From: a virus
Direction: 5' to 3' (one strand)
Virus record (IMG/VR): IMGVR_UViG_3300032309_002729
Location: 1-37,838 of that record
Length of the DNA stretch: 37,838 nucleotides
Made by a program: the position numbers and the translations under genes. Positions 1 through 37,838 of the stretch are shown here, in pieces (position 1 is the first letter of the stretch; every line of letters starts with the position of its first letter). The notes under the pieces were generated by a model. It worked only from the letters and a program-made list of their open reading frames with translations. It ran no database searches and had not been told where the DNA came from.

Positions 1-431
1 TAAATTTTCCAATGGTAAATTTGAAAGATTAATATCTTTTCTTCTATTTTGTCTAAAGCATTACTAATTTTTTGAAAAGCTTCTGGAAGAAATTCGTTGT
101 CAATATTATGTTGAATGTAGTAGTCTCCGAGATCATGCTCGTATGCAAAACGCATTGCATAATCAGCAGAAGGATGACCAAATAACCCTTGATGCTTTGG
201 GGTAAAGAGTCTGTAAGGTTGTATACCTATCTTGTCAAAGTCAATACCTTCTTGCTCGTAAGACTTGTACTTCGGTCCGTCGTGGCAAATAATAACATTA
301 AAGTCTTTAAAAGTTTGATTACCTAAAGAAGCCAGACCTCTACGAATACTTGTAGAAGTTATATCTTCTGGGTTGTGTTCTCTAGGGACGTGATGTTCGT
401 AGTCTCTAGAAATGACACAGAACCGAGTCAC
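1..431 (-). CDS. Glycosyltransferase family 2-like protein, N-terminal part (runs off the left edge)
   Basis: The reading frame opens with GTG at 431 and stays open to base 1, giving at least 143 residues with no stop, so the C-terminus lies outside the window. The early stretch SIRRGLASLGNQTFKDFNVI followed by CHDGP resembles the GT2 nucleotide-sugar fold pattern (SLxxQTxxxxEIIVVDDGS), and a later GDYYIQHNIDNEFLPEAF stands where GT-A enzymes carry their DxD region. A sugar-transfer role on DNA, virion or host envelope is inference. The GTG overlaps the TAG of the upstream gene (TAGTG), so it is probably translationally coupled as the distal gene of the leftward operon. Confidence 0.6.
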   Translation of the reverse strand, partial: MTRFCVISRDYEHHVPREHNPEDITSTSIRRGLASLGNQTFKDFNVIICHDGPKYKSYEQEGIDFDKIGIQPYRLFTPKHQGLFGHPSADYAMRFAYEHDLGDYYIQHNIDNEFLPEAFQKISNALDKIEEKILIFQIYHWKI

Positions 432-625
432 TACAGACCGAACTCTCTTTTACGTTCGTTTGCGTAGAAACCTGGAACACGAAAAACCGTAGGGGTTGCC
501 TCAAAGATGCGCTTCAAATCAGCATTACATTCAGGGCACTTAGTTACTTTTTGATCTTCTGTAATGCTACGAGTTTCAGTGTAGATGTGTTCGTTTTCTT
601 GGCATTGATAGTCATAACTAGGCAT
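431..625 (-). CDS. FmdB-like zinc-ribbon small protein
   Basis: A 64-residue protein beginning MPSYDYQCQENEH, with CPEC near residues 30-33 and a C-terminal PTVFRVPGFYANE. The order Y-D-Y-x-C, CPxC and F-x-x-x-GFY matches the FmdB/CxxC-CxxC regulatory zinc-ribbon family, although the first knuckle has only one clear cysteine (C8) plus H13. These proteins are common in phages and bacteria and have no settled function. An AGGA-type ribosome site precedes the ATG, and the stop overlaps the start of the glycosyltransferase-like gene. Confidence 0.7.
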   Translation of the reverse strand: MPSYDYQCQENEHIYTETRSITEDQKVTKCPECNADLKRIFEATPTVFRVPGFYANERKREFGL

Positions 626-641
626 GTAAAAATCCTACCAC

Positions 642-920
642 TTAGTTGTCATAAATTACATAAGAGAAAGCTTCTTGATTCTTCTTATCGTCTAAACTTT
701 TTTGCTCTCTAATCTTCTGTAATGCCTTGCTTTCAGCATCTTTCTTTCTCTGAAAGACTACGCCTTTTAAACCGCAACGAACTTTAGTCCATTCGTTTAG
801 ACCTGTCCTGCGCTGTACTGATGCTTTGTAGCCTCGGTTCTCTATCAACCGTGTTATTACTGCTCGGTATTGGTACTCCTCTACCAGCATTTCTTTCTCT
901 TTTTTAGGCTTCTTAAACAT
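642..920 (-). CDS. Hypothetical basic protein, 92 aa
   Basis: I do not recognise a family. The protein is lysine/arginine rich with a charged N-terminus (MFKKPKKEKEM) and predicted alpha/beta content in the middle. It starts one base after the ribonucleotide reductase stop, with AAGGAC just upstream of its ATG, so it is co-transcribed and perhaps coupled to that gene. The position suggests a role in nucleotide or DNA metabolism, but nothing in the sequence demonstrates it. Confidence 0.6.
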   Translation of the reverse strand: MFKKPKKEKEMLVEEYQYRAVITRLIENRGYKASVQRRTGLNEWTKVRCGLKGVVFQRKKDAESKALQKIREQKSLDDKKNQEAFSYVIYDN

Positions 921-921
921 T

Positions 922-2979
922 TTACTTGTCCTTATTATTTTCAGTAATAAGCTTTACTTCACAAGCGTCTGTGGTGCAGTAGCTTTCACCAATAGCATCG
1001 GCTGCCATACCTGCGTATACGCCGGAGAAGTCAATTGGAAATAGTTTCATTTCGCCTTCCTCTTTGTACTCCTCTTCACTAATCTGCGTGTAAGGCATTT
1101 GAGGGTAGGTAAAGTTACCTGAAGGTAAGAATGAAACAGTCTTTAGTTGACCGTCATACATGTGCAATACAGTTCCAATATGCTTTGCTTCTGTTTCTGG
1201 ATCAAACGATACAGTTACAGATACTGAGTTATCAGACCAGTAACGCTGCGCAGTTGCTGCAAGTGACATCTTTTCAAAGATTGTTACATCGCGCTCTGCA
1301 CGCTCAGCATCAGACTTGATTGGGAAGAACACTACCGAGGTGGTGTCTGGGGATTCAGAAGCTGGTTCGACTCTGTAGTTTGCCATCTTGAAAAGTGGGA
1401 GCATAGGGTCAGAATTTGCAAAGCGAATTGCTCGGTTGAAGAATTTTCCACCTGGTGTCCAGTGAACGCCGGGAGATTCTCCAGCAAGGATTGATACTGT
1501 TCCTGAAGGCTTAACGGTTGTGGTTTTAATCGACTCACGAATACCTAACCATTCTGAGTAAATAGTGTCGTACTTTTTAACATTGTCATATCCTGAGTTC
1601 ATCCAGTCGCGCAAGATTGGCAGACCATTGATGTCAGTAAAGTTAGCAACGCCTGACATAGACAAACCAATGCGACGATTACGTTGCATGATTGCGTTTG
1701 TTTCTTCCCAGTGAGTTGGGAGTAGCGTTACAGTCTTAGCGTAAAGATATGCAAACTTTAATGTCCGATTGTAGTCTTCAATGCTATCGTGACGATTTAG
1801 GTAAGTCTCAACTAGTGTGCACATTTCAAATGATTCAAGAGACTGTTCTGCACAAGGATTGTAACCAGCGATGCGATGATCTTTGTTGTTGATTGGATCT
1901 GCAAGACGACCATACTTCTTTGATACGTCCATCCAGATAACGCCTGGCTCACCGTTGCGAGCAATACCATCAACGATTGGTTCAAAGTCTGTGCCAACTT
2001 CTACAGCTACAGAATTGTTAGACATCCAACCCCAGCCTGGTGCTGTTGGGTCGTATGAGTTGCGCTCTGGAAAAACATCAGCATTCTTTAGGTTTAAGAA
2101 ATCTTGATCGTCAATGGATCCGATAAGAAGTTCAGCAGAACGACGAACGTTACCTGAAACAACGCAGACGCCAATAAGATTTCCAATATCAGCAATGTCT
2201 TTCTTTGTAACTAATTCTCCAGCGCGTCCCTTGAATAGGTTGTGGATGTAGTTATGTAAACGCTCTAAAGGTTCGTGACCTGCTGCTGTTCCACCAAATG
2301 TTGAAATTGGTGTACCTGCAGGACGAATTTCTGAGTAGTCAAACTCTAGGCAGTTCTGATCTGTTTTTAAGTAAGAGTTGATAAGTTCAACAGTTGATTC
2401 AACCCAACCTTCTCGGGTATCTGGAATAACTATTGTTGTGCACTCCGACTTAGGTGCGTGAATAGTGAATTCTTTTTCAGCGCCTTTATCATCGAAACCA
2501 ACGCCCACGCCAAGCATTGATGCTTCCATTAAGAAACCAAATGGCTTAGCAGGATTATTCTTAGTCATTTCAAGTGTCGAGACAAACGCACAGTTTTGAA
2601 GCGCTGCTGAGTTCTTTTGTACGTTAACAATCGGAGTTCCCATAACCCAAAGACCGCGCCCTGGTGGAGTCCACTTCAAGTTGAATAAGCGATCGAAAGC
2701 TTCTTTTGCAGAAGCCTGAGCCTTAGCATCTGACCAAGGTAAACGATTAGTTTTGCAGTGCTCTTTTTGAAGTGAGTACATACCTTCAATTACGCGCTGG
2801 CAAACATCTACCCAAGTTTCCTTAGTGCCGTCCTCTTTCTTGCGTGAGTAAGTGCGTAGGAAAGTAATTTCACCTACGGAGTTGCCACCTGCATCCCGGA
2901 AACCAAACGGTGCTTTCTTGTCTCGGTAAGAAGCAAGAAACTCTTCGTTAAGACGGAATGAAAAAGTGACGGTAGACAT
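922..2979 (-). CDS. nrdJ: Adenosylcobalamin-dependent class II ribonucleoside-triphosphate reductase
   Basis: This 685-residue protein reduces ribonucleotides to deoxyribonucleotides using coenzyme B12, supplying dNTPs for phage replication. The full radical and redox set of the Lactobacillus leichmannii-type enzyme is visible: NCAF (C130), NPCAE (N374, C376 thiyl position, E378), C387 eleven residues later, and a C-terminal swinging-arm pair C668/C673 (YCTTDACE). KPSGTVSILAGESPGVHW matches the conserved phosphate/B12-side region. The length is slightly below the roughly 740 residues of the model enzyme. No intein or frameshift is seen. AAGGAA precedes the ATG, and the gene sits in the leftward operon beside a PNKP-like phosphatase. 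Activity depends on cobalamin from the host or environment. Confidence 0.95.
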   Translation of the reverse strand: MSTVTFSFRLNEEFLASYRDKKAPFGFRDAGGNSVGEITFLRTYSRKKEDGTKETWVDVCQRVIEGMYSLQKEHCKTNRLPWSDAKAQASAKEAFDRLFNLKWTPPGRGLWVMGTPIVNVQKNSAALQNCAFVSTLEMTKNNPAKPFGFLMEASMLGVGVGFDDKGAEKEFTIHAPKSECTTIVIPDTREGWVESTVELINSYLKTDQNCLEFDYSEIRPAGTPISTFGGTAAGHEPLERLHNYIHNLFKGRAGELVTKKDIADIGNLIGVCVVSGNVRRSAELLIGSIDDQDFLNLKNADVFPERNSYDPTAPGWGWMSNNSVAVEVGTDFEPIVDGIARNGEPGVIWMDVSKKYGRLADPINNKDHRIAGYNPCAEQSLESFEMCTLVETYLNRHDSIEDYNRTLKFAYLYAKTVTLLPTHWEETNAIMQRNRRIGLSMSGVANFTDINGLPILRDWMNSGYDNVKKYDTIYSEWLGIRESIKTTTVKPSGTVSILAGESPGVHWTPGGKFFNRAIRFANSDPMLPLFKMANYRVEPASESPDTTSVVFFPIKSDAERAERDVTIFEKMSLAATAQRYWSDNSVSVTVSFDPETEAKHIGTVLHMYDGQLKTVSFLPSGNFTYPQMPYTQISEEEYKEEGEMKLFPIDFSGVYAGMAADAIGESYCTTDACEVKLITENNKDK

Positions 2980-3016
2980 AGGTGTATTCCTTTTGGGTTT
3001 GTTGTATTTGATGTGT

Positions 3017-3045
3017 CTTGAGAATACTAGCAGTATTAAATCAAG
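3017..3045. promoter_or_regulatory. Inverted repeat upstream of the ribonucleotide reductase gene
   Basis: CTTGA-g-AATACT-agc-AGTATT-aaa-TCAAG forms an 11-bp interrupted stem with a 3-base loop, 38-66 bases before the nrdJ start. There is no T-run on the leftward transcript, so it is more likely an operator or mRNA structure than a terminator. It overlaps the last codons of the preceding gene. Confidence 0.4.
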
Positions 3046-3281
3046 GGTATTTGGTCGGGGTGGTGAATACTCAAAGTATTTTTGTTTGAAACCCCATTGA
3101 TTGCGCCTTCTACAACTTCAGCACTTGCTAAGACTCCAAGAATAAACTGTTCAGACTCTCCGCGTACTTCAGCAGTCGCTCTAATACTGCTCAATTTAGA
3201 TAATATTTCAAACAGTTTTTCGGTAGTAGAAATTTGCGCATCGCGCATTGAATAAGAAAACTGTGAGTTATCATTACACAT
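3036..3281 (-). CDS. Hypothetical protein, 81 aa
   Basis: The chosen ATG at 3281 gives a protein starting MCNDNSQFSYSMRDAQ; it overlaps the TAA of the upstream gene (TAATG) and has AGGAG eight bases before it. A longer frame extending to 3332 would need a start inside the phosphatase gene and lacks a ribosome site. The central part is helical with repeated Leu/Ile/Ala and a SEQFILGVLASAEVVEGAI stretch. I recognise no family. Confidence 0.6.
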   Translation of the reverse strand: MCNDNSQFSYSMRDAQISTTEKLFEILSKLSSIRATAEVRGESEQFILGVLASAEVVEGAINGVSNKNTLSIHHPDQIPLI

Positions 3282-3709
3282 TAAAAATCTCCTGGCGCAA
3301 CTTGCATACAGGTGAGCCCAAGCTCGCGCCACATCTCTACGACTTGCGGACGATCATCAAAAACACAAAGCACATCATGACGATGAGCAATTTTTTCTTC
3401 ATAAATTTCTTTCTTTACTATAGCGTCTTTGCGAAAGTCATTGTGTTTACGCATATAGAGATTGATATACGGGGGAGCAAATAGTCGAAGCCATTCGCGA
3501 GTTCCCTCTTCACCTAAAGAATCTCTAGCTGTGATGTAGATGATCTTATACCCTTTTTCCCATAGGCAGCGGATTACTTCTATTACTGGTTTATTTGGAC
3601 CGTCTTGGATTAGTTTTTCAAAATCGGTGTTGTAGGGATCTCTAATTTCTGGATCAGGTAAAGCAATAGTTCCATCAAGATCTACAAGAATTACTTTGTC
3701 TTTTTGCAT
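3281..3709 (-). CDS. HAD-superfamily polynucleotide 3'-phosphatase (PNKP C-terminal-like)
   Basis: A 142-residue HAD hydrolase resembling the phosphatase half of T4 polynucleotide kinase. HAD motif I is VDLDGT (nucleophile D10, acid/base D12), motif II is YITAR (T60), the motif III lysine lies in VKKEIY (K99/K100), and motif IV is FDDRPQVVEMW (D118, D119). The ending GLTCMQVAPGDF is typical of phage PNKP-type phosphatases. It would remove 3' phosphates from nicked DNA or RNA, or act on a nucleotide. No kinase (Walker A) domain is present and I see no RNA ligase in the window. GAGGA precedes the ATG. Confidence 0.8.
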   Translation of the reverse strand: MQKDKVILVDLDGTIALPDPEIRDPYNTDFEKLIQDGPNKPVIEVIRCLWEKGYKIIYITARDSLGEEGTREWLRLFAPPYINLYMRKHNDFRKDAIVKKEIYEEKIAHRHDVLCVFDDRPQVVEMWRELGLTCMQVAPGDF

Positions 3710-3713
3710 AAAA

Positions 3714-3980
3714 CTAGTCCTCTAGCAATTCGTAATTTTGTTGAAAACTTTTTTCACTAATTATAGTTAGTTCGTTTAAATTGTTTTTAATAACAACATC
3801 TTTGTAAACTATTCTTTGTACAGAGCCTTCAGACCAAACATCAAAGACCAACATGTTTGTTACTTGGTTTCTATAGGACATATACGTAGTGCTTGCGAGA
3901 AGTTCAATCATTTCTTCTTCATTAGTTCCAAGCCATTGCACGGCATCTACTGTTGCTGGTTTTCTGTGGTAAACAGCCAT
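3714..3980 (-). CDS. Conserved phage protein of the KP-x-x-VDAxQW type, 88 aa
   Basis: The N-terminus YHRKPATVDAVQWLGTNEEE and the C-terminus EKSFQQNYELLED resemble the widespread small phage protein that reads KPxxVEAxQW...FExTYE. The usual central G-D-Y-I-I-K sequence is replaced by YKDVVIKNNLNELTIIS. No function is established for that group. It lies four bases upstream of the phosphatase gene in the same operon. Confidence 0.6.
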   Translation of the reverse strand: MAVYHRKPATVDAVQWLGTNEEEMIELLASTTYMSYRNQVTNMLVFDVWSEGSVQRIVYKDVVIKNNLNELTIISEKSFQQNYELLED

Positions 3981-4036
3981 AACTACCTAACTCCTCTTAA
4001 CGAGTTAAGTCTACTGTCTTTTTGTAGGTTTGATAG

Positions 4037-4273
4037 TTATTTGAATGACTCATTTATGTCTTGAATACAGACATCAACAATTCTTGCTAAGTCATGACAA
4101 CTGTCCTCTTTTGTGCAAGAGAGTAAATCTTCGTGTCGGTTCTGAAGTATTTCTAGAACACTTTTGCGAATTTCTTGTCTACCTTCTTCTCTTGAAATTT
4201 TGCAGTTATTGCATACGCAATACTTGCCGACAGGTTTATCATCTGGGATATCAGATAGATCAGAGGCTGCCAT
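4037..4273 (-). CDS. Hypothetical Cys-containing protein, 78 aa
   Basis: The N-terminal half carries CVCNNC (residues 19-24), and a second pair lies further on in SCTKEDSCHDLA, spacing that could bind zinc. The C-terminal half looks helical. The ATG overlaps the stop of the upstream 47-aa gene as TAATG, implying translational coupling. I recognise no family. Confidence 0.6.
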   Translation of the reverse strand: MAASDLSDIPDDKPVGKYCVCNNCKISREEGRQEIRKSVLEILQNRHEDLLSCTKEDSCHDLARIVDVCIQDINESFK

Positions 4274-4416
4274 TAGTCACCATTTAATGCTGTGATTGTT
4301 TTACAAGGGTAAGGTACTTTACATTCTGAACATACGTCTTTAACATCTTGCAAGCTCCAGATCATTGGACGATGTAGTTTGCGTACTCGCTTTACTGCTT
4401 CTTTATTCTTTTTCAT
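4273..4416 (-). CDS. Cys-rich microprotein with CSEC...YPC motif, 47 aa
   Basis: The protein starts MKKNKEAVKRVRKLHRP and ends CSECKVPYPCKTITALNGD. The motif LHRP...CxxC...YPCxT is a recurring signature of small actinophage proteins, probably a three- or four-ligand zinc knuckle. A strong TAGGAGAGG precedes the ATG. It is related to the adjacent 74-aa protein, which has CFTC...IPYPCETF, so the two are probably an ancient duplication. Confidence 0.7.
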   Translation of the reverse strand: MKKNKEAVKRVRKLHRPMIWSLQDVKDVCSECKVPYPCKTITALNGD

Positions 4417-4424
4417 TACCTCTC

Positions 4425-4649
4425 CTAAAAGGGTTGTACTAAATTAAAAGTTTCGCAAGGATAAGGAATTGGAGTTTTAGCTATCTCACTGCAAGTAAAA
4501 CATACCCCACTTGCACTTCTGTGTAGTTCTTGTACAGCCCACAATGCTTTTTCTGCTTGACACATAGGGCATGTATCAGAGGTTTTATGTTGTATGGTGA
4601 TGCTTTTTTCTGTCGGTATTCGACACATGTGAAGCAGACTTGATTCCAT
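4425..4649 (-). CDS. Cys-rich microprotein with CPMC and CFTC...YPC motifs, 74 aa
   Basis: Two knuckles are visible: CPMC at residues 27-30 and CFTC at 49-52, the latter followed by PIPYPCETFN. The segment ALWAVQELHRSASGVCFTC parallels LHRP...CSEC in the neighbouring 47-aa protein. AGGAGTG precedes the ATG. Zinc binding is inferred from cysteine spacing; the biological role is unknown. Confidence 0.7.
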   Translation of the reverse strand: MESSLLHMCRIPTEKSITIQHKTSDTCPMCQAEKALWAVQELHRSASGVCFTCSEIAKTPIPYPCETFNLVQPF

Positions 4650-4665
4650 TAACTACACTCCTGAT

Positions 4666-4926
4666 CTAGACGTAACTAAGACTTGCTTCGACCCTGTCAA
4701 AGAGTTCCATATCCGATGCAACTCTGGTGAGTAACTCTGGAACGGTGATATCTAAAGCTTTGCAGATTGGCTCAAGCATCTCTGATGAGACTTCCTTTAT
4801 GCCACGTTCTAGTTCAGAAAGATATCCTAAAGACATAAACGCTGTTCCAGAAACATCTCTAAGAGTCCTGTTCTGGGAGATTCTTTCAGCCTTTAAGTTT
4901 TCTCCTATAACTTCTCGTAATAGCAC
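4666..4926 (-). CDS. ClgR-like XRE-family transcriptional regulator
   Basis: A roughly 86-residue single-domain HTH protein. VLLREVIGENLKAERISQ, NRTLRDVS and SLGYLSELERGIKEVSSE reproduce the actinobacterial ClgR pattern (VLREVIGxxLRxxRxxQGRTLRxVS...SLGYLSEIERGxKExSSE), a DNA-binding activator of clp protease genes in the host phylum. I start it at the GTG at 4926 because it overlaps the TAG of the preceding 34-aa gene (TAGTG) and the family similarity begins there; another GTG at 4935 has an implausibly short ribosome-site spacing. A phage copy could redirect host proteolysis or control phage promoters (inference). Confidence 0.85.
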   Translation of the reverse strand: MLLREVIGENLKAERISQNRTLRDVSGTAFMSLGYLSELERGIKEVSSEMLEPICKALDITVPELLTRVASDMELFDRVEASLSYV

Positions 4927-5030
4927 TACTTCCACCGATCCTGTTTTAGAACCGTTAGATTAAGTACAATACCAACTAACACAACACCGGCTATCATTCC
5001 TGCGCCGAAAATAAGTAATGATGTAAACAT
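4926..5030 (-). CDS. Small single-pass membrane protein, 34 aa
   Basis: MFTSLLIFGAGMIAGVVLVG is followed by IVLNLTVLKQDRWK, one hydrophobic segment over most of the protein and a short basic tail. GGGAGTAAAA precedes the ATG, and the stop overlaps the regulator's GTG. Short length makes the call uncertain, but the ribosome site and the overlaps on the operon pattern support it. Confidence 0.55.
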   Translation of the reverse strand: MFTSLLIFGAGMIAGVVLVGIVLNLTVLKQDRWK

Positions 5031-5039
5031 TTTTACTCC

Positions 5040-5117
5040 CTAATCCCAATACATCGATTTGCCAACATGCTTTTTTATGAAGCGGTTGGTTTTAATTTTT
5101 TCTAGTAATTTTTTCAT
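5040..5117 (-). CDS. Very short basic ORF, 25 aa
   Basis: The ORF reads MKKLLEKIKTNRFIKKHVGK and ends MYWD. Its ATG overlaps the TAA of the 113-aa gene (TAATG), the arrangement used elsewhere in this operon, and AGAGAAG lies upstream. It may be a genuine microprotein or a coupling ORF. Confidence 0.4.
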   Translation of the reverse strand: MKKLLEKIKTNRFIKKHVGKSMYWD

Positions 5118-5458
5118 TACTTCTCTTTAACCTGTTTTCTTTCTTTCTTTGGTTGTTTCTTTTCTTCGGCTGCCTGAGCCTTTACTTTTTTCATAATCTC
5201 ATCCCAATACGCGTTAGAATCGCTGCCCTCTTTAACCTTAATGGTGAAGTTAGGAGTCCTGGTAACGTCCGCGTATGCGTCCATAATGTGGTAGAAAGCT
5301 TCAAAAAATGAGGCAGTTTCTATGGCAAGATCGGCAATATGACTTTCCTTTTGCCCGTATAACCTGCTCTGGATGTAGGAGCTGTGGGCTATCTGAATAA
5401 GTTCGCTGTATTTCTGGGCATCCATATATAGGTGCTTGTTTGGGTTTTCGTTGGTCAT
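5117..5458 (-). CDS. Hypothetical protein, 113 aa, first gene of the leftward operon
   Basis: The N-terminal two thirds are helical (KYSELIQIAHSSYIQSRLY), and the last 25 residues are almost all Lys, Glu and Gln, suggesting a disordered charged tail. There is no ribosome site before the ATG. The predicted -10 box ends seven bases upstream, so the mRNA would start at or next to the ATG and be leaderless, a mode common in Actinobacteria. I do not recognise the family. Confidence 0.6.
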   Translation of the reverse strand: MTNENPNKHLYMDAQKYSELIQIAHSSYIQSRLYGQKESHIADLAIETASFFEAFYHIMDAYADVTRTPNFTIKVKEGSDSNAYWDEIMKKVKAQAAEEKKQPKKERKQVKEK

Positions 5459-5464
5459 ATCGAA

Positions 5465-5493
5465 ATGATAGGGCTGACAGGGTGCTTTGTCAA
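5465..5493 (-). promoter_or_regulatory. Leftward promoter of the 5458-1 operon
   Basis: On the - strand TTGACA (5493-5488), a 17-base spacer and TATCAT (5470-5465) form a near-consensus promoter. The expected start point coincides with the ATG at 5458, which would make the first transcript leaderless. Confidence 0.7.
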
Positions 5494-5571
5494 CGACTGG
5501 CGGTGGGCGGACTGGGCGAGGAGGGGGTGGGAGAAAAGGGGGGTATTTTTGAGGAATTTTTTTATAAAGAT

Positions 5572-5598
5572 AGTACTAAATTTAGTACTAAATTTAGT
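5572..5598. repeat. Tandem 12-base repeat forming an 18-bp palindrome
   Basis: The unit AGTACTAAATTT occurs twice (5572-5583 and 5584-5595), followed by a partial third. Bases 5572-5589 read identically on both strands. Iteron- or operator-like. Confidence 0.7.
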
Positions 5599-5713
5599 GC
5601 GATTAGGAGGATATTCTATAATAGAAAAGGGAAATTGGGAGGCCTGTTTTGGATAATAAAAAGACTGGGAAAAGATAATAAAGAGGTTTTTAGGGAAATC
5701 TTCTGAGAGAGCC

Positions 5714-5722
5714 TGTGGATAA
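5714..5722. promoter_or_regulatory. Perfect DnaA box
   Basis: TGTGGATAA is the exact complement of the consensus TTATCCACA. The surrounding GCCTGTGGATAACTTTT is echoed at 5998-6014 as GCCTGTGGAAAACTTTT, giving a second, weaker site about 285 bases away. Confidence 0.5.
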
Positions 5723-5754
5723 CTTTTCTGGGTTTGGACTGAAAAAAGAGTGGG

Positions 5755-5783
5755 TTGACAAGAGTTTAGAAGTGTGGTATAAG
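5755..5783 (+). promoter_or_regulatory. Rightward promoter for the 6025-8153 block
   Basis: TTGACA (5755-5760), a 17-base spacer and TATAAG (5778-5783). The leader to the first gene would be about 235 bases and includes the long inverted repeat, so it should be highly structured. Confidence 0.65.
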
Positions 5784-5868
5784 GTTAAGGCCTTCTAAGT
5801 TACTATCAGAGAATTTCGATAGGGTGCTAAAAAATCTGGATAGTAAGACCATGTAACAATGTATGTAT

Positions 5869-5947
5869 GTAGTAACTTGAACTATATTTCTAGTACGCGC
5901 GTACGCGCACGCGTATAGGGTCTAGAAAAACCAGTTGAAGTTGCTAC
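5869..5947. repeat. Long interrupted inverted repeat with alternating purine-pyrimidine centre
   Basis: The left arm 5869-5893 (GTAGTAACTTGAACT...TTTCTAG) matches the complement of the right arm 5922-5947 with a few mismatches. Bases 5893-5917 between them alternate purine and pyrimidine without a break (GTACGCGCGTACGCGCAC then GCGTATA), a Z-DNA-prone sequence. Weaker complementarity continues outward on both sides. It could be an origin cruciform, an operator or a strong RNA hairpin. Confidence 0.7.
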
Positions 5948-6024
5948 ATAGTACATAGTGTATAGTTTTTGTGGTAGAGTGAGTGAAGTACAGGGAAGCC
6001 TGTGGAAAACTTTTAGGAGGATTA

Positions 6025-6198
6025 GTGAGCCTGGTTAAGAGGAAGTTAGAGGAAGTCGCGGAAGCTTTGCTGGAATATCTTTTTCCAGATGGTGGATACG
6101 ACGACCGGTGGAGAGAGCATATGTATACGCTCGCAGAAAAAATGATTGATGATGGAATGCCATACGGAGTGGATAAGGTTTTGAAATGCCAGAGCTGA
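6025..6198 (+). CDS. Hypothetical protein, 57 aa
   Basis: I start at the GTG at 6025 because a perfect AGGAGG (6015-6020) lies four bases upstream; the longer frame from 5983 lacks a site. The protein begins with a Lys/Glu-rich helix (VKRKLEEVAEALLEYLFP) and contains DDRWREHMYTLAEKMIDDGM. No family recognised. It is the first gene of the rightward block and overlaps the next gene by 13 bases. Confidence 0.6.
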   Translation: MSLVKRKLEEVAEALLEYLFPDGGYDDRWREHMYTLAEKMIDDGMPYGVDKVLKCQS

Positions 6199-6398
6199 TT
6201 GGTAGTTTTTTGATCTCGTTCCTAGGAGCATTTCTTGGGGCATTTACTGCGATTGCTATTTTTCGTTGGTATCAAAAGATGAAGCAATTAAAAGTGCTAC
6301 TGGAGTTACACAAAGAATTAAACATGAGAATTGATACCGAAGTTAGTTTTGCCAAATTAGCCCAACAACTAAGAAATGAAGGATTAGGTAATGAGTGA
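6186..6398 (+). CDS. Small single-pass membrane protein, 70 aa
   Basis: Residues 4-28 (LIGSFLISFLGAFLGAFTAI and on) form a clear transmembrane segment containing repeated LGAF. The rest is a basic, helical cytoplasmic-type tail (KMKQLKVLLELHKELNMRID). Both ends overlap neighbouring genes, indicating one operon. Function unknown. Confidence 0.65.
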   Translation: MPELIGSFLISFLGAFLGAFTAIAIFRWYQKMKQLKVLLELHKELNMRIDTEVSFAKLAQQLRNEGLGNE

Positions 6399-6888
6399 GA
6401 ATCAAAGCGTTAGTGCGCAAAGTGCTTTAGAAGCCTTAGGTGTTTCCTTAGAGGAAGCAATTGAGATTGATCAGAGTCTTAGGCGAGATAAAGGACACAA
6501 CAAAAACATCTGCATCTGCGGACACCCAGAAGCTAGACATTCTCTGACTGATCGTGGTTGGGTATGTGTGACCACGCGAATAGATTGCAAATGTAAAAAT
6601 CTTAGATCAGTTTTACATGCAGAAGATGTTCGTCCATTTTTGTGTAAAACAACTGGAGCAGCAGGTCTACACGCTTTGACTCGTGGAATTACAGCCTTGG
6701 CTCTTATGGATCCACCTAAGAAAATTACTTGGACAGCAGATCTGAAATGCGATTCATGCGGAAGTTTAGACTCGATTGTGAGTATAGTTCCAATAACTCA
6801 ACAAGGATTGCCGACTTCATACGCAACGGGTTACGATGCCTTTTTGTGTCAAGATTGTAGAGAAGAACGAGAAGGAGTGAGCAGATAG
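6391..6888 (+). CDS. Cys/His-rich probable zinc-binding protein, 165 aa
   Basis: Two metal-binding blocks can be read. The first, at residues 41-68, is CICGHPEARH followed by C59, C66 and C68 (DCKCKN); this CxCGHxxxRH...C...CxC arrangement is frequent in small actinophage proteins. The second is a classic ribbon, CDSC (120-123) and CQDC (153-156). Residues 10-30 resemble a helical dimer or recruitment segment. A nucleic-acid or protein adaptor role is plausible but unproven. Confidence 0.65.
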   Translation: MSENQSVSAQSALEALGVSLEEAIEIDQSLRRDKGHNKNICICGHPEARHSLTDRGWVCVTTRIDCKCKNLRSVLHAEDVRPFLCKTTGAAGLHALTRGITALALMDPPKKITWTADLKCDSCGSLDSIVSIVPITQQGLPTSYATGYDAFLCQDCREEREGVSR

Positions 6889-6890
6889 TT

Positions 6891-7028
6891 ATGGGAAAGC
6901 ATTACGACAAAATTGTCGAAGCATTAGAGATTCGGAAAAAGAACACGCCTAACAAGGGTGGGTTCAGAGTTCCAGGATCCATGAACAAGAAAAAGACTGG
7001 CTATCCTCACAAGGGTAAGAAGCGTTAG
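6891..7028 (+). CDS. Small highly basic protein, 45 aa
   Basis: It begins MGKHYDKIVEALEIRKKNTP and ends in lysine-rich KKKTGYPHKGKKR, suggesting nucleic-acid contact. It lies two bases after the preceding stop; a GGAG is present but further upstream than usual, so coupling is likely. Confidence 0.5.
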   Translation: MGKHYDKIVEALEIRKKNTPNKGGFRVPGSMNKKKTGYPHKGKKR

Positions 7029-7030
7029 TC

Positions 7031-7264
7031 ATGAGTGCGGATTCTTACGAACCATTAAGCGAAGAGCTTTACTGGAGAAAAAAGATTGGCGATGAGATTC
7101 GTGAGTCAATTACCAGAATGAGAGTTCGTCAAGCAGAGACAGAAACAGCTAACGGAAACTTTTCTGGATCATTTGGTTGCTTGCCGTCTTGCGGACTAAC
7201 TAAAACTATCGACTCATACGAGCATTGTGAAAACATTGCACGAGGGCGCAAGGATAGAAACTAA
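7031..7264 (+). CDS. Hypothetical protein, 77 aa
   Basis: The middle (KIGDEIRESITRMRVRQAET) looks like a charged helix, followed by a Gly/Ser/Cys segment (GSFGCLPSCG) and a HCENIARGRKDRN tail. Similar short proteins with an I-A-x-G-R tail are common in actinophages without assigned function. Its stop overlaps the next start (TAATG). Confidence 0.55.
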   Translation: MSADSYEPLSEELYWRKKIGDEIRESITRMRVRQAETETANGNFSGSFGCLPSCGLTKTIDSYEHCENIARGRKDRN

Positions 7265-7512
7265 TGACGTGGACAGTTGTGTTCAACCGAAACAACTTCA
7301 AAGACTGGGACAAAGAGTTGGATTTCTATGGCGCATACATCATAGAGGCAGATGAGAAAGATGCTATCCAAATCTTTGAAAAAGAAACTGGAATGAGTTT
7401 TGGGTTGACGCAATATCCTGACGGTGAGGGTTTTGTCAGTATGGAATTCCCTCACCTAGAGGAAGCAGAGTTTGCTGCCTGTACCGACAGAGTCTTGTAC
7501 CTATCCCGATGA
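7264..7512 (+). CDS. Hypothetical protein, 82 aa
   Basis: An acidic protein beginning MTWTVVFNRNNFKDWDKELD, with alternating beta strands and a DEKDAIQIFEKETG helix. No family recognised. It is coupled upstream (TAATG) and overlaps the glycosyltransferase gene by four bases, so the two are translated together. Confidence 0.55.
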   Translation: MTWTVVFNRNNFKDWDKELDFYGAYIIEADEKDAIQIFEKETGMSFGLTQYPDGEGFVSMEFPHLEEAEFAACTDRVLYLSR

Positions 7513-8153
7513 AACATTTCAACGTGGTGATAGCCACTCCTGGGTTCTCAATGGATGCGCACTATGTTAAATCTTTGATGGCAACTTGCGAAAGGTTGGC
7601 TGAAGAGGGGATCACTTTTACATTCCTGTCGGAGTATTCCTCTTTCGTACCTCATGCCAGAGAAGCAACCGCCATGGGTGGTAGAGAGCTTAGGTATGAT
7701 AAAAAGCAAATCGCTATGGGCAGGTTTACCTACGACAAAATCTTTTGGATTGATTCGGATATTGTCTGGACACCTGAAGATTTTCTAAAGTTATATTTTG
7801 CAGATCTTGACGTTGTCTCCGGTCTCTACCTTTTGGACGACGAAAAGAGTGTGCCAGTCCAAGTTGTCAACGGCTTCCTTCGGCTAGAAAAAGCCAACGT
7901 AAAATTCCGAACCGATATATTCCAAGCAGGTGCAGTTGGGTTTGGATTTGTCTGCATCAAGTCAGGTGTCTTTGAGTCAATGCCTCGTCCCTGGTTCAAA
8001 CTTGCAAGGTTGAATCGCGGAGATGAGCGACCTGAACTTATGGTCGGTGAGGATTTTTCTTGGTGCTATTCCGCCATCGAAAATGGATTCACAATCTGGG
8101 TTGACTCAAACGTTTGCGTGACGCACCGCAAAATCCGGGACTTAAAAATATAA
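7509..8153 (+). CDS. GT-A fold glycosyltransferase (family 2-like)
   Basis: A 214-residue protein with an N-terminal strand-loop typical of nucleotide-sugar binding (VVIATPGFSMDAHYVKSL) and a DxD metal/sugar-nucleotide motif in FWIDSDIVWTPEDFL (D82-S83-D84). A later GEDFSWCYSAIENGFTIWVD matches the ED motif and acceptor loop of GT2-like enzymes. Such phage enzymes may modify DNA bases, virion proteins or host envelope; the target here cannot be told from sequence. It ends the 6025-8153 block. Confidence 0.8.
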   Translation: MKHFNVVIATPGFSMDAHYVKSLMATCERLAEEGITFTFLSEYSSFVPHAREATAMGGRELRYDKKQIAMGRFTYDKIFWIDSDIVWTPEDFLKLYFADLDVVSGLYLLDDEKSVPVQVVNGFLRLEKANVKFRTDIFQAGAVGFGFVCIKSGVFESMPRPWFKLARLNRGDERPELMVGEDFSWCYSAIENGFTIWVDSNVCVTHRKIRDLKI

Positions 8154-8258
8154 TTTAGAAACAGTTTTTAGAGATAAACTCTATGATAAAACTTCATTAT
8201 AGAAAATCCTTTTCCCATAAAGAATCTACATATTTGTTTATGAAAGGTCAAAACACCT

Positions 8259-8286
8259 CGCGTCTCTCTCCACGCGCCATTTTTTT
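8259..8286 (+). terminator. Probable Rho-independent terminator after the glycosyltransferase gene
   Basis: CGCGT (8259-8263) pairs with ACGCG (8272-8276), followed by seven T. It is immediately followed by another hairpin, CCGATAA/TTATCGG (8290-8322), in the holin leader. AACACCTCG occurs just before the first hairpin and again just after the second (8322-8330). Confidence 0.5.
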
Positions 8287-8358
8287 CGCCCGATAAAATA
8301 CTAACTATCCTTTGGTTATCGGAACACCTCGTGTCCGACTTGACAAAAGGAACTATTT

Positions 8359-8751
8359 ATGTATAGCACCAACTTCTTAGTGGCCGTGGCAGAACGGGCA
8401 ATCAAAACCTTTGCCCAGACCCTCCTAGCCACCGTCGGCGCAGATGCTGCTGGCGTTTTTACCGCCTCCACCCTAGACGCAGTTACCGTAGCTGCTGGAG
8501 CGGCGTTGATCTCCGTCCTAACATCTTTTGCCTCCGCCTCCACAGGCCGAACAGGCCCGTCCCTTGCCGGCGAAACCACAGCCCCAGATGTTTACATCGC
8601 AACTCCCCGCGATGAAACCGGTCGTTTTGTTCGTGACGGCGACGGCGACGGCCTGGTAAATGACGGCAAGCCAACCCAGGCTCCAGCCCCAGCCCCAAAG
8701 AAAGCACCGGCTAAGAAAGCCCCAGCAAAGAAGACCGCCCCAAAGAAGTAG
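8359..8751 (+). CDS. r1t-type holin with a Lys/Ala/Pro-rich C-terminal tail
   Basis: Residues 1-75 match the r1t holin family used by many actinophages: FLVAVAERAIKTFAQTLLAT, a second hydrophobic segment (VTVAAGAALISVLTSFASA), then the post-membrane TGRTGPSLAG. Holins form membrane holes that release endolysin at lysis. Unusually, the protein continues for about 50 residues: a DGDGDGLVNDG stretch resembling a calcium-binding loop and a histone H1-like tail of repeated APKKAPAKKAPAKK. AAGGA precedes the ATG. No endolysin is seen in the window. Codon use is visibly more GC-rich than in flanking genes. Confidence 0.8.
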   Translation: MYSTNFLVAVAERAIKTFAQTLLATVGADAAGVFTASTLDAVTVAAGAALISVLTSFASASTGRTGPSLAGETTAPDVYIATPRDETGRFVRDGDGDGLVNDGKPTQAPAPAPKKAPAKKAPAKKTAPKK

Positions 8752-8760
8752 AAAAAAATT

Positions 8761-8809
8761 CTGGGGGTTGAGTCGGCCTGGCTCAGCTTAGCAGCGGCTT
8801 GGCCCCCAG
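8761..8809. terminator. Hairpin after the holin gene (possible terminator)
   Basis: CTGGGGG (8761-8767) pairs with CCCCCAG (8803-8809), with an inner TGAG/CTCA stem. Flanking A- and T-rich bases extend it loosely on both sides. The downstream T-run is poor, so termination is uncertain. Confidence 0.45.
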
Positions 8810-8859
8810 AAATTATATTTTCCATTTCCCGACAAGAAAGTTAACGGCCCGGTAAACAG

Positions 8860-9834
8860 ATGTCAGACATCCAAAATTTTTTTCCACCCGAACGGCCTGC
8901 TGCAGACCCAACGGACAGTGAACCGATTGTTGAAGCCCCTTATGACAGGCGGCCTGACCTATCGGAATTAGGTATTATAGAGCACGAGAAAGGAGTCTGC
9001 GAGGACACCTTTGAGAACCGTCAAGTATTACGGCGTGCCCATCTGAACTGGGATGCGGTCTATGACCAATCCGGAGCGGCGACCGGTTTGATAGCGGCGA
9101 GATCTGCTGAGTCCACAAAGGAACGACGTCTGCTTTCCCTAGCTGAGAAGCGGCCTCTCCTGGCGGATCCAGGAAATCATAACTCTGACTTCCTAACCGG
9201 TCTTGATCTGCTGGTCGACGATGCGGCCTGCAAGATCGTACCGCCATGGGTTATCGGAGCTACCCGTGCTTGGCAAACGGAACAAGACAACGGTGGACCT
9301 AAGTCCCCTAACCGTGCACTTGCAGGCCTGCCCCATCGGTGCCGCATTATGAAATCAGACGGCGTGCGCTGTATGTTATGGGCATCGGGTCGTGTCAAGG
9401 ATGACGGCCTGTGCCGAGTGCATTTAAAGACGGTGCGCAAACCGGGTGAAGATGTTGAACGGGCCAGACGCAAGCTGATCCAAGCTGCCCCCTTCGCCGT
9501 CGATGTTTTAGAAGAACTCATGGAGAATGCCGAATCGGAACCGGTACGCCTAAAAGCATCTACAGAAATTCTTGACCGCGCCGGCGTGCGCGGAGGAACC
9601 GAACTCAGCGTTGATGTCGAAGTTAACGATGCGCGGCCTCCGCATGTGATTGTTGCCGAACGGTTGCAGCGGCTTGCCTCCGGTGCTGCCGGGATAGCGG
9701 CGAGCTTAGCGGAAAAAAATAATATCGTTGATGCTGAGGTGGTTGAAGATTCAACGGCCAGCGGTAAAGCTACGTACTCCATAACTTCCCAGGAACCCCT
9801 GGAAAAAAATTCTGAAGAAAGCGGCGAGGCCTAA
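8860..9834 (+). CDS. Terminase small subunit-like protein
   Basis: The C-terminal block LIQAAPFAVDVLEELMENAE then SEPVRLKASTEILDRAGVRG (about residues 205-250) is the hallmark of actinophage terminase small subunits, which recognise packaging sites and load the large subunit. Upstream, C-x-IMKSDGVRC and LCRVHL resemble the Cys/His region (C...G.PC...C.VHG) often found before that block. The first 120 residues are unrecognised and acidic. The protein is 324 residues, longer than the usual 150-250. No large subunit follows. The gene is dense in the words CGGCCTG, CGGCCAG and GCGGCGAG. Confidence 0.6.
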   Translation: MSDIQNFFPPERPAADPTDSEPIVEAPYDRRPDLSELGIIEHEKGVCEDTFENRQVLRRAHLNWDAVYDQSGAATGLIAARSAESTKERRLLSLAEKRPLLADPGNHNSDFLTGLDLLVDDAACKIVPPWVIGATRAWQTEQDNGGPKSPNRALAGLPHRCRIMKSDGVRCMLWASGRVKDDGLCRVHLKTVRKPGEDVERARRKLIQAAPFAVDVLEELMENAESEPVRLKASTEILDRAGVRGGTELSVDVEVNDARPPHVIVAERLQRLASGAAGIAASLAEKNNIVDAEVVEDSTASGKATYSITSQEPLEKNSEESGEA

Positions 9835-9836
9835 CC

Positions 9837-10034
9837 GTGGAAAAAAATATTATAGAAGCAGCGGCGAGACTAAGCGGCGAGCTAACCTCAGACATCCCAC
9901 TATGCAAGACCCGCGAGGAACATATCCGGGTAACGGCCAGAGCAAACGCAGCACTAGAACTTCTACACATATTAACGGCCAGCCAAAGCAGCGGCGAGCA
10001 AGTACAGGAATTGGATCCAATCTCAGCGGGTTAA
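9837..10034 (+). CDS. Hypothetical protein, 65 aa
   Basis: It starts at GTG two bases after the terminase-like stop and reads MEKNIIEAAARLSGELTSDI, then an Ala/Leu-rich helix (RANAALELLHILTA). I recognise no family. Like its neighbour it is packed with AGCGGCGAG and AACGGCCAG words, which shape its Ala/Ser/Gly content. Confidence 0.5.
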   Translation: MEKNIIEAAARLSGELTSDIPLCKTREEHIRVTARANAALELLHILTASQSSGEQVQELDPISAG

Positions 10035-10206
10035 CGGTAAAAGATATTAACGGCCAGTAGCTAGCGGCTAGCAGCTAACGGCCTGGCAATGTGCGGTACC
10101 ACCACACTTCCCCCGCAAAAAAATTAACGGCCTGCTATTGCACCGGATGACGCTGCGTGTTATAGTTGAACCGTCGCCAAGGGTGGGGAAGCTCTAGCGA
10201 CAAACG

Positions 10207-10256
10207 GAAAGCCCCCCAAATTTGTTCCATAGCATTTACTGGGGGGCTTTCGCTTT
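10207..10256 (+). terminator. Strong Rho-independent terminator
   Basis: GAAAGCCCCCC (10207-10217) pairs perfectly with GGGGGGCTTTC (10241-10251), with a 23-base AT-rich loop, followed by GCTTTT. It closes the holin/terminase-like unit. Confidence 0.75.
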
Positions 10257-10263
10257 TCCAGAG

Positions 10264-10383
10264 ATGACCGTAACGGAAAAAATAATTACCGATCTGCCCA
10301 TATCGGATACTGACCGACTCAACGAGGATGACGAGGATGACGAGGGTAGTTTTGAAAAACTCCCAGCTCAACGGAAGAGATAA
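10264..10383 (+). CDS. Doubtful acidic ORF, 39 aa
   Basis: MTVTEKIITDLPISDTDRLN is followed by an Asp/Glu cluster encoded by a GAGGATGAC tandem repeat. There is no ribosome site, and the start is only eight bases beyond the terminator T-run, so expression is questionable. Confidence 0.25.
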   Translation: MTVTEKIITDLPISDTDRLNEDDEDDEGSFEKLPAQRKR

Positions 10384-10447
10384 TATTTTTTCCGAGCCCT
10401 TCAGCCGGTCTGAAGTCCTACTCAGAAAACGGATGACTCAACGGTAT

Positions 10448-10476
10448 TTGAAAATGTCATAGATGTATGCAATACT
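10448..10476 (+). promoter_or_regulatory. Promoter of the 80-aa gene, probably leaderless
   Basis: TTGAAA (10448-10453), a 17-base spacer beginning ATGTCATAGATG, and AATACT (10471-10476). The ATG at 10486 is nine bases beyond the -10 box and has no ribosome site. Confidence 0.5.
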
Positions 10477-10485
10477 TAAGTCACT

Positions 10486-10728
10486 ATGGAAAACACAAAC
10501 AAAGCAAGTGAAAACGCATACAAAGCCCTTATGGGTAACATCTTCGGAACTGCTAAGCCAGTAGACGAAAATCCAATCAACGACCGTCGTGCTGCTATTT
10601 GGTTGCACGAAAATTTCACGGATGATGAAATCTGGGAAATGTACGACACCGTGAAGTGGGAACACGAAATGTCAGAGCCTGAAGAAGTTGCTCCAGTCAT
10701 TGACATAAAAACTCGCAAGCCACAGTAA
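10486..10728 (+). CDS. Hypothetical protein, 80 aa
   Basis: The protein starts MENTNKASENAYKALMGNIF and contains RRAAIWLHENFTDDEIWEMYDTVKWEHEM in the middle, an aromatic acidic helix. No known family. Without a ribosome site it is probably translated from a leaderless mRNA. It is the first of the long series of individually promoted small genes. Confidence 0.55.
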   Translation: MENTNKASENAYKALMGNIFGTAKPVDENPINDRRAAIWLHENFTDDEIWEMYDTVKWEHEMSEPEEVAPVIDIKTRKPQ

Positions 10729-10729
10729 T

Positions 10730-10758
10730 TTGACACCGGCTAGAAAACTCTCTACAAT
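10730..10758 (+). promoter_or_regulatory. Promoter of the structured-leader unit
   Basis: TTGACA (10730-10735), 17 bases, TACAAT (10753-10758); it starts two bases after the previous stop codon. The expected transcript begins near 10765. Confidence 0.75.
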
Positions 10759-10770
10759 AAAGTTATAAAG

Positions 10771-10832
10771 CGATTGGGTCTTGCACTAGGTAAGACAGGG
10801 TCATTGGAGTGCGTTGCTCCCTCGCCCAATCG
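10771..10832 (+). ncRNA. Structured 5' leader, predicted three-way junction
   Basis: CGATTGGG (10771-10778) pairs with CCCAATCG (10825-10832). Inside are two hairpins, TCTT/AAGA (10779-10795) and GGAG/CTCC (10806-10820). The element lies between the promoter and the AAGGAG of the 61-aa gene. It resembles no riboswitch I can name; a regulatory leader is inferred from structure alone. Confidence 0.5.
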
Positions 10833-10851
10833 ACACAATGAAGGAGAAAAA

Positions 10852-11037
10852 ATGGAACTAATAATTATTGGAGCGGCCGGCCTGGCGTTCGCAATTGTTT
10901 ACAAGCTAGTAAGCAAACGTCAGCAAAAAAGCGTTACTTCGGTAGAACATCCTTGGGTATTCGATGAAGTTAAGTACGCAAAGATCCAGCGTCGCCTTGA
11001 TGAACAGCTCGACAAGATGTGGGCAATGACAAAGTAG
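10852..11037 (+). CDS. Small membrane-anchored protein, 61 aa
   Basis: The start at 10852 is set by AAGGAG six bases upstream. MELIIIGAAGLAFAIVYKLV is an N-terminal membrane anchor, followed by a basic soluble part (KYAKIQRRLDEQLDKMWAM). An in-frame TTG at 10774 would run through the leader structure and is rejected. Function unknown. Confidence 0.65.
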   Translation: MELIIIGAAGLAFAIVYKLVSKRQQKSVTSVEHPWVFDEVKYAKIQRRLDEQLDKMWAMTK

Positions 11038-11072
11038 CGATACGCACTTCCCTGGTGTATCGTAAAAAAACT

Positions 11073-11118
11073 AATCCCTTTAATTCGGAACTGAGATTCC
11101 GAGAAGGGATTTCTTTTT
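11073..11118 (+). terminator. Rho-independent terminator
   Basis: AATCCCTT/AAGGGATT outer stem with an inner CGGAA/TTCCG stem, then TCTTTTT. A smaller CGATAC/GTATCG hairpin (11038-11062) begins directly after the stop codon. Confidence 0.8.
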
Positions 11119-11214
11119 GCCCTGACGCGGAAAAAATTTTGCGAAAAGATTTTGCACCGGCGGATTCTGCGGCCCTAGGCAGAAAAAATAATTAAAGCTT
11201 TTGCTCGAAGGGAT

Positions 11215-11243
11215 TTGACAATGTCAGATCCATACTGTAATGT
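11215..11243 (+). promoter_or_regulatory. Promoter with palindromic -35 operator
   Basis: TTGACA (11215-11220), 17 bases, TAATGT (11238-11243). The perfect palindrome TGACAATGTCA occupies 11216-11226, overlapping the -35 box. Confidence 0.6.
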
Positions 11244-11281
11244 CGTAACTATAACTGAATAAAGCACAACGACACCCCGAT

Positions 11282-11311
11282 TTGACGAATGTCATAGAGC
11301 GATGTTAGAGT
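11282..11311 (+). promoter_or_regulatory. Second, tandem promoter with the same operator type
   Basis: TTGACG (11282-11287), then TAGAGT at 11306-11311 after 18 bases. TGACGAATGTCA (11283-11294) carries the TGAC-n-TGTCA arms, followed by TAGAG as in several other promoters here. Confidence 0.5.
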
Positions 11312-11367
11312 GTTCATACTTCGTTAGATGGTCTATCGAAGCACAAGATGAAGGGAGCTACTCACCC

Positions 11368-11706
11368 GTGAGTACTTCAACCATTAGCACGACAAAGGTA
11401 ACAACCGCCGTTGAGATCGAAAGCACCACGATCGAACTTCCTGCAGATGCAGAGAAAGCAATCGTTGAACTCAACACCATTCGCGCAACACTAAAGGCTC
11501 TTGAAGAGAGCGAGAAGAAAGTTAAGGCAACTCTGATGGGTTACCTTGATGGCGCGGAAGAGGGAACGATTAAAGGTATCGTTCGCTTAACTGCAAAAGC
11601 GCAAACACGCGCAGGTATAGATGCCAAGAAGTTGAAGGAAGTATTTCCTGAAGCTGCTGAAGCGTGTGCCACAGAAACTTCTTACATAGTTGTAAAGACT
11701 AAGTAA
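11368..11706 (+). CDS. Phage protein resembling the C-terminal segment of YqaJ-type recombinase proteins, 112 aa
   Basis: The coiled-coil-like AIVELNTIRATLKALEESEK followed by KVKATLMGYLDGAEEG, and the ending RAGIDAKKLKEVFPEAAEAC, follow the pattern seen after YqaJ/lambda-exonuclease-type domains and as free-standing small phage proteins (E-L...LK...E...G...R.G+D.K.LKE.FPE.Y). No nuclease motif is present. I start at the GTG at 11368 (GAAGGGAG upstream); an ATG at 11302 lies at the predicted transcript start and lacks a site. Association with recombination is a weak inference. Confidence 0.5.
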   Translation: MSTSTISTTKVTTAVEIESTTIELPADAEKAIVELNTIRATLKALEESEKKVKATLMGYLDGAEEGTIKGIVRLTAKAQTRAGIDAKKLKEVFPEAAEACATETSYIVVKTK

Positions 11707-11719
11707 GTAGATCGTCAGG

Positions 11720-11755
11720 TCGGGGTAGGTCTCCTTAGAAAAACTCCTACCCCGA
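11720..11755 (+). terminator. Rho-independent terminator abutting the next promoter
   Basis: TCGGGGTAGG (11720-11729) pairs perfectly with CCTACCCCGA (11746-11755). The TTT that ends it is the beginning of the next -35 box. Confidence 0.75.
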
Positions 11756-11756
11756 T

Positions 11757-11785
11757 TTGACACCATCATAGATTTAATGTACCTT
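11757..11785 (+). promoter_or_regulatory. Promoter of the 162-aa/AAA unit
   Basis: TTGACA, spacer CCATCATAGATTTAATG (17 bases), TACCTT. The spacer is one base different from that of the promoter at 13450 (CCATTATAGATTTAATG), so the AAA and VWA units are probably co-regulated. Confidence 0.7.
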
Positions 11786-11835
11786 TAGAACGTAAGACAA
11801 AATGACACCTACAACAAGCAAGGGAGCAACACCAA

Positions 11836-12324
11836 GTGACTACACCAGTCGAATATGTAACTGACACCACCAAGTCAGTACAAGGCTTTGCGATGTACGC
11901 AGAGTTTGTAAACACAACAGCAGGACCAAAGAATGGAAATATTTTCCAGATGTTCTTCACACCAGATGGTGTGTCTGAACTAGGTCAATTCGTTGGCGCA
12001 CACGTTTACGCGCGTGAGCTTTCAAAAGATAAGCCAAAGCGACAATGGCGTACTGCGCCGTTGCTGCCGGCTTTGATCAACGCAGATGGTCAGAACACAC
12101 CTGAACATAGATTTGATCGCGTTAACTCTGGCAACAGCATACGCTCAACGCTAAGAAATTTAACGCACTTTGCACAGATGGTTGGCGAACCATTTTTCGT
12201 AGAAGTATCAAAGAGTGATCTTGATGCAATCGCTAGTGGCAAGCCACTAACAAAAGTTATCTATCGAATTGGTGAGACTCGTAAAGCAAAAGGCTTTGCA
12301 GAGATCTTTCCAGAGTCAAAGTAA
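11836..12324 (+). CDS. Hypothetical protein upstream of the MoxR-type ATPase, 162 aa
   Basis: The protein starts at GTG (AGGGAG upstream) and is a mixed alpha/beta sequence with FAMYAEFVNTTAGPKNGNIF near the front and GETRKAKGFAEIFPESK at the end. I do not recognise a family. It is followed 12 bases later by the AAA ATPase under one promoter, so it may be a partner or substrate adaptor of that module. Confidence 0.6.
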   Translation: MTTPVEYVTDTTKSVQGFAMYAEFVNTTAGPKNGNIFQMFFTPDGVSELGQFVGAHVYARELSKDKPKRQWRTAPLLPALINADGQNTPEHRFDRVNSGNSIRSTLRNLTHFAQMVGEPFFVEVSKSDLDAIASGKPLTKVIYRIGETRKAKGFAEIFPESK

Positions 12325-12336
12325 GGGAGTAAAACT

Positions 12337-13377
12337 ATGACTACAATTATTGAAAAGTACGAAATTCTAGGTGAAGCATTTGCTAAGTCCTTAGATGAAT
12401 TCTTGTCGCAACCTGTCGATGCAGATGCCTCGATGCGTATCAACGCACAGGTGTTGCCACAAGGTCGCTACAAGGAACGCGCACCTCGCACCACGAAGCC
12501 AAAGGCAATCATAGTGTCAGACGAAAGTATTTCTGCAGTAGCAGTAGTTTCTGACGAAGAAATTTATGGTCGTCCAAATGGTGACAAGTACCACGCTCGC
12601 AAGTGGGGCGATCACCAAGATGTTGCAACTTTGCGTAAAGCTCGTGAAGCAACTACTAACGCATTCTCAACAAGTGTTGGTGCGCCGATGTTTACACTTC
12701 TCTATGGCGCACCTGGCTGTGGCAAGACTGCATTAGTCGAAGCAGCCTTTGGTGAAAATATGTACACGCTACTTGGAACTGGCGACACAGAAGTTGCAGA
12801 CCTACTTGGTGGCTATGTTCAAACTCCATCAGGTGGCTTTGAATGGGTCGATGGCGATCTTGTAAAAGCTGCCGAAGAGGGTGCAGTTTATTTCATCGAC
12901 GAAGTTGGTCTGATTGATCCAAAGGTACTTTCGATTATTTATGGACTAATGGACGGTCGCAGAGAAATTGGTATCACAGCAAACCCAGAACGCGGAACTG
13001 TAAAAGCAGATCCAAACTTTTATGTAGTTGCTGCCACTAATCCAAACGCGCCGGGCGTTCGACTTTCGGAAGCCTTACTATCTCGCTTTACTGTTCAAGC
13101 AGAGATGGCAACTGATTGGTCACTTGCTCGTACTCTTGGTGTTCCAACATCAATGGTTACTGTCGCGCAAAACTTATCGAAGAAGCAAGCATCAGGTGAA
13201 GTTTCTTGGGCTCCACAGATGCGCGAACTACTTGCTTTCAGAGATATCTCAACTGTGTTCGGGCAATCGTTCGCAGTATCAAACTTGTTAGCAGCCTCGC
13301 CAGAAATTGATCGCCCAGTTGTGGCAGATGTTTTATCTCGCGTATTCGGGGCTGACTGCAAACCAGCAAAGATCTGA
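12337..13377 (+). CDS. MoxR/CobS-type AAA+ ATPase
   Basis: A 346-residue AAA+ protein with Walker A GAPGCGKT (124-131), Walker B VYFIDEV (184-190), a sensor-1 asparagine in VVAATNPNAPG (N235) and a nearby SRF arginine-finger-like residue (R250). The GxVDGDLVKAAEEGAVYFIDE context is typical of MoxR/CobS ATPases, which work with VWA-domain partners to remodel proteins or insert metals. The first 90 residues are family-specific and unrecognised. AAGGGAG precedes the ATG. The VWA partner is the next gene, from its own near-identical promoter. Confidence 0.9.
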   Translation: MTTIIEKYEILGEAFAKSLDEFLSQPVDADASMRINAQVLPQGRYKERAPRTTKPKAIIVSDESISAVAVVSDEEIYGRPNGDKYHARKWGDHQDVATLRKAREATTNAFSTSVGAPMFTLLYGAPGCGKTALVEAAFGENMYTLLGTGDTEVADLLGGYVQTPSGGFEWVDGDLVKAAEEGAVYFIDEVGLIDPKVLSIIYGLMDGRREIGITANPERGTVKADPNFYVVAATNPNAPGVRLSEALLSRFTVQAEMATDWSLARTLGVPTSMVTVAQNLSKKQASGEVSWAPQMRELLAFRDISTVFGQSFAVSNLLAASPEIDRPVVADVLSRVFGADCKPAKI

Positions 13378-13401
13378 TAACTCCCTTCTCGGATCTTTGC
13401 A

Positions 13402-13446
13402 GGGTGGGGGGTCGCACGTGGTGTCGCGACTCCCTACCCACCCCCT
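13402..13446 (+). terminator. GC-rich terminator between ATPase and VWA genes
   Basis: GGGTGGG (13402-13408) pairs with CCCACCC (13437-13443), and GGGTCGC pairs with GCGACTCCC with one bulge. The T-run is short. Confidence 0.55.
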
Positions 13447-13449
13447 AAG

Positions 13450-13478
13450 TTGACACCATTATAGATTTAATGTACTAT
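13450..13478 (+). promoter_or_regulatory. Promoter of the VWA-protein gene
   Basis: TTGACA (13450-13455), 17-base spacer, TACTAT (13473-13478); the spacer is near identical to that of the promoter at 11757. Confidence 0.75.
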
Positions 13479-13513
13479 CGTAAATGACACACTACGAAAG
13501 AGAGAAGGACACA

Positions 13514-15283
13514 ATGGCACACATTGACACAGACACCACCACAGGTGGAAAGACATACCCAGAGTGGTACGTCGTTGGATCACAAATTGGAACTTTTGTA
13601 AACAAGGTGGCCGGCCGAAACGATTTAGTTGGGCTTGCAAGTCCAGAGTCAGGTAGTGGAGCTCCTGCTTGCTACAAACCAAGAATTGCAGAAGTTGAAG
13701 TAAACACTATTGCTGCTTTTGGCGAATATGTTTTGCCGGAAATGATTGGCGACATAAACGAAAGCGAAACTCAATACGAATTTCCTAAAGCAACTGGCGC
13801 GGTTATCCACGAAGCTTTTCACGCTAAGTACTCACGATGGGATTTAGCACAGGCTCAACTTGCTTTGAAAGAAGATGAGTACAAAGCACTAGCACTTTTA
13901 GAAGAGTCGCGCATTGAAAAGTTTGGAATCGAAGCAGACGAAAGTCATTTAGTTTTCTTACGCGCTTGCGTAATGGAAATTGTTCTTGGCGATGTTACAT
14001 CAGCAGGTAACGAAGATAACTCGATCGAACAGTTGGCGCAGATCGTTGGCTTAGTACACGCTCGCGTTCTCGGCGGTGTGTTAGAGATTGACGAAGTATC
14101 AGAAGTGATCTCTGCAGTAAATGCAAATCTTGGCGAAGATGTTGTTTTGAAGTTGTCTGCAATTATTCGCAAGTTTCTAATGCACAACGAACACGACAAC
14201 CTAGAGCCTGTTTATCCTCTTGCGATTGAGTGGGCAAAGATTGTTCGCGAACTTAAAGAAGAGCGCGGTGAAGATACAGCAACACAGCAACAAGCAATTA
14301 AAAATATTATGAAAGCACTTGCCGAAGCTGGCGAAGAAATTGAAATCAAAAACTACGGCAGACTTGCAGATCAAGAAATGCAAGAAGAGTGGGACGAAGA
14401 AGTTAGTCGCCGGTCAAGTGAGTCAAAAGAAAAAAAGGAACACGAAGAAGAAGCATCAGAATGTTTTGGTAAAGGCACAGGACCTCAACCAGAAACAGAC
14501 ACAATGAGTCGCAGAATAGAAACTCGCAAGCCAACTACGCAAGAGCGGTCAGCAGCGGTGACGATTGCACAGATGCTTGAAAAGGCAAAGTACCGTGAGC
14601 GCGATGAAATTGAAATCTCTAGCGTTCTGCCTCCAGGTCGCTTGCGTACTCGCGCGTTAGTGCAAGGCTCGGCTATGCGGTCGCGCGGTATGACTGCACC
14701 GACAGAAGCGTGGCGCAGGACAATACGAAAGCACACCGACGACCCAACACTTTCGGTTGGCGTGATGGTAGACATTTCAGGCTCGATGGGCGATGCGATG
14801 CAACCGATGGCGACAACAGCGTGGGTAATGTCAGAAGCCACAAAGCGCGTGCAAGGAAGATGCGCGATGGTCTACTACGGCAACGACGTTTTCCCAACTC
14901 TCAAAGCCGGTCAGCATTTAACTGACGTTGATGTTTATTCCGCTATGGACGGCACAGAACAGTTTGATAAAGCTTTTAAAGTCTTAGACGGTTCGTTAAA
15001 TCTTTTGCACGGCACAGGCGCACGGCTACTGGTTGTAGTTTCTGATGGTTGCTACACAGGCAAGGAACTCAAAGCGGCTCGCCGATGGATTGATCGGTGT
15101 GAACAGGCTGGAGTCGCGGTATTATGGTTACCATTCGATGGAAGACATAACGGCTACCACGCCAAGAATCTTCTAGACGGTACTTCGATCAAGCCACTAA
15201 CGGGAGTTAGTGATCCAGTCGAAGCCTCCAAAACAATCGGACAGGCTTGCGCCAAAGCTTTGACGGCGGTCGGCAAGCGATAA
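13514..15283 (+). CDS. CobT-like VWA protein with an N-terminal HExxH metallopeptidase-like motif
   Basis: A 589-residue protein started at the second ATG, which has GAGAAGGA upstream. Residues 95-140 hold VIHEAFHAKYSRWD (HEAFH = HExxH, 99-103) followed by LLEESRIEKFG (130-138), the arrangement of the CobT/DUF2201-type metallopeptidase-like domain, with a glutamate positioned as a third ligand. The middle (about 300-340) is charged and low complexity (EKKEHEEEAS). The C-terminal VWA domain has the MIDAS motif DISGSMG (420-426) and a VVVSDGCYTGKE strand. It is the expected partner of the MoxR-type ATPase at 12337. Proteolytic activity is not proven by the motif. Confidence 0.85.
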   Translation: MAHIDTDTTTGGKTYPEWYVVGSQIGTFVNKVAGRNDLVGLASPESGSGAPACYKPRIAEVEVNTIAAFGEYVLPEMIGDINESETQYEFPKATGAVIHEAFHAKYSRWDLAQAQLALKEDEYKALALLEESRIEKFGIEADESHLVFLRACVMEIVLGDVTSAGNEDNSIEQLAQIVGLVHARVLGGVLEIDEVSEVISAVNANLGEDVVLKLSAIIRKFLMHNEHDNLEPVYPLAIEWAKIVRELKEERGEDTATQQQAIKNIMKALAEAGEEIEIKNYGRLADQEMQEEWDEEVSRRSSESKEKKEHEEEASECFGKGTGPQPETDTMSRRIETRKPTTQERSAAVTIAQMLEKAKYRERDEIEISSVLPPGRLRTRALVQGSAMRSRGMTAPTEAWRRTIRKHTDDPTLSVGVMVDISGSMGDAMQPMATTAWVMSEATKRVQGRCAMVYYGNDVFPTLKAGQHLTDVDVYSAMDGTEQFDKAFKVLDGSLNLLHGTGARLLVVVSDGCYTGKELKAARRWIDRCEQAGVAVLWLPFDGRHNGYHAKNLLDGTSIKPLTGVSDPVEASKTIGQACAKALTAVGKR

Positions 15284-15295
15284 CTGAATAAACCT

Positions 15296-15388
15296 CTGTC
15301 GGGGAGTATCGTCCTTCCAGCGTGTGTCAGCTGTCCGACAGTTTAAAGCGAAAGCCCACACTCTTACTTCCGGTGTGGGTTTTCGTTC
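15296..15388 (+). terminator. Hairpin followed by Rho-independent terminator
   Basis: A long-loop hairpin CTGTCGG/CCGACAG (15296-15341) is followed by the terminator GCCCACAC/GTGTGGGT (15354-15380) ending in TTTCGTT. Confidence 0.75.
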
Positions 15389-15391
15389 GTC

Positions 15392-15421
15392 TTGACAAAT
15401 GTCAGGTCAGCGGCGTACAAT
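15392..15421 (+). promoter_or_regulatory. Promoter with palindromic -35 operator
   Basis: TTGACA (15392-15397), 18 bases, TACAAT (15416-15421). TGACA-aa-TGTCA spans 15393-15404. Confidence 0.75.
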
Positions 15422-15451
15422 ACAGGTATGAACAAAACAAGGGAGAAAAAA

Positions 15452-15718
15452 ATGTTCAAACAATACAGCTACTACTTAGTGGATCACGGCGACGTAGTGG
15501 ATCACTTTTCACTTGATGAATACATTCACAAGTACAAAGACTTCCTGATCGACAATCCGTGGGCGTGGGAAGCAGAATCGCAACTCACAAACTGGGAACT
15601 CAACGCCGACAAAGAACGGCTAGAACTTACCTACACGGTTGATCGCAACGGCGAGATTGAAACTCACGTTGATTACGTGGACTACCAAAAGGTGACGACT
15701 TATGTAACAGCGGTATAA
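15452..15718 (+). CDS. Hypothetical acidic protein, 88 aa
   Basis: AAGGGAG six bases upstream selects the ATG at 15452. The protein (MFKQYSYYLVDHGDVVDHFS and on) is rich in aromatic and acidic residues and alternates strands and helices. I recognise no family. It is a single-gene transcription unit between its own promoter and terminator. Confidence 0.6.
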   Translation: MFKQYSYYLVDHGDVVDHFSLDEYIHKYKDFLIDNPWAWEAESQLTNWELNADKERLELTYTVDRNGEIETHVDYVDYQKVTTYVTAV

Positions 15719-15798
15719 CAAAAAAACTCTGAAGCAGTGGGGAGTATAAACATAGGGCAGCCGGTCATAAAGCTACGGTCGGAAAATTAAATTAGCTG

Positions 15799-15836
15799 AA
15801 GCACCCGGAGTGGAAAATCACTTCGGGTTTTGCTTT
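15799..15836 (+). terminator. Rho-independent terminator
   Basis: AAGCAcCCGgAGTG pairs with CACTtCGGgtttTGCTT in a mismatched stem, ending in TTT. The spacer beyond holds GGAAAAAAATTTT and a GGCCGGCC word. Confidence 0.6.
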
Positions 15837-15929
15837 GCCGGAGTTGGAAAAAAATTTTAAGCTGTCCATAAGCTGGTCAGCCGCCAGAAAAAATAATTAT
15901 CTTTTGTGGCCGGCCAGGTGTGGTTCAGT

Positions 15930-15958
15930 TTGACTTTGTCATAGAGGTAATGTATCAT
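15930..15958 (+). promoter_or_regulatory. Promoter of the four-gene unit 15990-17074
   Basis: TTGACT, 17-base spacer (TTGTCATAGAGGTAATG), TATCAT. TGAC-ttt-GTCA (15931-15941) is the palindrome over the -35 box. Confidence 0.7.
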
Positions 15959-15989
15959 TTACTTAATGGCATACAGAAGGGAAAACAAA

Positions 15990-16250
15990 ATGTCACAGAG
16001 AACAATCTCAACGCACGATACACGCGCGGTAGCTCGCTACAACTTAGCGCAAGAAATACTAAAGTCAGACAACGGTCAAGGCATTCTAGAAGCACTTGCT
16101 GAACTTACAGAAGAGTATGTTTCTATGTCTAAGACACGGTTAGAGCAAGGCGACGAGGCAAGCGCACTACGTTGGGCGCGAGTTGGCGAGGAACTAACAA
16201 CAGTTGTTATGTGTACCTCACTAAACCTATTAGAGAGTAAGGGGTTCTAA
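15990..16250 (+). CDS. Hypothetical helical protein, 86 aa
   Basis: AGAAGGGA upstream selects the ATG at 15990. The protein (MSQRTISTHDTRAVARYNLA and on) is almost entirely helical with ALAELTEEYVSMSKTRLEQG and GDEASALRWARVGEELTTV, resembling a short helical bundle. No family recognised. The stop overlaps the next start (TAATG). Confidence 0.6.
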   Translation: MSQRTISTHDTRAVARYNLAQEILKSDNGQGILEALAELTEEYVSMSKTRLEQGDEASALRWARVGEELTTVVMCTSLNLLESKGF

Positions 16251-16462
16251 TGCAACATCACTTTATAGTTTATTTCAACACGCTCACGAACGAGTGGGTG
16301 GTGGAGTCGAATATGGACTCTTTCCTAAACGACGGAACTGTCTGGGACGACAGCATCAGCGAATGGGTACACGCGATTGACGACGGCGACACCTACGCAA
16401 AAGACGAAGAACTCTACGACACGCTAAACGCGGTGTTGAACAAATTGAATGAAGGGAAGTAA
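16250..16462 (+). CDS. Hypothetical acidic protein, 70 aa
   Basis: It begins MQHHFIVYFNTLTNEWVVES, two beta strands with aromatic residues, followed by an Asp-rich region (VHAIDDGDTYAKDEELYDTL). Coupled to the preceding gene by TAATG. No family recognised. Confidence 0.55.
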   Translation: MQHHFIVYFNTLTNEWVVESNMDSFLNDGTVWDDSISEWVHAIDDGDTYAKDEELYDTLNAVLNKLNEGK

Positions 16463-16466
16463 GGCT

Positions 16467-16679
16467 ATGGAAAAAATTAACGTGATGAAAGTTGTGACCT
16501 ACGACTTTCAGAAAATCTCGGACGATATGTTTGAGGCGACCGGGCTTCGCCCAATTAACGCCACCGAAGCGGTTGATTGGATTGAGGACTGGGTTATAGA
16601 AGATTTTGGTTGTGGTTACGGACACCAGCCGAACTTGCGCGACCTAATCTTCCAAGACGAGAACGGCGAGGAGTTGTAA
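16467..16679 (+). CDS. Hypothetical acidic protein, 70 aa
   Basis: The ATG at 16467 (MEKINVMKVVTYDFQKISDD) is preceded by a ribosome site at the end of the previous gene; a start at 16449 would overlap it. The sequence is mixed alpha/beta with FGCGYGHQPNLRDLIFQDE near the end. Its stop overlaps the next start (TAATG). Confidence 0.55.
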   Translation: MEKINVMKVVTYDFQKISDDMFEATGLRPINATEAVDWIEDWVIEDFGCGYGHQPNLRDLIFQDENGEEL

Positions 16680-17074
16680 TGGCGACGCTGCTGATTGATT
16701 GGGAAAAAAATAACGAACCGGTTCAGGGAGCTCGCGATCCAATGTTTTACCGAATGTACGGTCACGACTTGGTAGGCACGGTGATTCTTGATGGAGAGCC
16801 GTATGCCCAAATCTTTTGTGACGGTGAGATGCGGTTAGCTAGCCCCAACGAAGAAATCATAATTCGGGATTGTTGGGACTTGGCTGCTTCCGGTTTTCTT
16901 TCTGATGAGCAACTCCGGGAAGCTTTGGAAAAAAATAACTGGCATCTTTACTTTAACCCGTGGTTTGATTTCTATTCAATGGACGGCGAACATCTGGATT
17001 TAATTTGTGACGACATTGACCACGCAATAGCCACGGCTGTCGGTTTTGCTGATGATCTTGACACCGAGGAATAA
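16679..17074 (+). CDS. Hypothetical acidic protein, 131 aa
   Basis: It starts at the ATG overlapping the previous stop; a longer ORF from 16610 overlaps that gene heavily and is rejected. The protein (MATLLIDWEKNNEPVQGARD and on) is strongly acidic, with YGHDLVGTVILDGEPYAQIF and a Trp/Phe-rich WHLYFNPWFDFY segment. Two GAAAAAAAT words inside it encode EKNN and EKNNW. The promoter of the next unit is embedded in its last codons. Unknown function. Confidence 0.6.
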   Translation: MATLLIDWEKNNEPVQGARDPMFYRMYGHDLVGTVILDGEPYAQIFCDGEMRLASPNEEIIIRDCWDLAASGFLSDEQLREALEKNNWHLYFNPWFDFYSMDGEHLDLICDDIDHAIATAVGFADDLDTEE

Positions 17075-17086
17075 TAGAACTATAAT
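17058..17086 (+). promoter_or_regulatory. Consensus promoter overlapping the previous gene's end
   Basis: TTGACA (17058-17063), 17 bases, TATAAT (17081-17086). This is one of the best matches to consensus in the window; the predicted start is near 17093. Confidence 0.8.
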
Positions 17087-17093
17087 CAAGGTA

Positions 17094-17110
17094 TGAAGCA
17101 GGGAGCTTCA
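17094..17110 (+). promoter_or_regulatory. 5'-terminal mRNA hairpin, loop AGGGA
   Basis: TGAAGC-AGGGA-GCTTCA forms a perfect 6-bp stem beginning one or two bases after the predicted transcription start. It is one of a family of such leader hairpins. Confidence 0.65.
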
Positions 17111-17126
17111 GAAAGAAGGGAACAAA

Positions 17127-17537
17127 ATGGCAAACTACTACGGACAAACCCGCACCAATTACTTTTTAGTAAAAGACGCGGAAGCTTTCAAAACTGAAAT
17201 GGCGAACTACGAAGTTACGGTCATTGAGCAAAAAATTGGCGAGGAAACTGGCTACGGAATCTTGGACGCGGATAGTGATGGCGGCGGTCTTCAATGGAGT
17301 CAATTCAATGAAGAAACCGACGAGTATGACGATCTTGCGTGGGAAGTCATTATTGGAAACCACCTCAAAGACGGAGAGGTGTGTGTCCTAATGGAAACTG
17401 GCGCGGAGAAGTATCGCTACCTAAGCGGTTGGGCTATCGCGTTTAACAATAAGGGCGAAACTCGCAGAGTAGACATCACAGACATCTACAACCTAGCCAA
17501 AGAGTTAGGCACGGGTATAACCCAAGCAGAGTATTAG
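17127..17537 (+). CDS. Conserved hypothetical protein, 136 aa
   Basis: The opening MANYYGQTRTNYFLVKDAEA and the Gly-rich GYGILDADSDGGGLQWS resemble a small family found on actinobacterial plasmids and phages, though I cannot name it. An acidic middle (NEETDEYDDLAWEVIIGNHL) is followed by a strand-rich C-terminus. AAGGGAAC precedes the ATG. It forms a single-gene unit. Function unknown. Confidence 0.6.
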   Translation: MANYYGQTRTNYFLVKDAEAFKTEMANYEVTVIEQKIGEETGYGILDADSDGGGLQWSQFNEETDEYDDLAWEVIIGNHLKDGEVCVLMETGAEKYRYLSGWAIAFNNKGETRRVDITDIYNLAKELGTGITQAEY

Positions 17538-17545
17538 ACACGGTG

Positions 17546-17578
17546 AGAGGGGTGAGTTTGACAACTTGCCCCTCTTTC
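17546..17578 (+). terminator. Terminator whose loop contains the next -35 box
   Basis: AGAGGGG (17546-17552) pairs with CCCCTCT (17569-17575), with an inner AGTT/AACT stem; TTTCG follows. The tetraloop TGAC lies within TTGACA at 17558-17563. Confidence 0.7.
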
Positions 17579-17587
17579 GTTTATACT
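17558..17587 (+). promoter_or_regulatory. Promoter of the DUF2958 gene, nested in the terminator
   Basis: TTGACA (17558-17563), 18 bases, TATACT (17582-17587). The spacer is the 3' arm of the preceding terminator. Confidence 0.65.
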
Positions 17588-17624
17588 TTCATCATAACGG
17601 AAAGCGCACAGAAGGGAAAAGAAA

Positions 17625-17927
17625 ATGCGCGGACATAAATTATTAACGAAGGAACTGGCGGCAAAGTTGCCAGAGCTTTATTCGCAAGATGGCAAGGGCG
17701 AGGAAGCGGTTGCGGTTGTAAAGTTCTTCAGCCCCTATACCGGTTGGAGATGGTACGCCACAGAGTTTGACGGCGTAGACACTTTCTTCGGTTTGGTTGA
17801 AGGGTTTGAAACAGAACTTGGATACTTTAGCCTACAAGAACTAGAAAGCGTTACGGTCTTTGGCGGAGTACCCGCTATCGAACGCGACCTACATTGGACA
17901 CCACGCACGTTAGGAGAACTGCGGTGA
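17625..17927 (+). CDS. DUF2958 family protein
   Basis: A 100-residue protein that fits DUF2958 over its whole length: [57 protein letters not shown] and a C-terminal [13 protein letters not shown]. This family occurs mainly on plasmids and other mobile elements and has no known function. GAAGGGAA precedes the ATG. The gene is coupled to the following one by a four-base GTGA overlap. Confidence 0.9.
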
Positions 17928-18202
17928 ACGTAACCACGATTGAAGAATGGGACGAGTTCTACAAGCCAGAAAAAAATTGGCTAGATGAGGAAGCGAGCTG
18001 GGGTGGGGTACTTTACGAAACCTACGGTGAAGAAGTCAAGTATGTTTTTTCACAGCCTAAGAACCACATCTGGACTTATGTAGACGGAGATAGCGGAACT
18101 TACCTTACAACTGGGTTTAAGGTTTGTAACCGGATTGGTCACATAGTCACGGACGTACCGTGGACAGAAGAAATGGAAATACGGGTTTCTGAAGATGCTT
18201 GA
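17924..18202 (+). CDS. Hypothetical acidic protein, 92 aa
   Basis: It starts at a GTG overlapping the DUF2958 stop (GTGA), with AGGAGAA upstream. The sequence [20 protein letters not shown] and [20 protein letters not shown] is rich in Trp, Tyr and acidic residues. No family recognised. Its tight coupling suggests it works with the DUF2958 protein. Confidence 0.6.
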
Positions 18203-18228
18203 CAAATGTCAGGCGTATGACTTATAAT
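18199..18228 (+). promoter_or_regulatory. Promoter with palindromic -35 operator
   Basis: TTGACA (18199-18204), 18 bases, TATAAT (18223-18228). TGACA-aa-TGTCA spans 18200-18211. A GAGC-GTAAA-GCTC hairpin (18236-18248) starts at the predicted transcript end. Confidence 0.75.
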
Positions 18229-18268
18229 CATCATAGAGCGTAAAGCTCAACTAACAAGGGAGAACCAA

Positions 18269-18397
18269 ATGTGTAATCACGAAATGATAGATTGCCCAGA
18301 ACATGAGGGCGGTTACGACTGCACACCGTTTTGCAAGGTGTGTGAGGGTGAACAGGGCTACTGCCCTATCTGCGAACCAATAGAGGGAGAAAACTAA
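18269..18397 (+). CDS. Cys-rich microprotein, 42 aa
   Basis: MCNHEMIDCPEHEGGYDCTP is followed by FCKVCEGEQGYCPICEPIEG. Eight cysteines and two histidines in 42 residues, including CKVC and CPIC, make it a likely zinc-binding module. AAGGGAGAA precedes the ATG. The next gene begins one base after its stop. Confidence 0.7.
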   Translation: MCNHEMIDCPEHEGGYDCTPFCKVCEGEQGYCPICEPIEGEN

Positions 18398-18398
18398 A

Positions 18399-18872
18399 AT
18401 GGGACTAGATCAGTACCTATACGCAAGCGAATACCTATCCGACGGATCTTGGCTGCCAGAGGAAAAAAGAAATGCTTACGGAAAAATCCGGGAAGCACTT
18501 GGCGCGGAGAGCTTTGAAAACAAAGAGTATCCGTCAATTACGGTCAAGGTTAAAGTTGGCTACTGGCGCAAGGCGAACCAAATCCATAACTGGTTTGTAG
18601 ACAATGTGCAAAACGGCGAAGACAACTGCGCGGAGTATTCTGTAACTAGCGAACAGTTAGAGGAATTGTTAAGTATCTGCAAAATAATAATTGCAAGCAA
18701 AGATAAAGATACAGCGGAGAGTTTGCTACCACCGTCAGCAGGTTTCTTTTTCGGGTCGTATGAAATTGACGATTGGTACTGGGAACAGATTGACGACACC
18801 ATTGAGCAACTTGAGCGCGTACTAGCCAATGTTCCAGAGGGCTGGGGTTTCTCTTACCAAAGCTCGTGGTAA
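18399..18872 (+). CDS. Conserved phage protein of the MGLDxYLY type, 157 aa
   Basis: MGLDQYLYASEYLS, YWRKANQIHNWFVDNVQNGE and LLPPSAGFFFGSYEIDDWYW match a widespread phage protein family (MGLDMYL...WRKAN.IH.WFV...GFFFG) found in phages of many hosts. The conserved His/Trp/Asn core suggests a real, perhaps enzymatic, role, but none is established to my knowledge. GGGAGAA lies upstream. It is the second gene of a two-gene unit. Confidence 0.75.
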   Translation: MGLDQYLYASEYLSDGSWLPEEKRNAYGKIREALGAESFENKEYPSITVKVKVGYWRKANQIHNWFVDNVQNGEDNCAEYSVTSEQLEELLSICKIIIASKDKDTAESLLPPSAGFFFGSYEIDDWYWEQIDDTIEQLERVLANVPEGWGFSYQSSW

Positions 18873-18896
18873 GTGGCGTTGAGGGACGCATAGAAG

Positions 18897-18926
18897 AAGG
18901 GCGGGGAAACCCGCCTTTCTTTATTT
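18897..18926 (+). terminator. Rho-independent terminator, first of a near-duplicate pair
   Basis: The GGCGGG/CCCGCC core with flanking A-T pairs is followed by TTTCTTTATTT. The sequence before and through the stem (GAGGGACGCA...GGGCGGGGAAAC) is nearly repeated at 19384-19424. Confidence 0.8.
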
Positions 18927-18968
18927 CTGGGCAGCGGTAGAATGGAAAAAAATTTCTAGGAGTTTGCG

Positions 18969-19121
18969 TTGAAAAAGAAAAAGCCGCTTGATGGTTTGAT
19001 CCAAGCTCGCGGTAATTATGTCTTGAACCAAAAATCTTTTAAGTTTTTAGACAGACGAACCCGGCGGAACAGGGATAGATCAAGTCATAAAAGACACGCC
19101 ATAAATGAGTCTTCGGAATAA
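18969..19121 (+). CDS. Small basic protein, 50 aa, TTG start
   Basis: A TAGGAG seven bases before a TTG codon opens a frame reading KKKKPLDGLIQARGNYVLNQ, then FKFLDRRTRRNRDRSSHKRH. The arginine-rich DRRTRRxRxR pattern is reminiscent of small basic actinophage proteins. The rare start and short length leave doubt, but the ribosome site and strong composition bias favour a gene. No promoter of its own is evident. Confidence 0.45.
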   Translation: MKKKKPLDGLIQARGNYVLNQKSFKFLDRRTRRNRDRSSHKRHAINESSE

Positions 19122-19122
19122 C

Positions 19123-19150
19123 TTGACAAAAGAAATAAAATCATTATAGA
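19123..19150 (+). promoter_or_regulatory. Promoter of the 68-aa gene
   Basis: TTGACA, 16 A-rich bases, TATAGA. A TTCC-ATAA-GGAA hairpin (19155-19166) starts at the predicted transcript end and includes part of the ribosome site. Confidence 0.65.
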
Positions 19151-19177
19151 ATCATTCCATAAGGAAGGGAGTATTCA

Positions 19178-19384
19178 ATGTATGAATACAGAATGACAGT
19201 AATCTTCACGACAAGCCGTGAACTTACTGAACAAGAAATCTCGGATCTAGAAGTACCGGTCTGGGCGCAAATCGAAGAGCCACAGGTAGATACTGATGAT
19301 CGCGGTTGGGTGGATGCGGACTACGAAACTAGTTCCATCAGGGTCAATACTGAAATGACTTTCTGCCCAGCACCAACAGCGTAG
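19178..19384 (+). CDS. Hypothetical acidic protein, 68 aa
   Basis: MYEYRMTVIFTTSRELTEQE begins with a beta strand; the centre (DTDDRGWVDADYETSSIRVN) is acidic. GAAGGGAG precedes the ATG. It is a single-gene unit with its own promoter and terminator. No family recognised. Confidence 0.55.
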   Translation: MYEYRMTVIFTTSRELTEQEISDLEVPVWAQIEEPQVDTDDRGWVDADYETSSIRVNTEMTFCPAPTA

Positions 19385-19396
19385 GGACGCACGGAG

Positions 19397-19424
19397 AAGG
19401 GGCGGGGAAACTCGCCCCTTTTCT
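19397..19424 (+). terminator. Rho-independent terminator, second of the near-duplicate pair
   Basis: AAGGGGCG (19397-19404) pairs with CGCCCCTT (19413-19420); TTCTAATTT follows and the last TT begins the next -35 box. Confidence 0.8.
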
Positions 19425-19427
19425 AAT

Positions 19428-19456
19428 TTGACAAGTATCATAGAGTCATCTAAACT
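19428..19456 (+). promoter_or_regulatory. Promoter of the 19485-20365 unit
   Basis: TTGACA, spacer AGTATCATAGAGTCATC (17 bases), TAAACT. The spacer carries the ATCATAGAG word shared with other promoters of this group. Confidence 0.7.
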
Positions 19457-19484
19457 TAGAGAACAACGAAGGGAGTGAATCCAA

Positions 19485-19697
19485 ATGGGATACACAAAAA
19501 TTGAAATACCAGCAGACACTTACTGCGAAAGTTGCGATGAAGCTGAAGCAACTACCTACCACGATCACGATGGTTGGATACCACCAACTTTCTACTGCCA
19601 AGACTGCCAAGACAGAATCGAAGCCTCATACGAAGGTCCTTCGGCTATGGATGTTTACGAACCGGTAGTTATGAACGAACACGGTAGGGTTTTCTAA
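19485..19697 (+). CDS. Zinc-ribbon-like protein, 70 aa
   Basis: CESC (residues 14-17) and CQDC (38-41) are separated by YHDHDGWIPPTFY, a plausible single zinc ribbon with conserved His/Asp between the knuckles. The acidic C-terminus is unrecognised. AAGGGAG precedes the ATG, and the stop overlaps the next start (TAATG). Confidence 0.65.
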   Translation: MGYTKIEIPADTYCESCDEAEATTYHDHDGWIPPTFYCQDCQDRIEASYEGPSAMDVYEPVVMNEHGRVF

Positions 19698-19831
19698 TGA
19701 GGGACTCACTAGATAAAGTCACCGACTTTTTTATGGAAGGCGCGGGGTCAATTATTTTAGTTGCCCTTATTCTTGGAGCTCCAATAGCATTCATACTTTT
19801 TCTTAACATCTACTGGATTATGAACGGATAG
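19697..19831 (+). CDS. Small single-pass membrane protein, 44 aa
   Basis: A short polar N-terminus (MRDSLDKVTDFFMEGAG) precedes a strong hydrophobic span (SIILVALILGAPIAFILFLN). Its ATG overlaps the stop of the zinc-ribbon gene, and the next gene begins two bases after its stop. Function unknown. Confidence 0.6.
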   Translation: MRDSLDKVTDFFMEGAGSIILVALILGAPIAFILFLNIYWIMNG

Positions 19832-19833
19832 TT

Positions 19834-20127
19834 ATGATTAACGCGGATGAGTTACAGCCCGGCGTCTGGGTTGAGTTGGAAAAAAATAATTCAGTTGCTT
19901 TCGGAGTCGCGGTTGTTGAGCTAGCGATGAAGTATGGTTACGACATTCTTCCAGATGTCTGGGCGGAAGATAAGCCCGTCTTTTTATCCGGCGCGGCGAC
20001 AAATGAGATGCTTGAAGACTTAAGTGTTGTCGCGGACTTTGGTATCCAGTATCTAGCTGATCAACTGCCTGAAGGCTATGAGTTTAGTTTTACAGATGAG
20101 GGGTTGGTTTTAGATGAAAGACATTGA
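19834..20127 (+). CDS. Hypothetical acidic protein, 97 aa
   Basis: MINADELQPGVWVELEKNNS opens the protein; the middle contains VVELAMKYGYDILPDVWAED, and the C-terminal part YLADQLPEGYEFSFTDEGLV ends acidic. A GAAAAAAAT word encodes the EKNN. No family recognised. It overlaps the next gene by 14 bases. Confidence 0.55.
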   Translation: MINADELQPGVWVELEKNNSVAFGVAVVELAMKYGYDILPDVWAEDKPVFLSGAATNEMLEDLSVVADFGIQYLADQLPEGYEFSFTDEGLVLDERH

Positions 20128-20365
20128 GTTTAGATTAACCACCACCGACAATAACAACTGGGCGTTAGAAGTTTATGATCCTAACGTGCAACACTTAGTT
20201 GGCGCGGCAAGTAAAAAGTTTTCCGGACTCGGAGAAGCTGAAGTTTGGCTAGAGTCGTTTGGTACTTTAGAAAAGTCTAGGTTTATAGATCGTGAAGACT
20301 TTAAGGTGATACGCGGTACAGCCCAAATGGGGAGTTTCTCTTTAGAAAGTTTACTGTCAGATTAA
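20114..20365 (+). CDS. Hypothetical protein, 83 aa
   Basis: MKDIEFRLTTTDNNNWALEV is strand-rich, followed by GLGEAEVWLESFGTLEKSRF. The start lies inside the preceding gene and is preceded by its codons for GLVLDE; no strong ribosome site, so coupling is likely. No family recognised. Confidence 0.5.
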   Translation: MKDIEFRLTTTDNNNWALEVYDPNVQHLVGAASKKFSGLGEAEVWLESFGTLEKSRFIDREDFKVIRGTAQMGSFSLESLLSD

Positions 20366-20366
20366 C

Positions 20367-20395
20367 TTGACATCCTTAAATAGTAGTGTTACCAT
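20367..20395 (+). promoter_or_regulatory. Promoter, AGTGT-type
   Basis: TTGACA (20367-20372), 17 bases ending TAGTAGTGT, TACCAT (20390-20395). First of the promoters that share AGTGT just before the -10 box. Confidence 0.65.
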
Positions 20396-20428
20396 TACTA
20401 CATAGGGAGAGAAAAGGGAGGTGACAAG

Positions 20429-20596
20429 ATGGAAACAAAAGACTACGGACACGGAATTACCACTCAAATTACTGAGGATGGAATGCTTGCTATCGTCTGG
20501 AACAACGGCAAGACTAAGAAGTTCAGAGGCGAAACTGCTTGGATGGATGCGGAACGCTACGCTCAAGATCTAGTTTTCAAAGTTATCTACGCATAA
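20429..20596 (+). CDS. Hypothetical protein, 55 aa
   Basis: METKDYGHGITTQITEDGML and AIVWNNGKTKKFRGETAWMD suggest a compact strand-rich fold with a C-terminal helix. GGGAGGTG lies seven bases before the ATG, a very strong ribosome site. A single-gene unit. No family recognised. Confidence 0.6.
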   Translation: METKDYGHGITTQITEDGMLAIVWNNGKTKKFRGETAWMDAERYAQDLVFKVIYA

Positions 20597-20607
20597 CTTG
20601 AAAAGAC

Positions 20608-20640
20608 AAGCCCCCCGTTTACGCGGGGGGTTTTTGTTTT
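20608..20640 (+). terminator. Strong Rho-independent terminator
   Basis: CCCCCCG (20611-20617) pairs with CGGGGGG (20624-20630), followed by TTTTTGTTTT. The spacer beyond (20641-20800) has no gene; it holds GAAAAAAAT words on both strands and repeated GCGCGG/AGCTGG/CCGG words. Confidence 0.85.
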
Positions 20641-20808
20641 GCCGGAACGCGGGCAGCGCGGAAAAAAATAATAAGCTGGATGGGTCCGTCTTCAGGAATT
20701 TTTCCAGCTCAAAATTTTTTTCCACCTGAGCCGCGCAGCGCCGGGAAGCTTGCTGCACGCTTTCCGGAAAAATTAAATTAAATTTTCTGAGCTAGTTTAG
20801 GTTTAGAC

Positions 20809-20837
20809 TTGACATACAAAAAGTAGTGTGCAATAAT
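20809..20837 (+). promoter_or_regulatory. Promoter of a short non-coding unit
   Basis: TTGACA (20809-20814), 17 bases ending TAGTGTGC, AATAAT (20832-20837). TAGTGTGCAATAATCATT recurs exactly in the promoter 108 bases downstream. Confidence 0.65.
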
Positions 20838-20843
20838 CATTAA

Positions 20844-20907
20844 AGCGGATTAGTCACCGTGTGAATCGCAAAGCCCCCGTGTTTACCCTCCACGGGGGTT
20901 TTGTTTT
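20844..20907 (+). ncRNA. Predicted small RNA of about 64 bases
   Basis: The promoter at 20809-20837 and the terminator CCCCCGTG/CACGGGGG (20874-20898, then TTTTGTTTT) enclose no ATG, GTG or TTG ORF of note. The 5' part GCGGATT...GAATCGC can form an additional bulged hairpin. A stand-alone promoter-terminator pair in a region where every other pair encloses a gene suggests a small RNA, or a unit that has lost its gene. Confidence 0.5.
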
Positions 20908-20916
20908 GTCATAAAC

Positions 20917-20945
20917 TTGACACGCGGAAAATAGTGTGCAATAAT
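20917..20945 (+). promoter_or_regulatory. Promoter, AGTGTG-type
   Basis: TTGACA (20917-20922), 17 bases ending TAGTGTGC, AATAAT (20940-20945). Confidence 0.65.
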
Positions 20946-20953
20946 CATTCATG

Positions 20954-20976
20954 TAAGTAAGAAGGGCTTACTTACA
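20954..20976 (+). promoter_or_regulatory. 5'-terminal mRNA hairpin, loop AAGGG
   Basis: GTAAGTAAG-AAGGG-CTTACTTAC is a perfect 9-bp stem starting at the predicted transcript 5' end, upstream of the real ribosome site AGAAGGGAA. Confidence 0.7.
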
Positions 20977-20992
20977 GAAGGGAAATAACACC

Positions 20993-21328
20993 GTGGGTAA
21001 TCGCTCATTTATTGTTATTGAAAGTAAGAACTATGTATCGCCTATCGCTCTTTATGGGCATTGGTCAGGTACAGACAATGTTCGCGCCGTAGAAAATGTA
21101 TTAGCCCGAACAGATAGAGTAGGCGACCCGTCATACCTGACAGCGCAACTCTTTCACGAATTCTCCACACTAGGTGGTTATGATGGAAACTTATCTTTCG
21201 GCATTGATGCCTATGGCTACGATGCAGGTAGTTGGGAAGATAACGACCCAATTTACATTGATGCGGATACAGGTAAAACATCTGGCGAACCATTTCGTAT
21301 TTGCAAGGTTGCCAATTCCTACGCATAA
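20993..21328 (+). CDS. Conserved hypothetical protein, 111 aa
   Basis: GTG start with AGAAGGGAAA upstream. MGNRSFIVIESKNYVSPIAL, YGHWSGTDNVRAVENVLART and RVGDPSYLTAQLFHEFSTLG are highly patterned and resemble an actinophage/prophage family I have seen without an assigned function. The C-terminal DNDPIYIDADTGK is a typical strand-turn. Single-gene unit with a leader hairpin. Confidence 0.65.
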   Translation: MGNRSFIVIESKNYVSPIALYGHWSGTDNVRAVENVLARTDRVGDPSYLTAQLFHEFSTLGGYDGNLSFGIDAYGYDAGSWEDNDPIYIDADTGKTSGEPFRICKVANSYA

Positions 21329-21340
21329 CTAATTAAAGAT

Positions 21341-21374
21341 AAAGCCCCTGCAACACGCAGGGGTTTTATTTTGC
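21341..21374 (+). terminator. Rho-independent terminator
   Basis: CCCCTGC (21345-21351) pairs with GCAGGGG (21357-21363), followed by TTTTATTTT. Confidence 0.85.
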
Positions 21375-21382
21375 CCTAAGAC

Positions 21383-21411
21383 TTGACATACTTTAGTTAG
21401 TGTGGGACAAT
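21383..21411 (+). promoter_or_regulatory. Promoter, AGTGTG-type
   Basis: TTGACA (21383-21388), 17 bases ending TTAGTGTGG, GACAAT (21406-21411). AGTGTGGGACAATTTA recurs in the promoter at 22762. Confidence 0.65.
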
Positions 21412-21440
21412 TTAGGTATCACATAGGGAGAGGTGAGAAA

Positions 21441-21542
21441 ATGAACACAGCAACTAAATGCGTAGAATGCAACAGAGTGTTTGACTTAATGAACACAGAC
21501 GATGCAAGCGAATGGTACTACGGTCACGATTGCGAAGCCTAG
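21441..21542 (+). CDS. Cys-containing microprotein, 33 aa
   Basis: MNTATKCVECNRVFDLMNTD then DASEWYYGHDCEA. CVEC and HDC could bind one zinc ion. GGGAGAGGTGAG precedes the ATG; own promoter and terminator support expression. Confidence 0.6.
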   Translation: MNTATKCVECNRVFDLMNTDDASEWYYGHDCEA

Positions 21543-21555
21543 TCTTCAACAAGAT

Positions 21556-21584
21556 GCCCCCGCCTAGCGCGGGGGTTTTCTTTT
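21556..21584 (+). terminator. Rho-independent terminator
   Basis: CCCCCGC (21557-21563) pairs with GCGGGGG (21569-21575), followed by TTTTCTTTT. The 130-base spacer after it holds a GAAAAAAAT word and no gene. Confidence 0.85.
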
Positions 21585-21715
21585 GCGTGGGAACAGCTCG
21601 TGAAGACAGCTCGCCAGCTTGCGGAAAAAAATTCTGTGCTGCTTTTCCAGGCCGAAATTTTCCAGATCCGCGGCTGGTCTTCCGGAAAATTTAATTGCTA
21701 AAAGTTCCCGATGAC

Positions 21716-21744
21716 TTGACATGAGGCAAGTTATGTGGTTAAAT
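21716..21744 (+). promoter_or_regulatory. Promoter of the 95-aa gene
   Basis: TTGACA (21716-21721), 17 bases ending TATGTGG, TTAAAT (21739-21744). Confidence 0.65.
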
Positions 21745-21749
21745 AGTTT

Positions 21750-21767
21750 TATCGCTAAGGGGCGATA
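21750..21767 (+). promoter_or_regulatory. 5'-terminal mRNA hairpin, loop TAAGGG
   Basis: TATCGC-TAAGGG-GCGATA, 6 bp, at the predicted transcript start. The same loop TAAGGG recurs at 22799-22814 and 28138-28153 with different stems. Confidence 0.7.
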
Positions 21768-21786
21768 ATCACAAAGGAGAAATACC

Positions 21787-22074
21787 GTGAACGAGTATCT
21801 AAAAGAATACTTGGCAGATCCAAGTGAGGATTGGTTTTTAATCAACTCTCGCGATGAAGAAGAGATCGATTTGCGCGAAGATGTCAAGGCTGAGTACAGC
21901 GAGCCTTGGGGTATGTGGCTAGTTAGTTACGTCGATGAAGATGGCGACGATGGTTCGGTTCTACTGCGCGACGCTAAGTCCGCGGAAGAGGCGCTACTAA
22001 TTGGCGCGAGCCTAGTTAAGGAACACGGATTCATCCCAGATGAAATGTTCTACCCAGCCGGGGAGGAGATGTAA
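21787..22074 (+). CDS. Hypothetical highly acidic protein, 95 aa
   Basis: GTG start with AAAGGAG upstream. MNEYLKEYLADPSEDWFLIN is followed by many Asp and Glu residues (SRDEEEIDLREDVKAEYSEP, YVDEDGDDGSVLLRDAKSAE). Strong negative charge suggests a possible DNA-mimic or a protein-binding role, but this is speculation. The next gene starts immediately after its stop. Confidence 0.55.
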   Translation: MNEYLKEYLADPSEDWFLINSRDEEEIDLREDVKAEYSEPWGMWLVSYVDEDGDDGSVLLRDAKSAEEALLIGASLVKEHGFIPDEMFYPAGEEM

Positions 22075-22215
22075 ATGCTAAAGTTCCAAGAATCTCACCA
22101 ATGCCCGTTGTGCGGCGAATTAGTTAAAGAGGGTTACAACACTCCGGCTAATCAGGGAATAGTTTTAGAAGACTGGTCTTGCAAAAGTTGCCACGAAGAG
22201 TTGGTAAAACTATAA
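22075..22215 (+). CDS. Zinc-ribbon microprotein, 46 aa
   Basis: MLKFQESHQCPLCGELVKEG and DWSCKSCHEELVKL contain CPLC and CKSC separated by about 30 residues, a simple zinc ribbon. GGAGGAG at the end of the preceding gene serves as ribosome site. Function unknown. Confidence 0.7.
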   Translation: MLKFQESHQCPLCGELVKEGYNTPANQGIVLEDWSCKSCHEELVKL

Positions 22216-22225
22216 ATCTTTAAGA

Positions 22226-22261
22226 GAAAGCCCCCGCAGAAATGTGGGGGTTTTCTTTTTG
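22226..22261 (+). terminator. Strong Rho-independent terminator
   Basis: GAAAGCCCCCGCA pairs with TGTGGGGGTTTTC through a GAAA loop, followed by TTTTT. The spacer to 22400 carries GAAAAAAAT at 22325 and GCTGCTGCAGC-like words. Confidence 0.85.
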
Positions 22262-22400
22262 CGCGGGAGGTCCTCCGGGAAAGCAGCGCGGGAAAAGATA
22301 ATTTGCTGCTGCAGCCTCAGATTGGAAAAAAATTTTAGCCGCTTTGCCGCTGAAGGTAAGCTGCCTGGAAGCTAGGAAGCTGAAATTATGTTTTCCCTTC

Positions 22401-22416
22401 ATAACGAATTCGTTAT
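22401..22416. promoter_or_regulatory. Perfect 16-bp palindrome, candidate operator
   Basis: ATAACGAATTCGTTAT lies 22 bases upstream of the -35 box of the next promoter. It is not followed by a T-run. Confidence 0.5.
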
Positions 22417-22437
22417 AAAACTTTTTGCGGAATGAAC

Positions 22438-22466
22438 TTGACAATGTCAGGGGTGTAGTTTATTAT
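22438..22466 (+). promoter_or_regulatory. Promoter with palindromic -35 operator
   Basis: TTGACA (22438-22443), 17 bases, TATTAT (22461-22466). TGACAATGTCA occupies 22439-22449, identical to the one at 11216. Confidence 0.75.
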
Positions 22467-22473
22467 TGAGGTA

Positions 22474-22492
22474 TCAAGTCAAAGGGGCTTGA
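22474..22492 (+). promoter_or_regulatory. 5'-terminal mRNA hairpin, loop AAAGG
   Basis: TCAAGTC-AAAGG-GGCTTGA, 7 bp with one G-U pair, at the predicted transcript start. Confidence 0.65.
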
Positions 22493-22514
22493 AACAACTG
22501 AAGGAGTTGATCGC

Positions 22515-22718
22515 GTGAGGTATAAGCCTCTTAACGATTTAACAATTAAAGTGGTCATGTTTCTATGGTCAATTAAAGTTCCAGTAGGTCACTTTGTAAT
22601 CTGCGATACCTGCGACGCGGATGACATTGTCTTAACAAAAGAGAATGCTCGTAAGTTCCACGCCTTGCACGGTGGAATGCACCGCCACCCAAGTCGGAGA
22701 TTCAACTTAGTCGCCTAA
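22515..22718 (+). CDS. Hypothetical protein, 67 aa
   Basis: GTG start with GAAGGAG upstream. A hydrophobic stretch (LTIKVVMFLWSIKVPVGHFV) is followed by ICDTCDADDIVLTKENARKF and a His-rich HALHGGMHRHPSRR. The CxxC plus histidines could bind metal. No family recognised. Confidence 0.55.
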   Translation: MRYKPLNDLTIKVVMFLWSIKVPVGHFVICDTCDADDIVLTKENARKFHALHGGMHRHPSRRFNLVA

Positions 22719-22726
22719 GGCATAAG

Positions 22727-22759
22727 GAAAAGCCCTCACCGAAAGGTGGGGGTTTTTCT
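22727..22759 (+). terminator. Rho-independent terminator
   Basis: AAAAGCCCTCACC-GAAA-GGTGGGGGTTTTT; the end of its T-run leads directly into the next -35 box. Confidence 0.85.
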
Positions 22760-22761
22760 AT

Positions 22762-22790
22762 TTGACAAATAATAAAAAGTGTGGGACAAT
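22762..22790 (+). promoter_or_regulatory. Promoter, AGTGTG-type
   Basis: TTGACA (22762-22767), 17 bases ending AAGTGTGG, GACAAT (22785-22790). Confidence 0.7.
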
Positions 22791-22798
22791 TTATTTAT

Positions 22799-22814
22799 GG
22801 AGTTAAGGGACTCC
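22799..22814 (+). promoter_or_regulatory. 5'-terminal mRNA hairpin, loop TAAGGG
   Basis: GGAGT-TAAGGG-ACTCC, 5 bp, starting about two bases after the predicted transcription start. Confidence 0.65.
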
Positions 22815-22830
22815 GCAAAAGGAGAAAAAA

Positions 22831-23037
22831 GTGGAAACAAAGCAAATCTGGTGGGATGGTAATCACACCACTTGTATCGAACACATGGGCTTCACGCTTA
22901 AGTCTGAAATTGAGGCACACCCACGAAAGCGCACACACATCACTTGCTTCGGTGAGGCTTACCTAATGGATGAGTCTGAAGTAAAAGCGATCCAAGAAAT
23001 TATGGAAAGCGAAACAATTTGTGAGGGGTGCGAATGA
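22831..23037 (+). CDS. Hypothetical protein with C-terminal CxxC, 68 aa
   Basis: GTG start with AAAGGAG upstream. METKQIWWDGNHTTCIEHMG and RKRTHITCFGEAYLMDESEV contain scattered Cys/His, ending ICEGCE. A zinc site is possible. It overlaps the next gene by four bases (ATGA). Confidence 0.6.
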   Translation: METKQIWWDGNHTTCIEHMGFTLKSEIEAHPRKRTHITCFGEAYLMDESEVKAIQEIMESETICEGCE

Positions 23038-23213
23038 AAACAAGATTAGGATCTGGCGCAAGTTGCGCAAGATGCGGTCAAAAGAGTCCACGAAAGTTTG
23101 TGTGGAATAATTGGTATATCTGGGCTTGTGACATAGAGTGTGCTAACAAAGCGCGTTACACATACCTAGCCAAAATTTCCCCAGATCCAAGGTGGGAGAG
23201 GTTGGCTAAGTAA
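23034..23213 (+). CDS. Zinc-knuckle protein, 59 aa
   Basis: MKTRLGSGASCARCGQKSPR and NWYIWACDIECANKARYTYL carry CARC and CDIEC, a treble-clef-like spacing. GAGGGGTG upstream and an ATGA overlap set the start. The stop overlaps the next start (TAATG). Confidence 0.65.
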   Translation: MKTRLGSGASCARCGQKSPRKFVWNNWYIWACDIECANKARYTYLAKISPDPRWERLAK

Positions 23214-23314
23214 TGAATTACATTTATCTAAGTTGTTGGCGTTGCGGTCAAGCCATGAAAGTGCAGGAAAAAAACTACATACATGGTTTGTGTTGCGGTA
23301 AGTGCAAGAAATAA
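23213..23314 (+). CDS. Cys-rich microprotein, 33 aa
   Basis: MNYIYLSCWRCGQAMKVQEK then NYIHGLCCGKCKK: CWRC and CCGKC form a minimal zinc ribbon. Coupled to the previous gene by TAATG. It is the last of three consecutive Cys-rich genes in one transcript. Confidence 0.6.
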   Translation: MNYIYLSCWRCGQAMKVQEKNYIHGLCCGKCKK

Positions 23315-23422
23315 CTTAGCCCGAAGTTGTGCTAAAGTTGGAAAGTTCCGTAGAGCGGGTCTTTCTCCCTTCGCCCCAGCTCCGGAATAAAGGATAGGGA
23401 TTAACCCCTTTAACCTATCCCT

Positions 23423-23465
23423 AGGCGCATCACCTTACTCCCTTTTGGTGGTGCGCTTAGTTTTT
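23423..23465 (+). terminator. Rho-independent terminator preceded by a second hairpin
   Basis: GCGCATCACC (23425-23434) pairs with GGTGGTGCGC (23447-23456) with one wobble, followed by TTAGTTTTT. Just upstream GGATAGG/CCTATCC (23392-23420) forms another stem. Confidence 0.75.
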
Positions 23466-23478
23466 GCCTAGCGCGGGT

Positions 23479-23507
23479 TTGACAAGCGCGGTAGGAGGTG
23501 TTAGATT
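23479..23507 (+). promoter_or_regulatory. Promoter of the HTH-protein unit
   Basis: TTGACA (23479-23484), 17 bases, TAGATT (23502-23507). Confidence 0.6.
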
Positions 23508-23553
23508 AGAAAAGTAAGTAAATGACAAACTACAAAAAGAAGGGACATTAAAA

Positions 23554-24138
23554 GTGTCACGTATCGAAGGAAAGAAAAAAATAGCTGTAGGGCAGCGAAC
23601 TATCAAGCAGCAACATCAACAGCTTCCGGCTTCAGCCTTAGCAACTATCGAGGAACTGAAAGCAAGAAACAGCAGTCCGGATAGAGATGAATACATCAAG
23701 ATGTTGCGAGAAGCTGGGTGGACGTTGCAAAGCATTGCTAGTGCGCATGGTATGACTCGTGAGCGCGTGCGACAGATTGCGGCAGAGCCTCGCATGTACT
23801 TTGAAGATGTCAAGTCTTTGGAAGTACCAGTAGCTCCGAACCGAACTGTCGATGTCTTTGAGTCTGTCGAAGTCGAACTAGATCCTGCGGTAGCAGCAAG
23901 GCTTATCGAACTCTCTCCACTGGCTCGTCAGTACTGGAAAAATAATGACGAGGCACTTGAGTTTGTTGCTTTGTTACATCAAGAGATTGAGCGTGGAGTT
24001 AGTGGCATTCGCCTAGGTAAATTGCTGGGTATTAACCACTCGTCAATTTATGCTCGCTTAGCGAGATACGGTTATCGCCAAACTAAATCAACATCAAAGC
24101 ACATGCAACTAAATAAAAGATTAGTTGCGGCTAAGTAA
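23554..24138 (+). CDS. HTH protein with a sigma-region-4-like motif
   Basis: A 194-residue protein, GTG start with AGAAGGGA upstream. Residues 50-77 (LREAGWTLQSIASAHGMTRE, then RVRQIAAE) match the helix-turn-helix of sigma factor region 4 (GxTLxEIAxxxGVTRERVRQI). A second HTH-like segment near the C-terminus reads GIRLGKLLGINHSSIYARLA. The region between is unrecognised and there is no sigma region 2. It could be a phage transcription regulator of the repeated small-gene promoters, an inference from its location among them. Confidence 0.75.
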   Translation: MSRIEGKKKIAVGQRTIKQQHQQLPASALATIEELKARNSSPDRDEYIKMLREAGWTLQSIASAHGMTRERVRQIAAEPRMYFEDVKSLEVPVAPNRTVDVFESVEVELDPAVAARLIELSPLARQYWKNNDEALEFVALLHQEIERGVSGIRLGKLLGINHSSIYARLARYGYRQTKSTSKHMQLNKRLVAAK

Positions 24139-24285
24139 GTGATCCAGAAAAAAATGATGAAGCTGACTGGGAGATACTCTGAAGCTGAAATCAGTCTGCT
24201 GCGGTTTCTAGTTGGCTATTATCTTTTGTGGTCAGCTGGATTCGCAGCGCAAATAAAATACAAAATGACGAAGGAGTCAAAGTGA
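24139..24285 (+). CDS. Small membrane protein, 48 aa
   Basis: A GTG directly after the HTH gene's stop opens a frame MIQKKMMKLTGRYSEAEISL, then LRFLVGYYLLWSAGFAAQIK, one probable membrane span, ending with a four-base GTGA overlap with the next gene. The exact fit between two genes supports it; a ribosome site is weak, so coupling is likely. Confidence 0.5.
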   Translation: MIQKKMMKLTGRYSEAEISLLRFLVGYYLLWSAGFAAQIKYKMTKESK

Positions 24286-24581
24286 AAAGCGAATACAGAG
24301 TCGCCGTAATGGTGACAACACAAGTAGTTATGGACATCGAAGCAGATAATGACTTGGAAAGCATTAGAAAAGAAGCTATCCGTAGTTATTTAAGTGGGGG
24401 AGGTAATCAAGAAGTTGGACTTGCTATCCCGCAGAGCGTTGTCCTATACCCAATGTTTTATGAAGGGCAAAAGCCCCCTAAGGGAAGTTCTCTCAATGGT
24501 CCGACTGAGATGGAGATTGAGGCGGGAGATTATGATCCAATGTACGCATTGCCAGACTCATTAAGGTCACTACTCACCTAA
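24282..24581 (+). CDS. Hypothetical protein, 99 aa
   Basis: GTG at 24282 with GAAGGAG five bases upstream is preferred to a longer in-frame ORF from 24228. The N-terminal half (MKSEYRVAVMVTTQVVMDIE and a helix) resembles a small ferredoxin-like fold; the second half is Pro/Gly-rich. No family recognised. Confidence 0.55.
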   Translation: MKSEYRVAVMVTTQVVMDIEADNDLESIRKEAIRSYLSGGGNQEVGLAIPQSVVLYPMFYEGQKPPKGSSLNGPTEMEIEAGDYDPMYALPDSLRSLLT

Positions 24582-24595
24582 GCAAAAAATATAAA

Positions 24596-24630
24596 GAGCC
24601 CCTCGCTCCGGCGAGGGGTTTCTTTATTTG
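24596..24630 (+). terminator. Rho-independent terminator
   Basis: GCCCCTCGC-TCCG-GCGAGGGG followed by TTTCTTTATTT. Confidence 0.85.
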
Positions 24631-24673
24631 CGGTAAAAAATAGCCCTTGTAGAACTGCGGTAATCTCGCTACT

Positions 24674-24949
24674 ATGAACAAATTAGAAATTGTCCAGAGC
24701 GCGTACCACACTAACCGGGATGGCGAATCCTTTGTAGTTGCCATCGTTGATGACGCGGAGAACGATGACACTAAGCTGGTAATTATGTTTGAAGACGATG
24801 GATACACTGCGGTTTTATCTTTGGATCAGCTTATCGACGAGGAAGACATCTCAGAAAAAACTAATAACTGGGATCCAATTAAATACGAAGAGCGCCTTCG
24901 TACCCCACTTTGGGATGAGGAAGACGACTCGTACGAGTTTGAGTACTAA
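24674..24949 (+). CDS. Hypothetical highly acidic protein, 91 aa
   Basis: MNKLEIVQSAYHTNRDGESF leads into strands rich in Asp and Glu (VVAIVDDAENDDTKLVIMFE), ending DEEDDSYEFEY. There is no ribosome site and no clear promoter directly upstream, so expression is unclear. The next gene follows after three bases. Confidence 0.5.
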   Translation: MNKLEIVQSAYHTNRDGESFVVAIVDDAENDDTKLVIMFEDDGYTAVLSLDQLIDEEDISEKTNNWDPIKYEERLRTPLWDEEDDSYEFEY

Positions 24950-24952
24950 AAG

Positions 24953-25519
24953 ATGACAACTATTGCTGCGATTCAAGGTGATGGCTGGTCAGTTATTGGC
25001 TACGACTCTCGCCTATCCCGCGGTGATTCCGGCGGTCGCATCTACACTCTGCCGAAAAGCAATGGAAAAGTTGTAAAAAGGGATCGATACTTAATTGGTG
25101 CGGCTGGTGATTTAAGAGCAATTAATTTAGTTTCCGATGTCATCAAGCTGCCAGATCCTGGAGAGCTGACTGGCAGCAAACTTGATAAATTTTTTTCCGC
25201 TTCAGTGGTTCCAACTATCCGGAGCTGCTTCGAGGCTGCGGGATACGGAAAAGATGGAGCTCAGGAATCTCAACTTATAGTTTCCATCGCGGGTCAGCTA
25301 TTTGAACTGGGTGAAGGCTACGAGTGGAGCAAAGATACGAGTGGGCTCTACGGAATTGGTAGTGGTGGAGATTACGCAATAGGGTCACTGCATTCAATTG
25401 TTGAAAAGAATTGCTCGCTTGAAGATGCGAAGGAACATATTAAGACTGCGCTCGCGGTAGCTATTAGTTTGGATCCATCTTCAGGCGGACCTATCAACAT
25501 AGTCATTCAAGAAAGTTAG
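24953..25519 (+). CDS. Proteasome beta/HslV-like Ntn-hydrolase
   Basis: The 188-residue protein begins MTTIAAIQGDGWSVIGYDSR, matching the proteasome/HslV start with a threonine at position 2 that could become the N-terminal nucleophile after methionine removal. RDRYLIGAAGDLRAINLVSD and GLYGIGSGGDYAIGSLHSIV fit the G-x-x-G-D and G-x-G-S/G-G-x-x-A patterns of the fold, and ALAVAISLDPSSGGPINIVI the C-terminal strand. Such proteins are threonine proteases. No HslU-like unfoldase is beside it, although a MoxR-type ATPase lies 12 kb upstream. Confidence 0.8.
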   Translation: MTTIAAIQGDGWSVIGYDSRLSRGDSGGRIYTLPKSNGKVVKRDRYLIGAAGDLRAINLVSDVIKLPDPGELTGSKLDKFFSASVVPTIRSCFEAAGYGKDGAQESQLIVSIAGQLFELGEGYEWSKDTSGLYGIGSGGDYAIGSLHSIVEKNCSLEDAKEHIKTALAVAISLDPSSGGPINIVIQES

Positions 25520-25534
25520 GGTCAGGGAAAAGAT

Positions 25535-25566
25535 AAACCCCCCACACCATGCGGTGCAGGGGGTTC
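25535..25566. terminator. Bidirectional terminator between convergent genes
   Basis: AACCCCC...CACC-ATGC-GGTG...GGGGGTT. It separates the Ntn-hydrolase gene from the leftward gene at 25579-25809. Confidence 0.75.
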
Positions 25567-25578
25567 GTGTCTTTAGGG

Positions 25579-25809
25579 TTAGGCGATACCTGATTCGCAG
25601 ACTACGCAAGTCCAGTCTTCAGGAATTTCATCGCTACCGAAAATCGGTGCTGGTTCATTCTCACGAGTGTCAATTGAACTCTCGCCAGTAATGACTGGGT
25701 TCGTGTAGTACACGCACTCTGCGCAGTACACGTTACCTTCATAGGTAAACCCAAGTACGTGCCACGCCTTGGATGCGTATGTGTTTGGTGCTAGTGGAGT
25801 CATGTCCAC
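25579..25809 (-). CDS. Zinc-ribbon-like protein, 76 aa
   Basis: GTG start at 25809 with AAAGGGG upstream. CAEC (residues 29-32) and CVVC (68-71) are separated by an acidic linker; YASKAWHVLGFTYEGNVYCA precedes the first knuckle. One of the few leftward genes in the 10-30 kb region, with its own promoter and leader hairpin. Confidence 0.65.
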   Translation of the reverse strand: MDMTPLAPNTYASKAWHVLGFTYEGNVYCAECVYYTNPVITGESSIDTRENEPAPIFGSDEIPEDWTCVVCESGIA

Positions 25810-25826
25810 GGTAGTCCCCTTTCATT

Positions 25827-25843
25827 AGTTGCTCCCTGCAACT
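25827..25843 (-). promoter_or_regulatory. 5'-terminal mRNA hairpin, loop AGGGA (leftward transcript)
   Basis: On the - strand AGTTGC-AGGGA-GCAACT, a perfect 6-bp stem starting at the predicted transcript end. The loop is identical to that at 17100-17104. Confidence 0.65.
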
Positions 25844-25853
25844 TGATAACTCG

Positions 25854-25882
25854 ATGTTAGCACAATAACCTGACATAGGCAA
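25854..25882 (-). promoter_or_regulatory. Leftward promoter of the zinc-ribbon gene
   Basis: On the - strand TTGCCT, 17 bases (starting ATGTCAGG and ending TTGTGC), TAACAT. Confidence 0.5.
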
Positions 25883-25894
25883 ATTCATTTACAG

Positions 25895-25923
25895 TTGACA
25901 AAGTTTTAATTTTAGTTTACTAT
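25895..25923 (+). promoter_or_regulatory. Rightward promoter, divergent from the previous one
   Basis: TTGACA (25895-25900), 17 AT-rich bases, TACTAT (25918-25923). Confidence 0.7.
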
Positions 25924-25963
25924 CGTTATAGACACACAAACAAAGGGAAGGGAGGTCGCCGCC

Positions 25964-26146
25964 GTGAAGTACATCTTTACAGAAACTAAGACATACGAAA
26001 TTGATTCGGATGCAGTCAAAGTAAGTAACCCGCATGAAGCGCAAGTTATGTTTAATCTTGGCTGGGCAGTTGAGTTGGATCGCTCGTGGAAGCTTTCAGA
26101 AATAAAAGCAAGTGAGTCTGAAGCACACCTACTTGGCTGGAGATAG
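25964..26146 (+). CDS. Hypothetical protein, 60 aa
   Basis: GTG start with a strong GGGAGGT upstream. MKYIFTETKTYEIDSDAVKV looks strand-rich, followed by NPHEAQVMFNLGWAVELDRS. No family recognised. Single-gene unit. Confidence 0.55.
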   Translation: MKYIFTETKTYEIDSDAVKVSNPHEAQVMFNLGWAVELDRSWKLSEIKASESEAHLLGWR

Positions 26147-26156
26147 CCAATAAAAG

Positions 26157-26191
26157 TTAGCCCCCCGTGTTGAGCGGGGGGTTTTCTTTTT
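26157..26191 (+). terminator. Strong Rho-independent terminator
   Basis: GCCCCCCG-TGTTGAG-CGGGGGG followed by TTTTCTTTTT; the GGAAAAAAATAATAAGCTGC word lies 28 bases further on. Confidence 0.85.
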
Positions 26192-26287
26192 GGCTGGTTA
26201 GCTTGCGGCTAGCGGCTGGAAAAAAATAATAAGCTGCTTTCGGCGCGGCGCATTGCTTTACCCGGACGCGGCTGATAGGCTGCTCTC

Positions 26288-27028
26288 ATGGGAACTTACG
26301 TATCTTTATTTGCCGGAGTAGGCGGCTTTGATCTTGGTCTTGAAGCTGGTGGACACGAATGTGTTGGTCAGGTTGAGATTGACAAGAAGTGCCTTGCGGT
26401 ATTGGAAAAGCATTGGCCTAATGTGCCAAAGCATCATGATGTAGTTACAGCAAAGGAATGGGCTAATGAGCAAAACCTCGTCGGAAAAGTTGACATTGTC
26501 TGCGGAGGATTTCCGTGTCAAGACGTTAGCGTTGCAGGAAAAAGGGCTGGACTGGCTGGTGCCAGAACTGGACTCTTCTTCGATGCACTCTCTTTCGCAA
26601 CGCACGTCCAAGCAAAAACTATCATCCTGGAGAATGTCCCAGGACTTTTATCAAGCAACAACGGACGCGATTTCGGAGTCGTCCTCACTAGTTTGGCCGA
26701 CGCAGGGTATAGCGACATCGAATGGCGTGTGCTTGATTCGCAATTCTTCGGAGTCCCCCAACGTCGCCGTCGAGTCTTCGTTATCGCAAGTGCTGGAGGC
26801 GGAAGTTTCTCCGAAGTACTCACTGAGCGGAAAAGCAGCCGAGGGGATCATCCGGCGGGCGGAGCGTCGCGGGAAAACATTGCCGGAACCACTGAGAAGA
26901 GCACTGATGTCAGTGGTGGAGAAGCCCGAATAGGTAGCTTTGAACTTTATACTTTCCCGAATGAAGACCGTTCGCCAGCTCTTTCCGCCCGGAGAGCTAG
27001 TGACATGCTGCAGTACCCAGCTGAGTAG
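26288..27028 (+). CDS. DNA C5-cytosine methyltransferase, catalytic N-terminal part
   Basis: Residues 5-170 carry motif I FAGVGGFDLGLE, motif IV GGFPCQDVSVAG (catalytic C77), motif VI ENV (115-117) and motif VIII QRRRRVFVI (158-166). It would methylate cytosine C5, typically to evade host restriction. After VIII the protein enters the target-recognition region (residues 171-246) and stops at TAG (27026-27028). The same frame reopens at ATG 27038, 10 bases later, with the missing motifs IX/X, so this is a split gene: a nonsense mutation, a two-subunit enzyme or read-through. No strong ribosome site precedes the ATG. Confidence 0.9.
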   Translation: MGTYVSLFAGVGGFDLGLEAGGHECVGQVEIDKKCLAVLEKHWPNVPKHHDVVTAKEWANEQNLVGKVDIVCGGFPCQDVSVAGKRAGLAGARTGLFFDALSFATHVQAKTIILENVPGLLSSNNGRDFGVVLTSLADAGYSDIEWRVLDSQFFGVPQRRRRVFVIASAGGGSFSEVLTERKSSRGDHPAGGASRENIAGTTEKSTDVSGGEARIGSFELYTFPNEDRSPALSARRASDMLQYPAE

Positions 27029-27037
27029 AAAAAAATA

Positions 27038-27721
27038 ATGAGCTGGTATGTGAAGACGAAGCGTGCGCAGAGCAGCACCGATGACGAGAAGTGGGTTGAA
27101 GGTGCGGTCCATCCAACTCTCAACGCATTCGATGTAGGAGATACCAGAGCTGTCGTACTAGTTATTGAGGATGTTGAAGAGATGGTTCATTGTCTAGGCG
27201 GACACCACCCAAACGCATCTATCACTGAGGATGTCTGTTGCACGCTTACAAGTGCGATGGGACTTGGTGGAGGGCACATTCCGTTAGTAGCACTTAGTGA
27301 GGAAGAAATGCAGACCTACCCAATTCAAGGAACTGTAATCGGTCGCAAGGATACGGCAGGTCCTCAGGGCAAAGGTTACGGGGACTCAACAGATCCAATG
27401 TTTACACTTGATACAACAGGAGGTCACGCGGTGGCTGTAACAGATGACGAGACAATAGTATTTCATCCTCATAGAACTGATGGCTTCCGCATTCAAGGGG
27501 AAACAGTTAATACGCTTACAGCCTTCATGGGCACAGGAGGATTGAATACACCAATGGTTTCTACTTCAGCAGTGAGGCGCATTACTCCGATGGAGTGCGA
27601 ACGCCTTCAAGGATTCCCTGATAACTGGACTGATGGACAGGCTGACTCACATAGATATAAGCAGATGGGTAATGCAGTAACAGTCAATGTAATCGCTTGG
27701 ATTGGATCGCGGCTTGACTAA
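27038..27721 (+). CDS. C5-cytosine methyltransferase C-terminal part (target recognition and motifs IX/X)
   Basis: The frame matches that of the upstream half. Residues 1-40 (YVKTKRAQSSTDDEKWVEGA) continue the family's variable region. Residues 180-226 hold RRITPMECERLQGFPDNWTD (motif IX) and RYKQMGNAVTVNVIAWIG (motif X). Between are repeated modules each containing a TL core and a Gly-rich turn: HPTLNAFDVGDTRAVV, CTLTSAMGLGGGHIPLV, MFTLDTTGGHAVAV and NTLTAFMGTGGLNTPMV. Without the upstream half it has no catalytic cysteine. Its ATG follows a GAAAAAAAT word and lacks a ribosome site. Confidence 0.85.
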   Translation: MSWYVKTKRAQSSTDDEKWVEGAVHPTLNAFDVGDTRAVVLVIEDVEEMVHCLGGHHPNASITEDVCCTLTSAMGLGGGHIPLVALSEEEMQTYPIQGTVIGRKDTAGPQGKGYGDSTDPMFTLDTTGGHAVAVTDDETIVFHPHRTDGFRIQGETVNTLTAFMGTGGLNTPMVSTSAVRRITPMECERLQGFPDNWTDGQADSHRYKQMGNAVTVNVIAWIGSRLD

Positions 27722-28082
27722 TGATTTTTTTCCTGAATATGAACTTGGACCCACAGCTTATTCATTTGATTCGGTAGCTTCCAATTCAATGAAATCCAGT
27801 AACCCTAATAGTGGTTGCAGGAAAGTAGATCTATGTAAAACATTGGATACTGCTGCATTAAATCCTTCAGCTAATCAAGGAGGTATCGCCGTGGTTTATG
27901 AAGTTAATCCTGCGGTGATTAAAGAAAGCCGTGTCAGAAGATTAACGCCTCGTGAATGTGAGCGTCTTCAGGGATTCCCAGACGACTGGACTGATTGCGG
28001 TTTTAATTCATCTCGCTACAAGCAAATGGGCAATGCTGTCACAGTTAATGTAATCGCTTGGATAGGGTCAAGACTGCCCTAA
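27702..28082 (+). pseudogene. Second copy of the methyltransferase C-terminal module, no good start codon
   Basis: The frame opens only with TTG (27702 or 27714) inside the previous gene, in +1 relative to it. Residues from about 10 read EYELGPTAYSFDSVASNSMK, SSNPNSGCRKVDLCKTLDTA and NPSANQGGIAVV, a typical variable-region piece of phage C5 methyltransferases. It ends in RRLTPRECERLQGFPDDWTD and RYKQMGNAVTVNVIAWIG; by eye about 39 of the last 47 residues equal the first copy. It lacks motifs I-VIII. It may be a silent exchange cassette, a frameshift remnant, or expressed by frameshifting. Confidence 0.75.
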
Positions 28083-28102
28083 CACGCCCGAAAACAAAGG
28101 GT

Positions 28103-28131
28103 TTGACATTGCCTTGCATTGGTGATACCTT
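28103..28131 (+). promoter_or_regulatory. Promoter of the 51-aa gene
   Basis: TTGACA (28103-28108), 17 bases, TACCTT (28126-28131). Confidence 0.7.
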
Positions 28132-28137
28132 AGAACT

Positions 28138-28153
28138 GTCGCTAAGGGGCGAC
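28138..28153 (+). promoter_or_regulatory. 5'-terminal mRNA hairpin, loop TAAGGG
   Basis: GTCGC-TAAGGG-GCGAC, a perfect 5-bp stem exactly at the predicted transcription start. Confidence 0.7.
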
Positions 28154-28173
28154 CTTCCCTAAAGGAGAAAGAC

Positions 28174-28329
28174 ATGATTACACGTCGCGGAATTATCGTT
28201 CGCAACATTGCAATAGTCGTTGCGGTATTGGCATTCTGGGCTGTGGCTGACAAAGTCACTACCCCAGATCGTTGTCAAGTACCAGCCGAGCAACTATCGC
28301 AGTCTTGTACTGACTTGCTCTACCCTTAG
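28174..28329 (+). CDS. Small membrane-anchored or secreted protein, 51 aa
   Basis: AAAGGAG precedes the ATG. MITRRGIIVRNIAIVVAVLA then FWAVADK is a signal-anchor; the outer part DRCQVPAEQLSQSCTDLLYP has two cysteines that could form a disulfide. A surface or exclusion role is possible but not shown. Confidence 0.6.
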   Translation: MITRRGIIVRNIAIVVAVLAFWAVADKVTTPDRCQVPAEQLSQSCTDLLYP

Positions 28330-28335
28330 TAAAAG

Positions 28336-28389
28336 AATTCCCTGCCCCTAGATAATTTTGGAAATTTAGGGTCAGGGAACTTTTATTTC
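28336..28389 (+). terminator. Rho-independent terminator
   Basis: TTCCCTG (28338-28344) pairs with CAGGGAA (28373-28379) around an inner CCCTA/TAGGG stem, followed by TTTTATTT. Confidence 0.75.
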
Positions 28390-28414
28390 TATCTACAAAA
28401 ACACTGGAGGAATA

Positions 28415-28564
28415 GTGAATAAACTGAACATTGTTTGGTCAGCAGTAGCCTCAGCTACCCTTGCTGTCGTTGGAATCCTATTGGGAATCCTAGGCGATGG
28501 AGAGGGCGCAGTTGCCACGGGGCTGGCTTCAATTGCTCTGGCAATACTCTCAACAAAGGAATAA
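28415..28564 (+). CDS. Small two-span membrane protein, 49 aa
   Basis: GTG start with TGGAGG four bases upstream. MNKLNIVWSAVASATLAVVG and ILLGILGDGEGAVATGLASI then ALAILSTKE form two hydrophobic segments linked by a short GDGEG turn. The size and hairpin topology are holin-like, but no family match is claimed. It lies after a terminator, so it needs read-through or an unseen promoter. Confidence 0.6.
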   Translation: MNKLNIVWSAVASATLAVVGILLGILGDGEGAVATGLASIALAILSTKE

Positions 28565-28570
28565 GGCGGT

Positions 28571-28599
28571 TTGACGGAAGCTCCGTTGAATCGTAGAGT
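28571..28599 (+). promoter_or_regulatory. Promoter of the 120-aa gene
   Basis: TTGACG (28571-28576), 17 bases, TAGAGT (28594-28599). Confidence 0.5.
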
Positions 28600-28634
28600 T
28601 AATACAAAGACATAATGACGTAAGGAGAAATACT

Positions 28635-28997
28635 ATGTGGCTATTTACTGAGACAGGCTTTGTTAGTGCAGTCTGCAGCCCTGAAGACAAAGATATCATG
28701 AAGGTCCGTGCGCGGGACAAGAAGTCTCTGCTAGAACTTTCCGAGCTCGCGGGCGTAGACATCCTTGAGTGGGACAACTGTGATTACCCGTACAGGGTCA
28801 TCATCCCTAAGAGTGTGTTGTCTTCCTGGATGCTGGACATGATCGATAGGGCTGACTATGGGAACTTTAAGTCCCAAGTCCAGCGTACTCGTGGTTATGA
28901 GTACACCAAGCCTCTACATGAAGTTTGGGCATCAATGCATGATGTAACTGATACGGCTGAAGCAAAGAAGCGTTCACTCTACTACTACGCATCCTGA
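28635..28997 (+). CDS. Conserved phage/plasmid protein of the MWLFTxxGF type, 120 aa
   Basis: MWLFTETGFVSAVCSPEDKD, MKVRARDKKSLLELSELAG and DYPYRVIIPKSVLSSWMLDM followed by YGNFK and LHEVWASMHD match a conserved protein seen on phages and plasmids (MWLFTxxGFxSVVxxP...VRARxxxxL...DYxYRIxVxKxxW...IDYxNFK). No function is established to my knowledge. AAGGAGA precedes the ATG. Confidence 0.75.
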   Translation: MWLFTETGFVSAVCSPEDKDIMKVRARDKKSLLELSELAGVDILEWDNCDYPYRVIIPKSVLSSWMLDMIDRADYGNFKSQVQRTRGYEYTKPLHEVWASMHDVTDTAEAKKRSLYYYAS

Positions 28998-29036
28998 GGT
29001 AGAATTGGGTCACCCCAGTACCTAGGAAGGGCAGTA

Positions 29037-29318
29037 ATGTCTGAAGAATTGAATGCGGTTGAAGAAGTTGTAGAAGCCGAAGTCATCGTCGAAGATGCTA
29101 CTCCGGCTGAAGAAGAAATTGCAGCAGTTGTGCCGGAGAAGAAGGCAGCTTCTCGCGGAAAAAAATTTCAAGCTGAACCGGAAGATGCGGCTGAAGAGCC
29201 AGCTCAGCCGGAAGAAGTTGTTGAAGTTGTAGCACCAGCACCAGTTGTTGCACCAACTGCGGTAACACAAGCTACCTCACGCGGAGGAATTTCACTTTCA
29301 ATTCGCAACCGGAAATAA
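29037..29318 (+). CDS. Low-complexity acidic protein, 93 aa
   Basis: Dominated by Glu, Ala, Val and Pro (EELNAVEEVVEAEVIVEDAT; AQPEEVVEVVAPAPVVAPTA), with a central basic SRGKKFQ and a final GGISLSIRNRK. It looks intrinsically disordered and may be a scaffold- or linker-type protein. AGGAAGGG precedes the ATG. Function unknown. Confidence 0.55.
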   Translation: MSEELNAVEEVVEAEVIVEDATPAEEEIAAVVPEKKAASRGKKFQAEPEDAAEEPAQPEEVVEVVAPAPVVAPTAVTQATSRGGISLSIRNRK

Positions 29319-29332
29319 TAACTCTACGAATT

Positions 29333-29380
29333 AACACCCAGTCACTGCGATAAACTTGCGGTGCTGGGTGTTATTTTTTA
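29333..29380 (+). terminator. Strong Rho-independent terminator
   Basis: AACACCCAG (29333-29341) pairs perfectly with CTGGGTGTT (29364-29372), followed by ATTTTTT. Confidence 0.85.
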
Positions 29381-29412
29381 GCACCGGTGTGATCAATGGA
29401 AGGACGACACCC

Positions 29413-29676
29413 ATGACAGCAATTAATAAACTGCGACAGGTTAGCCTACGCATCATTGCGGTATTCGCTGCTTCAGGACTTTCAGTAATTGGCGCGGGTG
29501 CGCTTGCTGGAGTTGAACTATGGCAAGCGGTGTTTATGGCAGGTGTAAGCGGTGTAGCTACGGTAGTCGAAGGACTATCCCGTGCCTACCTCAAAGACGG
29601 AAACTTATCAATGGAAGAAATTGATGAAGTCTTCGTTGCGGTAGACAAGAAGAATGCTAAAGCCACAGGCAAGTAA
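29413..29676 (+). CDS. Two-span membrane protein, holin-like, 87 aa
   Basis: GGAAGGACG upstream selects the ATG at 29413; the longer frame from 29356 crosses the terminator. RIIAVFAASGLSVIGAGALA and WQAVFMAGVSGVATVVEGLS are two membrane spans, followed by RAYLKDGNLSMEEIDEVFVA, a charged EF-hand-like tail. Similar proteins in actinophages are annotated as membrane or holin-type. With the r1t-type holin at 8359 this would be a second candidate lysis membrane protein (inference). Confidence 0.65.
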   Translation: MTAINKLRQVSLRIIAVFAASGLSVIGAGALAGVELWQAVFMAGVSGVATVVEGLSRAYLKDGNLSMEEIDEVFVAVDKKNAKATGK

Positions 29677-29688
29677 CCACGCAAACAA

Positions 29689-29728
29689 GTACGCCCCTTA
29701 CCTTGCGGTAGGGGGCGTATTTTGTTTG
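29689..29728. terminator. Strong, probably bidirectional terminator
   Basis: GTACGCCCC...TTACC-TTGC-GGTAG...GGGGCGTAT followed by TTTGTTT. It lies between the rightward membrane-protein gene and the leftward 48-aa gene. Confidence 0.8.
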
Positions 29729-29735
29729 TCTGCGG

Positions 29736-29882
29736 TTAGACTAACTCGAAAGAGTCAATCTTTGGGTGGACTTCATACTGTCCCGCTAGAATCTCTAGCG
29801 CCTTTGTGTATGAGTGGCATTCGTATACATACTTAGTGCCGTCAATGATTACCACTAGTGAGTTCATTGTTTCTAGTACCAT
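29736..29882 (-). CDS. Hypothetical protein, 48 aa
   Basis: AAGGGAG lies six bases before the ATG. MVLETMNSLVVIIDGTKYVY and ECHSYTKALEILAGQYEVHP suggest a beta-beta-alpha unit. It has its own promoter and leader hairpin on the - strand, good evidence that it is a gene. No family recognised. Confidence 0.6.
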   Translation of the reverse strand: MVLETMNSLVVIIDGTKYVYECHSYTKALEILAGQYEVHPKIDSFELV

Positions 29883-29901
29883 TTGGATCTCCCTTGTTCT
29901 T

Positions 29902-29919
29902 TACCGCTTCCTTGCGGTA
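29902..29919 (-). promoter_or_regulatory. 5'-terminal mRNA hairpin, loop AAGGAA (leftward transcript)
   Basis: On the - strand TACCGC-AAGGAA-GCGGTA, a perfect 6-bp stem at the predicted transcript start. Confidence 0.65.
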
Positions 29920-29926
29920 TGTATCT

Positions 29927-29955
29927 ATCTAATCATTAAATAAATACAATGTCAA
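29927..29955 (-). promoter_or_regulatory. Leftward promoter of the 48-aa gene
   Basis: On the - strand TTGACA (29955-29950), 17 bases, TTAGAT (29932-29927). Confidence 0.7.
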
Positions 29956-29988
29956 GTCCATTTGATAACGATACGGTAACAGCTTCTT

Positions 29989-30027
29989 AAAAATAAATAA
30001 CCCCCTCACCTATGCGGTGAGAGGGCT
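29989..30027 (-). terminator. Rho-independent terminator of the 69-aa leftward gene
   Basis: On the - strand CCCTCTCACC-GCATA-GGTGAGGGGG followed by TTATTTATTTTT. Confidence 0.8.
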
Positions 30028-30039
30028 ACCTACTTGCAA

Positions 30040-30249
30040 CTAGCAGTAACAGTTGTCGCTACTGCAACAAGGTCCTTCGTACTCAGGTGCATCCCAGTCA
30101 GACTGTTCTCCACACTTCTCACAGATAGCCCAGATAACGTTATCTAGTGCTTCAGCATCAGCGTCCACGTTCTCGTGTTGGCACGCTTCGTTGTGACACA
30201 TAAAAGTCACACTTATGTCTACTGAACTTGGTTGATCGTAGTAACCCAT
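30040..30249 (-). CDS. Cys-rich probable zinc-binding protein, 69 aa
   Basis: Cysteines occur as CHNEAC, CEKC and CCSSDNCYC at the C-terminus, with an acidic middle (ENVDADAEALDNVIWAICEK). The first two pairs resemble a zinc ribbon. TAGGGAGA precedes the ATG. Leftward single-gene unit with its own promoter and terminator. Confidence 0.65.
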   Translation of the reverse strand: MGYYDQPSSVDISVTFMCHNEACQHENVDADAEALDNVIWAICEKCGEQSDWDAPEYEGPCCSSDNCYC

Positions 30250-30654
30250 TTTGCTCTCCCTAGAACTTGTATGCCTCTATCATTACACATTGCTTGTCGC
30301 TTGTCAAGCCTATTGAACTATCTTTCTCATAACAACTTAGTAACTCAGACTGACAAGCACTCAGACATCATAAGAATAATTATTTCTTATTGTCAGAGAG
30401 ATAGATGACAGTCATCAGCTAACCAAGAAAATTTATTAACTTGTATTTGCACTTCACCAGCTTACAGCTTACGCGAAGTCGGAGGACGGAGAAGCAAAGA
30501 AAATCCGGAAACGATTGCAGCAAAACCCCACATATAGCGCAGCCATCTCACAGGCCAAAGTCAAATAAAGTAACTGTTCATTCTTTTTACTAAATCGTCC
30601 AAGAATGGTCGGCCTCAAGTAGTTATAAAATGAAGTAACCGAAAGGGTAACTTC
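30250..30654. other. AT-rich non-coding region between early small genes and head genes
   Basis: Apart from the leftward promoter, about 350 bases hold no convincing gene. ATAAGAA-TAATTA-TTTCTTAT (about 30369-30390) is a near palindrome, and TGACA/TGTCA half-sites occur around it (ACTGACAAG, ATTGTCAGAG, GATGACAGTC). A late-gene promoter is expected here but I see no consensus one; late genes may use a modified polymerase or an activator. Confidence 0.4.
30280..30307 (-). promoter_or_regulatory. Leftward promoter of the 69-aa gene
   Basis: On the - strand TTGACA (30307-30302), 16 bases ending AATGTG, TAATGA (30285-30280). Confidence 0.65.
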
Positions 30655-30780
30655 TTGTCCTACTCCTCCGATCCACATGCCCATCTATGGATCTGCGACT
30701 GGTGTAAAAAACACTACGTAGTTCCGCAACTTGCCAGGGACTGCGAGGAAAAACACCTCAGAGAAAACTCTGTACAATAA
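30655..30780 (+). CDS. Cys/His microprotein, 41 aa, TTG start
   Basis: A TTG after AAAGGGTAAC opens MSYSSDPHAHLWICDWCKKH then YVVPQLARDCEEKHLRENS. The CDWC...C...H spacing is a good zinc-finger pattern with the WxCxxC core. The HTH gene begins four bases after its stop. The rare start codon is the main doubt. Confidence 0.5.
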   Translation: MSYSSDPHAHLWICDWCKKHYVVPQLARDCEEKHLRENSVQ

Positions 30781-30784
30781 CAAA

Positions 30785-31255
30785 ATGGAGTCTTTACCCA
30801 CCGCCGAGGTCGAGTATCTAAACTCTTTCCCTTACCCGCCTACAAGACGCTTAGCAGCCTTGCATACTTGGGGCTGGTCACTATCTACTCTTGCCAAAGC
30901 CCTTAATCCACCTCGTGCCAAATCCACCGTCCATAACTGGGTAGCAAATGAAGGCATCTTAGATATGTCAGAACCCTTTCCCTTACCCCAAAAATCACTT
31001 CCTGTGCGCTCAATCTCCCCTCAAGTGCCACCTCACACAGTCCCGCACTTAAAAGAACTCTCCAAGCTTGCTCGCCAATGTCGATCCAGAACCCCTAAAT
31101 CCTCTCCATACCGCCTTGCAAACGAAGAATTGACCGAAACAGCCCTTTCTCTCTACCGAAGAGGCGTTCCCGTAGAATTAATTGCTTCTGCCAGTGGAGT
31201 TTCCTCGCGTGCTATGTTCCGTAGAATCGAAAGAGGCCTGAAAAATGGAATCTGA
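30785..31255 (+). CDS. Protein with two HTH segments at the head of the structural block, 156 aa
   Basis: RLAALHTWGWSLSTLAKALN with AKSTVHNWV (about residues 22-52) and a C-terminal RGVPVELIASASGVSSRAMF (about 129-148) both read as helix-turn-helix. Located directly before the head genes, it could be a terminase small subunit or a late-gene regulator. The ATG lacks a ribosome site and lies just after TACAAT, so a leaderless transcript is possible; a TTG at 30731 is the alternative. The stop overlaps the next gene. Confidence 0.6.
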   Translation: MESLPTAEVEYLNSFPYPPTRRLAALHTWGWSLSTLAKALNPPRAKSTVHNWVANEGILDMSEPFPLPQKSLPVRSISPQVPPHTVPHLKELSKLARQCRSRTPKSSPYRLANEELTETALSLYRRGVPVELIASASGVSSRAMFRRIERGLKNGI

Positions 31256-31556
31256 AACACTTTTTTGCGTTATTTGGCTCAATCCTGACAAAAAACTTCA
31301 TCCACAGGCCCGTCTTTTACAGTCTTTTTGCACAAAAACTCCGATCCCCACCCCTTATTCGTTCTCGGAATCCGCCTTAGAAGCCCAAAAGGCCTTAAAA
31401 AACGCATTTTATCCCTTAACAGAGGCAGATTTTGACTCCCAACTACCCCTTTCCACCCCCCAGCGCCCTCTAATAGTCCCAACCACGCTTGCTAATACCC
31501 TTTTAGGTTGGAATACCTTTTCTAAAGTTAAGGATTTTGATTTTGAGCCCAAGTAA
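31245..31556 (+). CDS. Hypothetical protein, 103 aa
   Basis: MESETLFCVIWLNPDKKLHP begins the protein, followed by a Pro/Ser/Thr-rich middle and PLIVPTTLANTLLGWNTF. It overlaps both neighbours by about 11-14 bases, typical of a head operon. No family recognised. Confidence 0.55.
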   Translation: MESETLFCVIWLNPDKKLHPQARLLQSFCTKTPIPTPYSFSESALEAQKALKNAFYPLTEADFDSQLPLSTPQRPLIVPTTLANTLLGWNTFSKVKDFDFEPK

Positions 31557-31929
31557 CGCGCCAAGTGCATTTGACTTCTTTCCTGCAAATGTGTTTATTA
31601 CTGCCCCAGACACCTACCCAGACACAGATCCTGCAACCATAGGCGCATCTAACCAGCAAAATACCCCAGGATCGCAGTACATAGACCTAGCCAGGGTTCA
31701 TTACAGAAATAATACTCTTTACATCGGCGTTGACGCTCCAGGGGGGCCAATGACAGCCTTTAAAGAGGAAATTACTCTTTACTCTGTTGACGAGTCTTAC
31801 ACACACCGATTAGTCACCGTAACAGGGCGCATTATTGCAGCAAAAAAAGATAAGTCTTGCGGATGCGGAAGCAGATTAAAGAACTGGAGTCCGACAGGTA
31901 CTTTTAGCAGTTCCAACCGTAGACTCTAA
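31543..31929 (+). CDS. Conserved phage protein with SCGCGSRL motif, 128 aa
   Basis: The start is taken as TTG at 31543 because AAGGA lies eight bases upstream; a TTG at 31537 would be only two bases from it. SPSNAPSAFDFFPANVFITA and GGPMTAFKEEITLYSVDESY suggest a beta-rich domain. The C-terminal KSCGCGSRLKNWSP resembles a motif seen in actinophage proteins next to DUF1360 genes. Function unknown; possibly a head-associated protein. Confidence 0.6.
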   Translation: MSPSNAPSAFDFFPANVFITAPDTYPDTDPATIGASNQQNTPGSQYIDLARVHYRNNTLYIGVDAPGGPMTAFKEEITLYSVDESYTHRLVTVTGRIIAAKKDKSCGCGSRLKNWSPTGTFSSSNRRL

Positions 31930-31931
31930 GC

Positions 31932-32231
31932 ATGAGCACACTAAACATTCTTGACTTTATTCTGCTTGCACTAGCAACGTATCGCGTTACTAGATTGCTT
32001 GTACGTGACACCATCTTTGCAAACCTAAGAAACAAGTTTTGGGATCGCTACCCACCTGAAACAACAAAGCGCGGTTACCTACTTACTTGTGAGTGGTGTA
32101 CTTCAGTTTATGTAGGATTAGGGTTTGCAACTTGGTATACAATTAGTTCAGAAGTTGTCCGCTTTTTTGCAGTAGCGCTTGCCCTATCTGCAATAGCAGG
32201 CCTGTTAACCGCGTACGAAGATAGAAACTAA
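31932..32231 (+). CDS. DUF1360 family membrane protein
   Basis: LALATYRVTRLLVRDTIFAN, then KRGYLLTCEWCTSVYVGLGF and a second hydrophobic stretch (FFAVALALSAIAGLLTAYED) match DUF1360 (LATYRLTRLxxxD...LLxCxWCxSxWVG). The CxxC pair is conserved. Members are common next to head genes in actinophages and in Bacillus; function unknown. Confidence 0.85.
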   Translation: MSTLNILDFILLALATYRVTRLLVRDTIFANLRNKFWDRYPPETTKRGYLLTCEWCTSVYVGLGFATWYTISSEVVRFFAVALALSAIAGLLTAYEDRN

Positions 32232-32273
32232 TTCTGTGTTTGTATTCCGTAACATCAGCGACAAGGAGTAATA

Positions 32274-33926
32274 GTGGCTATTTTCAGCCGAGATACTAAC
32301 GAACAGGCGCGTACCCCGCGTGTTCAAAAAACTACTACCAGTCCAGCTTCTATTTTCACAAACCCATCTCCTGAATCACTTCCTTACATTACTCCACGCC
32401 CCTTAACTGCGGCTGCAACCCAAATTCGGGTAGGAGATAAGGGAGAATTTGAACAGTTTAAGAATCGTAGATCTGCTAACTCTTCTGCATGGCAGTCCGA
32501 AGCTTGGGAATACTACGACGCAATTGGCGAAATCAAATACGCATTTAATCTTGTTGCAAGTGTTATCTCGCGTATCCGAATTTACGCAGCCGTTGTAGAA
32601 AATCCTGCAGATGCTCCTACGGGCGTTCGCGGATCAACAATTGTCGACCCAACTCTTGCAGCAGCTGCTGAACGAGCATTAGCCCGTCTTGATAGCGCAT
32701 ATGGTGGTCAGGCTGGACTTTTGCGCGATGCTGCTCTTAATCTTTCCGTTGCTGGCGAATGCTACCTAGTGCAAGTTCCAGAGCGCCCAGGATATGGAAT
32801 TCCAGAATCTTGGGATATTAAATCTGTAGACGAAGTTCTTGCCGGACAAAAAGGTGGCTACAGCCTTATCGGTCGTCGCGAACAGTCAACAAGCACTGGC
32901 TACAGCGGTAATAACGGCGGGCAAGGCACACAACTTAGCAACAACGCTTTTGTTGGTCGCATTTGGCGAGCACACCCACGCTACTCAGATGAAGCAGACT
33001 CATCACTACGCGGTCTGCTAGATCTTTGCTCTGAACTTTTACTTCTTAACCGTACCTTCCGCGCAACAGCACGCTCACGCCTAAACGCTGGTGCTTTGTA
33101 TATTCCAGATGGCTTAGCAGTTTCCTCTGGCGCAGCTCCTGACTACCCTTACGCAGATGACGGCGATTTAGATCCAGCAATGCTTGCTGAAGAACAGCAA
33201 GATGATTTTGAAGAGCAACTTATCGACGCGATGACTACGCCTATTAAGGACGAGGACTCTGCTTCTGCAGTTGTTCCACTTATCATTCGTGGTCCTGCAG
33301 AACTTGGCGATGCTATCAAGCAGTTCAAGTTCGAGCGTTCGTTCGACCCTGCACTTGCATTACGCGCTGACCGTGTTCTAGAACGCATTCTGCAGGGCAT
33401 AGACGTGCCTAAGGACATCATTACTGGTCTTGCCAATGTCAAGTACTCAAATGCGCTACAAATCGATGAGACGCTTTACAAGACCCATATTGAACCTCTT
33501 ATGCTTTTGATTGCAGACGCACTTACTGTTGTCTACTTACGCCCTTACTTGATTGCAAACGGATACTCAGAGAGTGAAGTAAGCAAGATTGTTGTTTGGT
33601 ATGACCCAAGTGCAATCTCAACTCGTAACGACCGCGCTGCAGATGCTGATTCAGGTTTTGAAAAAGCTGCAATTTCTTGGCAGACCTGGCGACATACTCA
33701 CGGATTCTCTGAAGCAGATGCACCAACTGCAGATGAACTTGCTATCCGAATGATTTATGACAAGGGTGGCATTACTCCTGAACTAACAGAGGCAATGCTA
33801 AACGCTCTTGCACCAGAAACAATGTATAGAGTTAAGACTGCTCAGCAAGAAAACTCTGTTGCTCCGCTACCTCAAAATGTCATTGATGCTTTAGACGGTA
33901 CCTCAGGCGGTGAAGAAGTTGTCTAA
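32274..33926 (+). CDS. Portal protein
   Basis: A 550-residue protein, GTG start with AAGGAG upstream. QSEAWEYYDAIGEIKYAFNL followed by VASVISRIRIYAA is the characteristic N-terminal region of actinophage portals. RTFRATARSRLNAGALYIPD and the later RVLERILQGIDVPKDIITGL followed by VKYSNALQIDETLYKTHIEP match the clip/stem region of the family. The portal is the dodecameric ring through which DNA is packaged and to which the tail attaches. The last 16 bases overlap the next gene. Confidence 0.85.
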   Translation: MAIFSRDTNEQARTPRVQKTTTSPASIFTNPSPESLPYITPRPLTAAATQIRVGDKGEFEQFKNRRSANSSAWQSEAWEYYDAIGEIKYAFNLVASVISRIRIYAAVVENPADAPTGVRGSTIVDPTLAAAAERALARLDSAYGGQAGLLRDAALNLSVAGECYLVQVPERPGYGIPESWDIKSVDEVLAGQKGGYSLIGRREQSTSTGYSGNNGGQGTQLSNNAFVGRIWRAHPRYSDEADSSLRGLLDLCSELLLLNRTFRATARSRLNAGALYIPDGLAVSSGAAPDYPYADDGDLDPAMLAEEQQDDFEEQLIDAMTTPIKDEDSASAVVPLIIRGPAELGDAIKQFKFERSFDPALALRADRVLERILQGIDVPKDIITGLANVKYSNALQIDETLYKTHIEPLMLLIADALTVVYLRPYLIANGYSESEVSKIVVWYDPSAISTRNDRAADADSGFEKAAISWQTWRHTHGFSEADAPTADELAIRMIYDKGGITPELTEAMLNALAPETMYRVKTAQQENSVAPLPQNVIDALDGTSGGEEVV

Positions 33927-34974
33927 CGAATACTTAAAGAGTTTTGCTGACACTGCTGCAGAACTTGCAGCAAAGAAAAGAACAATTTCTCAAACTCCTG
34001 CTCCAAAGAAAGATCGGATTTATGGATCAAAGAAAAACAAAAAAGGATCTGCTTCTTCTGGCAAGTCTGGCGCGGTTAAGTTCTCAGCAAAAACTGAGAA
34101 GTCGCTTAAGAACAAAGTTAGCGAACATAATGAAAAAGCTCGTGAGGGTCGCAAAGTAACTCTAGGGATGCTTAAGGCTGTTTACCGTAGAGGCGCTGGA
34201 GCATTTTCTGGGAGTCATCGCCCGGGTATGACTCGCGACCAGTGGGCTATGGCTCGCGTTAATGCTTTCTTAAGACTTGTTAAAAGTGGTAAACCGTCAA
34301 ACCCTAACTACAAGACTGATAACGATCTACTTCCTGCGTCCCACCCACGCAGTACAAAGTCAAAGAACTCTAGCTCTGCTCTTACTGCATCGGTTGCTCT
34401 TGTTCCAGAAGAGCGCGACTTAGCAGAAGCACTTCTTGAAGTTGTAGCAAAGCACGGAAAGTTTGATGAGGACGGAGACGGCGTTTGGGCTGGCTACACT
34501 CCTCCTGCAGAAAATGAAGTAGCAAAAATCGGCGTTATCTGTAAGAACTGCGTTTTCTATTCTGAAGATGAAAATGGTAATGATGTTTGCCAGATTATTT
34601 CTGTTCAAATTGAAGATTTAGGTAAATGTCGCTTTGCTGTTATTCCTGACTCACTTATCGATAAAGATGCAATTGAGCAGTACATGATGGAAAAAGAACA
34701 ACAAGATATTTCTGATCTGCAGTACATAGATGATTTGACTTACACAATTTTTGAAACTATTGAAGAATACGAATCTCCAGAAAAAGCAATCACCGCTCTT
34801 GCAGAGTCAAGTGAGTTTAGTTACGACGCTGACATCGCGCTTCGCGCAGCTTGGCTTCGCGGTGTAAAAAACGGTGATGATCCATATAGCCGTGCTAAAA
34901 ATCTGGCAGAATTAGGTTACGAAAGTAATGACGCGGACTTACTTCCTATCATCGAAAAGGGCATCTCTTCGTGA
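33910..34974 (+). CDS. Head-region protein with a GAYS/SHRPG-type domain, 354 aa
   Basis: GTG start inside the portal gene. The first 70 residues are Lys/Ser-rich. Residues 57-150 (NKVSEHNEKAREGRKVTLGM, AVYRRGAGAFSGSHRPGMTR, DQWAMARVNAFLRL) match a conserved phage domain of head or maturation proteins. DNDLLPASHPRST follows. A third part has CKNCVFYSEDENGNDVCQII and GKCRFAVIPDSLI, a Cys motif typical of XkdF-like/maturation-region proteins. The C-terminus (RAAWLRGVKNGDDPYSRAKN) is helical. Exact role (maturation, decoration, protease) not determined. Confidence 0.7.
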   Translation: MKKLSNEYLKSFADTAAELAAKKRTISQTPAPKKDRIYGSKKNKKGSASSGKSGAVKFSAKTEKSLKNKVSEHNEKAREGRKVTLGMLKAVYRRGAGAFSGSHRPGMTRDQWAMARVNAFLRLVKSGKPSNPNYKTDNDLLPASHPRSTKSKNSSSALTASVALVPEERDLAEALLEVVAKHGKFDEDGDGVWAGYTPPAENEVAKIGVICKNCVFYSEDENGNDVCQIISVQIEDLGKCRFAVIPDSLIDKDAIEQYMMEKEQQDISDLQYIDDLTYTIFETIEEYESPEKAITALAESSEFSYDADIALRAAWLRGVKNGDDPYSRAKNLAELGYESNDADLLPIIEKGISS

Positions 34975-37838
34975 ACAACAAAAATTCTGTAGACAATCAG
35001 ATTGCTCTCATTCGCTCACAGGTTCACTCTCTTATTCATCAAGAGAATGCAAGTGTTCCTGCAGAGCGTATGGTAACTGTTAAGTCTGCTTTTTCAGTTG
35101 TTAAGCGTTCTTTGAACGAGACACGCGATCTACCTTTTGAAGTACGTGAATATCGCGCACTACGCGAACTTTCTGCATTTATCACTCTTGCTCAAAAAAA
35201 CAAAAGCATTACTGCATTCCCTAAGCACACAGATCTACTCCCCGTATCGCACCCAGCATCAACAGCGCGACATGCAATGACTGCATCCGCTCTTAACTAT
35301 GCTCGGATGCAGTGGTTACTGGCTGGCACACAAATATCTGAAGAAGTTAGAGCCGTTGTAGCTTCTGCAGTTCTAGCAACTCCTGGCTCTGTCGAACACA
35401 AATATGCAATCACTCGTTTGTCTTCTCTACCTGATCTTCCATTAGAAGCTCTTGTTGCAGCCTTAGGAGATGGAAACTCTACAGAGTCACTTAGCCGACG
35501 CGCAATGCTTCAGCGCCGTGACCGTAAGGGTCGCTTTGCTTACCAAGGTGGCGGCGGTAGCGGACTTGTACGACTCCCTAACGGAGAAGTACAGCGCTTA
35601 ACAGGTAAACCCGTCTCACAGAGCGCGGATGGCAACACAATCCGTATGGAACTTCCTGACGGTCGCTTAGTAGATCTTCCTATGGGCGGTATGGAGTTTA
35701 TTAAAGCCGTCATCAACCCAACTAAAGATGGTTACAGTGGCGTTCCTGCTACATACGACTCATCTGATGAAGTTGTAGATCAAGATTCACTACAATACTT
35801 CGACGCTCCTCATGGCTTCCGCGCTGACGGTGACTACACCGCAGACCCAGCGGACAGCAACGACTCAAATGGTAAAAAATACACAGATGATGCTTACGAC
35901 GTAGTTGTAAAAGACAACGGAGATGTTCTTGTATCCCGCCGAGGATCCGATGAAGCTTTTGCTGCTGTTGATTCTTGGTCAGAGGCACAGAAAGCAATTC
36001 AAGTTGATGAACCTTCATACGCTAAACAACAAGGTCTACAACCTATTGCTCGTTTGTCTGATGAGCAGATCGCCAAAATGTATGACGATCCAGACACCGA
36101 TCCTTTTGATATTCCAAACCCTCTTGGCGAAGAGTCAGAATCAAAGTCACAACCAAAAACAAAAGATGGTGGCGAAGGACAACCTCCACAGGGTCCAACA
36201 AAATTTGCTTTTACTTACCCAGCAAACGCTTTTAAACTTTCAACAGATCCAACTGACTTTGAGCCAGAAGGTTATCAAGACCAAGACAGCAGTAACTACA
36301 CTGACGACCCAAAGGTTCTTGCTAGTAAGTTCAAACTAGAAGGTCTTATTGGTCAACTAAAGAAGTCCATTCTTCCTAAAGAAGATGGAAGCCCAGCAAC
36401 TGCTTACGCACCTTTTCCATTCAACCAAGGTGCAGAGTTAGTACCGTCGGAAGCAATCTATGCTGCTATTGGCGAAAAGGGTGGTGATCCTCAACTAGAG
36501 GCCGCAAAGATTTATGACGAAGCCTTGGGCGGAACAGCAAACCAAGACGCTCTTGAAGCATCCCGCGCAAAGCCAGAAGCAGTTGCAACACTTCCTGACG
36601 AAGTACCAACAGATGAGCCAAACCCATCAGACATTGCGGATGAAATCTCCTCCGGTGACTTAACCGAAGAAGAGATTCAAGCAATGCTTGACGGCGAAGC
36701 CATTGGCGATGCCGACATTGAAGGCGATGCTCCAGAAGAGATTAAGTCTAAGAAAGCTGCTAAAGAAGTTAAGGCTACACTTCCAGAAGCTCCTGCAAGT
36801 CCTAGTATTTCTAACGATGATATTTCCTACAACCAACTTCCGTTTTCGCCTGAACTCGGCTATCCAGTGTTTGATGTGACTGGAACCAAGGATGCACTCC
36901 GTGCTTACTTAAAAGAAGACTTTTCCCGCCCTCCTTTTGATGATGAGCCAAAAGACTGGAGCAAAACTATTGAGAGAATGATTTCTGAGGCTAAGGACGC
37001 TGGTGATGGTAAATACACCATTACTAATTTAGAATATGCAGATGAAAACCAGCCACAAGAAATTATTAACAAGATTACAGGTGACAATTCTCCAACACTT
37101 GAATCTAAGGTAACTCAAGAGATTGAGGCAGCTCAGGCACCAGAAAATCAAGTAGATCCAACTTCTGAAAAACTTCCTGAAATTGGCGGTGGCTGGGAAC
37201 CTACTCGTCTGCCTTTTGTTTCTGATGACGGCTCAAAGCAATACGAATCAGCGTATGTAAAAGAACTTCCTAATGGCGATAAATTTGCATTTGTTAAAAG
37301 CGTAGGCAGTACTTACAGCCTGTATTCAGTAGATTCTGATGGAAGTCTTAAACTAACCCCTAAAGGTGTTACTTACTTATCTTGGCAAGACTTACAAACT
37401 GATGAAGCATCCCCAGAGCAGTTTGATCTACTTTCAGCAATTGTTTCTCAGAATGCACAAAACCTTAAGCGTGGAAGTTTAAGTAGCAAACTTGCATCCC
37501 TGGGCTTTGACCAGTCTGTTGTTGACTTAGCAAAGACTGGAACCCCAGAAGAGATTAAAGCTGCTGTAGAAGCCGACCCTGCATATGCTTCTCTAAAACA
37601 AGCTAATGATAACTACATTCAATCAACCGCCATTAACACCTCTAAAGCAAATTCTAAGGGTGCAGCAGCATACAACTCACTCAACGAGGCTGTAAAAGAT
37701 ATTAAGCCAAACTTAGAGGTTGGATCCCCACAGGGGCAGACAGATGCACAGGCAGTAGAAACTGCTTCTATCCCTGAAATGGATGTTGCTCCAAAAACTT
37801 CTGGGGTAAAAATAACTGTTGCAGCTTCGGATCTAAAA
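34971..37838 (+). CDS. Large head-associated protein, incomplete (runs off the right edge)
   Basis: The frame opens with GTG at 34971, overlapping the previous stop (GTGA), and stays open to the window end, at least 956 residues. Near residue 90 TDLLPVSHPASTARHAMTAS echoes DLLPASHPRST of the preceding protein. AMLQRRDRKGRFAYQGGGGS (about residue 180) and VRLPNGEVQRLTGKPVSQ follow a pattern seen in large proteins downstream of actinophage portals. Much of the remainder is acidic, Pro/Ala/Asp-rich and probably disordered or repetitive. It may be a fused maturation/internal head protein. Confidence 0.7.
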   Translation, partial: MNNKNSVDNQIALIRSQVHSLIHQENASVPAERMVTVKSAFSVVKRSLNETRDLPFEVREYRALRELSAFITLAQKNKSITAFPKHTDLLPVSHPASTARHAMTASALNYARMQWLLAGTQISEEVRAVVASAVLATPGSVEHKYAITRLSSLPDLPLEALVAALGDGNSTESLSRRAMLQRRDRKGRFAYQGGGGSGLVRLPNGEVQRLTGKPVSQSADGNTIRMELPDGRLVDLPMGGMEFIKAVINPTKDGYSGVPATYDSSDEVVDQDSLQYFDAPHGFRADGDYTADPADSNDSNGKKYTDDAYDVVVKDNGDVLVSRRGSDEAFAAVDSWSEAQKAIQVDEPSYAKQQGLQPIARLSDEQIAKMYDDPDTDPFDIPNPLGEESESKSQPKTKDGGEGQPPQGPTKFAFTYPANAFKLSTDPTDFEPEGYQDQDSSNYTDDPKVLASKFKLEGLIGQLKKSILPKEDGSPATAYAPFPFNQGAELVPSEAIYAAIGEKGGDPQLEAAKIYDEALGGTANQDALEASRAKPEAVATLPDEVPTDEPNPSDIADEISSGDLTEEEIQAMLDGEAIGDADIEGDAPEEIKSKKAAKEVKATLPEAPASPSISNDDISYNQLPFSPELGYPVFDVTGTKDALRAYLKEDFSRPPFDDEPKDWSKTIERMISEAKDAGDGKYTITNLEYADENQPQEIINKITGDNSPTLESKVTQEIEAAQAPENQVDPTSEKLPEIGGGWEPTRLPFVSDDGSKQYESAYVKELPNGDKFAFVKSVGSTYSLYSVDSDGSLKLTPKGVTYLSWQDLQTDEASPEQFDLLSAIVSQNAQNLKRGSLSSKLASLGFDQSVVDLAKTGTPEEIKAAVEADPAYASLKQANDNYIQSTAINTSKANSKGAAAYNSLNEAVKDIKPNLEVGSPQGQTDAQAVETASIPEMDVAPKTSGVKITVAASDLK

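Follow-up and report, generated by a model that had tools for sequence, protein, structure and literature searches.

Small-gene promoters of an actinophage and its relatives resemble the RecA-NDp DNA-damage promoter of actinobacteria

In a viral DNA stretch of 37,838 nucleotides (IMG/VR record IMGVR_UViG_3300032309_002729, the whole of which is called the window here), several small-gene promoters carry TGACA-n-TGTCA over the -35 box. Is this the operator of a dimeric repressor that turns the units off together, as a sequence-only reading had proposed, or is it a part of the promoters themselves? Every site quoted in that reading was found again where it had been placed. The sites are as follows.

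10448..10476, plus strand: promoter; -35 TTGAAA (10448-10453), -26-type box TGTCAT (10455-10460), -10 AATACT (10471-10476)
11215..11243, plus strand: hybrid promoter; -35 TTGACA, box TGTCAG (11222-11227), -10 TAATGT (11238-11243), spacer 17
11282..11311, plus strand: hybrid promoter; -35 TTGACG, box TGTCAT (11290-11295), -10 TAGAGT (11306-11311), spacer 18
11757..11785, plus strand: sigma-A promoter; degenerate box CATCAT, in register
13450..13478, plus strand: sigma-A promoter; degenerate box CATTAT, in register
15392..15421, plus strand: hybrid promoter; TTGACA, box TGTCAG (15400-15405), -10 TACAAT (15416-15421), spacer 18
15930..15958, plus strand: hybrid promoter; TTGACT, box TGTCAT (15937-15942), -10 TATCAT (15953-15958), spacer 17
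18199..18228, plus strand: hybrid promoter of genes 18269/18399; TTGACA, box TGTCAG (18207-18212), -10 TATAAT (18223-18228), spacer 18
19428..19456, plus strand: sigma-A promoter; second arm TATCAT degenerate and one base out of register
22438..22466, plus strand: hybrid promoter; TTGACA, box TGTCAG (22445-22450), -10 TATTAT (22461-22466), spacer 17
25854..25875, minus strand: non-palindromic site TGTCAG-N10-TAACAT, without the TTGAC arm

The last site had been overlooked; it resembles minus-strand promoters of the related loci L070, L072, and L073. The 11215 promoter has near-identical counterparts in L007 and L025, and the 18199 promoter has counterparts of similar sequence in L011, L012, L014, L017, and L024. 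Of the sites once listed as weaker versions, 10448 keeps TGTCAT in place, while 11757, 13450, and 19428 have only a degenerate second arm. The window also has more than a dozen plain promoters of the TTGACA-N17-TAnnnT type, which have no second arm.

Do these sites exceed chance? Loose palindromes with at most two mismatches barely do (26 versus 18.6 expected, and 25 versus 17.4). TTGA-N3/4-TGTCA occurs eight times on the plus strand, seven times in promoters and once within the 23554 gene; 200 first-order shuffles gave 0.4 on average and never more than 3. The window sites are real and non-random as promoter-anchored motifs. In all seven two-arm promoters the second arm lies exactly 10 nt upstream of the -10 hexamer, which is TAnnnT in six of them (the exception is AATACT of 10448). 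The 11-bp "palindrome" is always paired with a 17-nt spacer and the 12-bp one with an 18-nt spacer. The idea of a common regulatory element of the small-gene promoters has held up, in the form of TGTCA fixed 10 nt before the -10 box.

Is the second arm conserved in related phages? I found that it is, at about 230 unique sites. Among 996 unique copies of TGTCAG in 149 related viral loci, 232 have TAnnnT at N10, with 3-58 at every other distance and 23 for the best anagram of TGTCAG. Positional logos that were not conditioned on the -10 box have TA...T at N10 for arm gaps of both 3 and 4. In 50 records, the motif sites cluster on one strand, and the control is near zero. TTGCAAATGTCAG represents a phage promoter type, and in IMG/VR, TTGACAAATGTCAG is followed by TAnnnT at N10 in 50 of its 117 unique copies. 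The box of the relatives is TGTCAG, in some cases TGTCGG, and the two residues after it are a mix of TG, AC, GG, and TC.

In favour of plain sigma-A promoters, in which TGTCA is a habit of spacer composition or a copied promoter read by no regulator, many array promoters of the window lack TGTC and have good -35 and -10 boxes. However, very divergent phages keep six specific bases at a single distance while adjacent spacer bases vary, and this explanation has a negligible probability. The dimeric repressor fares little better. Both arms are indeed present in seven promoters, and the window encodes a small HTH_3 protein. However, the arm gap of 3 or 4 nt is coupled to the spacer of 17 or 18 nt, while the distance from TGTC to the -10 box is constant. 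The promoters of L008, L017, and L024 that resemble 11282 have an arm gap of 3 or 4 with this distance unchanged, and an L012 promoter clearly similar to 22438 has a gap of 4 and a spacer of 18. TTGA is found at gap 3 or 4 in only 79 of 230 phage sites; about 150 sites (two thirds), like the 25875 minus-strand site, have no TTGAC arm and often have an extended -10 TGn instead. Neither constant half-site spacing nor the regular presence of both arms was found. A dimeric operator was thus rejected on its variable spacing and its many sites without a left arm, and a repressor of this kind is very improbable.

What, then, is the box? The consensus of RecA-NDp, the actinobacterial DNA-damage promoter, is tTGTCRgtg-8nt-TannnT (PMC5656591). 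The phage box and spacing are identical to it, since N10 after TGTCRG equals N8 after tTGTCRgtg. According to PMC11804915, the -26 motif is bound by the HTH of PafB, and PafBC is activated by ssDNA. In three large actinobacterial genomes, TTGTCRGTG-N8-TAnnnT was found 95 times versus 0 in the control, with sites preceding recA, ruvA, xseA, and an ECF sigma gene. In mycobacteria, DNA-damage activation depends mainly on PafBC, for which ssDNA was only recently shown to be the trigger. In small actinobacterial genomes, TGTC[AG]G-N10-TAnnnT lies upstream of all 11 full recA genes, and tandem WYL (PafBC-like) genes are present in 10 of these 11 genomes.

Judged by sequence, the first arm is the putative sigma-A -35 box and the second arm the putative -26 element of a RecA-NDp promoter; the arms resemble a palindrome only because the -35 consensus TTGACA is nearly the PafBC box in reverse complement. 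I consider it probable (about 0.7) that the phage promoters are RecA-NDp (PafBC-type) promoters read by host PafBC with sigma-A RNA polymerase. Given the match to the box of a known activator, the units would be expected to be turned on, and not off as had been proposed.

Several observations do not fit smoothly. TGTCAG at 11222, 15400, 18207, 22445, and 25875 (minus strand) has TGTC followed by R and G as in the RecA-NDp box, and the next two residues are AT, GT, GC, GG, and GT, where the consensus has a weak lower-case tg. However, the three sites at 10455, 11290, and 15937 are TGTCAT, keeping TGTCA and not the G of TGTCRG. All plus-strand window sites have a TTGA-type -35, unlike the poor or absent -35 of RecA-NDp, and were classed as a hybrid variant for this reason; the 25875 minus-strand site and about 150 sites of relatives have the poor or absent -35. 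A consensus -35 was found in 0 of 43 host PafBC promoters, and the -35/-26 hybrid form (79/230 phage sites) looks phage-specific. With such a -35, the plus-strand window sites could fire without PafBC. In addition, PafBC of the window's host is putative.

Is the reader encoded by the phages? No WYL domain was found in 31 phage records, and a phage-encoded PafBC was rejected on this ground; PafBC would come from the host. Two window proteins had been suggested as binders.

4666..4935, minus strand: ClgR homologue of 89 aa, candidate phage-encoded reader or co-reader
23554..24138, plus strand: sigma-70 region-4-like HTH protein, an unlikely reader

The 23554 protein was dropped because the two phages richest in sites, G009 and G014, have no detectable copy of it. 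The 4666 protein proved to be a genuine ClgR homologue: its two best PDB matches, 5woq (E 9e-19) and 3f51, are both ClgR, and its best family is NCBIfam ClgR (E 8e-28). It is called a homologue and not an equivalog because its 96.8 bits lie under the curated cut-off of 170. Its only matches among named phages are two gut phage records that carry no annotation.

It is possible, though unlikely, that the TGTC box is read mainly by this homologue, as an activator or a repressor, in place of host PafBC. The LGYLSE(V/L)ERG helix is conserved. However, TGTCAG bears no resemblance to CGC-N5-GCG, the classical ClgR operator. PMC5656591 reports that mycobacterial ClgR binds the RecA-independent P1 (RecA-NDp) promoter, and the 4666 protein may therefore be a phage-encoded co-reader; however, later work assigned the motif to PafBC. 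In 48 ClgR-bearing viral records, TGTCRG-N10-TAnnnT occurs 184 times versus 10 in the control, a site density about five times that of 50 other viral records. At a record length of 60 kb or more, at least three sites were found in 6 of 7 records with ClgR and in 5 of 18 without it (Fisher p 0.02), an association confounded by phylogeny. Moreover, no ClgR was detected in the L109-L147 group, whose phages are rich in TGTCAG; this counts against the alternative and also weighs against the PafBC reading. The PafBC reading, if right, would also account for the presence of a ClgR homologue in a phage.

A phage-encoded activator of the MotA kind, as at T4 middle promoters, is less likely still. The fixed box, the dispensable -35, and the frequent extended -10 are MotA-like, and sister lineages have different boxes in the corresponding array, each at a fixed distance from the -10 box, as if each had its own reader. 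DSL-LC01, the nearest named relative by its AAA ATPase, has no TGTCAG motif in its corresponding array, which carries TTCTAAAG-N4-TAnnnT. This also speaks against the PafBC reading, at least to the extent that an array of this type can do without PafBC control. However, the box and spacing match exactly a class of host promoters that actinobacteria have, and no candidate DNA-binding family was found to track all site-rich phages: a search for proteins that these phages share gave WhiB proteins and several unknowns, none specific to TGTCAG phages. MotA and AsiA were not seen among the genes annotated here. Megablast of the window and a search with the 18399 protein gave no match among named phages.

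How might PafBC-type promoters serve the phage? In the window and its relatives, TGTC(A)G lies exactly 10 nt upstream of TAnnnT at small-gene array promoters, and transcription by the sigma-A RNA polymerase of the host, together with its PafBC, could therefore start there. I infer that PafBC would bind and activate these promoters and be switched on by ssDNA from phage replication or host-DNA breakdown. As the phages would borrow host PafBC, array expression would rise with infection-generated ssDNA, and the ClgR homologue of some phages may act as a co-activator or modulator. These results suggest that the small-gene array is wired to the host DNA-damage activator in a large family of freshwater actinophages. 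A broader picture is offered tentatively, at somewhat less than even odds: lytic actinophages would run an infection-stage regulon via the ssDNA-sensing activator of the host, with RecA-NDp promoters copied before ~5-25 accessory genes. Many of these would be sharpened at the -35 box into two-mode promoters (basal sigma-A and PafBC-boosted), phage ClgR would be a second reader, and arrays of sister lineages, such as that of DSL-LC01, would have been rewired to other private boxes.

If the PafBC reading is right, freshwater actinobacteria phages use the damage alarm of the host as their own timing signal, many small genes lacking an assigned function acquire a regulatory label that can be tested, and sigma adaptation can be dissected with a ready-made set of natural promoters, some with a -35 box and some without. 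Full-text literature searches gave no account of PafBC promoters being used by phages and nothing relevant on MotA-like promoters in actinophages or on Nanopelagicales phage promoters.

Which known systems do these promoters resemble? RecA-NDp/recA P1, where PafBC acts by sigma adaptation, shares with the phage sites TGTCRG, N10, TAnnnT, a box at about -28 to -23, and a dispensable -35; the sequence flavours TGTCAGTGG and TGTCAGACC are common to hosts and phages. In contrast, the phage sites form arrays in phage genomes and precede small genes lacking an assigned function, one third of them have an added TTGA(C) -35, and three window sites are TGTCAT. The HTH core and the LGYLSELERG helix are common to the 4666 protein and ClgR of mycobacteria and corynebacteria, but the former is shorter, phage-borne, and below the family cut-off. 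In T4 middle promoters (MotA box, AsiA), a fixed box likewise replaces the -35 in many copies with an extended -10. However, the box differs, the MotA box lies at about -30, and the likely reader in the phages described here is a host protein. Stoperators of the mycobacteriophage L5 type are repeated asymmetric repressor sites that, like the window sites, include a TTGACA-like hexamer, whereas the part conserved in the phage sites resembles the box of an activator and lies at a set distance from the -10 hexamer.

The sequence-only reading had taken a TGACA-n-TGTCA palindrome over the -35 box as the operator of a dimeric repressor. Every site that it quoted was found at its place in the window. 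Scored as loose palindromes, the window sites are barely above chance; TTGA-N3/4-TGTCA occurs eight times on the plus strand (0.4 expected). The box reads TGTCAT at three sites. In the window, without exception, a gap of 3 between the arms goes with a 17-nt -35/-10 spacer and a gap of 4 with an 18-nt spacer. Moreover, two clearly similar promoters, at window 22438 (gap 3) and at 16592 of the related locus L012 (gap 4), both keep N10 to the -10. Therefore, the position of the TGTC box is fixed relative to the -10 and not to the other arm.

I gathered 149 related loci, mainly via the AAA ATPase and the product of the array gene at 18399. TAnnnT lies exactly 10 nt after TGTCAG in 232 of 996 unique cases (other distances, 3-58), and the highest count at N10 for any anagram of TGTCAG, all being tried, was 23. 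After TTGACA, TGTCA is the commonest pentamer at offset 2 and the second commonest at offset 1. In logos made without conditioning on the -10, both gap classes have a -10 at N10, and the C of TGACA is kept in only 38% of the gap-3 left arms. TTGA is found 3 or 4 nt 5′ of the box at only 79 of 230 TGTCAG-N10-TAnnnT sites; the others (such as TTGCAAATGTCAG or AAAAATGTCAG) frequently have an extended -10. Thus, the observed sites stand and the repressor palindrome does not: the gap varies while N10 to the -10 is constant, and 151 of 230 sites lack the TTGA arm. In its place, the sites would be a phage version of the RecA-NDp/PafBC promoter of actinobacterial hosts, that is, a variant of a known promoter class.

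The RecA-NDp consensus given in PMC5656591 is tTGTCRgtg-N8-TAnnnT. PMC11804915 describes PafBC as binding the -26 motif via the PafB HTH and contacting sigma-A domain 4 via PafC, with ssDNA as the switch. In a sample of 118 genomes belonging to the Actinotalea caeni class, 40-80 motif matches versus 1-7 for controls were counted in several genomes of 8-10 Mb. In three 8-10 Mb actinobacterial genomes, TTGTCRGTG-N8-TAnnnT was found 95 times (control, 0), including upstream of recA, ruvA, xseA, and an ECF sigma gene. According to PMC9380542, the Mycobacterium smegmatis PafBC motif was not seen to be conserved in Streptomyces venezuelae in a first search, whereas RecA-NDp was reported upstream of S. 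coelicolor recA (PMC5087735); by the counts obtained here, large actinobacterial genomes are more likely than not to have it. In 11 smaller actinobacterial genomes (1.3-2.6 Mb), TGTC[AG]G-N10-TAnnnT precedes every full recA. Ten of them (the exception is host record G134) have two adjacent WYL genes, the pattern expected of pafBC; no WYL domain was found in 31 phage records searched. At several of these recA genes, a CGAAC-N4-GTTCG LexA-type box adjoins the -10, which suggests joint control of recA by PafBC and LexA:
L380, L381, L383, L384, and L386 (host loci): LexA-type box TCGAACAGATGTTCGG, immediately 3′ of the RecA-NDp -10, upstream of recA

At none of 43 host sites (30 from large genomes and 13 at a recA or recA-like gene in smaller genomes) does TTGA lie 3 or 4 nt before the box, in contrast to the 79 of 230 phage sites. 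Thus, phage promoters often join a -35 with a PafBC-type box. The palindrome is a by-product of a -35 beside the box, since TGTCAG reads, on the opposite strand, much like the -35 consensus TTGACA. Such hybrid promoters may have a basal sigma-A mode and a PafBC-boosted mode.

The window also holds other promoters:
25854-25875, minus strand: RecA-NDp-like non-palindromic site resembling promoters of related loci L070, L072, and L073, upstream of an ORF at 25579-25809 (minus strand)
20809, 20917, 21383, 21716, and 22762: TTGACA-N17 promoters with a GTGTGC/G stretch immediately 5′ of the -10 and without a TGTC box

In larger records, the sites form a single cluster on one strand, with controls near zero; phage record G009 has 18 sites inside about 15 kb. 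One site flavour often seen in the L109-L147 group of loci is TGTCAGACCCC. Across the whole of IMG/VR, TGTCAGACCCC-N5-TAnnnT gave many stretches with 2-7 copies among the matches listed; the reversed control gave 110 stretches, with one copy each among the matches listed. For TTGACAAATGTCAG in IMG/VR, TAnnnT lies at N10 in 50 of 117 unique cases.

Host PafBC is the simplest candidate reader of the phage box. The sequence-only reading had proposed two phage proteins as binders. The 4666 protein (4666-4935, minus strand) is a ClgR homologue (PDB 5woq, E 9e-19; NCBIfam ClgR, E 8e-28, yet under the cut-off of the model), and ClgR is reported (PMC5656591) to recognise the RecA-NDp promoter in M. 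smegmatis. In 48 ClgR-bearing viral records (2.62 Mb), there are 184 TGTCRG-N10-TAnnnT sites versus 10 for the control, or 70 per Mb; 50 other viral records have 15 per Mb, their own control counts being left out because the set was picked for holding a control pattern. Among the larger records in which site clusters were counted (those of at least 60 kb), at least three sites occur in 6 of 7 records with ClgR versus 5 of 18 without (p 0.02, uncorrected for shared ancestry). In the L109-L147 group, sites are many and ClgR was undetected, so ClgR cannot be needed everywhere; it may be a second reader. The sigma-70 region-4-like 23554 protein was not detectable in the site-rich phage records G009 or G014.

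The window, a 37.8-kb virus record in IMG/VR, encodes in order a class II ribonucleotide reductase, small genes, an AAA ATPase, a 'CobT'-like protein, small genes, an HslV-like protease, and a portal. A comparable gene order is found in Actinomycetia phage DSL-LC01 (from Dishui Lake, 129 kb), so the window probably represents roughly one-third of the genome of such a freshwater actinophage. The matching small-gene array of DSL-LC01 (OQ999401, 24000-42000) has about 30 promoters with GATTCTAAAG-ATGT-TATAAT-AGAATC in common. The shared pattern is TTCTAAAG-N4-TAnnnT, often with an inverted repeat around the -10 and without a -35 box. Other lineages (L006, L028, L031, L034, L045, L051, L078, L082, L083, L113, and L116) each seem to use a different repeated box, set at a constant spacing from TAnnnT. 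Examples are TCTGAG-N5 (24 copies), CGTAAA-N19 (22), TCCAGA-N5 (19), and CTAGGG-N4 (15), as well as the pairs TTGTCG-N18 with GGGTGG-N7 and TGTAAG-N17 with CGTAGG-N6. It seems that one array carries a lineage-specific promoter code. The phage records listed here encode WhiB-family proteins, two per genome:
L298 (related record), 10250-10747, minus strand: WhiB-family protein
L298, 11453-11752, minus strand: WhiB-family protein
L270 (DSL-LC01), 38673-38912, plus strand: WhiB-family protein
L292 (related record), 673-1227, plus strand: WhiB-family protein

Compared with known systems, the RecA-NDp/PafBC promoter of the hosts is already described, and what looks phage-specific is the hybrid form of -35 and box.

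Follow-up and report, generated by a model that had tools for sequence, protein, structure and literature searches.

Why should a series of short viral messages each open with a hairpin, and why should the loops of these hairpins resemble one another? The question is raised by a 37,838-nt stretch of viral DNA (IMG/VR record IMGVR_UViG_3300032309_002729), referred to here as the window. Short genes with messages predicted to be hairpin-led are numerous both in this actinobacterial virus and in its uncultivated relatives. An initial annotation claimed eight such hairpins in the window; all are present where it placed them, and their exact extents, with loops in brackets, are as follows.

17094-17110, plus strand: 5' hairpin 1, TGAAGC(AGGGA)GCTTCA, 6 bp, 7 nt past the -10 box
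After the 17094 hairpin, plus strand: SD, gaaggga
20952-20976, plus strand: 5' hairpin 2, TGTAAGTAAG(AAGGG)CTTACTTACA, 10 bp, z -3.6
21749-21768, plus strand: 5' hairpin 3, TTATCGCT(AAGG)GGCGATAA, 7 WC pairs and a U-G, loop AAGG or TAAGGG
22474-22492, plus strand: 5' hairpin 4, TCAAGTC(AAAGG)GGCTTGA, 7 bp including one U-G
22799-22814, plus strand: 5' hairpin 5, GGAGTT(AAGG)GACTCC, 5 WC pairs and a U-G, loop AAGG or TAAGGG
28138-28153, plus strand: 5' hairpin 6, GTCGCT(AAGG)GGCGAC, 5 WC pairs and a U-G, loop AAGG or TAAGGG
25843-25827, minus strand: 5' hairpin 7, AGTTGC(AGGGA)GCAACT, 6 bp
29919-29902, minus strand: 5' hairpin 8, TACCGC(AAGGAA)GCGGTA, 6 bp

Each hairpin is found in both the MFE and the centroid fold of its own leader, the leader z-scores being modest (-0.7 to -3.6 against shuffles of the whole leader), and a separate SD stands downstream of each of the eight. 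The loops are alike, as first noted, though not identical, and the description of the stems as unrelated needs qualifying, in that those at 21749 and 28138 share CGC/GCG.

Hairpin position, enrichment and RNA-level constraint

The promoters ahead of the eight hairpins are mostly of the TTGACA type. Promoters and downstream genes are listed below.

17058..17086, plus strand: promoter for the 17094 hairpin, TTGACA-17-TATAAT, 12/12 consensus bases
17127..17537, plus strand: 136-aa gene with no assigned function
20917..20945, plus strand: promoter for the 20952 hairpin, TTGACA-17-AATAAT
20993..21328, plus strand: 111-aa gene
21716..21744, plus strand: promoter for the 21749 hairpin, TTGACA-17-TTAAAT
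21787..22074, plus strand: 95-aa gene
22438..22466, plus strand: promoter for the 22474 hairpin, TTGACA-17-TATTAT
22515..22718, plus strand: 67-aa gene
22762..22790, plus strand: promoter for the 22799 hairpin, TTGACA-17-GACAAT
22831..23037, plus strand: 68-aa gene
28103..28131, plus strand: promoter for the 28138 hairpin, TTGACA-17-TACCTT
28174..28329, plus strand: 51-aa gene, one hydrophobic segment
25854..25882, minus strand: promoter for the 25827..25843 hairpin, weak, TTGCCT-17-TAACAT, read by eye
25579-25809, minus strand: gene after the 25827..25843 hairpin
29927..29955, minus strand: promoter for the 29902..29919 hairpin, TTGACA-17-TTAGAT, read by eye
29736-29882, minus strand: 48-aa gene

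In the window the first base of each stem is 4-10 nt past the -10 box, where +1 is expected, and from the place of that box we infer that the stem starts at or near the 5' end of the transcript. Almost all stems of at least 6 bp with an AGGG or AAGG loop stand 4-12 nt downstream of the -10 box; of 49 such stems, 46 fall within 0-19 nt of it and none lies upstream. The start codon follows the end of the hairpin by about 18 nt on average, and the centre of the loop stands some 27 nt ahead of it, distinct from the gene's own SD. Hairpin position has an sd of 2.4 when measured from the promoter and of 3.3 when measured from the start codon, a small difference. Furthermore, the asymmetric loop is oriented with the gene, always lying on the mRNA strand.

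Hairpins with an AGGG or AAGG loop occur in 7 of the 25 promoter leaders of the window, against 0.17 expected and a maximum of 2 in 100 dinucleotide shuffles, one of the seven (about 30290, minus strand) being a start codon's own SD and no true case. Both minus-strand hairpins lie outside these 25 leaders because their promoters are weaker. In the comparison of hairpin counts with shuffled leaders, the window again has 7/25, against 1.6. Among related IMG/VR contigs, hairpins are found in 25/43 leaders of G025 (2.3 expected from shuffled leaders), 23/35 of G045 (2.2, likewise), 9/21 of G446 (1.9 expected), 8/21 of G465 (1.2), 11/34 of G458 (2.4) and 10/25 of G456 (3.1).

Mismatches in the interior of the stems are G-U in 25 cases and A-C in 4. 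When stems are picked without regard to their loops, G-U exceeds A-C less strongly (89:46), and the excess is partly shared by the controls (75:43, 63:51 and 56:50), so that the loop-agnostic version of this test is only weakly informative.

Turnover of stem and loop in relatives

Relatives were searched by promoter-anchored scans instead of a covariance model, because a 17-nt hairpin whose stem sequence is free holds too little information for the latter. The orthologous site sampled best is that of the 51-aa gene (28138 hairpin), which has relatives in at least 80 contigs. In nine aligned leaders of this gene 100% of cells are paired, compared with at most 44% in slid registers, and two pairs are altered on both sides. 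Orthologues of the 136-aa gene carry differing stems, TGAAGC(AGGGA), GCGAGTAAG(AAGGG) and TATCGGTG(AAGGA), and the U-G pair of the 22474 hairpin is U-A in relatives. The compensatory stem changes to which the initial annotation had looked are thus found at orthologous genes. Its proposal of a selected RNA structure at the predicted transcript start is borne out, since the hairpins are tied to promoters, oriented with genes, richer in G-U than A-C, and paired even as orthologous stems change.

Loops turn over as well. AAGGG and AGGGA prevail in the lineage of the window, where most loops contain AGGG or AAGG. Orthologous hairpins may keep the stem and replace the loop with AACAAC, ATGGT, AAATT or GAAA, as would be expected where the stem does the main work. 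Sister lineages have AATTT, GAAA or AACCG loops, G025 alone holds AAGGG, AGGGA, AGAGA, AACAAC and AAAGT, and AGAGA and AAGGG are swapped between orthologues. The early view of the loop as resembling a ribosome-binding sequence fits the window lineage, where it is SD-like; as the core of the element such a loop is incompletely supported, given the loops of orthologues and sister lineages. Across the genomes compared, the constant feature is the stem at the predicted 5' terminus, and the loop is lineage-specific.

Proposed protection of the 5' end and rival explanations

With the stem fixed and the loop lineage-specific, the hairpins are probably 5' stem-loops that stabilise mRNAs across the genome. 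On balance we favour hairpins that guard the 5' ends of short phage mRNAs, a reading in which we infer both protection and 30S docking from sequence features. Host sigma70-type RNA polymerase would start near the stem and place the first paired base at or near +1, leaving scant single-stranded 5' end for a pyrophosphohydrolase, a 5'-exonuclease (RNase J) or a 5'-sensing RNase E. The end of the stem would adjoin the place of the initiating 30S subunit, so that stem and ribosome might together cover the leader, while the SD-like loop of the window lineage (AAGGG, AGGGA) could dock a 30S subunit, giving added protection or a standby site. Counting against protection, many leaders of the genomes that carry the element have no hairpin (in the window, roughly two in three of those with a promoter), the orthologues of the 136-aa gene in G013 and L165 lack one, and the predominance of AAGGG/AGGGA in the window lineage exceeds what pure stem protection would need. 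A wider version, possible if doubtful, is that in an actinobacteriophage family much of the early mRNA would bear a 5'-terminal hairpin, encoded with the promoter, as a structural cap, the lineage-specific loop being read by the ribosome or a dedicated factor, such that viral transcripts outlive or out-compete those of the host.

Were translation the primary role, the loop would be a ribosome standby site, at which the 30S subunit binds AAGGG/AGGGA through the anti-SD before shifting to the downstream SD, raising initiation on short-lived early mRNAs. The SD-like core of most loops in the window lineage, their distance from the start codon and the gene's SD, and their constant strand agree with this. 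However, orthologues keep hairpins whose loops (AACAAC, ATGGT, AAATT) pair poorly with the anti-SD, sister lineages have other loops altogether, and position follows the promoter slightly more than the start codon; we regard a standby site as unlikely to be the main function. Somewhat less likely still is a recognition tag, whereby an RNA-binding protein of the phage or the host would recognise the loop, set on a shared stem, as a lineage 'address' and co-control mRNA stability, translation or localisation. Loops constant within a genome on variable stems, and differing between lineages, recall the hairpin loop of T4 gene 43 and similar RNA operators of phages (PMC3014915), but G025 mixes loop types, orthologues exchange them, and a non-systematic look found no candidate RNA-binding protein.

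The strict coupling to promoters would also suit a transcriptional role, in which the hairpin would fold while the first ~20 nt are leaving RNA polymerase and aid promoter escape or stop early pausing, the loop being incidental; this leaves the SD-like loop unexplained, these genomes contain many like promoters that lack a hairpin, and we consider it very improbable. That the palindromes, perfect and directly downstream of promoters as they are, represent repressor operators in DNA rather than RNA structures is largely refuted by stems unrelated between sites, an asymmetric loop in a single orientation relative to the gene and the G-U to A-C ratio.

If 5' protection is correct, uncultivated actinobacterial phages use 5' mRNA hairpins genome-wide. 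Each clade has dozens of natural variants, and these would provide a ready panel for studying how stem and loop affect the lifetime of actinobacterial mRNAs and the recruitment of ribosomes to them. The hairpins may also serve as a sequence cue by which to locate promoters, the starts of transcripts and the true start codons of these poorly annotated genomes.

Known systems and wider searches

The T7 gene 10 leader is a phage mRNA that opens with a hairpin ahead of the RBS, as the predicted window leaders do; it differs from them in its polymerase and promoter and in its fixed sequence. The initial annotation knew of no described element of this form, which is true of the phage series with its loop and not of the principle, the functional class having been described, also in actinobacteria (PMC2358910, PMC3997798). 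Stabilising 5' stem-loops include ompA and papA of E. coli and aprE of B. subtilis (cited in PMC3997798), and in M. smegmatis the gyrase mRNA is protected by a 5' stem-loop that has an SD downstream of it (cited in PMC2358910). As outlined in these papers and PMC7509114, ompA-type stem-loops resemble the window hairpins in that the stem stands at the 5' end or close to it (predicted here), with a short or absent unpaired leader and a downstream SD; in the window hairpins, too, pairing is conserved rather than stem sequence. The ompA-type cases so outlined are single mRNAs, whereas the hairpins recur along a whole phage genome, with a preference for an SD-like loop and with putative stabilisation.

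The 5' polypurine or STAB-SD stabilisers (Hue 1995, Agaisse and Lereclus 1996, cited in PMC7509114 and PMC3997798), with mycobacterial katG as a further case (PMC2358910), likewise have, close to the 5' end (predicted here), a purine tract that resembles an SD and is distinct from the translation SD. Such tracts are not known as the loops of hairpins, whereas the phage tract lies in one and the translation SD stands apart from it. Loops that are unlikely to bind the anti-SD occur at orthologues, an observation that bears on 30S stabilisation of the STAB-SD type.

The SAS/ESAS of Cluster K mycobacteriophages are also multi-copy leader elements of actinobacteriophage non-structural genes (PMC3203893, PMC12699233). 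SAS, GGGATAGGAGCCC, has AGGAG flanked by outer GGG and CCC, and the authors of these papers found no covariation support for the ESAS hairpins. SAS is a fixed 13-bp sequence that coincides with the RBS and is separated from the start codon by 3-7 bp, in contrast to the variable, promoter-anchored stems upstream of the RBS seen here. Membership of SAS is ruled out, as the hairpin sites have no such fixed sequence and the element ends ~18 nt before the start codon.

No description of the phage hairpin series was found in the open-licence literature, and Rfam gave no family at gathering score and only weak matches, none overlapping the eight hairpins. CsrA/RsmA-type binding was considered and set aside, the GGA core being missing from the AAGGG loop; CsrA is not expected in Actinobacteria. 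A host-derived element was rejected as well: in a class-wide scan of 395 Actinomycetia genomes for one loop/stem type, among which the actual host may not figure, TTGACA-N22..36-GCAAGGGGC occurs 4 times, fewer than the roughly 30 matches of the reversed control. The element is absent from the nearest isolates, DSL-LC01 (read whole) and Pumpernickel, Cece and GMA2 (read in part). Mimi, an Arthrobacter phage, and Atuin have some AACCG-loop hairpins with weak overall enrichment (13 against 7.6, maximum 13), and Mimi holds two single copies with AAGGG and AGGGA loops.

Hairpin-bearing leaders in the window and its relatives

From its portal relatives and from the gene content and order of DSL-LC01, which are comparable to its own (ribonucleotide reductase, small early genes, portal), the virus is assigned to the actinobacteriophages. 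The 37.8-kb IMG/VR fragment has a GC content of 45%, and relatives of its portal protein number in the hundreds among viral contigs. The best isolate matches are Actinomycetia phage DSL-LC01 (71%) and Microbacterium phage Pumpernickel (61%), followed by other Microbacterium, Arthrobacter and Gordonia phages.

The eight hairpins reported in the initial annotation are all real, and each appears in the predicted MFE of its own leader.

Hairpins at predicted transcript 5' ends
17094-17110 (+), before the gene for a 136-aa protein (17127-17537, +)
20952-20976 (+)
21749-21768 (+)
22474-22492 (+)
22799-22814 (+)
28138-28153 (+), before the gene for a 51-aa protein (28174-28329, +)
25843-25827 (-)
29919-29902 (-)

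A promoter lies directly upstream of each, with TTGACA in seven and a weaker version in one (25843, minus strand), and a separate Shine-Dalgarno (SD) sequence and then a start codon follow on the 3' side. Hairpins with AGGG/AAGG loops occur in 7 of 25 promoter-plus-gene leaders of the window against 0.17 expected from dinucleotide shuffles, a count which includes one false case (an SD adjoining its own ATG near 30290, minus strand) and misses two true minus-strand cases because their promoters score lower. Around two thirds of the window leaders have no hairpin.

The same promoter-hairpin-SD-start arrangement is found in related contigs. With expectations from mononucleotide shuffles, hairpins are present in 23 of 35 leaders in G045 (2.2 expected) and 13 of 28 in G046 (3.4), both chosen for an exact TATCGCAAGGGGCGATA and so ascertained for the element, and in 25 of 43 in G025 (2.3) and 8 of 15 in G006 (0.7), which, together with G005, G013 and G002, were contigs from the portal search, taken whole partly on a pattern count. 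Contigs added via orthologues of two downstream genes, likewise selected following a pattern count, gave 9 of 21 leaders in G446 (1.9 expected), 10 of 25 in G456 (3.1), 8 of 21 in G465 (1.2) and 11 of 34 in G458 (2.4), with almost none in G464 (1 of 37) and no significant enrichment in G452. Because of this selection, the enrichment figures speak for presence, not for family-wide frequency.

Position and pairing of the stems

The set of 221 lineage promoters has 49 stems with an AGGG/AAGG loop and 6 bp or more. Of these, 46 start 0-19 nt downstream of the -10 box (in nearly all cases 4-12 nt), and no stem starts upstream of the box. The stem start varies with an sd of 2.4 nt relative to the promoter, and the stem end slightly more relative to the start codon (sd 3.3, mean distance 17.9 nt). 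The SD-like hairpin loop and the true SD are separate elements: AAGGG with pairing arms on either side is mostly found 22-32 nt ahead of the start codon, and AAGGG lacking them mostly 7-12 nt ahead. Some hairpins in G025 and G045 stop 3-4 nt before the ATG, as in [TATCGC(AAGGG)GCGATA]agaaATG, and here the loop may itself be the SD; alternatively, the ATG could be wrongly called.

As judged from their base pairing, the hairpins are RNA rather than DNA elements. AAGGG sites, picked by that text alone, form 176 Watson-Crick pairs, and exchanging the right arms among sites leaves 105 +/- 9; for AGGGA sites the numbers are 87 and 45 +/- 6. Mismatches inside stems comprise 25 G-U and 4 A-C (nominal p 5e-5, which is optimistic as some sites are related). 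A loop-agnostic G-U:A-C count of 89:46 adds little, as controls reach 75:43 (upstream, in a region holding terminators of preceding genes), 63:51 and 56:50.

At least 80 contigs contain relatives of the 51-aa gene. Of 50 non-redundant leaders, the majority of those whose promoter can be recognised have the hairpin at the same place; the hairpin-less leaders include some mis-called starts and distant relatives.

Stems and loops before the 51-aa gene
Stems: GTCGCT/GGCGAC, TTATCGC/GCGGTAA, GTTGA/TCAAC, TTGGCT/AGCCAA, GTGGCT/AGTCAC, TATTGACT/AGTCAATA, TATTGGC/GTCAATA
Loops: AAGG, AACAAC, ATGGT, AAGGG, AGGAA, AAATT, AGGGA

In nine alignable rows, picked for having the hairpin, every cell is paired, against no more than 44% in slid registers, and two of the five pairs are altered on both sides, which supports a pairing constraint but does not prove it by itself. 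Four different stems are seen for the 136-aa gene, and in two relatives the hairpin is missing. Furthermore, GTTAGTA(AGGGA)TACTAAC in G013 and GTTGGCG(AGGGA)CGCTAAC in G045 differ by two double changes.

Loop variation and a possible role

The initial annotation had stressed the shared SD-like purine loop. Such loops are indeed the commonest among 122 lineage-set hairpins (AAGGG 35, AGGGA 17, AAGG 8, AAAGG 8), but other lineages retain the position and change the loop: to AAATT in G034-like phages, AATTT/GAATT in G465, GAAA/GAGA/AAAA in G458 and, with weak enrichment, AACCG in Arthrobacter phages Mimi and Atuin. By this comparison, what the phages have in common is the stem at the 5' end, with the SD-like loop preferred in some lineages, and the weight shifts from loop to stem. 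Leaders in the early regions of Mimi and Atuin (L149, L187) contain the hairpins GGGAAC(AACCG)GTTCCC and GGCTC(AACCG)GAGCC as well as long inverted repeats across the TTGACA box, possibly operators.

The best-fitting role is 5'-end protection of short mRNAs, which we place slightly on the probable side, and we infer every step from sequence to protection. A stem-loop at the 5' end would shield short phage mRNAs, and the loops seen here could join stem protection with ribosome binding to the SD-like tract. There are precedents for both parts. 5'-terminal stem-loops stabilise the ompA and papA mRNAs of E. coli and aprE of B. subtilis (as cited in PMC3997798), and in M. smegmatis a 5' stem-loop with an SD after it protects the gyrase mRNA (as cited in PMC2358910). 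In M. smegmatis katG is stabilised by a polypurine tract (PMC2358910), and the polypurine 5' stabiliser and STAB-SD show that an SD-like tract can protect via ribosome binding (as cited in PMC7509114 and PMC3997798).

No Rfam family fits the hairpins, 395 Actinomycetia genomes show no enrichment of the promoter-plus-GCAAGGGGC pattern, and searches of open-licence papers gave no description of such a phage hairpin series. The closest phage series, the Cluster K SAS elements (PMC3203893), differs in having one invariant sequence located at the RBS, and its authors obtained little evidence that ESAS form hairpins in mRNA.

Other features of the leaders and genes

In DSL-LC01 (OQ999401.1, ~24000-43500), the start codons of about 25 early genes are preceded by a promoter-like block that is nearly the same in each, TTCTAAAG..GTTATAATNGAATCAACAAC..ACGAAAGGACAA, a different and unstructured leader series. 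The window encodes a 194-aa protein (23554-24138, +) whose helix-turn-helix resembles sigma-70 region 4 (Pfam Sigma70_r4). A conserved hairpin, AGTACC(AAAGT)GGTACT, lies at the start of each of its orthologues in G006, G025 and G045 and may be an autoregulatory site. The -35/-10 spacer often contains (A)TGTCAGG(AAGG), for example TTGACAAATGTCAGGAAGGT (leaders L193-L272; window 18199-18228 and 22438-22466), possibly the site of a regulator. Finally, GGAAAAAAATAA(TAAGCTG)-like runs recur within and between genes, at ~16706, 19879, 20660, 26218, 27027 and 29158 in the window.
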